From contig CM044956.1 in the NCBI GenBank assembly GCA_024516035.1, positions 9,800,878-9,864,877 on the forward strand: a DNA stretch of 64,000 nucleotides. Reading direction: 5' to 3'. Below the pieces are notes generated by a model. The model saw nothing but the letters and a program-made list of their open reading frames with translations. It was not told the DNA's origin and did no database searches. The position numbers and the translations under genes were made by a program. Shown here in pieces: positions 1 through 64,000 of this stretch. The stretch is from Bactericera cockerelli (Eukaryota > Arthropoda > Insecta > Hemiptera > Triozidae). Within the stretch, counting starts at the first letter, position 1. The number at the start of each line of letters is the position of its first letter.

Positions 1-1704
1 GATATTTGGAGATGCCTTTACCTTCTAGTTCTTGTATTATATGTCTCCAGGGAGCGGAATTGAAGGCGTTTTTTATGTCTATTGCCACTAGGATGCAGTG
101 GGCGGTCGCGTCGCGTCTTCTGTTGTTGTTGATGAAATTTTTGCCGCTTTCGCCCGCGATTCCTCCACTCTTAACCTCCTGTAATGCCTGCACTAGTTGA
201 CTTACCAGCTTCTAAAACCATATTGTCTCTCGTAGTACATTCTTTTCTTGCATCTCTTCAATTAGTCTCCGAGTATCATTTTTTCGTAGAGTTACCAAAC
301 GTATTTAAAGGCATATAGGGTCGATATTTTACTGGCTCTCCGGGGTTCTTATTGCTTAGTATTAATGCTACTCTAGCTTCTTTCCAAATCCGGCAATCTT
401 CTCTTCCAGGATTTATTGAACGTAGCAGGTTTTCTGTGGAAACCCTGAACTACTTCTTTTACTACTTTCGGGGGTATATTTCGGCCTGCACTTTTAATGT
501 TTATGTTCAAGACTGCGTGATGAGTTCTTCCATATCAAACTCTTCCATTTCAATATCATCCTCCTTGTCTCCCAATTTGTGATTTCGTGGCTTGGAAACA
601 GGCTGTCTATTATTATTTTTCTTTCTTCAGGCGGTATTTCTGGTAATTTATTTCCCATTCTATTTTTTACAATTTTATACGCCTTTCCCCAGATGTCTCG
701 CTCCAAGTCTTCACACAAAATTTTCCAGTGCTTTTCTTTTGATTTTTTTATGTTGAGGTTTAGGCTTCTTCTTTCATTTATATATTCTTGGTGTAGTCTC
801 TCGCACAAGTTCCCAGTAGCTCCTCTTTTTCTCTCTCTTGTATATTTTCTTCTACTCTTGAAACAGGCTTTCCTGTTCTCTTTTATCTCTTCATTCCACC
901 AGAAGGTTCCTTTTCTCTTCCCTTTATATCTCTTTTTCATGCTCTCCTCGCAAGCTCTTTTCACACTCTCTATTAGTCTCTCTGGTGTCTCCATCTCATC
1001 TTGTTCTTCTCTCAGTCTTAATAGTAATTTTTGCCTGTCCAGTGTCTTTATATCCCATCCTCTGTTTCTTTGATTTTCACAATAGTTTCTGTTTTCTATC
1101 TCCTCTACTTCAAACAATATATACTGGTGATCGCTTGCTGTTTCTTCATGATCTAGGACTTTCCAGCTAATCTTGTTGATCAAAGAGTTACTACAGAAAG
1201 TTAGGTCAATATAAGATTCTTGTTCTCTTCTTCTAAAGGTGGGGACGTTCCCCCAATTAATGAGCTCGAGTTTTTCTAACGCTGCCCATTCTGCAACTAT
1301 CTCTCCCCTTCTGTTGGTTCTCCTTGAGCTCCATTGGGTTGACTTTGCGTTAAAATCGCCCGCTACGATCAGATCACTTCCCCTGCTTTCTCTTATACAC
1401 ATACTCATACTGTCCAATATGTCTTCAAAGGCTTCCTCTGTCTGATTTGGTGACATGTAGCAGCTTAGAATTCTCGTGTTGTATATGTCAGCCCACGAGA
1501 AGCCATTTCCTTCTCCTGAATTTTTTACGAACAGATTTTGATTGGCAATCCAGATCTTGGCGTCAGTGTGGCCTCCCCATGTTGCTGATATTCTCTCATT
1601 TGGCTCACTCACTAAGGCTATATCGATATTTTTTCTATCACAGTTTGGTTCAGTAGGTCATGTGCATCTCTACAGTGGTTTAAATTTATTTGTAAATATC
1701 GCAT
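1..1704 (-). pseudogene. R1/I-like non-LTR retrotransposon ORF2 (endonuclease + start of reverse transcriptase), frameshifted, cut by window edge
   Basis: Reading the minus strand from an ATG at 1704, the N-terminus (MRYLQINLNHCRDAHDLL) resembles the start of R1-clade endonucleases. A run of six A's near 1631 breaks the frame by one base. The frame then stays open to 494 and carries the APE endonuclease signatures SEPNERISATW, LIVAGDFNAKSTQW and TASDHQYILFEV, the last containing the catalytic SDH. Near 510 the frame breaks again. Reverse-transcriptase sequence follows in other frames, including IPPKVVKEVV and, at about 130-60, VAIDIKNAFNSAPW, an RT motif typical of the R1 clade. The rest of the RT lies left of base 1. 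ORF1 lies just upstream (2257-4032) in the same orientation. The endonuclease and RT motifs are seen directly; the clade is inferred from remembered families. The copy is non-functional as read, although single-base errors in homopolymers could explain part of the damage. Confidence 0.87.
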
Positions 1705-2256
1705 AATATTATTTTGTATTTCGTTATCACAGTTTTGTTATCACAGTTTCGCTTGTACAGAAATATAAAGATAATGTAAATCGGTAGAATAACAGAAAAA
1801 CCAAACAATCAACACTAACATAATAAATAAAAGGAAATAAAATTGTAATAGAATATAAATGTACTAGCCGTTTGCCCGTGCTTTGCAACGGGACTAAATT
1901 TCAAATTTACTAAGGCATGGCCGTACTGCTGGACAGCAATGCCTTTTTGAACTTTTTATAATTTTTCTGGACAAAGCGATAATGGTTTTGGGGGGGTCAA
2001 TTCTGAGACATTTTTCGCTATCTCTTACCGTTTTGGCTAAACAACTCCGGACAAACAAACAAACAAACATAGGTAGGTAGGTAGGTAGGTAGGTAGGTAG
2101 GTAGTCCTTTTTTCTGTTTTATATATAGAGATTTAGTAGTTAGGTTAGGTCTAGTTTTGTCCCTGATTTCGTTGTAATAATAGTTTGCTTCGGTATGACT
2201 ATTACTCACGTTTCTAGAACTTAGTTTTAAATATTGAATAATAAAAACTATCATAG
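1705..2256. repeat. ORF1-ORF2 spacer with inserted short repeat ending in a GTAG microsatellite
   Basis: This is AT-rich spacer between the two retrotransposon ORFs. From about 1862 to 2135 it holds a separate interspersed repeat. That repeat starts with ACTAGCCGTTTGCCCGTGCT and ends in a GTAG microsatellite (2071-2104) and TATATATAGAG. A similar head occurs at 59687. No gene is seen. Confidence 0.55.
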
Positions 2257-4032
2257 TTAATTATTAGTGGACATTTCCCATTTCTTCCCTTTACTCCCTA
2301 CCACTCTCCATTCACCTTCTCTCTCCTTTTTTCTCCCCTCCTTGACTAGTCTATTAAATTCTTCACAGAACATGACTCCTGTTTTGTGATTTCCTCCACA
2401 GTCGGCGCATTTCGGAGTTTTCTGGCAATCTTTTGCTACGTGCCCTGCTTTCATACACCTACGACATTTGCCTTCCATGGTTACTTGGCCGTTACATTCG
2501 GAACTCTTGTGCCCGTGCTTAAGACACTTGAAACATTGTAGCGGCTCAATCATGAGATCAATAGGGCAATTAAGCCACCCTATTTTAATTTGCCTATTTT
2601 GTAGTATCTTGTGTGCATCCTCTCTATTGACTGATACTCTAGCTACCAAACTATCTTTTTTGAAGTTGGGTCTGAGAGATAAAATCTTTACCTCTTCCTT
2701 TCCCCTCTCACCTGTCGCTCCCTTCACTGCCTCTCTGATCTCTTCCTCATCTGTAGCCGTGTCGATGTTTCTCACGATCATGGTCACCATTCCTCTATTC
2801 CCTGTAGTAACCTTGACTTCCGCACTCTCATTTACCTTGCTTTTTACCTCCTCTATGAACACATCAAGCTCTCCCTCCTTTCCTCCTTTAGCCATAATTT
2901 CCACTCTCTCTTCCTTATCGTCACATTTTACTGATTCTATTTCTATCCCTCTATTCTTCATCTGAACTCCCTGCTTTAAATCCTTAATCACTTTATTTAT
3001 TTTTCCCGGCATTTCCTTGTTTTTTAACTCAAGCACTATCTTTTTGAACATTTTTTCAGTACTTCTCTTTTCTCTTCCTGCAAATTCCTGATAGTTTTCA
3101 GGTACTATGAGCCTATAACTTGTTTGACATTTTTTATTTACCAGTTCAATGACTTTCCTGGCGAAACTCCAGTCCAGTCCTTCAGTTAAGGCCACATCTA
3201 TCTGTGTCATTGGCACGCCCACAGGGATCATAGATATCAGAGTAGTTGCCAACATACCCATAAATTTATCATTTTCAAAAGAGGCCAATGCCAGCTTGCT
3301 GTAACTTACCTTCCCAAGCGTCGTGGTCTGAACCTCCATGTATTGCACTGTAGACGTAGGGTTATGTACTACTATGTCCAGCTCTGAATAGCGGGTTTTT
3401 GCCACCTTGATGAGTGGCGACAGCTTTTCTTCTCCCCTCTTTGTGAAGATGGCCATGGCTCCCTTAAGACTCTCTGCTAAACCTCCCTTTTTAATTGAGT
3501 TCTCACTTAGTGAGCCCTCTCTCCACTGCTCCTGCGCCAACCGGCTGACTGCGTCAGCGAAGATTTGCAGTGATCCACTTTCACTCACATCCATGCCCAG
3601 GATCTTCTCCACCTCCTCCTCCACTCTCTTGTATCCCGCTTCTTCGTTCTTCACCTTCTCTTTACACTTGATGCACACAAATGTATCCATGCTAGAATCC
3701 TGCTTTGTGAGATTGAGCTTGTATTTCTTTTGGCTCGCGTATAACTCCTTTATTTCCTCTTTGACTTTCGCCAGGCTGTCTACTAGAGTGGCAAGACTCT
3801 TGACGCTAGACTTGATCTCCGTTTTAGTTGTTGGATTCTCTTTGACGAGGGTCAAGAGGTCCACAACCAGGGTCTCCACACATGCTATGGTGCCATGCAC
3901 CTCTTCTCCTAAAGTGTCTCCTGACTTTCTCTTTGTTCCTCCTACATTTCCAAGTGGACTCCCTCCAGCTAATCTAGAATTGGTCCTCACCAGATTAGTA
4001 TGTTGATTTGTGATGTTAGGGCTGAGATCCAT
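2257..4032 (-). CDS. Non-LTR retrotransposon ORF1 (gag-like, three zinc knuckles)
   Basis: This intact 591-residue frame runs from ATG at 4032 to a stop at 2257. The N-terminal half is charged and helical-looking, with an early CxxC pair (FVCIKCKEKV, about residue 118). Residues of roughly 400-475 look like an RNA-binding gag core. Near residues 505-560 there are three cysteine/histidine knuckles in a row: CFKCLKHGHKSSEC, CRRCMKAGHVAKDC and CADCGGNHKTGVMFC. This CCHC triplet is the hallmark of ORF1 in R1/I/Jockey-type non-LTR elements. There it binds the element's RNA to form the ribonucleoprotein that is reverse transcribed at the target. It lies directly upstream of ORF2 on the same strand. 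Unlike ORF2 it is unbroken, suggesting a fairly recent insertion. It is not a host gene. Confidence 0.88.
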   Translation of the reverse strand: MDLSPNITNQHTNLVRTNSRLAGGSPLGNVGGTKRKSGDTLGEEVHGTIACVETLVVDLLTLVKENPTTKTEIKSSVKSLATLVDSLAKVKEEIKELYASQKKYKLNLTKQDSSMDTFVCIKCKEKVKNEEAGYKRVEEEVEKILGMDVSESGSLQIFADAVSRLAQEQWREGSLSENSIKKGGLAESLKGAMAIFTKRGEEKLSPLIKVAKTRYSELDIVVHNPTSTVQYMEVQTTTLGKVSYSKLALASFENDKFMGMLATTLISMIPVGVPMTQIDVALTEGLDWSFARKVIELVNKKCQTSYRLIVPENYQEFAGREKRSTEKMFKKIVLELKNKEMPGKINKVIKDLKQGVQMKNRGIEIESVKCDDKEERVEIMAKGGKEGELDVFIEEVKSKVNESAEVKVTTGNRGMVTMIVRNIDTATDEEEIREAVKGATGERGKEEVKILSLRPNFKKDSLVARVSVNREDAHKILQNRQIKIGWLNCPIDLMIEPLQCFKCLKHGHKSSECNGQVTMEGKCRRCMKAGHVAKDCQKTPKCADCGGNHKTGVMFCEEFNRLVKEGRKKEREGEWRVVGSKGKKWEMSTNN

Positions 4033-4926
4033 GGTTTCGACATCAGTCGCCTACCTGAACCACCCTTTAAGATCACTTAACTTACAAGGAAACCAGTAAA
4101 TTAGTATGAAAAAAAATTATTTAGAAAACAAAAATAACTAAGTTAATTTTAAAATCATAACTATCAACAAAATATTTTAATACATACTCTATGTTGTTTA
4201 TAGCGTACTTTAATTTTTATTGTTTACATATTTCTTTATCTCATTCAATCAAAGTTTTATCAGTGACCCTCTAGTCACAAGGTGAATGAACTCTCTAGAT
4301 AGGTATTATGTACTAGATTGTATAGATAGGTAAGTGTTTCGGGCTAGGTAGGTAATTCGGGTTTTCAAGGTCACCGAACCCGAGCTCACCTCTCCTATCT
4401 ACCTAGCTTCTAGCTTCTCTATCGACAATCAATTTAATAATTTTACATTAAATTTTAAAACTATCTGTTTTTAATTAATGAATTAACACAGTAGATCTAA
4501 CTTTTAACACTTTTAAAAAAGAACAAACGATAGGTAATATTTTGCTTTACATGTTAGTATAAAAAATAAAATAAATTTTACTTCGCTATTTAACAACTTT
4601 AAGTACAACACAATTAAGTACATTAAAAACACGCAATTTAACACAACCTCACTCTCCGGGAACACTCTCTATATGTAATTCTTATGTCTGGGGAGATAAA
4701 AATGCTTATACAAATAAAATCTTTTAAAGAATCGCGTCGATTGGAGCTTCAATGGTGGCTTTATAAATTCAAATTTCAATGTTGGCTTTATATAATATTA
4801 TAATCTAAGTTCATATAATATTATAATCTAATCTAAAACAACGAAATCCTTTTCAAAATACACATGTTGGCTTTATAAATTCAAATTTCAATGGCTTTAT
4901 AAAAAAAATCCATTAATATTTCATAC
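4033..4926. other. AT-rich non-coding stretch (retrotransposon 5' flank / FBXW5 intron 6)
   Basis: No coding potential is seen. The part next to ORF1 may be the element's 5' untranslated region. Between 4745 and 4910 a short segment (GGCTTTATAAATTCAAATTT) occurs twice, and a TATAATATTATAATCTAA motif is doubled. A GTAGGTAA-type stretch at 4300-4420 can partly fold back on itself. Confidence 0.4.
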
Positions 4927-5054
4927 CTTCGCTACTGTCCTCCTCCTGCTGGGCAGATATCTTCTCCCGCTCCGCTCTCCTGTACTCTGCGTTGTACTGG
5001 ATGAGAGTCTCCTGGTCCGAGTCTCGCCTCAACCAGCCTGAGCTGGCTCCCACC
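4927..5054 (-). CDS. Fbxw5: FBXW5 exon 6 (linker region)
   Basis: The acceptor reads GATTAG and the donor GAAG/GTATGA. The first base completes the AG left by exon 5. The exon reads VGASSGWLRRDSDQETLIQY, continues with charged sequence (EYRRAEREKISAQQEEDSSE) and ends in phase 1. I recognise no domain. The call as FBXW5 depends on strand, splice sites and a perfect phase match to exon 5. The polypyrimidine tract is weak. Confidence 0.65.
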
Positions 5055-8000
5055 CTAATCAACACATTGTTTTGTTATGCCAGGAGTTCTTTTTTTATAA
5101 ACATTTATTCAAAGGAAGAGAATGCCAAAGGCATTATCACCACCCTTGATCAGACTTTGTTTACCTTTAATTAATTATACCCTTTCACTGTACCTGTATA
5201 TAAAAATTGTAGATAAAGTTTGATCAAAATTGTTGAGTAATAATAAGGAGAGGACTGTAACACGCACACCGGTATAACGGATCATGCCGTCTGAGCAATG
5301 TCTCAAGCATGATTTCCTTTCATATTATTGGCCAATACCTTGCTTGAGACATTGCTCAGACGAAATTATCGGTTCATAAATACGGCTGTCAGAGTTCTTG
5401 CTCTAGGAGTTCTACAGCGCACCATTAGTTCAGTGGCAAGACTCTCGCCTGTCACAATAGATTTCACTGGTACCAGTTTCGAATTAATGAACGCTGCTGT
5501 GGTGGACACTGTCACCATAGCGTGTAGATTTAAGAAGTGAGGAAATGAACCCCAGTTGCATGGAAACGCCACATAGCGCGACACCATCGCAAAGGAGTAT
5601 ACGTATAAGTATAAGTAGTGCTTTATTTAGACTGTCAGCGCAAGACAGGTAGTCCCATTATGCCAACAGAGTAGAATATTTCTCGCGGTCTATATATGCT
5701 TATGTTTACATTAACCTCACCCATCCTGGGTAGGACCGGAAATGCCAGCCTCACATGTCTGGTGGGAACAGAATTTTCTGTGTGAAAAGTCTGCTCCGAC
5801 CGGGGATCGAACTCAGGATCTCTGGACTACGGACAGTAGTCACAACCGTTACGCCACGGAGGCTGTGTTCACTCAGATTAAATCTACTCCTGTTTCATAA
5901 TTCGGCCCCAAGATCTATTTCATAATTCGGCCCCAAGATCCCCTCGGGCGGAGGCTACCTCACCTGGTGTGACTAGCATGAGCACACGTGCTCGGCTGAG
6001 GCAGGGGACGATTCAGGTCCCTGTACGAGACAGGGTTGCCTCTCTCAGGGGCGTATGTGGAGGGGGGGTGTCGGGTGGACTTGACAGGGGACACGGAGCT
6101 GGTGGGGCAAGGGTCAGGGGCCACGCAGGTAGCTACCATCACCTGAGGCGCAAGGGACACGGTGTTTTTTTTATTTATTTATTTATTAGACAATAATATT
6201 CTCGAATTGAGGATAGTTTACAGTACATAAGAGAAAAACATCGAGATACAATTATATTATTTTTAAATACTAATCAAGATGCTACTACTACTACTATTAC
6301 TTTGCTTACTAACTTTACTACGAAATGGGAAGTATTGTGTCACTTTTCACTCATCAAAGACCACTGAGTTTTAAGTATATGTTACTTCATGGCTTGGAGG
6401 AAAAAAAATATGGAATACTTATCTTTTTTTTTCCTCAATATAATATTAATATTGCATGAATACTCATCTTTTTTTTAAACTACATTTTACCTATTTCTAT
6501 GTGGAATCTGCAGCCTTTTGGATAGGGCTATTACTTATAATAATAATAATACCCTTTAGACTGTTAAGAGGAAGGTAACCACAGCTAGATTTACTAGGTA
6601 ACAAACAATTAATAATAGTAAATGATGGGAGAATGAGGATGAAGTGGGTCTTATTTGGGCCGAGAATTCAAAATTATTTGAATTACTTCCGAGAAATTTC
6701 TAATATTTTTATACTGCGAAGAGAATTTTGTGGTCAGACACTCTATTAAACACTTACACTATGATTATTGTGTGGTCAGACACTCTATTAAACACTTACA
6801 CTATGAATATTGTGTGGTCAGACACCTTATTGAACACCTACACTATGATTATTGTGTGGTCAGACACTCTATTAAACACTTACACTATGATTATTGTGTG
6901 GTCAGACACTCTATTAAACACCTACACTATGCTTATTGTGTGGTCAGACACTCTATTAAACACCTACACTATGATTATTGTGTGGTCAGACACTCTATTA
7001 AACACTTACACTATGATTATTGTGTGGTCAGACACTCTATTAGACACCTACACTATGATTATTGTGTGGTCAGACACTCTATTAAACACTTACACTATGA
7101 TTATTGTGTGGTCAGACACTCTATTAAACACCTACCTATGATTATTGTGGTCAGACACTCTATTTAAACACTTCATTATTTGGTGGTCAGACACTCTATT
7201 AAACACTTACACTATGATTATTGTGTGGTCAGACACTCTATTAACACTTACACTATGATTATTGTGTGGTCAGACTCAACTTATTCCTCTACACTACACG
7301 TTTAACCCACATATGATTATTGTGTGGTCAGACACTTTTAAACACTTACACTATGATTATTGTGTGGTCAGACACTCTATTAAACACTTACACTATGATT
7401 ATTGTGTGGTCAGACACTCTATTAACACCTACACTATGATTATTGTGTTCTGACACTCTTTTAAACACTTACACTATGATTATTGTGTGGTCAACACTCT
7501 ATTAAACACTACACTATGATTATTGTGTGGTCAGACACTCTATTAAACACTACACTATGATTATTGTGTTCTCAACACTTATTAGACACTTACACTATGA
7601 TTATTGTGTTCTCACACTCTATTAAACACTTACACTATGATTATTGTGTGGTCAGACACTTCCTATTTAAACTCTTTAACTACTATGATTATTGTGTGGT
7701 CAGACACTCTATTAACACTACACTATGATTATTGTGTTGTCACACTCTATTAAACACTTACACTATGATTATTGTGTGGTCAGACACTCTATTCAACACC
7801 CTTTCACTATGATTATTGTGTGGTCAGACACTCTATTAAACACTTACACTATGATTATTGTTGGTCAGACACTCTATTAAACACCTACACTATGATTTTT
7901 GTGTGGTCAGACACTCTTTTAAACACTTACACTATGATTATTGTTGTGGTCATACACTCACTCAAATTAAACACCTACACTATGATTATTGTGTGGTCAG

Positions 8001-11000
8001 ACACTCTTATTAAACACTTACACTATGATTATTGTGTGGTCAGACACTCTATTAAACACCTACACTATGATTATTGTGTGGTCAGACACTCTATTAAACA
8101 CCTACACTATGATTATTGTGTGGTCAGACACTCTTTAAACACTTACACTATGATTATTGTGTGGTCAGACACTCTATTAAACACCTACACTATGATTATT
8201 GTGTGGTCAGACACTCTATTAAACACTTACACTATGATTATTGTGTGGTCAGACACTCTTTTAAACACTACACTATGATTATTGTGTGGTCAGACACTCT
8301 ATTAAACACTTACACTATGATTATTGTGTGGTCAGACACTCTATTAAACACCTTACACTATGATTATTGTGTGGTCAGACACTCTATTAAACACCTACAC
8401 TATGATTATTGTGTGGTCAGACACTCTATTAAACACTTACACTATGATTATTGTGTGGTCAGACACTCTATTAAACACCTTACACTATGATTATTGTGTG
8501 GTCAGACACTCTTTAAACACTTACACTATGATTATTGTGTGGTCAGACACTCTATTCAAACACTTACACTATGATTATTGTGTGGTCAGACACTCTATTA
8601 AACACTTACACTATGATTATTGTGTGGTCAGACACTCTATTAAACACTTACACTATGATTATTGTGTGGTCAGACACTCTATTAAGACACCTACACTATG
8701 ATTATTGTGTGTCAGACACTCTATTAAACACTTACACTATGATTATTGTGAGTTCAACACTCTTTAAACACCCTTTCACTATGATTATTGTGTGGTCAGA
8801 CACTCTATTAAACACTTACACTATGATTATTGTGTGGTCAGACACTTATTAACACACTTACACTATGATTATTGTGTGCTCACACTCTATTAAACACTTA
8901 CACTATGATTATTGTGTGGTCAGACACTCTATTAACACTACACTATGATTATTGTGTTCTCACACTCTATTCAACACTTACATTATGATTATTGTGATCT
9001 CACACTCTATTAAACACCTACACTATGATTATTGTGTGGTCAGACACTCTATTAAACACTTACACTATGATTATTGTGTGGTCAGACACTATTAGACACC
9101 TACACTATGATTATTGTGTTCTCACACTCTATTAAACACTTACACTATGATTATTGTGTGGTCAGACACTCTATTCAACACTTACATATGATTATTGTGT
9201 GGTCAGACACTCTATTAAACACTTACACTATGATTATTGTGTGGTCAGACACTCTATTAGACACCTACACTATGATTATTGTGTGGTCAGACACCTATTA
9301 AACACTTACACTATGATTATTGTGTGGTCAGACACTCTATTAAACACTTACACTATGATTATTGTGTGGTCAGACACTCTATTAAACACTTACACTATGA
9401 TTATTGTGTGGTCAGACACTCTATTAAACACTTACACTATGATTATTGTGTGGTCAGACACTCTATTAGACACCTACACTATGATTATTGTGTGGTCAGA
9501 CACTCTATTAGACACCTACACTATGATTATTGTGTGGTCAGACACTCTATTCAACACCTACACTATGATTATTGTGTGGTCAGCACTCTATTAAACACCT
9601 ACACTATGATTATTGTGTGGTCAGACACTCTATTAAACACTTACACTATGATTATTGTGTGGTCAGACATCTATTAAACACCTACACTATGATTATTGTG
9701 TGGTCAGACACTCTATTAAACACCTACACTATGATTATTGTGTGGTCAGACACTCTATTAAACACTTACACTATGATTATTGTGTGGTCAGACACTCTAT
9801 TAAACACTTACACTATGATTATTGTGTGGTCAGACACTCTATTAGACACTACACTATGATTATTGTGTTCTCACACTCTATTCAACACTTACACTATGAT
9901 TATTGGTTCTACACTCTATTAAACACCTACACTATGATTTGTGTGGTCAGACACTCTATTAAACACTTACACTATGATTATTGTGTGGTCAGACACTCTA
10001 TTAGACACTACACTATGATTATTGTGTTGTCAACACTCTATTAAACACTTACACTATGATTATTGTGTGGTCAACACTCATTAACACTTACACTATGATT
10101 ATGTGTGGTCAGACACTCTATAAACACTTACACTATGATTATTGTGTGGTCAGACACTCTATTAACACTACACTATGATTATTGTGTGGTCAGACACTCT
10201 ATTAAACACTACACTATGATTATTGTGTGGTCAGACACTCTATTAACACTTACACTATGATTATTGTGTGGTCAGACACTCTATTAAACACTTACACTAT
10301 GATTATTGTGTGGTCAGACACTCTATTAAACACTTACACTATGATTATTGTGTGGTCAGACACTCTATTAAACACCTACACTATGATTATTGTGTGGTCA
10401 GACACTCTTTTAAACACTTACACTATGATTATTGTGTGGTCAGACACTCTATTAAACACTTACACTATGATTATTGTGTGGTCAGACACTCTATTAAACA
10501 CCTACACTATGATTATTGTGTTCAGACACTCTATTCAAACACTTACACTATGATTATGTGTGTGTCAGACACTCTATTAAACACCTACACTATGATTATT
10601 GTGTGGTCAGACACTCTATTAAACACTTACACTATGATTATTGTGTGGTCAGACACTCTATTAACACACTTACACTATGATTATTGTGTGGTCAGACACT
10701 CTATTAAACACTACACTATGATTATTGTGTGGTCAGCAATCACTTACTTATGTTTAACATAACACTTACACTATGATTATTGTGTGGTCAGACACTCTAT
10801 TCAACACTACACTATGATTATTGTGTGGTCAGACACTCTATTAAACACTTACACTATGATTATTGTGTGGTCAGACACTCTATTAAACACTACACTATGA
10901 TTATTGTGTGGTCAGACACTCTATTAAACACTTACACTATGATTATTGTGTGGTCAGACACTCTATTAACACTACACTATGATTATTGTGTCGTCACACT

Positions 11001-14000
11001 CTATTAAACACTACACTATGATTATTGTGTGGTCAGACACTCTATTAAACACTTACACTATGATTATTGTGTGGTCAGACACTTATAATCTATGACACCT
11101 TACACTACTGATTATTGTGTGGTCAGACACTCTATTAAACACTACACTATGATTATTGTGTGGTCAGACACTCTATTAAACACTACACTATGATTATTGT
11201 GTGGTCAGACACTCTATTAAACACCTACACTATGATTATTGTGTGGTCAGACACTCTATTAAACACCTACACTATGATTATTGTGTGGTCAGACACTCTA
11301 TTAAACACCTACACTATGATTATTGTGTGGTCAGACACTCTATTAACACACTTACACTATGATTATTGTGTGGTCAGACACTCTATTAAACACTACACTA
11401 TGATTATTGTGTGGTCAGACACTCTATTAAACACCTACACTATGATTATTGTGTGGTCAGACACTCTATTAAACACTTACACTATGATTATTGTGTGGTC
11501 AGACACTTATTAAACACCTACACACTATGATTATTGTGTGTCGACACTCTATTAAACACTTACACTATGATTATTGTGTGGTCAGACACTCTATTAAACA
11601 CTTACACTATGATTATTGTGTGGTCAGACACTCTATTAAACACTTACACTATGATTATTGTGTGGTCAGACACTCTATTAAACACCTACACTATGATTAT
11701 TGTGTGGTCAGACACTCTATTAAACACTACACTATGATTATTGTGTGGTCAGACACTCTATTAAACACCTACACTATGATTATTGTGTGGTCAGACACTC
11801 TATTAACACTTACACTATGATTATTGTGTGGTCAGACACTCTATTAACACCTTACACTATGATTATTGTGTGGTCAGACACTCTATTAACACCTACACTA
11901 TGATTATTGTGTGGTCAGACACTCTATTAAACACCTACACTATGATTATTGTGTGGTCAGACACTCTATTAACACCTACACTATGATTATTGTGTGGTCA
12001 GACACTCTATTAAACACCTACACTATGATTATTGTGTTGGTCAGACACTCTATTAAACACTTACACTATGATTATTGTGTGGTCAGACACTCTATTAAAC
12101 ACCTACACTATGATTATTGTGTGGTCAGACACTCTATTAAACACCTACACTATGATTATTGTGTGGTCAGACACTCTATTAAACACTTACACTATGATTA
12201 TTGTGTGGTCAGACACTCTATTAAACACTTACACTATGATTATTGTGTGGTCAGACACTCTAATTAAACACCTACACTATGATTATTGTGGTTCAACACT
12301 CTATTACACCTACACTATGATTATTGTGTTCTCACACTCTATTAAACACCTACACTATGATTATTGTGTGGTCAGACACTCTATTAAACACTTACACTAT
12401 GATTATTGTGTGGTCAGACACTCTATTAACACCTACACTATGATTATTGTGTGGTCAGCACTCTATTAAACACTTACACTATGATTATTGTGTGGTCAGA
12501 CACTCTATTAAACACTTACACTATGATTATTGTGTGGTCAGACACTCTATTAAACACTTACACTATGATTATTGTGTGGTCAGACACTCTATTAAACACT
12601 TACACTATGATTATTGTGTGGTCAGACACTCTATTAAACACTTACACTATGATTATTGTGTGGTCAGACACTCTATTCAACACCTACACTATGATTATTG
12701 TGTGGTCATGAACACTCTATTAAACACTTACACTATGATTATGTGTGGTCAGACACTCTATTAAACACCTACACTATGATTTTTGTGTGGTCAGACACTC
12801 TTTTAAACACTTACACTATGATTATTGTGTGGTAAGACACTCTATTAAACACTTACACTATGATTATTGTGTGGTCAGACACTCTATTAGACACCTACAC
12901 TATGATTATTGTGTGGTCAGACACTCTTTTAAACACTTACACTATGATTATTGTGTGGTCAGATACTCTATTAAACACCTACACTATGATTATTGTGTGG
13001 TCAGACACTCTATTAAACACCTACACTATGATTATTGTGTGGTCAGACACTCTATTAAACACCTACACTATGATTATTGTGTGGTCAGACACTCTATTAA
13101 ACACCTACACTATGATTATTTGTGTGGTCAGACACTCTATTAAACACCTACACTATGATTTTGTGTGGTCGGACACTCTATTAAACACTTACACTATGAT
13201 TATTGTGTGGTCAGACACTCTATTAAACACCTACACTATGATTATTGTGTGGTCAGACACTCTATTAAACACCTACACTATGATAATTGTGTGGTCAGAC
13301 ACTCTATTAAACACCTACACTATGATTATTGTGTGGTCAGACACTCTATTAAACACTTACTGGTGTAAGTGCATGCATTCCTTGATTATTGTGTGATCAG
13401 ACACTCTATTAAACACTTACACTATGATTATTGTGTGGTCAGACACTCTATTAAACACCTTACACTAGATTATTGTGTGGTCGGACACTCTATTAAACAC
13501 CTACACTATGATTATTGTGTGGTCAGACACTCTATTAAACACCTACACTATGATTATTGTGTGGTCAGACACTCTATTAAACACCTTACACTATGATTAT
13601 TGTGTGGTCAGACACTCTATTAAACACCTACACTATGATTATTGTGTGGTCGGACACTCTATTAAACACCTACACTATGATTATTGTGTGGTCAGACACT
13701 CTATTAAACACCTACGCTATGATTATTGTGTGGTCGGATACTCTATTAAACACCTACACTATGATTATTGTGTGGTCAGACACTCTATTAAACCCTACAC
13801 TATGATTATTGTGTGGTCAGACACTCTATTAAACACTTACAGTACTTACACTATGATTATTGTGTGGTCAGACACTCTATTAAACACCTACACTATGATT
13901 ATTGTGTGGTCAGACACTCTATTAAACACTTACTGGTGTAAGTGCATGCATTCCTTGATTATTGTGTGATCAGACACTCTATTAAACACTTACACTATGA

Positions 14001-17000
14001 TTATTGTGTTGTCAGACACTCTATTAAACACCTACACTATGATTATTGTGTGGTCGGACACTCTATTAAACACCTACACTATGATTATTGTGTGGTCAGA
14101 CACTCTATTAAACACCTACACTATGATTATTGTGTGGTCAGACACTCTATTAAACACCTACACTATGATTATTGTGTGGTCAGACACTCTATTAAACACC
14201 TACACTATGATTATTGTGTGGTCAGACACTCTATTAAACACCTACACTATGATTATTGTGTGGTCAGACACTCTATTAAACACCTACACTATGATTATTG
14301 TGTGGTCAGATACTCTATTAAACACCTACACTATGATTATTGTGTGGTCAGACACTCTATTAAACACCTACACTATGATTATTGTGTGGTCAGACACTCT
14401 ATTAAACACCTACACTATGATTATTGTGTGGTCAGATACTCTATTAAACACCTACACTATGATTATTGTGTGGTCAGACACTCTATTAAACACTTACACT
14501 ATGATTATTGTGTGGTCAACACTCTATTAAACACCTACACTATGATTATTGTGTGGTCAGACACTCTATTAAACACCTACACTATGATTATTGTGTGGTC
14601 AGACACTCTATTAAACACCTACACTATGATTATTGTGTGGTCAGACACTCTATTAAACACCTACACTATGATTATTGTGTGGTCAGATACTCTATTAAAC
14701 ACCTACACTATGATTATTGTGTGGTCAGACACTCTATTAAACACCTACACTATGATTATTGTGTGGTCAGACACTCTATTAAACACCTACACTATGATTA
14801 TTGTGTGGTCAGACACTCTATTAAACACTTACACTATGATTATTGTGTGGTCAGACACTCTATTAAACACTTACAGTACTTACACTATGATTATTGTGTG
14901 GTCAGACACTCTATTAAACACCTACACTATGATTATTGTGTGGTCAGACACTCTATTAAACACCTACACTATGATTATTGTGTGGTCAGACACTCTATTA
15001 GACACCTACACTATGATTATTGTGTGGTCAGACACTCTATTAAACACTTACAGTACTTACACTATGATTATTGTGTGGTCAGACACTCTATTAAACACCT
15101 ACACTATGATTATTGTGTGGTCAGACACTCTATTAAACACTACACTATGATTATTGTGTGGTCAGACACTCTATAAACACTTACACTATGATTATTGTGT
15201 GGTCAGACACTCTATTAAACACTTACAGTACTTACACTATGATTATTGTGTGGTCAGACACTCTATTAAACACCTACACTATGATTATTGTGTGGTCAGA
15301 CACTCTATTAAACACCTACACTATGATTATTGTGTGGTCAGACACTCTATTAAACACCTACACTATGATTATTGTGTGGTCAGATACTCTATTAAACACC
15401 TACACTATGATTATTGTGTGGTCAGACACTCTATTAAACACCTACACTATGATTATTGTGTGGTCAGACACTCTATTAAACACTTACAGTACTTACACTA
15501 TGATTATTGTGTGGTCAGACACTCTATTAAACACCTACACTATGATTATTGTGTGGTCAGACACTCTATTAAACACCTACACTATGATTATTGTGTGGTC
15601 AGACACTCTATTAGACACCTACACTATGATTATTGTGTGGTCAGACACTCTATTAAACACTTACAGTACTTACACTATGATTATTGTGTGGTCAGACACT
15701 CTATTAAACACCTACACTATGATTATTGTGTGGTCAGACACTCTATTAAACACCTACACTATGATTATTGTGTGGTCAGACACTCTATTAAACACCTACA
15801 CTATGATTATTGTGTGGTCAGACACTCTATTAAACACCTACACTATGATTATTGTGTGGTCAGACACTCTATTAAACACCTACACTATGATTATTGTGTG
15901 GTCAGACACTCTATTAAACACCTACACTATGATTATTGTGTGGTCAGACACTCTATTAAACACCTACACTATGATTATTGTGTGGTCAGACACTCTATTA
16001 AACACTTACAGTATTCACTATGATTATTGTGTGGTCAGACACTCTATTAAACACCTACACTATGATTATTGTGTGGTCAGACACTCTATTAAACACCTAC
16101 ACTATGATTATTGTGTGGTCAGACACTCTATTAAACACCTACACTATGATTATTGTGTGGTCAGACACTCTATTAAACACTTACACTATGATTATTGTGT
16201 GGTCAGACACTCTATAAAACATAATATTGCAGCATACTACACTATGATTATTGTGTGGTCAGACACTCTATTAAACACCTACACTATGATTATTGTGTGG
16301 TCAGACACTCTATTAAACACCTACACTATGATTATTGTGTGGTCAGACACTCTATTAGACACCTACACTATGATTATTGTGTGGTCAGACACTCTATTAA
16401 ACACTTACAGTACTTACACTATGATTATTGTGTGGTCAGGCACTCTATTAAACACCTACACTATGATTATTGTGTGGTCAGACACTCTATTAAACACCTA
16501 CACTATGATTATTGTGTGGTCAGACACTCTATTAAACACCTTACACTATGATTATTGTGTGGTCAGACACTCTATTAAAACACCCTACACTATGATTATT
16601 GTGTGGTCAGACACTCTATTAAACACCTACACTATGATTATTGTGTGGTCAGACACTCTATTAAACACCTACACTATGATTATTGTGTGGTCAGACACTC
16701 TATTAAACACCTACACTATGATTATTGTGTGGTCAGAACTCTATTAAACACCTACACTATGATTATTGTGTGGTCAGACACTCTATTAAACACCTACACT
16801 ATGATTATTGTGTGGTCAGACACTCTATTAAACACCTACACTATGATTATTGTGTGGTCAGATACACTCTATTAAACACCTACCACTATGATTATGTGTG
16901 GTCAGAACTCTATTAAACACCTACACTATGATTATTGTGTGGTCAGACACTCTATTAAACACCTACACTATGATTATTGTGTGGTCAGACACTCTATTAA

Positions 17001-20000
17001 CACCTACACTATGATTATTGTGTGGTCAGACACTCTATTAAACACCTACACTATGATTATTGTGTGGTCAGAACTCTATTAAACACCTACACTATGATTA
17101 TTGTGTGTCAGAACTCTATTAAACACCTACACTATGATTATTGTGTGGTCAGACACTCTATTAACCCTACACTATGATTATTGTGTGGTCAGACACTCTA
17201 TTAAACACTACACTATGATTATTGTGTGGTCAGACACTCTATTAAACACCTACACTATGATTATTGTGTGGTCAGAACTCTATTAAACACTACACTATGA
17301 TTATTGTGTGGTCAGACACTCTATTAAAACACCTACACTATGATATTGTGTGGTCAGACACTCTATTAACACCTACACTATGATTATTGTGTGTGTCAGA
17401 CACTCTATTAAACACTACACATGATTATTGTGTTCAGACACTCTATTAACACCTACACTATGATTATTGTGTGGTCAGACACTCTATTAACACTACACTA
17501 TGATTATTGTGTGTCAGACACTCTATTAAACCTACACATGATTATTGTGTGGTCAGACACTCTATTAAACACCTACACTATGATTATTGTGTGGTCAGAC
17601 ACTCTATTAAACACCTACACTATGATTATTGTGTGTCAGACACTCTATAAACACCTACACTTATGATTATTTGTGGTCAGACACTCTATTAAACACCTAC
17701 ACTATGATTATTGTGTGGTCAGACACTCTATTAAACACCTACACTATGATTATGTGTGGTCAGAACTCTATTAAACACCTACACTATGATTATTGTGTGG
17801 TCAGAACTCTATTAAACACCTACACTATGATATTGTGTGGTCAGACACTCTATTAAACACCTACACTATGATTATTGTGTGGTCAGACACTCTATTAACA
17901 CTACACTATGATTATTGTGTGGTCAGACACTCTATTAAACACCTACACTAGATATGTTGTCAGACACTCTATTAAACACTACACTATGATTATTGTGTGG
18001 TCAGACACTCTATTAACACCTACACTATGATTATTGTGTGGTCAGACACTCTATTAACACCTACACTATGATTATTGTGTGGTCAACACTCTATTAAACA
18101 CCTACACTATGATTATTGTGTGGTCAGACACTCTATTAAACACCTACACTATGATATTGGTGGTCAACACTCTATTAAACACCTACACTATGATTATTGT
18201 GTGGTCAGACACTCTATTAAACACTACACTATGATTATTGTGTGGTCAGACACTCTATTAAACACCTACACTATGATTATTGTGTGGTCAGACACTCTAT
18301 TAAACACCTACACTATGATTATTGTGTGGTCAGACACTCTATTAAACACTTACAGTACTTACACTATGATTATTGTGTGGTCAGACACTCTATTAAACAC
18401 CTACACTATGATTATTGTGTGGTCAGACACTCTATTAAACACCTACACTATGATTATTGTGTGGTCAGACACTCTATTAAACACCTACACTATGATTATT
18501 GTGTGGTCAGACACTCTATTAAACACCTACACTATGATTATTGTGTGGTCAGACACTCTATTAAACACCTACACTATGATTATTGTGTGGTCAGACACTC
18601 TATTAAACACCTACACTATGATTATTGTGTGGTCAGACACTCTATTAAACACCTACACTATGATTATTGTGTGGTCAGACACTCTATTAGACACCTACAC
18701 TATGATTATTGTGTGGTCAGACACTCTATTAAACACTTACAGTACTTACACTATGATTATTGTGTGGTCAGACACTCTATTAAACACCTACACTATGATT
18801 ATTGTGTGGTCAGACACTCTATTAAACACTTACACTATGATTATTGTGTGGTCAGACACTCTATTCAACACTTACACTATGATTATTGTGTGGTCAGACA
18901 CTCTATTAAACACCTACACTATGATTATTGTGTGGTCAGACACTCTATTAGACACCTACACTATGATTATTGTGTGGTCAGACACTCTATTAAACACCTA
19001 CACTATGATTATTGTGTGGTCAGACACTCTATTAAACACCTACACTATGATTATTGTGTGGTCAGACACTCTATTAAACACCTACACTATGATTATTGTG
19101 TGGTCAGACACTCTATTAAACACCTACACTATGATTATTGTGTGGTCAGACACTCTATTAAACACCTACACTATGATTATTGTGTTCTCACACTCTATTA
19201 AACACCTACACTATGATTATTGTGTGGTCAGACACTCTATTAAACACTTACACTATGATTATTGTGTGGTCAGACACTCTATTAAACACTTACAGTACTT
19301 ACACTGTGATTATTGTGTGGTCAGACACTCTATTAAACACCTACACTATGATTATTGTGTGGTCAGACACTCTATTAAACACCTACACTATGATTATTGT
19401 GTGGTCAGACACTCTATTAAACACTTACACTATGATTATTGTGTGGTCAGACACTCTATTCAACACTTACACTATGATTATTGTGTGGTCAGACACTCTA
19501 TTAAACACCTACACTATGATTATTGTGTGGTCAGACACTCTATTCAACACTTACACTATGATTATTGTGTGGTCAGACACTCTATTAAACACCTACACTA
19601 TGATTATTGTGTGGTCAGACACTCTATTAAACACCTACACTATGATTATTGTGTGGTCAGACACTCTATTAAACACCTACACTATGATTATTGTGTGGTC
19701 AGACACTCTATTAGACACCTACACTATGATTATTGTGTGGTCAGACACTCTATTAAACACCTACACTATGATTATTGTGTGGTCAGACACTCTATTAAAC
19801 ACTTACACTATGATTATTGTGTGGTCAGACACTCTATTAAACACCTACACTATGATTATTGTGTGGTCAGACACTCTATTAAACACCTACACTATGATTA
19901 TTGTGTGGTCAGACACTCTATTAAACACTTACAGTACTTACACTATGATTATTGTGTGGTCAGACACTCTATTATAATAATAATAATTCCGTGTCCGTGA

Positions 20001-23000
20001 GATAGTTATTGATACCTAAATCAAGGTGGTGAGAGGATTATATGGACGCCCAGATCCAATGTCTAGGCTCCTTTCATGTCCATTGATTCTAATTGTCTAC
20101 CTCAAGTCAGGACGGGGGTTCTACCCTCCATTCGCTGGGAATCGTACCAACTACCCACATCAACCTCACCCAGCCTGGGTAGGGCCGGAATTGCCAGCCT
20201 CACATGTGCGGAGGGAACAGAATTTTTTTTTGCGAAAAGTCTGCTCCAACCGGGAATCGAACTCAGGATCTCTGAACTACGGGTAGAAGTCGCAACCAAT
20301 ACGCCACGGAGGCACTCTATCAGTATAAACTGTATCAGTATAAACAGAAAAGTGAGAAGTTGTACTAGATGTACATGAATATCAGAACATACCTTGACAG
20401 CTGTTTCGAGCTTATTTGCTCTCATCAGCAGGTAATGAGGTAATAGTTCTCAATGTCCATTTTTTTTTTTTTTTTTTTTTTTTCAATTTCTTTATTTCAA
20501 TTTTGATTTAACATATATACATTCACAGACTGGTCCCTATCTAAAAGATTTTATCCAGCAGTCGACACGGTGTTTCATTGTTTTTTACATAATAAATAGT
20601 TGCGATCAAAATTTTCAAATAGATCACCGAGTCGACTGCTGGACAATGTTCAGCTTATATCTAATTTGTTTGCGTGGACCCACTGTGTGGCTGCGTCGTG
20701 CGCTTCATGTAGGAAGCCTCCACTCAGTGTGTCCACGTTGCCAACTGTTGGTTGGGCCCTGGGTTTTTACAAAATTACTTGTCGGTAAGTAGTATAATTC
20801 ATGTTTTATTTATAGGTCTATATATTTTATTTGTGTATGTATGGCCTAGCTGCTATTTGTTTGGTAAGTTTACTAATTCTTTAGTACATAAGGATTTTTT
20901 CCTGGTAACATTAGTAGCTTGTTATATTGTTTTTTGATCTACTAACCTCTCTATTTCAATCAGTATAAACAGAAAAGTGAGAAGTTTAAACACTTACGCT
21001 TCGTATAGTGGAGACGTTGACGTTGTAGAAGCGGAACAGCTGGACCATGATGGGCGTGTGCTCGGAGGAGATGTCCTGGTAGGCCTTGTTGAGCCAGAGG
21101 CTGGAGGAGCTGACCATGGGGGCCAGCAGGTTGAGGTCCCCGGAGAGGAGATGCTCCTCGCTGTACCAGGTGCCGAACACATCGTACGGCTTGTTCATCA
21201 CGCGACACTGCAGGCTGAACCCGTCTGGGAAATTTGATTTTTTTTTTAGTCCAAGGTCGTTCAAATTCAAGGTCATGTTAGTTCAAGGTTGTTCCATTTC
21301 AAGGTTATTCTAGTTCAAGGTCTCTTTAATTCAGATTTGTTCTATTTAAGGTCATTTTGGTTAAGGTCGTTCTATTTCAAGGTCGGTTAGTTCAAGGTTG
21401 TTCCATTTCAAGGTCGTTCAAATTCAAGGTCTTATTAGTTCAATGTCGTTCTATTTAAGGTCATTTTGGTTAAGGTCGTTCCATTTAAGGGCATTCTAGG
21501 TCGTTCCATTTCAAGGTCATTTCATTTCAAGATTTTTTTCTTGTTCAAGGTCGTTCGATTTCAATGTAATTTTAGTTCAAGGTCATTCAATTTCAAGGTC
21601 GTTCTATTTGAAGGTTTTTTTGTAATTCAAGTTTGTTCCATTCCAGAGGCTGGAGGAGCTGACCATGGGGGCCAGCAGGTTGAGGTCCCCGGAGAGGAGA
21701 TGCTCCTCGCTGTACCAGGTGCCGAACACATCGTACGGCTTGTTCATCACGCGACACTGCAGGCTGAACCCGTCTGGGAAATGGGATTTATTTTTTAGTT
21801 CAAGGTCATTCAATTTCAAGGTCGTTCAAAATTAAGGTCATTTTAGTTCAAGGTTGTTCCGTTTCAAGGTCGTTCAAATTTAAGGTCATGTCAGTTCAAG
21901 GTTGTTCCATTTCAAGGTCTTTCAAATTTAAGTTCATTTTAGTTCAAGGTTGTCCCTAAGGTTTAGTTCAAGGTCCCATTTCAAGGTCGTTCAAATTCAA
22001 CGTCTTATTAGTTCAAAGTCGTTTTATTTAAGGTCATTTTGGTAAAGGTCGTTCCATTTCAAGGTCATTCTAGGTCGTTCCATTTCAAGGTCATTTCATT
22101 CCAAAAAAATTTCTTGTTCAAGGTCGTTCCATTTCAATGTAATTTTAGTTAAAGGTCGTTCCATTTGAAGGTTTTTTGTAATTCAAGTTCGTTCCATTTC
22201 AATGTAATTTTAGTTCAAGGTCATTCAATTTCAAGGTCGTTCCATTTGAAGGTTTTTTTGTAATTCAAGTTCGTTCCATTCCGAGGCTGAAGGAGCTCAC
22301 CATGGGGGCCAGGAGGTTGAGGTCCCCGGAGAGGAGATGCTCCTCGCTGTACCAGGTGCCGAACACATCGTACGGCTTGTTCATCACGCGACACTGCAGG
22401 CTGAACCCGTCTGGGAAATGTGAGTTATTTTTTTAGTTCAAGGTCGTTCAATTTCAAGGTCGTTCAAATTTAAGGTCATGTTGTTAGTTCAAGGTTGTTC
22501 CATTTCAAGGTTATTCTTGTTCAAGGTCTTATTAATTCAGATTTGTTCTATTTAAGGTCATTTTGGTGATGGTCATTCCATTTTAAGGTCGTTCCATTTA
22601 AGGTCATTTTACTTCAGGGTCGTTCCACTTCAAGATCATTATCGGTCGAGGTCCTTCTAGGTCGTTCCATTTCAAGGTCGTTTCATTTCAAGATTTTTTT
22701 CTTGTTCAAAGTCGTTCTATTTCAATGTAATTTTAGTTCAAGGTCATTATATTTCAAGATATTTCTTCTTCAAAATTATTCAATTTCAAGGATGTTCTAT
22801 TTCACACTCAAATTAGTCCAAGGTCATTCAATTGCAAGTTCATTATACGTCAAGGTCGTTTCAATTCAAGGTCATATAAGTCCAAGGTATTTCTATTTCA
22901 AGGTTATTCTAAACAAGGTCACTATCGGTCAAGGTTATATAAATTCAAAGGTCATTTCATTTCAAAGTCGTTCACCGATTATTATTATTTAACAGGTTGA

Positions 23001-26000
23001 GGTCCCCGGAAAGGAGATGCTCCTCGCTGTACCAGGTGCCGAACACATCGTACGGCTTGTTCATCACGCGACACTGCAGGCTGAACCCGTCTGGGAAATG
23101 GGGTTTATTTTTAGTTTAGTTCAATGTTTACCTCCATTTCTGATACACTCGTCAATTCTGGTCGAAAAATTGTCCATGACTTTCTCAAGCATATTCAGGT
23201 GTATTGCACGAATTTCTTGAACAATTAGTCTCTTCAAGTCATCTACAGTCCTTGGCTTATGCATATAGACATTACTTTTGAGGTAACCCCAAAGAAAATA
23301 GTCACAAGCAGAGAGGTCTGGTGAGTTGGCCGCCCAGTCCAGATCGCCGAACTTTCTCTGAGTAATTACCACAGAATCACCACTTTTAAAAAAGTCTCTA
23401 CAACAAAAGCACGATGCGCATGTGTCGACGACTCCATTGTAACTAAATCAGCTTTTATTGGAAACAAAATGACACTAACATCAACCATCTACGACAAGTT
23501 ATGACTTGATAGTTAACATTTTAAACTCGTCAGGTTATTCTGGAGCACCCTGTAGTTCAAGGTCGTTCAATGGCAAGTTCATTATACGTCAAGGTCGTTT
23601 CAATTCAAGGTCATATTAGCCCAAGGTATTTATATTTCAAGGTCATTCTTTTTTTTCAACGTCGTTATAGTTCATGGTCGGTCCATTTCAAGGTCATTGT
23701 ACGTCAAGGTCAAAAGAATTCAAGGTCGTTCAAATTCTAGATCATATTAGTCCAAGGTCGTTCCATTTCAAGGTCACTATGGGTTAAGGTCGTTCAAATT
23801 CAAGGTCATATGAATTCAAAGGTAGTTCCAATTCAAAGTGATATTAGTTCAAGGTCGATCCACTTTAAAGCCATTCTAGGTCAAATTCGTTCTATTAGTT
23901 CAAGGTCATTCCATTTCAAGGTCATTCTACGTCAAGGTCATATTAGTTCAAGGACTTTCCTTATGATAGAATAGAGAAAGTAAAAAATATGTATTCTTCA
24001 TTTTCCCCTGACTCATTTAAATTCGGGGTTCGGTGTTCAAAAAAATGTATTCAAAACATTGTTACAGTTGTTTGTCAGGCATGAGAATATTGTGTCACTT
24101 CTCGCCCACCAGGGGGGAGGCGATGGGCAAGGTACAACACAGACCACAAGCTTCTACAGTAGCTGCTGTTTCATGGCTATAGAAAAAAAGTAACCTGGAG
24201 GTCATTGGTTTCTAATTTGACAGTATAGTAACAAACTTTTTAAAATATAAAAAAAAAACGAGAAAATGAAACAAAACGTGTCTAAAATGGCGAAATCCTG
24301 GCGTGGAGGTCAGTGGTTCAAGTCCCAAATACGCAAGATTTTAGTTAGGCGAGTTTGAGCAATTATAATTAACATAAAATTGAAGAGTTATCGTATTTGT
24401 GTTAATCACTTTCTTGATATCACAGTTACAGTTACTCAAACTAGCTTTACTAAATCTACGCCGAAACCGGAACTTGAACCACCGTCCTCAAGGTTACAAG
24501 TCCACCGCCTTATCGATTATTATTATTAAACATATTAGATCAAGTTTTATTTACATAGAATATTTACATACATAGAAATTGACATTAATAAAACAAAACT
24601 TGATCAAGGACGGTGCGGAAGAGAATGCCGTTGGCATTAACACCGCCCTTGATCAAGTTTTATTTTCTTAATTTCAATATCTACGTATGTATATATTCTA
24701 TGTAATTTGTAAATAAAACTTGATTCAACATGTTTAATAATAACAAAAAGGGCGGTGCTAATGCCAACGGCACTCTTTTCCGCACCACCCATCAAGGTAC
24801 GACCTTGAAATGGAACAACCTTGAACTAACATGACCTTAAATTTGAACGACCTTGAACTTGAAATCATACCTAGCATGGAGAACACGGCGATCTCCCCAC
24901 TGGTAGACTGGGGGGTGCCGAAGTACACTCCCGACACCAGGAGGAGAGTGTCCGTCTCATTGAACTGAGAGTACTGCGTGTACTTCCAGGAGAAGCTCTT
25001 CATGTCGTGCGAGTACTTCACCTTGGCCGGGTAGCTGCTGCTCCACACCTGAGGGAGAATAGAATAGAATAGAATAGAATAGAGTAGAATAGAATAGAGT
25101 AGAATAGAATAGAATAGAATAGAATAGAATAGAATAGAGAAGAGACTAGAATAGAATAGAGTAGAATAGAATAGAATAGAATAGTCTCATTGAACTGAGA
25201 GTACTGCGTGTACTTCCAGGAGAAGCTCTTCATGTCGTGCGAGTACTTCACCTTGGCCGGGTAGCTGCTGCTCCACACCTGAGGGAGAATAGAATAGAAT
25301 AGAATAGAATAGAATAGAATAGAATAGAGTAGAATAGAATAGAATAGTCTCATTGAACTGAGAGTACTGCGTGTACTTCCAGGAGAAGCTCTTCATGTCG
25401 TGCGAGTACTTCACCTTGGCCGGGTAGCTGCTGCTCCACACCTGAGGGAGAATAGAATAGAATAGAATAGAGTAGAATAGAATAGAATAGAGAAGAGACA
25501 GAATAGAATAGAGTAGAATAGAATAGAATAGAATAGAATAGAATAGAATAGTCTCATTGAACTGAGAGTACTGCGTGTACTTCCAGGAGAAGCTCTTCAT
25601 GTCGTGCGAGTACTTCACCTTGGCCGGGTAGCTGCTGCTCCACACCTGAGGGAGAATAGAATAGAATAGAATAGAATAGAGTAGAATAGAATAGAATAGA
25701 ATAGAATAGAATAGAATAGAATAGAATAGAATAGAATAGAATAGAATAGAATAGTCTCATTGAACTGAGAGTACTGCGTGTACTTCCAGGAGAAGCTCTT
25801 CATGTCGTGCGAGTACTTCACCTTGGCCGGGTAGCTGCTGCTCCACACCTGAGGGAGAATAGAATAGAATAGAATAGAATAGAATAGAATAGAATAGAAT
25901 GGAAAGAATAGAATAGAATAAGAATAGTCTCATTGAACTGAGAGTACTGCGTGTACTTCCAGGAGAAGCTCTTCATGTCGTGCGAGTACTTCACCTTGGC

Positions 26001-29000
26001 CGGGTAGCTGCTGCTCCACACCTGAGGGAGAATAGAATAGAATAGAATAGAGTAGAATAGAATAGAATAGAATAGTCTCATTGAACTGAGAGTACTGCGT
26101 GTACTTCCAGGAGAAGCTCTTCATGTCGTGCGAGTACTTCACCTTGGCCGGGTAGCTGCTGCTCCACACCTGAGGGAGAATAGAATAGAATAGAATAGAA
26201 TAGAATAGAATAGAATAGAATAGTCTCATTGAACTGAGAGTACTGCGTGTACTTCCAGGAGAAGCTCTTCATGTCGTGCGAGTACTTCACCTTGGCCGGG
26301 TAGCTGCTGCTCCACACCTGAGGGAGAATAGAATAGAATAGAATAGAATAGAGTAGAATAGAATAGAAATAGAATAGAATAAATAAGAATAGAATAGAAT
26401 AGAATAGTCTCATTGAACTGAGAGTACTGCGTGTACTTCCAGGAGAAGCTCTTCATGTCGTGCGAGTACTTCACCTTGGCCGGGTAGCTGCTGCTCCACA
26501 CCTGAGGGAGAATAGAATAGAATAGAATAGAATAGAATAGATGAATAGAATAGAATAGAATAGAATAGTCTCATTGAACTGAGAGTACTGCGTGTACTTC
26601 CAGGAGAAGCTCTTCATGTCGTGCGAGTACTTCACCTTGGCCGGGTAGCTGCTGCTCCACACCTGAGGGAGAATAGAAGTAGATAGAATAATAATAGAAA
26701 TAGAATAGAATAGAATAGAATAGAATAGAATATGAATGAGATATGGAATAGAATAGAATGAATAGATACTAGGTAGCTGCTTCCAACCTGAGGGAGAATA
26801 TGATAGAATAGAATAGAATAGAATAGAATGAAGAATAGAATAGAATAGAATGAGAATAGAAATAGAATAGAATAGAATGAATAGAGTCTCATTGAACTGA
26901 GATACTGCGTGTACTTCCAGGAGAAGCTCTTCATGTCGTGCGAGTACTTCACCTTGGCCGGGTAGCTGCTGCTCCACACCTGAGGGAGAATAGAATAGAA
27001 TAGAATAGAATAGAATAGAATAGAATAAAGAATAGAATAGAATAGTCTCATTGAACTGAGAGTACTGCGTGTACTTCCAGGAAAGCTCTTCATGTCGTGC
27101 GAGTACTTCACCTTGGCCGGTAGCTGCTGCTCCACACCTGAGGGAGTAATAGAATAGAATAGAGAATAGAATAGAATAAGAAATAGAATAGAATAGATTG
27201 AATGAAGATATGCGATACTTAGAGAAGTATGTTGCAGTAACCTTGAGAGGTAGACTGGATCACACCTAGAAGAGAATAGATAGAATAGAATAGAATAGAA
27301 TAGGTAATAATAGAATAGAATAGAATGAAGTCTCATTGAACTGAGAGTACTGCGTGTAACTTCCAGGAGAAGCTCTTCATGACGTGCGAGTAACTCACCT
27401 TGGCCGGTAGCTGCTGCTCACAACCCGAGGGAGAATAGAATAGAATAGAATAGAATAGAATAGATAGAATAGAATAGAATAGAATGAATAGATAGAATAT
27501 GTCTCATTGACTGAGAGTACTGCGTGTACTTCCAGGAGAAGCTCTTCATGTCGTGCGAGTACTTCACCTTGCCGGTAGCTGCTGCTCCACACCTGAGGGA
27601 GAATAGAATAGAATAGAATAGAATAGAATAGAATAGAATAGAATAGTAGTCATTGAACTGAGATATGTGTACTTAGAGAATTTCATGTGTGGAGTATTCA
27701 CTGAGGGAGCTTGCTCCAATAGGAAAGAATAGAATAAATAGAATAGAATAGAAGTAGAATGAATAGAATAGAATAGAAGAAAGATAGAATAGAATGAATA
27801 GAATAAATAGGATAGATAGAATAGAATAGAATAGAATAGAAAGAATAATAGATAGAGAAAGAATAGAATAGAATAGAAAGTGAATAAAAGTGACTAATAA
27901 TGGAATAGAATCATGAATTAGAGTTTCAGCGGAATCTTCATATTACTTACAATGAACACTGCTACCTAATTAGATTGATTGGGTGGAAGAGATTGTCACA
28001 GGCAATAACCCCGCCCTTTAAGTAGGACATTAGCTTTATTCACTTGTTTGTTCTTGTTTATTTGTTCAATCTATTTATTTTTTCTTTGTAATTTCATTGT
28101 ATTCAACTGTATATTTTGTCTTACCTAATAAAGCATAATATGATAATAATAATAATAATTTATTCTCTTTGATATTAACGTCCTGATTTGATTTATTCAT
28201 ACCCTTCATTTCCAAGGAATCGTACCAGCTACTGCTACCTACATTAACCTCACCCAGCATTAACCTTACGTCGGAAATGACAACCTTACGTGTTGGGAGG
28301 GAACATATTTTTTTTGTTAGAAAATTCTGTTCGACCTGGGATTGAACTCAGGAACTCTGGACTTGACTAGCTATTGGTGTCCCAGCTAATCTGCTGGTCT
28401 ACATTTTTATTAGTCTTCCACCTGAAGTAATGTACTATAGGGTTCCGGGCATGTTTGTGGTGATGGAGAGGAGGGTTTTAGCGGGTATGGCGCACTGTTT
28501 CCAGCGCTGGAACCCCGCACTTCGTCTTGAACCATAGAAGATTTTGCTCCTCTCACAAGAAAAAAAAGAAGCTAGACTGCTTGTCTACTCCTTGCCCGGT
28601 GTCTTAACAACTGTCGGGCATTAAAGAACTCTTATTTTCAAGTAATATCAATAGAAAAATTCTACAACTGTTTCGAAATGAGACGATTTGAGACAAGCAG
28701 AGTAGAGGTATTCGTTGATTTATAAATTAAATAAATGATGCACGATGTTGTTTTCAATCATTGGAATGTATGATTAGAAATTAGAATATATCATGATGAA
28801 CAATAATTGGCATTGAATTCATGCCAAAAATTTGGTTGCACTCTGTTGACAGGTGCATAAAACGTATTTATCTTCAGTTAAAAATAAAGAGGGTAGCAAA
28901 GCACCTACCCTTGGTCAACAGAAAATATGACGTAAAATCAACTTTAATAAATTATTCACTGAGAAAAAATTTCTGGCAAGGGAAGATTCTCTTTTTTCAT

Positions 29001-32000
29001 CTTCAGGGTGTTGGTTCATAACTTGCAAAACATAGAGGATGGATCAACAACTTCAAAAAGAATGTGTTAGGCTGTAGAACGTAAATTATGTAAGTAGATT
29101 CGGAGCATCTAGTGCAGGGTTATCCAAACTGCGGCCCGCTAAGCAAATATTAACATGAGACAACATTAAAAAAAAAAAAATCATCAGATTTGTGTTGATC
29201 ACTTTCGTGATATCACAACTACTCAAACTCGCTCTACTAAATCTACGCTGAAACCGGGACTTGAACCACCGACCTCCAGGTTACAAGTCCGCCGCCTTAT
29301 CGATCAAGCTACTGAGGTCGGTATGAGACAACATTATTACATATTTTAGCATTTAAATATACATTCTTGTATGTCTGCTATACGTACATGATATAAAATA
29401 AAATTTGAATTTTACAAAAAATACATTAATAAAACCAGGTGGATAAAGGTTACTGATATTTTTTTTTTTATATATAACTAAAACCCCTAGAGTGGTAAGT
29501 TTTAACAGTTTACTATGTTACACTATTTACCATATTTAAATAAACCACCATGATAAAATGATCATGAAAAATGACGTTAAGAAGATATTTTCAATTTTAG
29601 TCACTTTTTTGGGATCAACTAAAAAAAAAAAAAAACTAGCTGACTGCAATACTATCTAAACTCATAACCTTTAAGTTAATTTTGGATAATTTTAATTAAA
29701 CTGTTCGTAAGTCGTATCCTTATTTATATATTTATAAAATAATATAGACCTAAATGAATACGACTTCCGGATGAATTGCGGAAATAATAAATCAAACTCT
29801 CCCAACCTCTGAAAAATTGGAAGAAATCTTTTACTTGTAAGATGTTCTTAATAATAAAAAAAAACATGTTATAATGTAAAAAAAAATCAATACAAAATTG
29901 GTGATACTCACTCATAAGTTAAGAGCGCGTTAAAGTACGCACGAAGGGTTTTACAATTTGAATTATAGGGTAGCCCTCAAAGGTAGCCTTGAGATACGAT
30001 CGAGCTCAAAATATTTTTCGCGCCATCGTCTGAATTGACAATATGTCAAAATTTCAGCTATTATGACTTGTGACAGACAGCGTACGGCGTACGGCAAAGG
30101 GCTCGTTAATAGGGTTTTTTTTTTCATATGAACAAAACTTTGAGGTTTAATAAGTAGAATACGAATATGAGTTACGAGTGATAAAAAAACGCAAAACTTT
30201 TTGTACCTCAGATGTTATTTTATATTTATAAAATGCCCTTTAGAAATTAAAGAATCTTTCAGCATTGAGGCCTTGGTTTTTTTAGGACGGCTTGTGTTCT
30301 TAGCAATGTCTGGGGGGATTCTTTGGGCGAGGTACACTTTTTCCAACTAGCTGTGTCATTGTTACCCATCAGTTTCTTTTCCTTGCACAAGAGTAGCAGG
30401 CATTCCTAGTGTGGACCACTAGAGAGCTCCACTCTTCAACAGGAAGAGTAAGGCGGGAGCACTAGAGAGCAAGTCCTGGAGTTCTAGATTCTTCCCATCC
30501 TCCACTCTTCAACAGGAAGAGTAAGGAGGGAGCACTAGAGAGCATGTCCTGGAGTTCTAGATTCTTCCCATCCTCCACTCTTCAACAGGAAGAGTAAGGA
30601 GGGAGCACTAGAGAGGAAGTCCTGGAGTTCTAGATTCTTCCCATCCTCCACTCTTCAACAGGAAGAGTAAGGAGGGAGCACTAGAGAGCAATTCCTGGAG
30701 TTCTAGATTCTTCCCATCCTCCACTCTTCAACAGGAAGAGTAAGGAGGGAGCACTAGAGAGCAAGTCCTGGAGTTCTAGATTCTTCCCATCCTCCACTCT
30801 TCAACAGGAAGAGTAAGGAGGGAGCACTAGAGAGCAAGTCCTGGAGATCTAGATTCTTCCCATCCTCCACTCTTCAACAGGAAGAGTAAGGAGGGAGCAC
30901 TAGAGAGCAAGTCCTGGAGTTCTAGATTCTTCCCATCCTCCACTCTTCAACAGGAAGAGTAAGGAGGGAGCACTAGAGAGCAAGTCCTGGAGATCTAGAT
31001 TCTTCCCATCCTCCACTCTTCAACAGGAAGAGTAAGGAGGGAGCACTAGAGAGCAAGTCCTGGAGATCTAGATTCTTCCCATCCTCCACTCTTTAACAGG
31101 AAGAGTAAGGAGGGAGCACTAGAGAGCAAGTCCTGGAGTTCTAGATTCTTCCCATCCTCCACTCTTCAACAGGAAGAGTAAGGAGGGAGCACTAGAGAGC
31201 AAGTCCTGGAGTTCTAGATTCTTCCCATCCTCCACTCTTCAACAGGAAGAGTAAGGAGGGAGCACTAGAGAGCAAGTCCTGGAGATCTAGATTCTTCCCA
31301 TCCTCCACTCTTCAACAGACAACATTATTACATATTTTATGAGACAACATTATTACATATTTTAGCATTTAAATATACATTCTTGTATGTCTGCTATACG
31401 TACATGATATAAAATAAAATTTGAATTTTACAAAAAATACATTAATAAAACCAGGTGGATAAAGGTTACTGATATTTTTTTTTTATATATAACTAAAACC
31501 CCTAGAGTGGTAAGTTTTAACAGTTTACTATGTTACACTATTTACCATATTTAAATAAACCACCATGATAAAATGATCATGAAAAATGACGTTAAGAAGA
31601 TATTTTCAATTTTAGTCACTTTTTTGGGATCAACTAAAAAAAAAAAAAACTAGCTGACTGCAATACTATCTAAACTCATAACCTTTAAGTTAATTTTGGA
31701 TAATTTTAATTAAACTGTTCGTAAGTCGTATCCTTATTTATATATTTATAAAATAATATAGACCTAAATGAATACGACTTCCGGATGAATTGCGGAAATA
31801 ATAAATCAAACTCTCCCAACCTCTGAAAAATTGGAAGAAATCTTTTACTTGTAAGATGTTCTTAATAATAAAAAAAAACATGTTATAATGTAAAAAAAAT
31901 CAATACAAAATTGGTGATACTCACTCATAAGTTAAGAGCGCGTTAAAGTACGCACGAAGGGTTTTACAATTTGAATTATAGGGTAGCCCTCAAAGGTAGC

Positions 32001-35000
32001 CTTGAGATACGATCGAGCTCAAAATATTTTTCGCGCCATCGTCTGAATTGACAATATGTCAAAATTTCAGCTATTATGACTTGTGACAGACAGCGTACGG
32101 CGTACGGCAAAGGGCTCGTTAATAGGGTTTTTTTTTTCATATGAACAAAACTTTGAGGTTTAATAAGTAGAATACGAATATGAGTTACGAGTGATAAAAA
32201 AACGCAAAACTTTTTGTACCTCAGATGTTATTTTATATTTATAAAATGCCCTTTAGAAATTAAAGAATCTTTCAGCATTGAGGCCTTGGTTTTTTTAGGA
32301 CGGCTTGTGTTCTTAGCAATGTCTGGGGGGATTCTTTGGGCGAGGTACACTTTTTCCAACTAGCTGTGTCATTGTTACCCATCAGTTTCTTTTCCTTGCA
32401 CAAGAGTAGCAGGCATTCCTAGTGTGGACCACTAGAGAGCTCCACTCTTCAACAGGAAGAGTAAGGCGGGAGCACTAGAGAGCAAGTCCTGGAGTTCTAG
32501 ATTCTTCCCATCCTCCACTCTTCAACAGGAAGAGTAAGGAGGGAGCACTAGAGAGCATGTCCTGGAGTTCTAGATTCTTCCCATCCTCCACTCTTCAACA
32601 GGAAGAGTAAGGAGGGAGCACTAGAGAGGAAGTCCTGGAGTTCTAGATTCTTCCCATCCTCCACTCTTCAACAGGAAGAGTAAGGAGGGAGCACTAGAGA
32701 GCAATTCCTGGAGTTCTAGATTCTTCCCATCCTCCACTCTTCAACAGGAAGAGTAAGGAGGGAGCACTAGAGAGCAAGTCCTGGAGTTCTAGATTCTTCC
32801 CATCCTCCACTCTTCAACAGGAAGAGTAAGGAGGGAGCACTAGAGAGCAAGTCCTGGAGATCTAGATTCTTCCCATCCTCCACTCTTCAACAGGAAGAGT
32901 AAGGAGGGAGCACTAGAGAGCAAGTCCTGGAGTTCTAGATTCTTCCCATCCTCCACTCTTCAACAGGAAGAGTAAGGAGGGAGCACTAGAGAGCAAGTCC
33001 TGGAGATCTAGATTCTTCCCATCCTCCACTCTTCAACAGGAAGAGTAAGGAGGGAGCACTAGAGAGCAAGTCCTGGAGATCTAGATTCTTCCCATCCTCC
33101 ACTCTTTAACAGGAAGAGTAAGGAGGGAGCACTAGAGAGCAAGTCCTGGAGTTCTAGATTCTTCCCATCCTCCACTCTTCAACAGGAAGAGTAAGGAGGG
33201 AGCACTAGAGAGCAAGTCCTGGAGTTCTAGATTCTTCCCATCCTCCACTCTTCAACAGGAAGAGTAAGGAGGGAGCACTAGAGAGCAAGTCCTGGAGATC
33301 TAGATTCTTCCCATCCTCCACTCTTTAACAGGAAGAGTAAGGAGGGAGCACTAGAGAGCAAGTCCTGGAGATCTAGATTCTTCCCATCCTCCACTCTTTA
33401 ACAGGAAGAGTAAAGAGGGAGCACTAGAGAGCAAGTCCTGGAGTTCTAGATTCTTCCCATCCTCCACTCTTCAACAGGAAGAGTAAGGAGGGAGCACTAG
33501 AGAGCAAGTCCTGGAGTTCTAGATTCTTCCCATCCTCCACTCTTCAACAGGAAGAGTAAGGAGGGAGCACTAGAGAGCAAGTCCTGGAGATCTAGATTCT
33601 TCCCATCCTCCACTCTTTAACAGGAAGAGTAAGGAGGGAGCACTAGAGAGCAAGTCCTGGAGTTCTAGATTCTTCCCATCCTCCACTCTTCAACAGGAAG
33701 AGTAAGAATCACTAGGTATATGTTCCCGTCCTTCAACAGGAAGAGTGGGATGGGTGCACAGGAGTTTCTACCTTGCAGGAATGATGGTTCAGGTGTTAGA
33801 ACATAAATAGTTTTGATAAAGGTATTTCTTTGAACTCTTGCTTTTATTATTTCTCATTTGCTATGGATTTTGATATTGTTGTGATTTTTGTATTTTTTTT
33901 TTTTTTTTAGTTTTTTTTTTTCTTTCCTTTTCATAGTTTTTTTTCTTTAATTCTTCATTTTGCCATTTTGAAGAATGAGTATTTTCTGGAGTTGGAATAA
34001 TAAATAAATAGATTTGGCATAGGCAGGCATATCTTGAACTTTTCTTTTAAGATTTTCTCGTTTGCTATGAATTTTGATATTGTTGTGATTTTTGTTTTTT
34101 TTTTATATTTTTAGTTTTTTTTTCTTTCCTTTTCATAGTTCTTTTTCTTTAATTCTTCATTTTGCCATTTTGAAGAATGAGTATTTTCTGGAGTTGGAAT
34201 AATAAATAAATAGATTTGGCATAAGCAGGCATGTCTTGAACTCTTCTTTTATGATTTTCTCGTTTGCTATGAATTTTGATTCAATGTTGTGATAATGATG
34301 GCAATATATCTTTAAAGTTTTTTTTATAATTTTCTTCGCTTTAATTTATTTTCCTTTTTTTGTTTAAAATTTTCATAATACTATCTCGATTTTTTTGTTC
34401 TGGGGTTAGAATGTGAACACTTTTGTCGGAAATATCTTTTAAAATACTTCTTCTGTGATTTTTTGGTTTGCTGTGAATTTTGATATTGTATTGATGATGT
34501 TAGTTGTACAAGCAATTTTGTTAGTCATCTTCACTACTTAAAATTTTGTTAATGAGATCATCAATACTTCGAATTTTAATGATCAACAGCAGCACGATGA
34601 ATTTTGAGAATCGGTAGCAAGTAGAATTTTGAGAACCAGTAGCAAGTAGAATTTTGATAATCGGTAGCAAGTAGAATTTTGAGAAGCAGCAGCACGTTGA
34701 ATTTTGATAATTAGTAGCAAGTAGAATTTTGAGTCAGCACATCAGTGAGCACGTTGAATTTTGATAATCATCAGCAGCACGTTGAATTTTGATAATCATC
34801 AGCAGCACGTTAAATTTTGATAATCGGTAGCAAGTAGAATTTTAAAAACCAGTAGCAAGTAGAATTTTGAAAAGCAGCAGCACGTTGAATTTTGATAATC
34901 GGTAGCAAGTAGAATTTTGAGAACCAGTAGCAAGTAGAATTTTGAGAAGCAGCAGAACGTTGAATTTTGATAATCGGTAGCAAGTAGAATTTTGAGAAGC

Positions 35001-38000
35001 AGCAGCACGTTGAATTTTGATAATCAGTAGCAAGTAGAATTTTGAGAACCAGTAGCAAGTAGAATTTTGAGAAGCAGCACAACGTTGAATTTTGATAATC
35101 GGTAGCAAGTAGAATTTTGAGAACCAGTAGCAAGTAGAATTTTGAGAAGCAGCAGCACGTTGAATTTTGATAATCGGTAGCAAGTAGAATTTTGAGAACC
35201 AGTAGCAAGTAGAATTTTGAGAAGCAGCAGCACGTTGAATTTTGATAATCGGTAGCAAGTAGAATTTTGAGATCTAGTAGCAAGTAGAATTTTCAGAAGC
35301 AGCAGAACGTTGAATTTTGATAATCGGTAGCAAGTAGAATTTTGAGAACCAGTAGGAAGTAGAATTTTGAGAAGCAGCAGAGCGTTGAATTTTGATAATC
35401 AGCAGAACTTTGAATTTTGATAATCGGTAGCAAGTAGAATTTTGAGAACCAGTAGCTAGTAGAATTTTGAGAAGCAGCAGAACGTTGAATTTTGACAATC
35501 GGTAGCAAGTAGAATTTTGAGAACCAGTAGCAAGTAGAATTTTTAGAAGCAACAGCACGTTGAATTTTGATAATCAGTAGCAAGTAGAATTTTGAGAACC
35601 AGTAGCAAGTAGAATTTTGAGAAGCAGCAGCACGTTGAATTTTGATAATCGGTAGCAAGTAGAATTTTGAGAACCAGTAGCAAGTAGAATTTTGAGAAGC
35701 AGCAGAACGTTGAATTTTGATAATCAGCAGAACTTTGAATTTTGATAATCGGTAGCAAGTAGAATTTTGAGAACCAGTAGCAAGTAGAATTTTGATAATC
35801 GGTAGCAAGTAGAATTTTGAGAAGCAGCAGCAAGAAGAATTTTGAGTCAGCAAATCAGTTTCGATACTCAGAATTTTGAAGTCGAAGCACGTTGAATTTT
35901 GAGAAGCAGCAGCACTTTGAATTTTGATAATCAGTAGTACGATGTATTTGGAGAAGCAACAACACGTTGAATTTTGCCATCTGTTGCAATTCAAGATGTA
36001 AATTATTTATTCTGTTTTTACGAGTGTACCTACTTTTAATTTTGATGTGTTGTGAAGTTGTAAATGAAGAACTAAGTTTTTTCATTAAATTTTGTTCGAT
36101 TTTATAAGTGGCATAAAAAAAATTGTGCATAAATTTGGCCACTATTCAAACTATTATGTACAAAAAAATAACAGTCATTGACAAAGTTGATATATTTTTT
36201 TGTTCTCAAAATGAATTGTGCATATGATTTTTTTTTTTTTTTTAAAAAGATGAGTGTTTCACAGCCGTTTTTTATTCGTAGCCATGAAACAGGAGCTACT
36301 GTAGACGCTTGTGGTCTGTGTTGTAGCCTGCCCATCCCGTAGTATGCCTCCCCTCTGATGGGCGAGAAGTGACACAATACTTCCCAATTAGAACACGAGC
36401 GCACCGGAAGGTATCCCTTACAAACAATTGTAACCAAATTAAGAATACAAATTTTTGTCGGCGCGGGTGTTCGAACCCGGGACCTTGTTTGTATTTTAGT
36501 ATTGTAATGATGTTTGTATTTTAATATTGTAATTGTAATTTATTTATTTGTACAAAATATCTTCTGATGTGGTACGAAGTCTGGTACGAATATGAAATGA
36601 AAAATATAAAACATAAAATGCAATTTAAAATTAATAATAAATAATAAAAAAAAATATATAAAATAAAAATAAATCAATATTGTAATGATTGTATTTTAAT
36701 ATTGTAATAAATGGGAATACATCCCGTCAATTCTTGTTAAAAAAAAAAAAAAAACTTTTGAATCGTAATCCTCACCAGAATGAACCCATCCTTGGAGCAG
36801 GTAGCAAAGAAGAGCCCGTTGTGAGAGAAGCTGACGTGCAGCACCTGGTGAGAATGTTGGGTGAGAACTTCCGTCTCCACGATGGGGGTGTGGTAGTCCA
36901 GCCTCTTGTACTCTCCGTACCACGACTTCTTGCCTGGGCGGGGGGGTTTCGAATTATGTAATAGATAAAGGGCGATTATTTTTTTATTATAATAATATCG
37001 CCTTTTAAAGTCCCATTAAAGACTATTAAAGTCCCATTTTAAAGACTATTAAAGTCCCATTATTCCAGCAGTAAGCCCTCCGTGGCGTATACAGCCTCCG
37101 TGGCGTAATGGTTGTGACTACTGCCCGTAGTCCAGAGTTCCCGAGTTCAACTCCCGGCTGGGGCAGACTTTTCGAAGAAAATTCTGTTCCATCCAAACAC
37201 GTGAGGCTGCCATTTCCGGCCCTACCCAGGCTGGGTGAGGTTAATGTGGGTAGCTGGTACGATTCCCAGCGAATGGAGGGTAAAACCCCCGTCCTAATCC
37301 AGGACGTTAAAGCAAGTAGAATCGTTGTCGTTAGGAAGGGCATCCAGCCATAAAAAAACGTGCTCCACTCTACCAACCTCAATCATGAGGTTGAACAATG
37401 CCGACCCCAAAAAGCAACATAAGCTAATATGGGATAAAGGCAAGGGAGATTATTATTCCAGCAGTAAGCCCAAGACATATTATTATGTGGTAAAAATCCC
37501 AAATGGGAGGATAACTTATCATGTCCCGGTTGGGTTTCGAACCCACGACTTCTGGAATCTCTGGATTCACAGAATGCCGCCTTTACCACTGAGCTAACGG
37601 GACAGACAGATTTTTCATTTTATTTTTAAAGATGAGGTATTACCTTTTTCTAGTTAATTTATTTAAAGATGAGTGTTTCACAGATAGATAGATAGATAGA
37701 TAATAATATATTTAACTTTTTTTATTTTATAGCCATGAAACAAAAGCTACTGTAGACGCTTGTGGTTTGTGTTGTAGTTTGCCCATCCCGTATTATACCT
37801 CCCCTCTGATGGGCGAGAATTGACACAATACTTTCCATTTAGATGCTGGGTCAACACGAGCGCACCGGAAGGTATACCTTACAAACAATTGTAACCAAAT
37901 TAAGAATACAAATTTTTGTGAGCACGGGGGATCGAACCCGGGACCTTCCGCATGGCAAGCGGAACCACTGAGCTAATCGCGCACTCTATTTGTAACTGTA

Positions 38001-38844
38001 ACCAAATTTAAACTTTAACACGAAATTAATAGACAAAAGCGAGATCACAAATTCGGACAAGCAGATTAATGTGAAGATAAGCTAGAGGCTAGACTGTCCC
38101 TCAACTAAGGCAATAAGGCACTGTGATCTGTGATACGTTGAAACTCCGACTTGAGGGCGTGTCTGGCTTATCTTAACTTTAATCCTGTTTCATAATTTGG
38201 CCCATTAGTATGTGGTCACATCCCATCAAATGAGAGTATAACTTGTCATGTCCCGGCTGGGTTTTGAACCCGCGACCTCTGGATTTACGGACCGGGCATT
38301 ATTAAACATATTGGATCAAGTTTTATTTACATAGAGTATATACAATGCATAAAAAATGAAATTAATAGAACAAAACTTGATCAAGGGCGATGCTAATGCC
38401 AACGGCATTCTCTTCCGATGTTTTAATAATTATGTACCTTTTAGTATAATATTGTAATGCTTGATTGAGTGGTCACTTAAACACTATGTGTCATTCAATC
38501 TTGCAAGTAACACACTTCTCTTGGAAGCTCTTCAAAGCTTAGGAGAAGTACCTTTGTATAAATGTTTCTTTATAAAGAAAATAAATAAATAAACTATTAT
38601 TATAAATAAACTTTTAATAATAAATAAAAAAATCATTACCTGGCATCAGTCCCACTCGAGTTTTCACGTTGAAATCCTTGTGGAAGAGATCTCGCCACAG
38701 GAACTCGTCATAGGAGACGCGACACCAGAGCTTACAGACGCGGCCCGCGGTCAACAGATCCCTGGCGGAGAGGTACTGGAACATGTGGAGCAGGATAGTG
38801 TCCGTCACACTGCTCCAGGTCCCGCACTGCTCGCTACAGTCCAT
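4927..38844 (-). CDS. Fbxw5: FBXW5-like F-box/WD-repeat gene, six exons seen, C-terminus outside the window
   Basis: Exons at 38844-38640, 36933-36776, 25048-24871, 21224-20998, 6142-5964 and 5054-4927 join in matching phases (1, 0, 1, 0, 2, 1) into about 358 residues. All have GT donors and AG acceptors. The order is F-box, first WD40 repeats, the NKPYDVFGTWYSEEHLLSG block, then an acidic/Ser-Pro linker. This is the order in vertebrate FBXW5, an SCF/CRL4 substrate receptor that ubiquitinates targets such as SASS6, EPS8 and TSC2. The C-terminal WD40 exons must lie left of base 1. About 1.1 kb of coding sequence is spread over 34 kb because the introns hold a 13 kb satellite and several minisatellites. 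The family identification rests on residue blocks recalled from the family; a protein search would settle it. Confidence 0.9.
5288..5362. repeat. Perfect 22-bp inverted repeat (hairpin, 31-base loop)
   Basis: Bases 5288-5309 (CGTCTGAGCAATGTCTCAAG..) are the exact reverse complement of 5341-5362, around a 31-base AT-rich loop. It lies in FBXW5 intron 5. It could be the ends of a tiny MITE or a hairpin RNA. The stem is too short and too perfect to call a miRNA without expression data. Confidence 0.75.
5710..5870 (-). mobile_element. SINE-A (tRNA-derived), 3'-truncated copy
   Basis: On the minus strand it begins GCCTCCGTGGCGTAACGGTT (A-box region) and carries a B-box-like GATCGAACTC-type segment. 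It then runs into the family body, which includes a CCTACCCAGGATGGGTGAGG-like stretch, before breaking off. It matches the fuller copies at 37079 and 44242. Confidence 0.8.
5964..6142 (-). CDS. Fbxw5: FBXW5 exon 5
   Basis: The acceptor is GCGCCTCAG at 6143 and the donor is CCAG/GTGAGG at 5963. It starts in phase 0 with VMVATCVAPDPC. It follows STIRS of exon 4, so the junction STIRS-VMVA mirrors the STVRT-VMVAD block of vertebrate FBXW5. The remainder is Ser/Pro-rich (PTSSVSPVKSTRHPP and on), which is typical of the poorly conserved linker between the two halves of the propeller. It ends in phase 2, matching exon 6. Its GC content is far above the surrounding intron. Confidence 0.8.
6143..6724. 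other. AT-rich start of FBXW5 intron 4
   Basis: Low-complexity AT-rich DNA with TTTATTTA and TACTACTAC runs and a degraded SINE-B fragment at about 6325-6400. No gene is seen. Confidence 0.5.
6725..19975. repeat. 42-bp satellite array, about 13.25 kb (roughly 315 units), in FBXW5 intron 4
   Basis: The unit is 42 bp and reads GTGGTCAGACACTCTATTAA followed by ACACCTACACTATGATTATT and GT. Main variants are CACCT/CACTT, TTAAACAC/TTAGACAC/TTCAACAC, and units lengthened by 9 bp (AGTACTTAC). Because 42 is a multiple of three, two plus-strand frames stay open for hundreds of codons and read MIIVWSDTLLNTYT or HYDYCVVRHSIKHL over and over. These are not proteins. Units are nearly perfect at 13.4-16.5 and 18.2-19.97 kb, but full of one-base and short indels at 7.1-12.5 and 16.5-18.2 kb. 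The array lies between FBXW5 exons 5 and 4. Confidence 0.97.
13358..13975. repeat. Duplicated variant junction inside the satellite
   Basis: A distinctive interruption (CTGGTGTAAGTGCATGCATT followed by CCTTGATTATTGTGTGATCA) occurs at 13368 and again at 13932. The units between the two occurrences show that a block of about 564 bp was duplicated as a whole. Confidence 0.85.
20030..20317 (-). mobile_element. SINE-A (tRNA-derived) copy
   Basis: The minus-strand head GCCTCCGTGGCGTATTGGTT is followed by a B box, the body GCTGGGTGAGGTTGATGTGG, and a tail variant ATATGGACGCCCA that is also found near 40095. Confidence 0.8.
20320..20440. repeat. Unclassified dispersed repeat (CAGTATAAACAGAAAAGTGA family)
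   Basis: The segment CAGTATAAACAGAAAAGTGA plus flanks (AGATGTACATGAA, CAGCTGTTTCGAGCTTATTT) recurs at 20938-20986 and, in reverse, at 62870-62975 and 62995-63100. The copies share one end (ACTAACCTCTCTATTT). I could not assign a class. Confidence 0.65.
20998..21224 (-). CDS. Fbxw5: FBXW5 exon 4
   Basis: The acceptor TTTCCCAG lies at 21225 and the donor AGC/GTAAGTGT at 20997. The two first bases complete the Asp codon left by exon 3. The exon reads GFSLQCRVMNKPYDVFGTWY, SEEHLLSGDLNLLAPMV, SSSSLWLNKAYQDISSEHTP and VQLFRFYNVNVSTIRS. This follows the vertebrate FBXW5 block (RNKPYDVFG..SGNLH..LWLNNAFQ..VKRLFKIQNLNASTVRT) almost residue by residue and is the strongest evidence for the gene identity. 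Three partial copies of its 5' part lie upstream in intron 3. Confidence 0.93.
21642..21776 (-). pseudogene. Partial copy 1 of FBXW5 exon 4 (5' part with acceptor)
   Basis: It repeats the first ~135 bases of exon 4 (GFSLQCRVMNKPYDVFG..VSSSSLW), including the upstream TTTCCCAG acceptor at 21777. After SSSLW it runs into the intron repeat. Sequence identity to the real exon is essentially complete. It lies in the intron immediately upstream of the true exon. Confidence 0.9.
22282..22415 (-). pseudogene. Partial copy 2 of FBXW5 exon 4
   Basis: Same 5' part of exon 4 with acceptor at about 22416, and a few substitutions (CTGAAGGAGCTCACC, GGCCAGGAGG in the plus sense). It is flanked by the same TTCAAGGTC intron repeats. 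Confidence 0.88.
22994..23092 (-). pseudogene. Partial copy 3 of FBXW5 exon 4
   Basis: A shorter copy of about 99 bases (GFSLQCRVMNKPYDVFGTWY..) with the acceptor at about 23093. It breaks off at AACAGGTTGAGGTCCCC (plus sense) next to ATTATTATT. Confidence 0.87.
23121..23552 (-). mobile_element. Internally deleted mariner-like transposon fragment
   Basis: On the minus strand a terminal-repeat-like end (TACAGGGTGCTCCAGAATAA, 23552) is followed by an ATG at 23437 and MESSTHAHRAFVVETFLK, the N-terminus of a Mos/mariner-type transposase. A one-base shift within an A-run then leads straight into the transposase C-terminus (DLDWAANSPDLSACDYFLWG, YLKSNVY, KPRTVDDLKRLIVQEI), which contains the last part of the DDE catalytic domain, ending at the stop at 23121. 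The middle of the enzyme, including most catalytic residues, is deleted. No matching right terminal repeat is visible. It is a dead element inserted in the TTCAAGGTC repeats of intron 3. Confidence 0.85.
24061..24520. mobile_element. Cluster of SINE-B and SINE-E fragments
   Basis: 24070-24185 is a reversed piece of SINE-B (TGTGTCACTTCTCGCCCACC, ACAGACCACAAGCTTCTACA). 24300-24395 holds a plus-strand SINE-E piece (GGTCAGTGGTTCAAGTCCCA, B box) and 24395-24520 a minus-strand SINE-E (CCTTATCGAT..B box reversed). Two SINE-E pieces thus lie head-to-head and could fold together. Confidence 0.7.
24520..24745. mobile_element. Palindromic MITE with long terminal inverted repeats
   Basis: The left arm (ATTAAACATATTAGATCAAG, TTTTATTTACATAGAATA) mirrors the right arm (TATTCTATGTAATTTGTAAA, CTTGATTCAACATGTTTAAT). 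The centre (GAGAATGCCGTTGGCATTAA) is itself a hairpin. Half copies occur at 38288-38425 and 5110-5215, and a centre piece at 24748-24790. Confidence 0.8.
24871..25048 (-). CDS. Fbxw5: FBXW5 exon 3 (WD40)
   Basis: The acceptor TCCCTCAG lies at 25049 and the donor CTAG/GTATGA at 24870. The exon is 178 bases and reads VWSSSYPAKVKYSHDMKSFS, then WKYTQYSQFNETDTLLLVSG, VYFGTPQSTSGEIAVFSML. It corresponds to the vertebrate FBXW5 block IWSNDL..NWSYTQFSQFN..LLLASGVFLGPHNSSSGEIAV. It starts in phase 0 after exon 2 and leaves one base completing Asp with exon 4. Many copies of its 5' two-thirds lie directly upstream in intron 2. Confidence 0.93.
25049..27900 (-). repeat. Compound array: GAATA pentanucleotide plus about 14 copies of the FBXW5 exon 3 edge
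   Basis: Stretches of (GAATA)n alternate with a ~112-base block. The block holds the exon 3 acceptor and the first ~104-112 exon bases (plus sense GTCTCATTGAACTGAGAGTA ... CTGCTCCACACCTGAGGGAG), encoding VWSSSYPAKV..SQFNET. Periods vary from about 145 to 230 bases with the GAATA length. Copies from 25190 to 26650 are nearly identical. Those from 26680 to 27700 accumulate indels and fade out into GAATA-only DNA by 27900. Minus-strand open frames through the array (LFYSILFYS) are artefacts of the pentamer. Confidence 0.95.
27901..29324. other. FBXW5 intron 2 segment with MITE, SINE-A and SINE-E fragments
   Basis: 27985-28155 holds an element also found reversed at 47965-48135 (GAAGAGATTG..CACAGGCAATAACC..). 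28180-28400 is a degraded minus-strand SINE-A. 29115-29150 resembles one end of a hAT element (CAGGGTTATCCAAACTGCGG). 29175-29323 is a minus-strand SINE-E with a tRNA-like head. 28400-29110 has no recognisable gene. Confidence 0.55.
29175..29323 (-). mobile_element. SINE-E (tRNA-derived)
   Basis: The minus strand begins GACCTCAGTAGCTTGATCGA (A box) and continues TAAGGCGGCGGACTTGTAAC, then GGTGGTTCAAGTCCCGG (B box). Its body (TTTAGTAGAGCGAGTTTGAG, GTGATATCACGAAAGTGATC) ends in a run written AAAAAAAAAAAA on the plus strand. The same body is at 40676-40826. Confidence 0.8.
29325..31340. repeat. 2.0-kb tandem duplication, unit 1 (unique 1.1 kb + 73-bp minisatellite)
   Basis: About 1.1 kb starting GAGACAACATTATTACATAT is followed by a 73-bp minisatellite (30428-31315, about 12 units). 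The same unique sequence and the same first 12 minisatellite units, in the same order of variants, restart at 31341. The only differences noticed are one or two bases in A/T runs. No coding sequence is seen. Confidence 0.95.
30428..31315. repeat. 73-bp minisatellite, first array
   Basis: The unit reads CCACTCTTCAACAGGAAGAG, TAAGGAGGGAGCACTAGAGA, GCAAGTCCTGGAGTTCTAGA, TTCTTCCCATCCT. Variants (GTTCTAG/GATCTAG, TTCAACAG/TTTAACAG) make a readable unit order. The CTCTTCAACAGGAAGAG core is a short hairpin. Confidence 0.96.
31341..33290. repeat. 2.0-kb tandem duplication, unit 2
   Basis: Second copy of the unit at 29325, offset 2013-2016 bases, ending inside the longer second 73-bp array. A partial extra join (GACAACATTATTACATATTTT at 31316-31338) marks the breakpoint. 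Confidence 0.95.
32441..33705. repeat. 73-bp minisatellite, second array
   Basis: About 17 units. The first 12 follow the variant order of the first array and the rest are extra. It ends at AAGAATCACTAGGTATATG, followed by a degraded half unit (CCTTCAACAGGAAGAGTGGG). Confidence 0.95.
33706..34600. repeat. T-rich ~200-bp direct repeats
   Basis: A segment containing TTTGCCATTTTGAAGAATGA and GGAGTTGGAATAATAAATAA occurs at about 33955 and 34157. Flanking TTTGCTATGAATTTTGATAT segments occur at about 33860, 34063 and 34264, giving a period near 200 bases with two full copies and one partial. Non-coding. Confidence 0.75.
34600..35960. repeat. 25-bp minisatellite with 75-bp higher-order unit
   Basis: Three related 25-mers alternate: GAATTTTGATAATCGGTAGC.., GAATTTTGAGAACCAGTAGC.. 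and GAATTTTGAGAAGCAGCAGC... Together they form a 75-bp unit repeated about 12-15 times, with some shortened cycles. Since 25 x 3 is divisible by three, minus-strand frames stay open (LLATDYQNSTCCCFSKFY). These are not genes. The array lies in FBXW5 intron 2. Confidence 0.94.
35961..36775. other. FBXW5 intron 2 end with SINE-B fragment
   Basis: AT-rich. 36246-36490 is a SINE-B copy missing its tRNA head end (ACAGGAGCTACTGTAGACGC, CCTCCCCTCTGATGGGCGAG). 36500-36770 has repeated GTATTTTAATATTGTAAT pieces and an A-run next to the exon 2 donor. Confidence 0.6.
36776..36933 (-). CDS. Fbxw5: FBXW5 exon 2 (first WD40 repeat)
   Basis: The acceptor CCGCCCAG lies at 36934 and the donor CTG/GTGAGG at 36775. 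The exon reads KKSWYGEYKRLDYHTPIVET, EVLTQHSHQVLHVSFSHNGL, FFATCSKDGFIL. It parallels the vertebrate block SWYEEFQRLYDTVP..EVQTL..EHTDQVLHLSFSHSGYQFASCSKD, the first WD repeat. It enters in phase 1 (Gly codon shared with exon 1) and ends in phase 0. Confidence 0.92.
36970..37606 (-). mobile_element. SINE-C interrupted by a SINE-A insertion
   Basis: SINE-C pieces (36970-37078 and 37452-37606) are on the minus strand. Its tRNA-like head lies at 37606-37520 (TGTCCCGTTAGCTCAGTGGT). The two parts are separated by SINE-A, and ATTATTCCAGCAGTAAGCCC is present on both sides. The upstream piece also has a triplicated GACTATTAAAGTCCCATT segment. Confidence 0.88.
37079..37451 (+). mobile_element. SINE-A full copy with 20-bp target-site duplication
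   Basis: The plus-strand head GCCTCCGTGGCGTAATGGTT is followed by a B box (GAGTTCAACTCC), the body CTACCCAGGCTGGGTGAGGT and the tail GGATAAAGGCAAGGGAG. The 20-bp ATTATTCCAGCAGTAAGCCC is repeated exactly at 37059-37078 and 37452-37471. The tail resembles RTE-type LINE 3' ends, suggesting mobilisation by such an element (inference). Confidence 0.92.
37663..37985 (-). mobile_element. SINE-B full copy with tRNA-Gly(GCC)-like head
   Basis: The minus strand 37985-37916 folds as a near-complete tRNA: acceptor GTGCGCG / TGCTCAC (one mismatch, one wobble), A box TTAGCTCAGTGG, anticodon loop TTGCCAT (GCC), B box GGTTCGATCCC. The SINE body follows (CTGATGGGCGAG reversed, GATGGGCAAACTACAACACA). This is a SINE promoter, not a standalone tRNA gene. 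It lies in FBXW5 intron 1. Confidence 0.85.
38040..38290. mobile_element. MITE (AAACAGGATTAAAGTTAA family) followed by SINE-C fragment
   Basis: 38060-38205 contains GACTGTCCCTCAACT ... CTTGAGGGCGTGTCTGGCTT ... TTAATCCTGTTTCATAATTT. The same family is at 61131-61272, and an end is at 5885-5935. 38205-38290 is a SINE-C fragment with a B box (GGGTTTTGAACCC). Confidence 0.65.
38288..38639. other. FBXW5 intron 1 start: half MITE and AT-rich DNA
   Basis: 38288-38425 is one half of the palindromic MITE seen at 24520. The remainder is AT-rich with ATAAATAAA runs. No gene is seen. Confidence 0.6.
38640..38844 (-). CDS. Fbxw5: FBXW5 exon 1 coding part (F-box)
   Basis: The ATG at 38844 opens MDCSEQCGTWSSVTDTILLH, then MFQYLSARDLLTAGRVCKLW, CRVSYDEFLWRDLFHKDF, VGLMP. 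The F-box (about residues 12-52) has the LxxxxxxLSARDLLxAxxVCKxW pattern that binds SKP1. The match to vertebrate FBXW5 (LSLGPADVLAAGLVCRQWQAVSRDEFLWREQF) is clear. The donor is CCAG/GTAATG at 38639. A likely acceptor (TTCTATTCCAG, 38859-38869) 14 bases upstream of the ATG implies an earlier 5' UTR exon. That acceptor and the surrounding bases are amplified in the adjacent 62-bp array. Confidence 0.92.
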
Positions 38845-38969
38845 GCTGGCCGCTGGGGACTGGAATAGAAATAAAAAGCATTATGCTTAAAGGGTTGTTA
38901 AAAAATGAATTATGTAAGATATTGTTGATGAAATATTGTGAATATTAAATAAATAATGAAAAAAAAAAA

Positions 38970-39720
38970 AAAAAATAGCATCTAGACAGGTACTGGAACA
39001 TGTAAAGCAGGATGGTGTCCGCTACAGTCCATGCTGGCCGCTGGGGACTGGAATAGAAATAAATGGAATAGCATCTAGATAGGTACTGGAACATGCTGGC
39101 CGCTGGGGACTGGAATAGAAATAAATGGAATAGCATCTAGATAGGTACTGGAACATGCTGGCCGCTGGGGACTGGAATAGAAATAAATGGAATAGCATCT
39201 AGATAGGTACTGGAATATGCTGGCCGCTGGGGACTGGAATAGAAATAAATGGAATAGCATCTAGATAGGTACTGGAACATGCTGGCCGCTGGGGACTGGA
39301 ATAGAAATAAATGGAATAGCATCTAGATAGGTACTGGAACATGCTGGCCGCTGGGGACTGGAATAGAAATAAATGGAATAGCATCTAGATAGGTACTGGA
39401 ATATGCTGGCCGCTGGGGACTGGAATAGAAATAAATGGAATAGCATCTAGATAGGTACTGGAACATGCTGGCCGCTGGGGACTGGAATAGAAATAAATGG
39501 AATAGCATCTAGATAGGTACTGGAATATGCTGGCCGCTGGGGACTGGAATAGAAATAAATGGAATAGCATCTAGATAGCTACTGGAACATGCTGGCCGCT
39601 GGGGACTGGAATAGAAATAAATGGAATAGCATATAGATAGCTACTGGAACATTTGTGGAACAGGATGGTGTCTGCTACAGTCCATGCTGGCCGCTGGGGT
39701 CTGAAATAGAATGGATTCCG
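38970..39720 (-). repeat. 62-bp minisatellite built from the FBXW5 exon 1 acceptor and start
   Basis: About ten tandem 62-bp units run from 39069 to 39640. On the minus strand each contains TTTCTATTCCAG (acceptor), TCCCCAGCGGCCAGCATG (5' UTR and start codon) and TTCCAGTACCT from inside exon 1. Longer, less deleted exon copies flank the array at both ends (38985-39055 and 39645-39705). They keep ATGGACTGTAGC and GGACACCATCCTGC, so the 62-bp unit looks like an internally deleted exon copy that was then amplified. Confidence 0.94.
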
Positions 39721-40270
39721 AGACCGTGAAGTAGGCATAAAAAAAAACACGTTATCTTTTCGCTGGCTGAAAGTAATAATAATAATAATAATATCGCCTT
39801 ATTTATACTGCCCGATTAGGACTATTACAGTCCCATTATTCCAGCAGTAAGCCCAAGACATATTATTATGTGGTAAAAATCCTAAATGGGAGGATAACTT
39901 GTCATGTCCCGGCTGGGTTTTGAACCCGCGACTTCTGGAAAATCTGGATTCAAAGAGTGCCGCCTTTACCACTGAGCTACCGGGACAGACTCGGAAACTA
40001 ACTTTACCATTACTTAACACTCTGCCGCGCTGTCTCTTTCTTTGTTCGTTCTTCACACCTTGGTCGAGGTGTTTGACAAGGTGTTGAGAGTATTATATGG
40101 ACGCCCAAAACCAATGTCTAGACGCTCCTTTCATTTCCATTGATTCTATTTGGATTTAAGCTATTCCATACGGTGGTTTCAGTTATTTACCCTCCCACCA
40201 CTGGGAATCATACGAGCTACACACACTAACATCACCCAGTCGGAGTTCTGATGATGATAATAATGTAATC
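39720..40270. mobile_element. SINE-C (39779-39988) and SINE-A fragment (about 40080-40255)
   Basis: SINE-C is on the minus strand. Its head TGTCCCGGTAGCTCAGTGGT ends at 39988, the tail CTGCCCGATTAGGACTATTA lies at 39805, and it borders an ATA microsatellite. The following piece (ATATGGACGCCCA, TTTCATTTCCATTGATTC) is the SINE-A tail variant seen at 20040. Confidence 0.75.
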
Positions 40271-43056
40271 ACCCATTTTTTAAAAAAAAAAATCCATAGT
40301 CTGATTTTAGTGATCGTCTGATTTTAGTGTCAAAACACGTTCAAGGGTCATCAAAGCGTAAATCCAAAGATTCAGTCACCTAAGTCCCAGTCCATGTGTC
40401 CGTAATCTCTGTCTATAAGCAAAATATCTCAAGAACGGTATAGGCTAATAAGCTAGAGGCTTTCAATTTGGCATGTAGACCTCAAGTAGGGAGAGGATGC
40501 GACACAAAACTTTTTGTTGAAATAGGTGCCACTAGTGGCGGCCTTTCAATCCCCCTTTGGCGGCATATGACGGTTCTAGCTAAACGGTAAGAGATATGAA
40601 AAAATTGAAGGGTGTTTGAATTTTTTTGAGGGGTCCCAATATACCGGACTAACATAAACCATATTAATCTCAATAGCATCGACCTCAGTAGCTTGATCGA
40701 TAAGGCGGCGGACTCTTAACCGGAGGTCGGTGGTTCGAGTCCCAAGTTCAACAAAGATTTAGTAAAGCGAGTTTGAGTAATTGTGATATCACTTCTTGAT
40801 TAACACAAATCTGATAACTTTTGTAATCTCAATGGCCAGCAAAACGAGGATTCAAATTTGAGTGGTTACCCATCAAGCCAATCTCGATGGACGTCGCTAA
40901 ACATTAGCTGATGATAACTGGTAACATGCCATTAATGGGATACTGGATCTGATAAAGATCATTGTGGGAGGGATGTTACTAACCTGTTGACCTGCTTTAC
41001 GAGAAGGGATTAAAAACTTTTTACTATTGGTCATTATATTTATTCACACTGTTTTGATGTTTTTAGACAAAGCAAAAAATGATGTCACTTCTTTTTCTTT
41101 TTTAATTAATTAATAAAATGAAATATTTCGTGTATTCAATTTGTTTATCAAATCAAAGGAATTAAAGTATGTAGTGAATGAAGAAAACATTTTTCTCAAT
41201 TTTATTTTATTTTTTATATTCACTTGACATACATTTATAAGTTTGAGAAAGCATTTTAATGTTCACTTTATTAAAATGAAAAACTTGAGAAAAATGCATC
41301 TTCAGCTTATTTCAGTCCATATGTAAATTAGCTGCACTTATTATTAACAAAGATGATTTGAAATAGAATATTGATGCACTTGGTCACCAAACCCCTAAAA
41401 TGGCCAAGAAAATTCAAATCTATAGATTTCCAAATTAGAATGATACGGAGCCAACTCTGAACTCCTAATGGTGAACATCAAAAATAAACATTTCCTCTGC
41501 AAACAAATTAAATACTGTGTATGTGAAATTAAGACTTTTAGATGCAATTAAGTATGTAAATAGGTAAAAGATGTCAAGAGAATTTAATGTTCTAATTGAT
41601 GTATATTTAAAAATAATAAATAGTTGCTCCAAGGTAGGATAGGGTTGGGGAGGTACTTGTTCTTGCTTATGTTGGCATCAGAGCCATCTTCAGTTTATGA
41701 GGAACATGAGGAGGCGATCTTTTTTCATTCAGTCTCTTTAAAACAGATTATACAAAGTCACATGGCCAATCAGGATTTGAAGGGGAGGGGGATATGTCTC
41801 TTGAACATTGGGCTCATCAAAACAAATTTTAAAGGAATATGATTTAGAAATCTAATCTTTATGCACTGTAACCAAACCCCTAAAATGACCAAGAAAAATC
41901 AAAGAAACCAGTTAGCCACAATAACTTTACCCAGCCTGGTTTGGGCCAGGAATAGCATGCATCACAAAGGTTCAAACATGAACCACCAATTCCTAACCTC
42001 CTTAACTGATTATTTTTGGAACCATATTTACAGGAAATTAATTGATTGGGTTCTAAAGCTGGCAGGATTAATTAATATATAGAATCTATCTAGAGATCAT
42101 AAATTTTCCTTGTGGTTGTATATCTATTTTTTTATAAAATAAAAATAATTCTGTTTAGTATCCTACATTTCTACAAGCAAATACATTGAAGAGGAATTTA
42201 AAATTATTTTGATTAATTAATCCTAAATGTTTGTGTAGTTTAAAGATCCTGTTATGATGTGCAATTATTGTGCATATAATTATATAAATGTAGTAAAAAA
42301 AGAGTGTTCAAATTCTGTGACCAATAGAGTTGCATCAATTAGAGTACTTGAATTACTCATGAGTCTCTAGTAATATTTTGAATATGTGAGTAGGTGTCTA
42401 TCTGAGGGCAAGGCTGTGTGCAAGGCCACATATTGCTCAGCACTTTGTTATTGCACTAAATTTACAATGAACTTAGTTTTACATACCTACTTGAATTTTT
42501 GAAAATAGCATGATCAATTAAATGGCTATCTTTCTGTAGGTACTTTATTAAAATTTCTCAGGCAGATTCAATATTTAGGGGAGGTCCATTTTCATCAAAA
42601 TTTTAATATCTTTCACCATTTGCACTTAGGACAACCCTTCCTTTAAGGTAGATTAAAATTTAATATAAGTACAAGGTTTCTACTTTCTAGTTGTTCAATT
42701 AGATTTTATGTGGTATTTTTGATACATGTACAAAAATGGCAAATTAATTATCATATTTGTGTCAATTTTCAACAAATAATGAGTATCACTGTCAAGACCT
42801 TTGTACTTATAGTTCTGAACTTGGTTATGGTTGTATGGGCCCTAGAATAAACAAGATATTAACTTGCGTATGGTCATATAGACTATAGAATAAACAAGAT
42901 ATTAATGGCAAGTCCCCAAGAGTGTTGAATGTGTTGATCAACATGTCAACATTGTCAACCACAATTTGTTGAGTTGAACTAAACCCTATTCAATCTGGTA
43001 AAGATCAAAGGAAGATTTGTTGTACAGCAACATACCCTATGCTATAATTTTAGTGC
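40270..43056. other. Intergenic DNA; SINE-E at 40676-40826, otherwise no gene seen
   Basis: 40270-40670 may be an unclassified dispersed repeat (CAAGAACGGTATAGGCTAAT). 40676-40826 is a plus-strand SINE-E with A and B boxes (AGCTTGATCGATAAGGCGGC, GGTGGTTCGAGTCCC). 40830-43056 is AT-rich with no homology I recognise. A doubled AGAATAAACAAGATATTAA lies at 42846/42890. Confidence 0.6.
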
Positions 43057-43483
43057 ACTTCCCACTGGTGTTATATATATATCTCCCTTGCCTTTATCCC
43101 ATATTAGCTTATGTTGCTTTTGGGGTCGGCGTTGTTCAACCTCATGGTTGAGGTTGGTAGAGTGGAGCACGTTTTTTTTATGGCTGGATGCCCTTCCTAA
43201 CGCCAACGATTCTACTTGATTTAACATCCTGGATTAGGACGGGGGTTTTACCCTCCATTCGCTGGGAATCGTACCAGCTACCCACATTAACCTCACCCAA
43301 TGGAAATGGCAGCCTCACCTCGGAAATGGCAGCCTCACGTGTTTGGATGGAACAGAATTTTCTTCGAAAAGTCTGCCCCAGCCGGGAGTTGAACTCGGGA
43401 ACTCTGGACTACGGGCAGTAGTCACAACCATTACGCCACGGAGGCTGCTTACGCCACGGAGGCTGCTACTTCCCACTGGTGTT
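43057..43483 (-). mobile_element. SINE-A with 16-bp target-site duplication
   Basis: ACTTCCCACTGGTGTT is repeated exactly at 43057-43072 and 43468-43483. Between them is a minus-strand SINE-A whose first 20 bases (GCAGCCTCCGTGGCGTAA) are doubled at the head. The host sequence is an older element containing GTGTTGAATGTGTTGATCAA segments (42915, 43480, 43880). Confidence 0.93.
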
Positions 43484-44241
43484 GAATGTGTTAATCAAAA
43501 TATTGATCAACAATTCTGCCTACAATGTGGGCATGTTTTATATTTAGGTGGTGCGTTGATTAATTATCAATATTGTTGAACACCAGTGGGGGCACACATT
43601 TAAAGAAACCCAATAAAATTTCTCAATAAAATCACCACTAGTACAACTGGGAAATATCCAGAATCTCCTCAGACAACAATTTTGTCTTGCTGTTGTAGCA
43701 GCAGCAGTTGGAATAATATCTTACTCACTCATTTAGAAATTATTGATAGTTATTTCAAAATGAAAATAAAATTAAACAATAAATTTGTGCATAGCAACAA
43801 ACATAGAAGGTACACACACCAAATTTGGAAAACTTTATGATTAATATTGTTGGTTTCTACATTGAAAACTTAGGTGGGGATCAACATTGTTGATCAATAT
43901 GTTGAACATCAGTGGGGATATGGCATATTGTTATAAGAATTTGATAAAAATAAAGGAACTTGTCATTGCTAAGACAATCACCCAAGGTATTCTGCATAGC
44001 TTAACCAAATGCAAAATCTCTCTTTACCTATAATAAAGTAATTTAATTGGTAAAATAATCAATTTTTCACAGGGCTGAGGGCAGAATTAATGAATGTTTT
44101 TGTAATACCTCTGTGGCACTAAGTCATGGTTTGCATACTGTGTAAGATAGGGAAAACCAACACTTAGCAGTGATTTGTGATGTAGAATTTGTCTATAAAT
44201 TGAATTTGTCTATTTTTTTGGCCCTGACTCATTTTCTTATA
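43484..44241. other. Intergenic AT-rich DNA with fragments of a GTTGATCAA element
   Basis: Pieces reading CAGTGGGG..GTTGAACATATTGATCAACA occur in both directions (43484-43600, 43875-43925). No gene is seen. Confidence 0.45.
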
Positions 44242-44604
44242 ACAGCCTCCGTGGCGTAACGGTTGTGACTACTGCCCGTAGTCCAGAGTTCCCGAGTTCA
44301 ACTCCCAGCTGGGGCAGACTTTTCGAAGAAAATTCTGTTCCATCCAAACACGTGAGGCTGGCATTTCCGGCCCTACCCAGGCTGGGTGAGGTTAATGTGG
44401 GTAGCTGGTACGATTCCCAGCGAATGGAGGGTACAACCCCCGTCCTAATCCAGGACGTTAAATCAAATAGAATCGTTGGCGTTAGGAAGGGCATTCAGCC
44501 GTAAAAAATGTGCCAAAACCAATCAACCTCAACCATGAGGTTGAACAACGTCGACCCTGCTTGAGCGGGATAAGACAGAATAAAAGAAGAATCATTTTCT
44601 TATA
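44229..44604 (+). mobile_element. SINE-A full copy with 13-bp target-site duplication
   Basis: TCATTTTCTTATA is repeated at 44229-44241 and 44592-44604. The element (44242-44591) has the head GCCTCCGTGGCGTAACGGTT, B box, body and the 3' end CTTGAGCGGGATAAGACAGA, then AATAAAAGAAGAA. Confidence 0.92.
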
Positions 44605-45457
44605 GGTATCATTCCAAGCATTTTGTGAAAGTTGTATAAAAATTGGTCCAGAGGTGTCTTGAATTAATGAGATACCTATAAAATTAATATTAAAATTTTA
44701 CCTATGATTTTTTACTTACCTCTATTCACAACTTGTTGTCTTTAGGTAGATTGTTATCAAAAGCATAATATCACAAGTAGGATAGTTAAGACTTGAGTGA
44801 GGAGTAAAACCTTTTCATGTTTTTTTTTAAGTTTCACTATTTTGTGACATCAAATCTCATTACATTAATGAGTCAAATATTAATCTAGGGAACTGCCCCC
44901 GTAAGCGTAAAGTTCTGTATTCTAATTAATTTACCTTAAAAATTAATTTAATGCTTATCACTCACAACGTACACTTGTGTGGAGTAAAAATAGAAAATGT
45001 ATTTTTTTTTTTTTAAAACATTAGATTAATTTGAATGTTCCTGAAGCTATTATCGCTGCTGAAAAAAATAGCAAGAATTCTACAGGGTACGGCGAAATCT
45101 TGTACTCTTCATTGTCTCAAATAAATTACCAAGGAAAAGGGATTAAAACTAGTTACGGGAATTATTACTATAGTATTATTTTTTCCCCCGAGTTATATAT
45201 AGTTCTCCTACTTTCCGTTCGGATATTTTAGCGCTGATTGGCGATTGTTTAAATAATTTTGATGGTGTCATATTTTAATTAAAATCAAATTTTATTATAC
45301 ATTTTGAAACGGAACAGCAGGAACATAATTTACATGTTTGGGCTATAAGCCATTCAAATTTGACATTTTGTAGTATCTATCCCTCATATTGCAAGTTAGG
45401 TAGTCACCTTTTACTTTAAAAGTTATTGGTACACTGTAGCCTATTCCAGAAACACTT
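44605..45457. other. Intergenic AT-rich DNA, nothing recognised
   Basis: No coding sequence, tRNA-like head or inverted repeat was seen. Confidence 0.4.
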
Positions 45458-46039
45458 GCCGTATTTTTCTTTCTAACCAAAGTTAACCAAACGGGAATAA
45501 AATGAACCAAACTGGAAGCAAGTCATTTTTCTTTTGGAAGAGGAAAAATTTCCACTTCCAAAGTTAACCAAAGTGGAAGTAGAAAATTCTTGCTTCCAGT
45601 TCTTTTATAGGTTAAGCTCATTGTTTATCTTTAAAAGTAACCAAACGCATTTTTCTTTCACGAATGACCTTGGAATAAAATGGAAATATTTGGAAAAAAC
45701 CTAACCAGGAATTTTTTTTTAGTTAGAAAGAAAAATACTACTACTCTCCACTCTTAAGTCGTATTTTTCTTTCTAACCAAAAAAATTCCTGGTTAGGTTT
45801 CTTCCAAATATTTCCATTTTATTCCAAGGTCATTCGTAAAAGAAAAATGAGTTTGGTTACTTTTAAAGATAAACAATGGACTTAACCTATAAAAGAACTG
45901 GAAGCAAGAATTTTCCACTTCCACCTTGGTTAACTTTGGAAGTGGAAATTTTTCCTCTTCCAAAAGAAAAATGACTTGCTTCCAGATTGGTTCATTTTAT
46001 TCCCGTTTGGTTAACTTTGGTTAGAAAGAAAAATACGGC
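45458..46039. mobile_element. 582-bp foldback element (arms ~285 bp, near-perfect)
   Basis: The left end GCCGTATTTTTCTTTCTAAC and right end GTTAGAAAGAAAAATACGGC are exact reverse complements. Complementarity continues through AACCAAACGGGAATAAAATG, GGAAGAGGAAAAATTTCCAC and CTTGGAATAAAATGGAAATA to a centre of about 25 bases (near 45742-45768). Only scattered differences occur. No open frame; no clear target-site duplication. Confidence 0.92.
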
Positions 46040-46072
46040 ATTTGATTATTGCGTTAAAATTAACCAACCAGA

Positions 46073-46300
46073 GTGCGTTGTGTGACAGTTTTTTTTTATT
46101 ATTATTTTTTTTTTCAAGATAAGTGTGCCCCGGAAACGCTTTCGCCTAACTTCAGGGCACTTTACCTTTACATCCATGCCATTCCGGAAACGGAAATTTT
46201 TCGGTCAGAAATTTTCCGCTCCGGCCGGGATTTGAACTTGCAACCTCCGGATCAGTAACCAATGCTCTTAACCACTGAGCCACGGAAGTCGGCACATCTT
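46073..46300 (-). mobile_element. SINE-F (tRNA-derived)
   Basis: The minus-strand head GACTTCCGTGGCTCAGTGGT (A box) is followed by AAGTTCAAATCCCGGCCG (B box) and a body whose plus-strand form holds CTTTCGCCTAACTTCAGGGC. It ends in a run of AAAAAA. Confidence 0.78.
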
Positions 46301-48283
46301 AGGAGATGCAGCGAAGGTGTTTCACACAATCTGTGACAGTTAAAAGGGAGATTTGGAGAATATGAGAGTGGAGAGTGTTTCTCTGGAACGGACTATACTC
46401 TGGTTGGTACCACAAAAAATAGAAAAATAATTTACCAAGTGCTCAAAAGGACGCAGAAAGAGAACCAATCAGAAGCTATGTATGGGTGGTGTGTGTGTGT
46501 ATGTATGTATGTATGTGTGGGTGGGTCTGTGTGTGTACAGTGTAATGACTAGGAAAAGCCAGTGAAGCCCGCTAATGAGAAATAAAAATAATCGTGGGAT
46601 TTTTTCTAATTGATGGTAATGTTCGTTTTTTGAACACTGTTGAAAAAACGAATTGGTTGCTTCAAATTGTTGTTTGTTTCTCTACACTCTAACTCACTGC
46701 ATTTAAATTTTAAATTATAACTTCTTGACTTTAGTTTACACTTTTAATTACTTTTAAATAGTTTGCCTATTACAAGTTATAAGTTTATGTGTAAAAATTG
46801 GTTAATTTTTCACCAAGATCCATCTTTCAGTGTTTTGTGATCACCACCATTAGAAAATCTATTATTGATTGAGCTGTCAGCTTTATGTATTAACTACATT
46901 GAATCAGTGATGGGTCACAATCAGAAGAAAACACCTATTGAATTGTCTACAATTCCAGGAGCTGTAGAAACCCCAACCCTCTTTCTTATTTAATCAAGTG
47001 TTTATCATTTGACTGAAATTTAATCTGGGACTGAAACAAACCTTGAAAAATTAAAATCCTCATTGAAAAAACTATGAAAAATTTCATCTTTCTCTAATAA
47101 TATTATGTATGAGACTGTACACCAAACTGATGACAGTGATGGCATGAGAAACTTGAAAACCCCAAATTTTAGGTAGGTACTTTTACACACTTACATTTGG
47201 CTATTGTTGGTACTGAAATTGGTGAACTATCTTATTTTAATCAGTGTAATGCTCTGGAGACTTGATGGATCTTCAACAAGTAAAAGCAGATGAATCACAG
47301 TTTTTAATATTAACTGGATCACAGTTCTATTTGAACAGAATGTATCTCACGCTGATACAGTTATTTAAAAGAAAATAGCTTTATACAAACCCTGCCTAAG
47401 AAGAAAATATCATATTGAACGTGAAAATATTAAAGTGGAGTTGGCCCATCATGTTATGATCCAATGGCCATTTTTGAACCAATTCTTACAATATTTCACA
47501 GAATGATAGGTGTAAGAAAATGATTTAGACCTAAAAATGAATATGAACTTATTTAAATTACTCAAATAAAGTAAAATAAAAAAATATTGCAAGAGGTTAA
47601 ACTGTGTTGTGTAGCAACCCTATCTAACCCTGCATTAATTTTCACTCTGGCAAACCTAAGCTAAAACCATGATAATTTTGATATATTAAAGTAAACTGTT
47701 TTTTTTTATAGTTAGAATGGCAAATGAAATTCTTTAATTTATATATATTGTATTTCACCCATTATTTATTTTATTTGATTATTATCATTCTTCTTCTATC
47801 ACCTTCTTAACAGTGTATTATAATGTAATTGGGTGTATGTCAAATTTCATTGTAATTGACATACATCTGTTTTGTATTGCACTTAAAAATAAATAAATAA
47901 ATTAAATTAAAAAAAATAAAAAATCAATGAACCATCCTACCAAACAAGCATTTGTCAGTGCTCTAATTATTATTATTATATTACTCTTTATTAGGTAAGG
48001 ACAAAGTACATTATTTACAGAACAATACAATAGATTGGCTAAAGAAATAAGAACAAAAAAAAGAGAGAATAAAGCTAATGTCCTACCCAAAGGGCAGGGT
48101 TATTGTCTGTGGCAATCTCTTCCACCCAACCCTTTTGAAAGCCCAATGAAAATAATGTAAGAGATAGAAGAAGAAGAAAAACAAAACATATAATAGAGAA
48201 TAGAAAACATAAAAAATAACAATAAAGAGATCTAATGTGTAATTTCTGACCTTGTTAACTTTACTCAACCTCTTATTTTCCAG
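46301..48283. other. Intergenic DNA with GT microsatellite and one repeat; no gene seen
   Basis: 46487-46543 is GT/GTAT-rich. 47965-48135 (minus) is the relative of the element at 27985 (CAATAACCCTGCCCTTTGGG on the minus strand). The rest is AT-rich. The FBXO42 promoter and any 5' UTR exon should lie here, but I cannot point to them. Confidence 0.5.
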
Positions 48284-48494
48284 TCAAAAAGAGAAAACAA
48301 AATGAATAAAGTAATGCTCTATTCATGTTAATCCTATGAGATGGAGAAGGAAAACAGTACAACATCAAACTTTGAAGCAAGTTTGTTGGATTTGCCAGAT
48401 GAGGTGATTCAATATATTCTGAGACTGTTACCTCCATACAATGATCTGAAGGCATGTATGCAAGTATGCAAGAGGTTGTATACAAATGCACAAA
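48284..48494 (+). CDS. Fbxo42: FBXO42 exon with start codon and F-box
   Basis: The acceptor TTATTTTCCAG ends at 48283, so a 5' UTR exon lies upstream. The ATG at 48341 opens MEKENSTTSNFEASLLDLPD, EVIQYILRLLPPYNDLKACM, QVCKRLYTNAQ. The F-box LPDEVIQYILRLLPPYNDLK resembles human [20 protein letters not shown]. The donor AAA/GTAAGT leaves phase 1. Unlike the later exons it is AT-rich. Confidence 0.9.
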
Positions 48495-51400
48495 GTAAGT
48501 TATGACTATAATATTAGTATTAAAAAAATAAGTAAGTACCTACTAAAATGGTAAGTAAAATAGTAATGGTAAGTTAAAAATAGGTAAGTACCTACCTACG
48601 CCAGGCATTCTCTAAGGCAGAGAATGGTTAAGGCATTAACTTTACCCCGGATTACAAAACAATTGTAATTATAAATAAATAATGTTCTCTATTTTTTTCT
48701 ACATATTTCTAAGTTTCTTTTTAAATTTATTGTTATTAATTGTTAAAAATTAACTGTTGTTGATTGTTTTCTAAAAAAAAAAAAAAAAAAAAAGTGTAAA
48801 AAAATAAAATAATAAGTAGGATATCTATAAAATGAAGCTGTCTGTATATTTTTTTATACAAATCTGCACTATTTGACCAAGAAGAAATTCTCCACTTAGG
48901 TCCCACTGGAACAGGAAATTCTTCTGGGCTTAGTTATATCTCTCTAGGGTTAAGCTACACTGAGTAAGGACTAAAAATCGATGGGTGTCACAAAAATATT
49001 TTTTTCTCTTCTAAATGACATTTTTTTCTTGAAATTTGTTGTCACTACCTATCAACTCAAAGCAAGAAAGTTTTAGTCAAGGGTTTGAGCAAATCCATTT
49101 GACACATCAATTGCTAGATACAAAAAATATTTACTTTTTTTTTTACTTAAATGAGATTTTCTGTGTCTGTGTGGTATGTGATTGTGGTGTGGTGTGGTGT
49201 GATGGGCTGGGCTGGCAAAGCAGTTGATGTAACCCAATAGTAATCTACCTAATAAAACATAAATGGTCTAGGGTATTGAGAGAGTATAAAGTTGAAAAAA
49301 AAAGTTATTATACTTGTCCCAATCACCCTTGTGATATCACAACCAAATCCTCGAAATCAGAACTTTCTGAGAGAATTATGGTAATATGTTTAGGTACCTA
49401 ATATAAATTGGAAAAACTTAGAGTGTTGAAAAATATGGTCTCCCCTTTTTTTAACAAGAAAACTAGTCATTGAAAAGAATGCTGCAGAATATTGAAACAT
49501 CCATGCAGCATGTGTGTGTTAGTAAACAACTCTCAATAGTGAGAGTTAGTTTCCTCTTATTTTTGATATTATGTTCCAGGTGTACTAAACTATACCCACC
49601 TATCATTGAGTCGGGCAATCAGTGAGTGTAACATTGAGTGGAGTCAGGAATATGGAGACTCTTCCATTACTAGCCGTTACTCACACTCAGCATGTTATCA
49701 TGGTAACTCTATCTTTATTTTACATAACTTACTTACTTTCCATGTTCAGACCACCAAATTTTCAGACTTGGCTCATCCAGTATGTTGCTAGAGCCACAGC
49801 CTTGGCATTCTGTAAATCAAGATCTTCTTTTGAACATACATCAGTTGGGGTTGGGCACAAAAGAAAATGATCATTGTTTGAGATTGCCCCTATCCAATTT
49901 CAAGCTTCTAGTATGCTATGACATAATCCTTATCTGGGTGGGATTCGAACCAACGAATCCCTACACTACCTGGATTACCAGACTAGCGCGTTAACCACTT
50001 GACTACCATGGCAGAGTTATGGATAAGCTACACTATAAACCAGCAGCTTCTATAATAGCTTTTATTTTATGGTTACAAAATTAAAAAGACTGAAACATTA
50101 TTTTTTGCTTAGACATGTTCATCAACCCTGTATGTCGGTCTATCTTCTTTTCTTTTAACTACCATTATTTCTACTATTGTTATATTATCTTCCACTATTA
50201 TTTCCTTATCTTGTTTTCTATTATCTTTACTCTCTAATTGTTATTTTATTTACATTGTGTTTATTCTCAACTCAAATAAATAAAGAGGTGCTTTGTTAAA
50301 CTGTTGGCATAATGGGACTACCTGTCTTGCGCTTACAGTCTAAATAAAGCACTACTTATACTGTCTGTCCCGGTAGCTCAGTGGTAAAGGCGGCACTCTG
50401 TGAATCCACAGGTTTCAGAGGTTGTGGGTTTGAAACCCAGCTGGGACATGACAAGTTATCCTCCCATTTGGGATTTTTACCACATAATAATATGTATGTA
50501 CGATTTTTTTTTTCTTTGTGGTGAAGCACAAGGCCTCTTCACAATTTTTGTGGGTAGCGCAGCATTACTAAGAGCCTCCTTTACATTTCGAATTATTCTA
50601 TCACATTAATTTCTTTTTACTCTGGTAATGCCGCCACGGGTCGTTACTCATATAAGTAACTAGGTACTCATTTTTCCTCACGAGGTATGAGTGGACCCCG
50701 AACATCCAAGTACAGAGCAGAAAAATTACTGCCCCGCTAGAGATCGAACCCAGGTCACCGTGCGTGCAATGCCCAGCGCGCTAACTCACTCTGCGACGGT
50801 GACTACACATAATAATATGTCTTGGGCCTACTGCTGGAATAATGGGACTTTAATAGTCCTAATCGGGCAGTATAAATAAGGCGATATTATTATTATTTTC
50901 CTAGAAGAACAGTACATTTTACAAACCATGATGCTGGCCTGTCCTCAGAGAACAACATGTACATCTTCGGCGGGTGCAGCTTCTCCTCGACCACGTTCAA
51001 TGACCTCTGGCGGCTCGACCTCTCCACCCGGCGCTGGCACCGCCTCAGCTCGGGCGGCCAGTACCCCTCGCCCAAGGCCTCCGCCACTCTGCTGGCGTAC
51101 CGCGACCAGCTGGTCCTCTTCGGGGGGCTCACCCAGCCCTCGCCCTACCCTGCCAACCAGACGCGCGTCTTCAACGAGCTGCACATCTACAGCATCTGTG
51201 AGTTACTGCCTTAATTCCCCACCTTCAGCACAAGATTTTTATCTTTTGAAGGTGGGTATACCCTCATGGTTTGTTGAAGATGATAATGTATAAAAAATAA
51301 ATAAATGGAAACTTCAAAAAAAAAAAAAAAAAAAAATTAATTTAATTTTACTTTACTTTATTGGGACGTTTTAAGCATTAAACACAATTTACAATGAACA

Positions 51401-54400
51401 TTGTATAATTTACCTATCTATCTTAAGAAATAATTATTGTAACTAAATCTAATTATAATAATAATAAAAAGTAAAAAAAAGAGTTTTAAGACTAGAATGG
51501 AAGGTTAGAAGTTTTGAGAATTTTAGGAATTTAGCTAGAACAGCTCTTAACGGCTTCAGAAAAGCTTTGAAGGCTCATGGATAGGTCTAGCTGGCCTTGA
51601 GAAAGATATCTGTGAGTTACTGCCTTGAGCAAGATATCTGTGAGTTACTGCCTTGAGGCAAGATATCTGTGAGTTACTGCCTTGAGGCAAGATATCTGTG
51701 AGTTACTGCCTTGAGGCAAGATATCTGTGAGTTACTGCGAATGGATTGTAAAAACCCCATTGAGAATGACCTAGAATACCTAGATGATGTTTCTCTCTAA
51801 CATTTGTAATTTGTAATTTATTTGCATTAATAATTGTACATAATAGGTAACATATATTGAATGCGACTACCTCACACTACGGGGATGCAGTCCTCTTGTT
51901 TTGTTGGCTAGCTAGCTAACCCTATCAACTTCACCCAGCCTTTTCCAATCCATAAGTGTTTTACAGCCAGAAAAGAGCAGATACAGTAGACATTTGTGGT
52001 CTGTGTTGTAGCTCGCACGTAGTATGCCTCTCCTCTAATGGGCGAGAATTGACACAGTTCTTCCCGTGTAGATGCTAGGTCAACACGAGCGCACCTTCAC
52101 AAACAACAGTATCTAAATTTTGAATACATTTTTTCTGTCGGCTCTGCGATTCAAACCCGAGACCTTCCGCACGGCAAGTGAGTATCCTACCACTGGGTTA
52201 ATCTTACGCTAGTTTGGTTTCATTAATAGAAAAATGTTTTTTAGTTTGGTTAATTGTCATTAAAAGAGAAAAATTACCTAGTTTTGTTTATTGTCATTAA
52301 TAGAAAATTGTTTTTTTTTTAGTTTGGTTAATTGTCATTAAAAGAGAAAAATATAGTTTTGTTTATTGTCATTAATAGAAAATTGTTTTTTTTTAGTTAG
52401 GTTAATTGTCATTAAAAGAGAAAAATATAGTTTTGTTTATTGTCATTAATAGAAAAATGTTTTTTTAGATTGGTTGATTGTAATTAAAAGAGAAAAAATA
52501 GTTTGATTTATTGTCATTAAAAGAGAAAAATATAGTTTGATTTACTGTCATTAATAGAAAACTGTTTTTCGTTTCAGCCCAGAACACGTGGCGCTGTGTG
52601 GAGACCCCCTCCCCCCCTCCACCGCTCGCCTTCCACTCAGTCTCCCTGCACGATGACGTCATGATAGTGTTCGGGGAGCCACGGCCAACAACGTGGGAAC
52701 CAATGATGTGTGGAGTCTGGACCTGACGAGGCTGGAGTGGACCAAGCGGCACACGAGTGACGTGAAGCCTTCACCCAGGCGAGTAGCTCAGTTTATTATT
52801 ATATATTTATTATTATGCAGTATTACAGGGGTGCCCAACCTTTACAGAAGAAGATCTACTATCTCATCTGTCTGGACGTGATCGACCCAAAATCACTCCG
52901 GGATCGACCGGTCGATCGCGATCGACTGGTTGGGCAGCCCTGCAGTATTATAATGACAGTAAGTTTATTATTTTACAGTTTATTATTATATTGTACCATT
53001 TAAATATAGGTACATTCTTGTATGTGTGCTGTCAATCAAGTACAAATTATACAGGAGTATGTGGCACAAAGTCAAAATTTAATTTCTTAATGAATAACAA
53101 GCTCATTTAAAAGCTCAACTTTTGAAAAACGGACTTTTTGAATAGCGCATAATCGAAATGAGCCTGTGATTGGTAACCATGCAAAATTTCAGCTCTTACA
53201 GTTCTCGAGTTTTAAGAGGATAATTATTTATTTTTTGGTTTTGGCTGAACAATTAAACATAACAAAAAAATGACGATAGTCAGTAAAAATAATTTTAAAA
53301 GGTGGAACTAAACCGTGACATTTTCTTAAATTTTGTTAAGTGCTTTTCTCAGACCGTACACTACGTGCATCTCGAATTTAATTAAAAATTTACAAAACAA
53401 CAGATTTGTAGAAAATTGGTTACATAAGTGGTTTCATAATTGAACCACATAATAATTAAAAATGGAACCAAAATAACTGATTAAGCTAATAAACTGTTGA
53501 CCTCCCACAGGTTCTAGTCAGATCTACATTGACCTAATGAACTGTTGACTCCCGCAGGTACTGTTCTAGTCAGATCTACATTGACCTAATGAACCTGTTG
53601 ACCTCCAGCGACCAGGTACTGCTCTAGTCAGATCTACATTGACCTAATGAACTGTTGACCTCCCGCAGGTACTGTCTAGTCAGATCTACATTGACCTAAT
53701 GAACTGTTGACCTCCCGCAGGTACTGTTCTAGTCAGATCTACATTGACCTAATGAACTGTTGACCTCCCGCAGGTACTGTTCTAGTCAGATCTACATTGA
53801 CCTAATGAACTGTTGACCTCCCGCAGGTACTGTTCTAGTCAGATCTACATTGACCTAATGAACTGTTGACTCCCGCAGGTACTGTTCTAGTCAGATCTAC
53901 ATTGACCTAATGAACTGTTGACTCCCGCAGGTACTGTTCTAGTCAGATCTACATTGACCTAATGAACTGTTGACCTCCCGCAGGTACTGTTCTAGTCAGA
54001 TCTACATTGACCTAATGAACTGTTGACTCCCGCAGGTACTGTTCTAGTCAGATCTACATTGACCTAATGAAACTGTTGACTCCCGCAGGTACTGTTCTAG
54101 TCAGATCTACATTGACCTAATGAACTGTTGACTCCCGCAGGTACTGTTCTAGTCAGATCTACATTGACCTAATGAACTGTTGACTCCCGCAGGTACTGTT
54201 CTAGTCAGATCTACATTGACCTAATGAACTGTTGACTCCCGCAGGTACTGTTCTAGTCAGATCTACATTGACCTAATGAACTGTTGACTCCCGCAGGTAC
54301 TGTTCTAGTCAGATCTACATTGACCTAATGAACTGTTGACCTCCCGCAGGTACTGTTCTAGTCAGATCTACATGACGGCTGCACGTGCTGGACTGGTGCT

Positions 54401-55066
54401 GCGGCTGCACCGATCTACTCCGACGCCTGGCTGCTGGACATGAGCCGCCCGGAGCTCTTCACGTGGCGGCCCGTGCCCGTGCGGAACAAGCACCACGCGG
54501 CGCCCCTCATCTTCTGCCACCCGGCCGTGAGGGTGGACAGCCGCCACGTGGTCACCATCAGCCAGAACCCGCGGCTGCGGCACCCTGTGAGCCTTGTGCA
54601 GAACATCAGCCTCAGTGAGCCGCCCACGCCCCGCCGCCGCAACAACATGGTGGACGACCGTGACGTGAACATCAACGGGCGGAGGGGCGAGCTGGGCGCC
54701 CTGCGGCGCAAGTACGCGGAGGAGACGCGCCTGCTGGCCTTCCGCCCCGCCCCCCTGCCCCGCCCCCAGGCGCGCGTCCCGCCCACCACGGCGCCCAGCA
54801 AGGAATCCAAGATGGCGGTGCTCGTGCTGGACATCTCGCAGGTGATGGGCGGGGGGTGGGTGGAGTGGCGGGAGGTGAAGCAGGTGGCGCCCCGCAGCCC
54901 GGCGCCCACCATCCTCTACTCCCTGGTGGTGGGGCGGGGGGAGGTGATTATGTTCGGGGGTATGTTCAAGGATAGCCCGAGCGCCGTCCAGGGCGAGACT
55001 GAGATGAACTGTGACACCGTGTCCAACCTGGTCTACTTTATAACTTGTCCTACTCTTGTGATATGA
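48284..55066 (+). CDS. Fbxo42: FBXO42-like F-box/Kelch gene, five exons, two apparent frameshifts
   Basis: Exons 48284-48494 (CDS from 48341), 49580-49702, 50949-51197, 52578-52778 and 54350-55066 join in phase if two single-base deletions (near 52676 and 54372) are allowed for. The order F-box, Kelch repeats (YIFGGC, LVLFGG, MIVFGG), long Ser/Pro/Arg-rich loop and a last Kelch blade (VIMFGGMF) matches vertebrate FBXO42 (JFK). That SCF receptor targets p53 and other proteins. The product is shorter than the ~717-residue human protein, mainly in the disordered loop. It diverges from FBXW5, with start codons about 9.5 kb apart. Confidence 0.88.
49580..49702 (+). CDS. Fbxo42: FBXO42 exon 2
   Basis: The acceptor is ATGTTCCAG and the donor CATG/GTAACT. 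The exon reads VLNYTHLSLSRAISECNIEW, SQEYGDSSITSRYSHSACYH. It parallels the human NIQWES..PITQRFSHSACYYD block. Phases fit exons 1 and 3 exactly. Confidence 0.9.
50364..50894 (+). mobile_element. SINE-C with tRNA-Ser/Leu-like head, split by SINE-D
   Basis: The head GTCCCGGTAGCTCAGTGGTA pairs its first seven bases with CTGGGAC at 50447-50453. A long variable arm and the B box (GGGTTTGAAACCC) recall class II tRNAs. The body resumes at 50807 and ends TCGGGCAGTATAAATAAGGC plus ATTATTATT. Confidence 0.9.
50496..50806 (-). mobile_element. SINE-D inserted into SINE-C, 14-bp target-site duplication
   Basis: ACATAATAATATGT occurs at 50482-50495 and 50807-50820. The insert on the minus strand starts GTCACCGTCGCAGAGTGAGT, has a GGGTTCGATCTC B box and ends in AAAAAAAAAATCGTAC. 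Confidence 0.92.
50949..51197 (+). CDS. Fbxo42: FBXO42 exon 3 (Kelch repeats)
   Basis: The acceptor is TGTCCTCAG and the donor CATCT/GTGAGT. The exon reads [80 protein letters not shown]. It is almost co-linear with human [51 protein letters not shown]. The double-glycine Kelch signatures are present. GC-rich. Its last bases and donor are copied five times at 51605-51740. Confidence 0.95.
51198..52577. repeat. FBXO42 intron 3: donor-copy minisatellite, SINE-B, TTAATAGAAAA tandem repeats
   Basis: 51605-51740 holds five ~30-bp units (GATATCTGTGAGTTACTGCC, TTGAGGCAA). 51945-52210 is a SINE-B copy with a tRNA-Gly-like head on the minus strand. 52215-52565 is made of units of about 55-65 bases (TTTATTGTCATTAATAGAAA, TTAATTGTCATTAAAAGAGA). 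Confidence 0.85.
52578..52778 (+). CDS. Fbxo42: FBXO42 exon 4 (Kelch), 1-base deletion, GC donor
   Basis: The acceptor is TCGTTTCAG. The exon reads QNTWRCVETPSPPPPLAFHS, VSLHDDVMIVFG. Then the frame shifts, because TTCGGGGAGCC has four G's where five would give FGGATANNV. After the shift it continues GTNDVWSLDLTRLEWTKRHT, SDVKPSP, matching human [22 protein letters not shown]. Exon 5 begins with a single base completing Arg. The only end in phase is therefore CCCAG/GCGAGT, a GC donor. Confidence 0.82.
52826..52942. mobile_element. 117-bp hAT-type MITE with 8-bp target-site duplication
   Basis: The terminal repeats CAGGGGTGCCCAACC and GGTTGGGCAGCCCTG are inverted with one mismatch. CAGTATTA flanks both sides (52818-52825, 52943-52950). 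The interior has a GATCGACCGGTCGATCGCGA palindrome. It sits 48 bases after exon 4. Confidence 0.95.
53490..54349 (+). repeat. ~53-bp minisatellite of the FBXO42 exon 5 acceptor and first exon bases (about 16 copies)
   Basis: Each unit reads AACTGTTGAC(C)TCCCGCAG, GTACTGTTCTAGTCAGATCT, ACATTGACCTAATG. The part from CCCGCAG to GATCTACAT is identical to the true acceptor and exon 5 start at 54347. Units differ mainly by CTCCC/TCCC. The array abuts the real exon. Confidence 0.96.
54350..55066 (+). CDS. Fbxo42: FBXO42 last exon (Kelch and C-terminal part), 1-base deletion near start
   Basis: It opens YCSSQIY. The exon then has ACATGACGG, where the upstream intronic copies read ACATTGACC. Adding one base brings the frame into register with SDAWLLDMSRPELFTWRPVP. 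The frame then stays open to TGA at 55064. It includes CHPAVRVDSRHVVTISQNP, the arginine-rich loop LSEPPTPRRRNNMVDDRD, then MAVLVLDISQV, VEWREVKQ and the last blade VVGRGEVIMFGGMFKDSP. These parallel human CHPACRVGQCVVVFSQAPS, VLDIKDT..VKWKVF and VVQGRGELIIFGGLMDKK. Very GC-rich, unlike its flanks. Confidence 0.87.
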
Positions 55067-58000
55067 ACACCAGATAGACCTTCAGAACTTTCTAGCAGGA
55101 CGAATGAGGTGGATTTCTTATTTCTTCAGAAATTGTGAAGCCTCAGAGTTCTTACTCGGGTGGAAATAGAATTGCACTTGATTGAAAATAACGAGCTTCG
55201 TGTCGCTTGTTTGATGCCAAATGTAAAATTTGTTCTTGGATTGACTGTCTTTTGTCTTATCTTTCATTTGTGACCTATGAATGAAACATTTTGAGGTGAA
55301 ATTCAAAAATGATGTGTTGAATCAGGCGCGGCCGGCCGGTGGGAAAATGTTTTGATGGTGCTCCCACATAAATAATTGTGCTAAAATTTAGAGAGCCTTA
55401 GTTTTAGTACCTACTCGTTACATAGTTTGAGTTTTTACTTACCATAATATTTTTAGTTCATAATAATTATGAACTAAAAATGATTCGAGAAAGTGACTTT
55501 CATTGTGTAAGAGCCAGGCTTCAAAAAACCACAGCTCCTTAACACCTGCCAGGCCTGGTAGACCCATTAGCTATTAGCCGAGATGAAAAGTGTAGAAAAC
55601 TCAACTAACACATTCACGACGTAAAATTAATTTGCCTTTGTTTTCCTTATTGTTGCTTTTATTTACTTTGGAATAACGGCGTATGTAAAAGAAAAAAAAA
55701 AAAAAATAATAAATTAAATGTGAAATATTTAACAACTTCTACATTTAAACTATTCTCCTGAAAAGTTGTAAAAATTAACATAATATGCCGTTATTCCAGA
55801 CACCCATTCATTTATTTAATGTTAGTCAAGAATTTTTCAATTGTAACAAATATTTTACGATCCACTAATAGCTTTATGGCCAAGAGTTTATTTAAAGTAA
55901 AAAATCATTCTTATTCTCTACTTCTCTCTCTTTTTACAAAGTTTTTTTTTTCTTTGTATTTCGACTGGACAGATCTATGTCGATTGATTAAATGAAGGTA
56001 TTTAATTCAGTGATATAACTATGTATATAACGGTGTATATAACTATAAAGTTGAAAAACACTACTTTAATATAATAGAAGATAGATAGATAGACTTCAGT
56101 GAACGTAACCCTAAATCAAAATAAATTTGTAAATACTTTAAAATCTTTTAAATAATGTAAAAAAATGTTAATATTTCTTTATTGAAGTTATAGAAATAAA
56201 ATATTGTTAAACACTTGATTATATAAAGGTCATTGAGTTTTTACTGCTATTCAGGGAATCTTGGCTTACTTTCATAAAAATTTCAACCTTATATCTGCTT
56301 GACAAGTTGACACTTGAAAGTACGTTTTCTCTACTTTGCGTATTGTTTGATTTTTCACAATTATTTTTATTATTGTTAAACTCTATATGTACGAATGTAA
56401 ATAAAATAAAAAATCAACAATTCTATCAACCACTCAGAGCTTCCTTCAAAACAAAACAAAAAATACTTGCAAACCATCGAAAATAATATTGCAATCAACA
56501 TTAATAATAATATCGCCTTATTTATACTGTCCGATTAGGACTATTAAATCCCATTATTCCAGCAGTAAGCCCAAGACGTATTATTATGTGGTAAAAAATT
56601 CCAAATGGGAGGGTAACTTGTCATGTCCCGGCTGGGTTTCGAACCTGCAACCACTGGAACCTCTGGATTCACAGAGTGCCGCCTTTAGCACTGAGCTACC
56701 GGAACAGAACAATACAAATTCTAACTAACTAAAGTCTTGCCAATACTTAGGAATCATTACAAACACATTTCAAAAGTCTTCATTATTTAGCATCTTATCA
56801 AACTGATGGAATGTACCCAAGGAAGAGGCTGATTTGACAGCACTGGCGAATATTTAGAAAGAACATCGGTATAGTCTTCGACTGTCAGCGAGGCATTTTC
56901 CACCATGAGTTCTGGCTCCAGAATGTCTTACTTGTCCTACTCTCAACTCTGAAACAGAAGATACGAAGTGATAACCAACATGATCTCGTAAAATCTAATC
57001 TTTGGTTAAAGACTTGAACCAATGGTCTGGAATCCAGGTAGCATTGGTTGGGATACATGATTCTTGCCTCGGTTATTTGTTAAATAATTTGACCACATAC
57101 ATACGATTTTATCATGTGAAGAACTTGTATCATAATAAATAAGAAGAATAGAAATATTTTATGCGATATTGTAAAAAGTAACAATACTGGAAATTTATTG
57201 AAAAAAAAAAACAAATATCAGGATGATAAATGTTACACACAGGAAAACACAAAATCGAATAGGTACAAGAAAAATTCATAAACGAAGAAATACTTTAAAA
57301 AAGATCATTGATTATTTATTTATCAAATAAAAATGACTAGAAACGTACAAAAAAAAGGAAGTCTTTGGTACAAAGGGGAAAAACTCTTTAAGCTTTTGTT
57401 GAAACGAGAAACTGAAACCAAATTTCGAATACTTTTTCTGTCGGTTCTGGGGTTTGAACCAGGGACCTTTCGCATGGTCAGCGAGTTGCTGTTTCAGGTC
57501 AGAATTTCTGTGGATGTGATAACATTAAAAGTTATACTCATAGTTTGTTTTTACTGATTATTAAAAATGTTTTTTTTTTTATACTCGTATACCAATTTTA
57601 TAGAAATTTTATGTCTGTAGTTTTCTAAGTTTACCTAATAGGTAAAATATGTGCATAGGTATTTTTATGAAAAACTTTTGCTTCATTACAGAGAATCGAC
57701 ATATGTATTATAAAGACGTAGGAACATAATGTCAAGTAGGATAAACAGAGTTAATATACATTGAATGGACCAACAAAAGTTGTGAAAAGGGTCTTAATAC
57801 AAATATTTTACAGATTAACATTACATTTAAAATTCCAAATCAAAATAATATGTACATTATTAAAAAATAATACTTAAATGGCACTATGGAACGTTTTATG
57901 TGATTTTACAGAATACAAGAATCATGTGGGACCCACGGACATTAATTAGCCTTAACGTGGTGTAAGGCTGGGATAACCAGTCAACTAGGACTGATGAAAG

Positions 58001-59053
58001 AGAAAAAAGAAGACAGTATGGTTTGTACATTGTACATATTAAGTCTTAATATTTGTCAGTGGTCCGGAACCGGGGTGCCTTGAGTCACCTTCAGGGGTGC
58101 CGCGAGAACTAACTTGGCCTACTTAGCTGAAGTTTTCCATCATCTGAATGCTCTGAATACAGGCCTGCAAGGTCCCTCTGACTTTTTTCTCTCCTGAGGT
58201 GCCGCTAGGCTAAGAAGTCAAAGAAAGGGTCCCGCGATGGAGAATTGGTTGCGGACCACTGATTTAAGTGATGACTGTTTCACAGACTATGAAACAAGAG
58301 CCAATGTGTTTAGAATTTGGACTTGTGTCACTGCAAATGCGTCTAGAGTTTGAGGCTGTATGACATCAAATGTGCCTGAACAGAACATATAGTCTCGAGT
58401 TTCATCTATGCGACCGAAAATGAATATAGAATTTAACGCACTAGTGGGACAGCAAATGGAGCTTTAACTTTGGCTCTTACAACTGCAAGTTACGTGGTCT
58501 TCACTTATTGGAGAGCATATAAGCTTTGTGTGTAAGCAATTACAATGGCACTTACAGTTGAACCTAGACTCTCAGAGAAGTCAAGAGACCAGATTTTTTT
58601 CTCTTGTATCCAGGTTTCTCTTATAAAGAGATTATTTTCTCTAATAGAGGTAAATTTGACCTAGAAATTTTCTTTTATATCCAAGTTAAAATTAATAATT
58701 AATTAATAATATTGCCTTATTTAAACTGCCCGATTAGGACGATTAAAGTCCCATTATTCCAGCAGTAAACCCAAGACATATTATTATGTGGTAAAAATCC
58801 CAAATGGGAGGATAACATGTCATGTCCCGGCTGGGTTTCGAACCCACGACTTCTGGAGTCTTTGGATTCACAGAGTGCCGCCTTTACCACTGAGCTACCG
58901 GGACAGACAGGACCAGAATTTTTTTCTCTTGTATCCAGGTTTCTCTTATAAAGAGATTATTTTCTCTATTAGAGATAAATTTGACCTGGATTTTTTTCTT
59001 ATATAACCAGGTTCGACTGTATACACATGTGAGAGTCTAAGACATGTGAGTGT
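55067..59053. other. Intergenic DNA: SINE-C at 56503 and 58693, hAT-like MITE, SINE-B piece
   Basis: 55067-56500 is AT-rich with no gene. 56503-56706 is a minus-strand SINE-C. 57405-57490 is a SINE-B piece. 58057-58261 is a hAT-like MITE (CAGTGGTCCGGAACC / GGTTGCGGACCACTG). 58693-58907 is a minus-strand SINE-C flanked by two copies of a TTTTTTCTCTTGTATCCAGG segment (58589, 58918). Confidence 0.65.
58057..58261. mobile_element. hAT-like MITE, 205 bp
   Basis: The 15-bp terminal inverted repeats have one mismatch. The flanking 8-mers (ATATTTGT / ATTTAAGT) agree at only five positions, so it is an old insertion or the ends are slightly misplaced. The interior has GGGGTGCCTTGAGTCACCTT. Confidence 0.65.
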
Positions 59054-59640
59054 CTAGGGTTTCGTCTTTTCCGACAGCCACTCCCTCACCTCGCCGTTCC
59101 TCTGCAGGAAGTGCAGGATCCAGTCCTTGCCCGCCACCTGCTTCTCCCGGCTGAAGCAGTGGCTGATCTGGTTCTTCTCGCAGAACATGTAGGTGTACGT
59201 GGCTATCAGCTCCTTGCTAATGGGCAGCTTGGCCTTGAGCTGCTTGATCTCGGCGACCAGCTGTCTCTCCTGGTCCAGGTTGAGCACGGAGCGGTTGTGC
59301 ATGTAGCGGACGTGCCGCTGCTCGCCGTACTTGAGGACGAAGTGGCGCCGCAGCGTGGAGCTGGAGACCCGCAGCATGGAGGCGGCCACGCGGTAGCTGT
59401 AGCCGCGCCGCAGCACCAGCTGCAGAGCCTTGTCCAGCGCGTCCTGCTTGTTGTCCCTTACCTCGGGTTCCGCCAGCCGCTCCTTCTCCTCCTCGAGATA
59501 CACCTCGGGTTCCACCAGCCGCAAGTCACCGTCGTCCTCGTCAGAGTCGGGCTGGCCAGGCCTGGGCTTACACACGCGATAGTGCGACAGCACGTTCATC
59601 ATCTTGAGGCTTTTGTTGCAATTTTTGCAATCAATGGTTA
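59054..59640 (-). CDS. Terminal exon: C2HC finger + pipsqueak HTH + CENP-B-like HTH
   Basis: The acceptor TCGTTCACAG ends at 59641, and the exon begins in phase 1 and runs 195 codons to a stop at 59054. In order: a CxxC..HxxxC finger (IDCKNCNKSLKMMNVLSHYR, then VC), an acidic stretch (DSDEDDGDLRLVEPEVYLEE), a pipsqueak-type helix-turn-helix (KALQLVLRRGYSYRVAASML, RVSSSTLRRHF), and the end of a CENP-B/Tigger-type HTH (GKDWILHFLQRN). No DDE domain follows. It is probably DNA-binding and nuclear. As a clean, GC-rich exon with an in-phase acceptor it looks like a host gene, perhaps descended from a pogo-like transposase. Upstream exons lie at higher coordinates, possibly outside the window. Confidence 0.75.
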
Positions 59641-62517
59641 CTGTGAACGAGAAATCAGAGTTGTGTTAGATATCTTTATGTATAACTAGCGGGCTGTCGC
59701 CCGCTTTGCGGGCCGAGGTATGGCCGTGAAAGCAAAAAATCCTTTTTCGCCAATGGCAGGTGTTGTAGTGGGAATTTCGAAAAATCCCGTCTTATTGCAC
59801 ATCTAGACTATAAGACAAAGCTATCTAACAAATTTCAGCTTCCTAGGACTTACCAGTTCGGAGAAACAGTGATGAATCAGTCAGTCAGTGAGTGAAACTC
59901 TCTTATTTAAGTATAGATTTGTCAGATTCATTTTACCTCCAGTTCTACACTTGATTTCGATGCGAATTTAATACAACTAGTTTTAACTAACTCACAAAAT
60001 AATTCGACAATTGGCCGTTTGATATAGATACGAATGGTTGGGGGGAAGAGCTCACTCCAGTGAGAATCATGCCATAAAAAAAGAAAGTCTATAAAAATAG
60101 GAAAAGATGAGATAGTCAAAACTAGTCGATTTCTTAAAAAAAATATGTGAATTTCATCCAATATAAAATGGTAAGATAATGTGACACTTAGTCAAAATAT
60201 GGGTTCCATTCCCGTACTAAAAAAATATCTCCATATAAGCAAATGAAAATAAAGACAATACAGTGTTCGGGTATGTCAATATAAAAATCACTCTTTATTT
60301 TTTATTAACTTATAAAAAAAACTAACTTTAATCATAAAATAATAATACTTCTTGTAAATCCAGGCAAGTCACGAAGGCCAATCGAGAAAAAAAAATCCCA
60401 GAGATTTAAATTTGGCACGTTTTGATGAATTCACATACTCACTGTCACACTTCCCCTAACATTTGTTTTAAGTGCCTCACTGTCTAGAAAGCTAAATAAA
60501 TAAGATCATTAATCCTCAAATTCGTAGTCCATAATTTTAGCAAAAGTGACATGATAATCATCTGAACGGCGGGGGGCAATGGTAGGGAGAAAAAAATCTA
60601 TACAATTTCTAGCACTGTCTTACAAAGAGAATTTTATAATTAACAAGTCCCCAAGAACCATGTAATGAAGAAGGAAATTACATTTATTTCTGGAGGCATT
60701 CATGGGATTTGTCTCTCATGCGAAAGATATTAATATTTTCAACGTGTGAGGATAGGAAGGAAAACCATTTTTGCCGCTGCTACAAGTAAGACACGATACT
60801 AAATTAATAACAAAATATATAAATTAAAATGGTTGGTTTTGGCACAAAGGTTACAAAAAAGGTATCTACTCGTATTTTTGTTTTACGATTATACCAGAAA
60901 GCAAATGAATTTTTTCACTTCATTTTTTACAAAGCTTCATTCATACACAATAATCACGCCCTTTTTACATTTATTGTAATTTATTACTTTGATGTCAAAT
61001 AAGGAGTTTTATTATTATTATTGTGGGTTTAGTTCTCTACTAAATTTAGTTCTCAAGTAAATTTCGTAGGCTCAGTGAAAGAGTCAAAACTTACGAACTA
61101 AGAGCTTACATTGAAATCTTAAGGCTACATTATGAAACAGGATTAAAGTTAATATAAGCCTGACACGCCCTGAAGTCGGAGTTTCGAACAATCATAGCGC
61201 ACTGTAGTCTGAGTTGAGGGATAGTGCCCACCTAGATTAAATCTAATCCTGTTTTAAAATTTCGCCCTCTTTTGCCTCCAATTTATAAATATTTTCAAAA
61301 AAATTCAACTTAGGGACAGTAATATAATTGTACATGTACAATTGTACATTATACGTACTAACTATGCACTAATGAGATCAAATTTATGGTCAAGTAAAAA
61401 TTATACAATGTGAATATAAATTACGTGACCAAAATTCTAGGGCTAATAGAACTCATTGATTGCAATTAAAAATATTCAATGAATCTATTACATATAGTGA
61501 TTTTGTCGGAAATGCTTCATATTTTTGAGAAAAAAAAAAATCAACGAAAAAATTGGAAGTTCTGCTTCAGATGGCATTGTTTTTTCAAAAACGCTCTAGA
61601 AATAAGCTCAGTTCAGATTTATATTTTGAAATGTTTGTAATCTTAAGGCAAATTGTATGATCTTTCGAACCGTGCAAAAAAAGATAGAGCAAATTTAGTA
61701 CCCAAGAGTTGGAAAATCGCAAATGAAGCATTTGCGACAATATCACTAGAATATTTTCCATTTTAATGGACAAAACGGACTATCAACCCTAGAGTTTGGG
61801 TCACGTAATTTAGATTCACCCTGTATATACGGTATAAAAATATTATTCATCCAAGTCCGATTTAATAAACACTACCTTAGCATTGCTTAGTACTAGAGCG
61901 GCAGAATGCTTCGTACCACTCATAAGGTGTCAGTAAATACTAATTCTATAGTTTATTTTTCAGTAGGATTCATTAATTAAGACCTTTGATAATAAAGGTT
62001 CATTGGAATCATGATAGGGTCCCCCTATTTTAGAATTGTGTTTTTAATAATAGGGTACTGGTATTTTTCCTGTAGTTTTAATGGCAAGAACATGGTTATT
62101 CAATGTATACTTGATCAAATACTCATCATAACTAAAATTATTTTGATTGAAGTCAAATCCAATGAACTAGTTCATTGGAAAAATGCCACCTGGAATAATC
62201 GTTTGAGAGACCATTTACCTTTATTCAAATGAAAATTTAAAGACCTATTTTAGAATTCCTGGTTAGATTTTAATATGATAGCTGATATTTTTTTATTATT
62301 TTTTCCCCCTGTTAGGCGCTTTAACACCACTGATGAAGTGGGTCGTTCGCGCATAGCTGATATTGTAGCTGTAAAAGTGTATTTCTAACTTTGGTGACAA
62401 TTATTTTTAGCTGAGATAATTAATAACAAATTTATTTCTTGTTCTCGTACGAACGAACCGCGACTGATAGGTACATTCGGGTTAGCAATTAAACTCGCAA
62501 AAATCATCATTCAATTT
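59641..62517. other. AT-rich DNA between the two minus-strand terminal exons
   Basis: 59685-59930 is a short interspersed repeat (ACTAGCGGGCTGTCGCCCGC head, TCAGTCAGTCAGTGAGTG near its end) related to that at 1862. 61131-61272 is a MITE with ends ATTATGAAACAGGATTA / TAATCCTGTTTTAAAAT. No further zinc-finger exon is seen. Confidence 0.6.
62432..62437 (-). terminator. Possible polyadenylation signal for the zinc-finger exon
   Basis: AATAAA on the minus strand, about 80 bases after the stop codon at 62518. Plausible by position only. Confidence 0.4.
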
Positions 62518-62840
62518 TCAAAATAAACCATTCAATTTTTTCTCATGGTTTCTCATATGCACATTTAGATGCGTCTTCCTCGTCGCAGTATAGTTACATA
62601 GTTTACATACAAATGGTCTGTCTCCTAGATGTATTCTTATATGGTTTTTCATATTTCCATTGTAATAGGTGGCATAGGAACAGGCATAGCACACGTATTT
62701 ATGCTTCAGAATATCGGTTCGTCTCATGAAGGAACATAATCTGCAATGCTCGAGGATGTCCCGCAGATTTGAGGAGATGTTGGAACGACAGTGAACACAG
62801 AATATTCCCATGAAGACAGAAGCACTGCGGCCGAGATAAC
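62518..62840 (-). CDS. Terminal exon with C2H2 zinc fingers, lola-like
   Basis: The acceptor CCTGTTGCCAG ends at 62841 and the exon starts in phase 1 with GYLGRSASVFMGIFCVHC. It encodes an atypical CxxC..HCRLC segment, then a C2H2 finger CYACSYATYYNGNMKNHIRI (H) with linker LGDRPF, and a second finger CKLCNYTATRKTHLNVHMRN (H), stopping after EKKLNGLF. The YxCxxCxYxTxxxxNxxxHxRxHxGxRPFxCxLCNYxA pattern is typical of the alternative 3' exons of longitudinals lacking (lola) and related BTB zinc-finger genes. Those are spliced to a common BTB exon. No BTB exon is in the window, so gene identity is inference. Confidence 0.8.
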
Positions 62841-64000
62841 CTGGCAACAGGGAAAAGGATATGTTATGAAAATATAAACAGCTGTCCAGGTATGTTCTGA
62901 TTTTCATGTACATCTAATACAACTTCTCACTTTTCTGTTTATACTGATTAAAAATAGAGAGGTTAGTTGATGGCATGGATAGTCAGAACTAATACCTGCT
63001 GTTGAGAGCAAATAAGCTCGAAACAGCTGTCCAGGTAAGTTCTGATTTTCATGTACATCTAATACAACTTGTAACTTTTCTGTTTACACTGATATACTGA
63101 TTTGATAGCTTTATTAAACAGCTCTTCTACATATATGTAGCTTCAAAAACTCGGATGACTTTAAAACAGAAGTGAATAGGATCCTCAAGAATTTCTTGTC
63201 GTCGTCACACTTTCATTTGTCGTTTTAAACTATCTATAGACAAGTAATCTCTTTTTTTTAAATTAATCAACATGTTTATTTAATGTGAACTCACGGGTGG
63301 CTCTTTATGAACACAAAATTCAACTTTGTGTACACAGTCGTTTCTTTAAAGATGAATTTAAATTAATTTCCTTCAGTCCATAAATTATTATCAGCGTTGG
63401 AAAAATAGTAAATCAGGACTCTACTGATTTCAAACTAGAAATTTAGGTTGGAAATTTTTGATGGACTAAATATATTTATAAAATTAAAATAGATTTTCAT
63501 ACATACCTTTTCATGTTTAAACAAAACATTAAATATAGCAACAACAGGGCAATGGCATGCACAACTGCAAAATCACGCTAGAGAGACATAAAATTAATCA
63601 AATAAACAACACTAATTTAAATAAGCAATTCAAGATAAGAAATAATAAAATATTAAAAATATTTCACAAATGAAAAATTTATAATCAATTATTTCATTAC
63701 CTACCACTACATCTAGGAACAAGTAAATTTACGATTTTGGTTTGCAAAATGAGTCAAGTTTTACAGCATAATTTTCATAAACTAGTTGAATAGATTTGAG
63801 TCATTGTTTTGTTTTTTATGGATTTGAAAACTAGCTTTTTCCTTAATTTTTAACTCAATTATTATTTGAGTGCTAACAGCATTGATAAAAAAACTATTTG
63901 ATCTCTCAATTTCAAAAAGTTAATATGTAGATTTTTAGAAAGAGTTTACTATGTATTCAAAACGGATTTTTTAAAAAAGATTTAATAATATTTATTAAGA
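62841..64000. other. Intron upstream of the zinc-finger exon: dispersed repeat and AT-rich DNA
   Basis: Two reversed copies of the CAGTATAAACAGAAAAGTGA repeat lie at 62870-62975 and 62995-63100, separated by GAGAGCAAATAAGCTCGAAA. The rest, to 64000, is AT-rich with no recognisable gene. Confidence 0.55.

Follow-up and report, generated by a model that had tools for sequence, protein, structure and literature searches.

Two neighboring genes of the psyllid Bactericera cockerelli, FBXW5 and FBXO42, raise the question of why edges of their exons recur, splice sites included, in the introns beside them, and whether such edges are preferred targets of amplification. Both genes lie in a 64,000-nucleotide stretch of DNA (GenBank assembly GCA_024516035.1, contig CM044956.1, positions 9,800,878 to 9,864,877 of the forward strand), which is the whole stretch analyzed, is called the window here, and supplies all coordinates. 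A first-pass annotation had reported that five exon boundaries of the two genes are amplified in the adjoining intron and had suggested a shared local process.

Results

Exon models were built from splice sites and reading frame and were then checked against the proteins of relatives. The exons and exon-edge arrays of FBXW5 lie on the minus strand, and those of FBXO42 lie on the plus strand. FBXW5 was modelled as exon A (38640-38859), which contains the ATG and the F-box, exon B (36776-36933), exon C (24871-25048), exon D (20998-21224), and the less certain exons E (5964-6142) and F (4927-5054). An open frame runs across the modelled junctions of exons A to D. We infer an acceptor for exon A 15 nt upstream of the ATG, and the sequence beyond it is likewise presumed to be intron. 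FBXO42 was modelled as exon 1 (48341-48494), exon 2 (49580-49702), exon 3 (50949-51197), exon 4 (52578-52778), and exon 5 (54350-55066), the last coding exon. FBXO42 is 64% identical to that of Diaphorina citri, and frame-breaking indels were found in exon 4 and in exon 5, in the latter just after an array. The modelled proteins agree with those of relatives except in the broken stretches of FBXO42.

A self-match scan spanning the junctions was conducted for 20 modelled edges within 6 kb, with a reporting threshold of a score of at least 14. Six of the 20 edges reached the threshold, and the remaining 14 scored 5 to 13. The matching edges were the acceptors of FBXW5 exons A, C, and D, the donor of FBXO42 exon 3, and the acceptors of FBXO42 exons 5 and 4. 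The sixth match, at the exon 4 acceptor, was due to a 74-bp array (52220..52558) that touches the exon, consists of intron sequence only, and has no real exon content. The other five were the boundaries named by the first-pass annotation, which was also borne out in that the copies sit in the intron adjoining their own exon, that both kinds of edge are involved (four acceptors and one donor), and that five different repeat units occur across two unrelated genes. The splice-site motif was kept in 11 copies for exon A, 12 for exon C, 3 for exon D, and 15 for FBXO42 exon 5, as well as in 5 of 5 donor copies for FBXO42 exon 3. Together these amount to about 46 decoy splice sites, the majority nearly identical to the genuine sites.

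Exon A is the source of a 62-bp array of 10 units (39030..39652), each of which carries the acceptor TATTCCAG, 15 nt of 5′ untranslated region, and the ATG, the start codon reading ATA instead in three units. The 10 units differ by 6 substitutions and no indels when counted by fixed period, or by 3 substitutions when unit-end mismatches are trimmed. The array is flanked on the exon side by P2 (38985..39052), a partial copy of exon A that lacks 29 bp internally, and on the far side by P1 (39642..39711), a second partial copy with the same deletion. The exact acceptor motif was found in 10 exon A copies, and P1 retains the AG in a changed context. Moreover, a P2-like copy that loses 31 bp between two CATG motifs yields the start of the 62-bp unit, with one extra base difference. 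As read from its units and flanks, the exon A array shows an apparent stepwise origin from the exon, in which a P2-like copy would have lost the 31 bp between the CATG motifs and then been amplified tenfold.

The first 95 nt of exon C recur in a compound array (25056..27911) in which a (TATTC)n tract is joined to a CCCTCAG acceptor and the exon start. There are 14 copies besides the exon, 9 of them identical over 102 nt and 12 with the exact acceptor motif, and they are spaced 148 to 318 bp apart, mostly in non-multiples of three. The five distal copies are rich in deletions, with 0 to 3 substitutions and 1 to 23 deletions each. The exon D acceptor edge was found in three copies (21643-21782, 22281-22419, and 22993-23099) within a 16-bp TTCAAGGTCR minisatellite (21236..23120), all three with the exact acceptor motif. 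These copies follow one another in series, 549, 638, and 679 bp apart, and are not tightly tandem; their flanks have diverged to 84% and 77% identity. Inner units of the exon A and exon C arrays look homogenized and boundary units diverged, but the differences of the distal exon C copies are deletion-rich and may reflect read error.

In FBXO42, the exon 3 donor recurs in a 29-bp array of 5 units (51594..51738), with ATCT directly before and GTGAGTTACTGCCTT directly after the splice junction. The case is marginal, as the 19 nt common to the exon 3 donor comprise 4 exon nt and 15 intron nt and the array starts about 400 bp from the exon. The exon 5 acceptor recurs in a 52/53-bp array (53486..54349) that combines a branch-site-like CTAAT, a CCCGCAG acceptor, and the exon 5 start, and that contains 14 exact decoy acceptors and 1 diverged one. 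Its units differ by 1 substitution versus 14 inserted or deleted bases, among them one extra C that recurs six times, partly in adjacent units.

Each of these arrays has one recurrent unit in which an exon fragment is joined to intron sequence. The copied exon pieces of the four acceptor arrays end before the exon's own donor, such that whole-exon duplication with both splice sites was not found at exons A, C, and D or at FBXO42 exon 5, and tandem exon duplication was not found at FBXO42 exon 3, where the donor copies contain 4 exon nt. A search for strong donors on the gene strand (MAGGTRAG) returned one in the exon C array and none in the arrays of exon A, exon D, and FBXO42 exon 5. The gene models contain no new intron, all copies lying inside one existing intron, and relatives, compared at the protein level, are uninterrupted at the exon C, exon D, and exon 3/4 junctions. 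Chance matching was rejected by exact or near-exact identity over 19 to 140 nt. Both a common ancestral repeat and a transposable element bearing splice sites were rejected because every unit matches its own exon edge. We conclude that the acceptor copies, in the order and with the identity described, carry single edges that lack a partner donor.

Five further arrays, with units of 42, 73, 202, 25, and 74 bp, lack exon content. The 42-bp array occupies 13.2 kb (6725..19974) of the intron after exon D. Intron-only comparison was provided by a 25-bp array of about 50 copies (34599..35976) and by two almost identical blocks (29320..33706), each with a terminal 73-bp array (12 and 17 copies). The 73-bp arrays vary by substitutions alone (9 and 15, with or without trimming of unit ends) and have the same per-unit difference pattern through the first 12 units, and the blocks are separated by 3 deletions and no substitutions across about 1.1 kb. 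The 42-bp array was considered as an extra donor case, as it has a 13-mer in common with the exon D donor. A match of 13 was reached by 0.1% of 2000 random 40-mers and by 1 of 24 GTAAGT-centered 40-mers, a set that includes the exon D donor itself. The match is suggestive only and was not counted, given that 20 edges could be set against about 10 arrays.

The array-covered fraction of intron sequence was 0.683 in FBXW5, or 0.507 if the 42-bp array is excluded, and 0.272 in FBXO42. In the stretch separating the two genes the tandem fraction was 0.006, and past FBXO42 it was 0.0; these fractions come from 20 intervals, and nine omitted rows of less than 50 bp would lift the near-zero values to at most about 1.5%. 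All ten arrays fall in the genic part, that of exon A in the presumed 5′ intron (P of no more than about 0.001 if placement were uniform). All-genic placement is not predicted by a purely random process.

The excess of copies at exon edges over control sites expected from the first-pass annotation depended on what was counted. By points, the expectation failed: a local copy was found at 0.68 of 250 random noncoding genic points (0.552 of 250 once the 42-bp array is set aside) and at 6 of 20 edges, or 5 of 20 with real exon content, that is, at 55 to 68% of random points versus 25 to 30% of edges. By arrays, it held in a post hoc test on one window, in which 110 TRF rows were hand-grouped into 10 arrays and one 2-kb duplication: an edge was contained in 5 of 10 to 11, versus 0.8 to 1.8 expected (P of 0.0004 to 0.008; 0.0047, 0.011, or 0.055 without the marginal donor case). 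Per edge, 5 of 20 gave a binomial P of 0.014, or 0.13 if the 2-kb duplication was counted. The per-array over-representation runs against a by-product reading. We conclude that exon-edge specificity is not shown and that the first-pass interpretation is partly supported.

Discussion

We conclude, with a probability of roughly three-quarters, that the arrays are mirage-type minisatellites (compared below with those of lancelets) that arose in repeat-rich introns through ordinary local tandem duplication combined with unequal exchange, with the copies tolerated and the exon edges not targeted. A tandem duplication with one breakpoint in the exon and the other in the adjacent intron would copy a single edge together with the splice site, some copies would be shortened by small deletions, and unequal exchange or slippage would multiply and homogenize the unit. 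Edges would be swept into a general intron repeat process rather than targeted, because the introns are largely tandem repeat anyway, and the copies would be tolerated because each carries one edge without a partner splice site. In exon definition, an acceptor is paired with a nearby downstream donor, and such pairing would leave the last acceptor copy alone usable. We infer both the cause, duplication with unequal exchange, and the splicing outcome; the single strong donor-like site inside the exon C array counts against this explanation.

One way in which the same arrays could arise is if exon edges are true hotspots, amplified preferentially by a process linked to splice sites, GC/AT borders, or transcription (R-loops or template switching). 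We consider this unlikely. It would account for the 5 edge-containing events among 10 to 11, for the restriction of arrays to the genic part, and for the different units in two genes, but the test was post hoc and hand-grouped in a single window, its P value reached 0.055 without the donor case and the per-edge value 0.13 with the 2-kb duplication, 14 of 20 edges had no match at the threshold, and half of the arrays contain no edge. Neither GC/AT-border slippage nor R-loop repair, both candidates of the first-pass annotation, was favored by the results over ordinary tandem duplication. A broader version is improbable: a transcription- or splicing-linked process of psyllids would amplify intron DNA, prefer units with splice sites, and fill introns rather than intergenic DNA, and arrays with AG/GT at the unit junction (the slash marks the junction) would form a recursive or dual-specific ladder that makes decoy use self-correcting and growth harmless. 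That the arrays are used, with AG/GT units serving as dual-specific or recursive splice sites or with decoys regulating the gene under selection, seems to us very improbable. AG/GT, which forms the core of dual-specific splice sites, is indeed present at the junction in copies of exon C and FBXO42 exon 5, and such sites are described as enriched among introns of human genes that are located inside tandem repeats (PMC10809524). AG/GT is absent, however, from the exon A and exon D copies, the donor halves GTGTGG and GTACTG look weak when judged by eye against the consensus, and the exon C spacings mostly do not preserve a multiple of three.

Copy numbers are uncertain, as indel errors seem to be present in the assembly. 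An assembly artefact, in which the arrays themselves or the majority of copies in them stem from misassembled noisy long reads, would be consistent with the deletion-dominated differences of the five distal exon C copies, the excess of indel bases in the 52-bp array, the broken frames of FBXO42 exons 4 and 5, and the near-identity of the 29.3- to 33.7-kb blocks with 73-bp arrays alike over their first 12 units. We give this little credence, as substitutions are the only differences within the 62-bp array (6) and the two 73-bp arrays (9 and 15), the six indels that are the same extra C look like a shared variant, the exon D units are 77 to 84% alike across hundreds of bases, and P1 and P2 record diverged, nested histories. 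Read noise would not easily be the source of such patterns, and errors plausibly change the copy number of the arrays rather than their existence.

The first-pass annotation was mistaken that the structure has no established name. It corresponds to the mirages of lancelet genes, described as minisatellite-like tandem duplications of exon/intron boundaries at either edge (PMC3087553, PMC3902484). Those sources place mirages in Adh3 (units of 10 to 72 bp), PGBD5 (60 to 108 bp), the globins BflGb6 and BflGb9 (globin units of 150 to 160 bp), and troponin C, and report homogenized inner units and many copies that retain splice signals (PMC3087553, PMC3902484). The globin and Adh3 mirages are reported to be unstable in length and not to disturb regular splicing (PMC3087553). 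The psyllid arrays share with these accounts the boundary-spanning tandem duplication, both edge types, and the splice signals kept in many copies. They differ in their insect host, in the occurrence of five cases in two neighboring genes, in the exon D spacings of about 550 to 680 bp, and in one compound case whose microsatellite is itself the pyrimidine tract. The psyllid cases are described here from the genomic sequence.

Other systems are similar in part. As in human segmental-duplication genes, variable minisatellites occur at exon/intron boundaries; there, internal tandem repeats are described as lengthening exons or introns or forming novel introns in recent paralogues, whereas the modelled protein here matches relatives apart from the broken FBXO42 stretches (PMC2812944). 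The AG/GT at unit junctions in 2 of 4 acceptor arrays resembles the dual-specific sites described for UBC, but UBC units are coding and stochastically spliced (PMC10809524), and the present units are intronic. As described for potato RdRp, duplication spans an intron/exon boundary and carries an acceptor with its signals, but here no new intron is apparent and the modelled copies remain in the old one (PMC4974935). New here are the insect host and, within this window, the limitation of arrays to genic sequence; mirages, which the literature cited here describes in lancelets only, are extended to an insect by the five cases found in this adjacent pair of genes. The roughly 46 decoys offer a natural experiment on spliceosome choice among equal acceptors of which only one has a partner donor, and if psyllid introns are commonly of this kind, they would hold many intermediates for intron gain by boundary duplication.

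Gene models

Two F-box genes lie head to head in the window, which is animal DNA, probably from a psyllid. On the plus strand, FBXO42 has F-box and Kelch domains (Pfam) and five coding exons in the window (48341-48494, 49580-49702, 50949-51197, 52578-52778, and 54350-55066). Among named proteins, the best matches are to F-box only protein 42 from two psyllids, Diaphorina citri (64%, covering 75% of the query) and Cacopsylla melanoneura (53%, covering 100%), and other hemipterans come near 40%. The exon 3 start was shifted to 50949, behind TGTCCTCAG, on alignment with relatives. The end of exon 4 (52778) is a GC donor, CAG|GCGAGT, that agrees with the reading phase of the relatives. Exon 4 also contains a frame break explicable by one base, and exon 5, directly past its array, has 41 nt, against 17 residues in the relatives (roughly 51 nt, counted by hand); both are probably consensus errors of a noisy assembly.

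On the minus strand, FBXW5 has F-box and WD40 domains (Pfam) and is 58 to 62% identical to four insect relatives, three of them named hemipterans; no psyllid was named among the 120 proteins listed. Exons A (38640-38859), B (36776-36933), C (24871-25048), and D (20998-21224) have GT-AG borders and when joined form a single open frame of 256 codons, and exons E (5964-6142) and F (4927-5054) were placed by splice motifs and weaker similarity. Three further elements lie on the minus strand. Remains of a non-LTR retrotransposon (497-1657 and 2257-4047) include an endonuclease domain (PF14529) and a 596-residue open reading frame that had no Pfam match and reads by eye like a putative zinc-knuckle gag. 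A 203-residue frame (59057-59665) is weakly similar, just under the curated cut-off, to the Tc5 transposase DNA-binding domain, and a frame with C2H2 zinc-finger matches (62521-62913; PF13909 above its cut-off) is possibly a further gene.

Five exon edges are amplified in adjoining introns

For each of 20 edges (exon boundaries with their splice sites), we scored ungapped matches that lay within 6 kb and extended at least 4 nt to both sides of the junction, kept the best, and applied a cut-off of 14. High scores were obtained for the acceptors of FBXW5 exons A (44; 11 matches), C (117), and D (92; 3 matches) and for the exon 3 donor (19; 5 matches) and exon 5 acceptor (84) of FBXO42. The FBXO42 exon 4 acceptor scored 22 on account of an abutting 74-bp intron array, and its exon side had no match. 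The other 14 of the 20 edges scored 5 to 13 for matches within 6 kb. The first-pass annotation had reported five amplified edges, and since each of them scores at least 14, we conclude that the five are real.

Counted at a fixed period, the ten 62-bp units of the exon A array differ by six substitutions and no indels. It is flanked by two longer partial copies of exon A, P1 (39642-39711, far flank) and P2 (38985-39052, exon side), both of which lack the same 29 bp of the exon. The start of the 62-bp unit corresponds to a P2-like copy minus 31 bp between two CATG motifs, with one base different. The sequence therefore makes the order readable, from exon to longer copy to trimmed unit to amplification. 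The exon C unit consists of (TATTC)n, CCCTCAG, and the exon start, such that the pyrimidine tract of the array acceptors is a (TATTC)n microsatellite. The exon C edge and nine copies show no difference over 102 nt (95 exon, 7 intron), and the distal five copies carry 0 to 3 substitutions and 1 to 23 deletions each.

Three copies of the exon D edge, 107 to 140 nt long with 0, 3, and 1 substitutions and one deletion, are spaced at 549, 638, and 679 bp inside a 16-bp minisatellite. Exon D with its flank matches copy 1 with its flank at 84% over 578 columns, copies 1 and 2 match at 77% over 648 columns, and copy 3 is alignable to copy 2 over 134 columns only. The minisatellite (TTCAAGGTCR, 21252-23953), a short inverted piece of which (24799-24863) adjoins the exon C donor, presumably resembles orphan nuclear receptor half-sites in its motif.

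In FBXO42, the exon 5 array is built of 52- or 53-bp units comprising CTAAT, which we take to be a branch-site-like motif, followed by CCCGCAG and the exon 5 start. Across its 16 copies there is 1 substitution, and 14 bases are inserted or deleted; an identical extra C accounts for six of these. The exon 3 array has five 29-bp units that share ATCT|GTGAGTTACTGCCTT with the exon 3 donor. By exact-motif counts, decoys (intronic copies of an edge) total about 46: 12 acceptors for exon C, 10 for exon A (plus P1), 3 for exon D, and 14 for FBXO42 exon 5 (plus one diverged), and 5 donors in the FBXO42 exon 3 array. Copy numbers, like a 2-kb duplication treated below as a separate event, are as in the assembly and provisional until seen in reads.

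Arrays lie almost entirely in the genic part of the window

Tandem arrays, not counting nine short rows, occupy 0.683 of the intron bases of FBXW5 (0.507 if a 42-bp-unit array is excluded) and 0.272 of those of FBXO42 (spans 5055-38639 and 48495-54349). The fraction was 0.006 in the 8.6 kb between the genes (39721-48340) and 0.0 both in the 8.9 kb beyond FBXO42 (55067-64000) and in the first 4.9 kb. All ten arrays fall in the genic part, for which uniform placement over collapsed length, with the exon A array scored as genic, gives P values of 0.0011 or 0.0003 according to how the first 4.9 kb are treated (as outside or not). Genic confinement may be a more important pattern than any edge excess; in a single window, it may equally reflect chance in the region, selection, or a process linked to transcription.

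The 42-bp-unit array spans 13.2 kb (6725-19974) of the FBXW5 intron after exon D and holds hundreds of donor-like motifs on the gene strand (116 GTAAGT and 167 GTAGGT). Separately, 29320-33706 contains a pair of almost identical blocks (no substitutions and three deletions over 1106 aligned bp), each ending in a 73-bp array of 12 or 17 copies with equal per-unit difference counts over the first 12 units. Either the sequence was duplicated recently or the assembler joined two haplotypes.

Edge excess depends on the count

The first-pass annotation had also proposed to look for an excess at exon edges over control sites, on which counts by points and by events disagree. A local match score of at least 14 was found at 0.68 of 250 random non-coding genic points (0.552 without the 42-bp array), 0.108 of 250 intergenic points, and 6 of the 20 edges (5 with exon content). 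Edges thus lie below, not above, the genic background, because the introns are so full of arrays. For the event count, arrays were grouped by hand and each collapsed to one unit, leaving 17,990 bp of genic DNA with 20 edges. Edge-containing events then numbered 5 of 11 versus 1.81 expected with the 2-kb duplication (P = 0.008), 5 of 10 versus 1.14 without it (P = 0.0011), and 5 of 10 versus 0.82 when the exon D unit was also set at 140 bp (P = 0.0004). With the marginal donor case dropped, the four remaining edge events give 0.055, 0.011, and 0.0047, respectively. A binomial test on edges gives 0.014 for 5 of 20 (0.13 with the 2-kb duplication) and 0.0027 for 6 of 20 (0.047). As the arrays were hand-grouped and the window had been picked for its striking look, the event excess is a hint, and targeting of exon edges is not established.

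Origin and splicing

The simplest account would be local tandem duplication with breakpoints flanking one edge, followed by trimming and then by unequal exchange or slippage. Only single-edge units would be expected to survive, because a duplicated exon, or a duplicated stretch inside one, alters the protein. The exon pieces copied in the four acceptor arrays end before the exon's own donor. On the gene strand, MAGGTRAG occurred once in the exon C array and was not found in the exon A, exon D, or FBXO42 exon 5 arrays. As the copies are without the exon's own donor, exon definition would be expected to pick the last acceptor copy in an array.

Comparison with known boundary repeats

The first-pass annotation knew of no established name for such arrays, but tandem repeats across exon-intron boundaries in lancelet Adh3 have been named mirages (PMC3087553). 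The same paper describes mirages in the lancelet globin genes BflGb6 (150 to 160 bp; 6 and 3 units in two haplotypes) and BflGb9 (157 bp), with splice signals kept in many but not all copies, and Adh3 data and globin RT-PCR there suggest that regular splicing is undisturbed. Further lancelet mirages appear in PGBD5 and troponin C (PMC3902484). An insect or hemipteran counterpart was not found among the matches listed in a literature search whose scope took in few subscription papers. We conclude that the exon-edge arrays are real and belong to a kind that already has a name; within the literature searched, their occurrence in an insect is new. Related cases are a new potato intron from a boundary-crossing tandem duplication (PMC4974935), minisatellites at exon-intron boundaries of human paralogues (PMC2812944), and UBC, in which AG|GT dual-specific sites lie within tandem repeats (PMC10809524), as AG|GT likewise does in the units of two of our four acceptor arrays.
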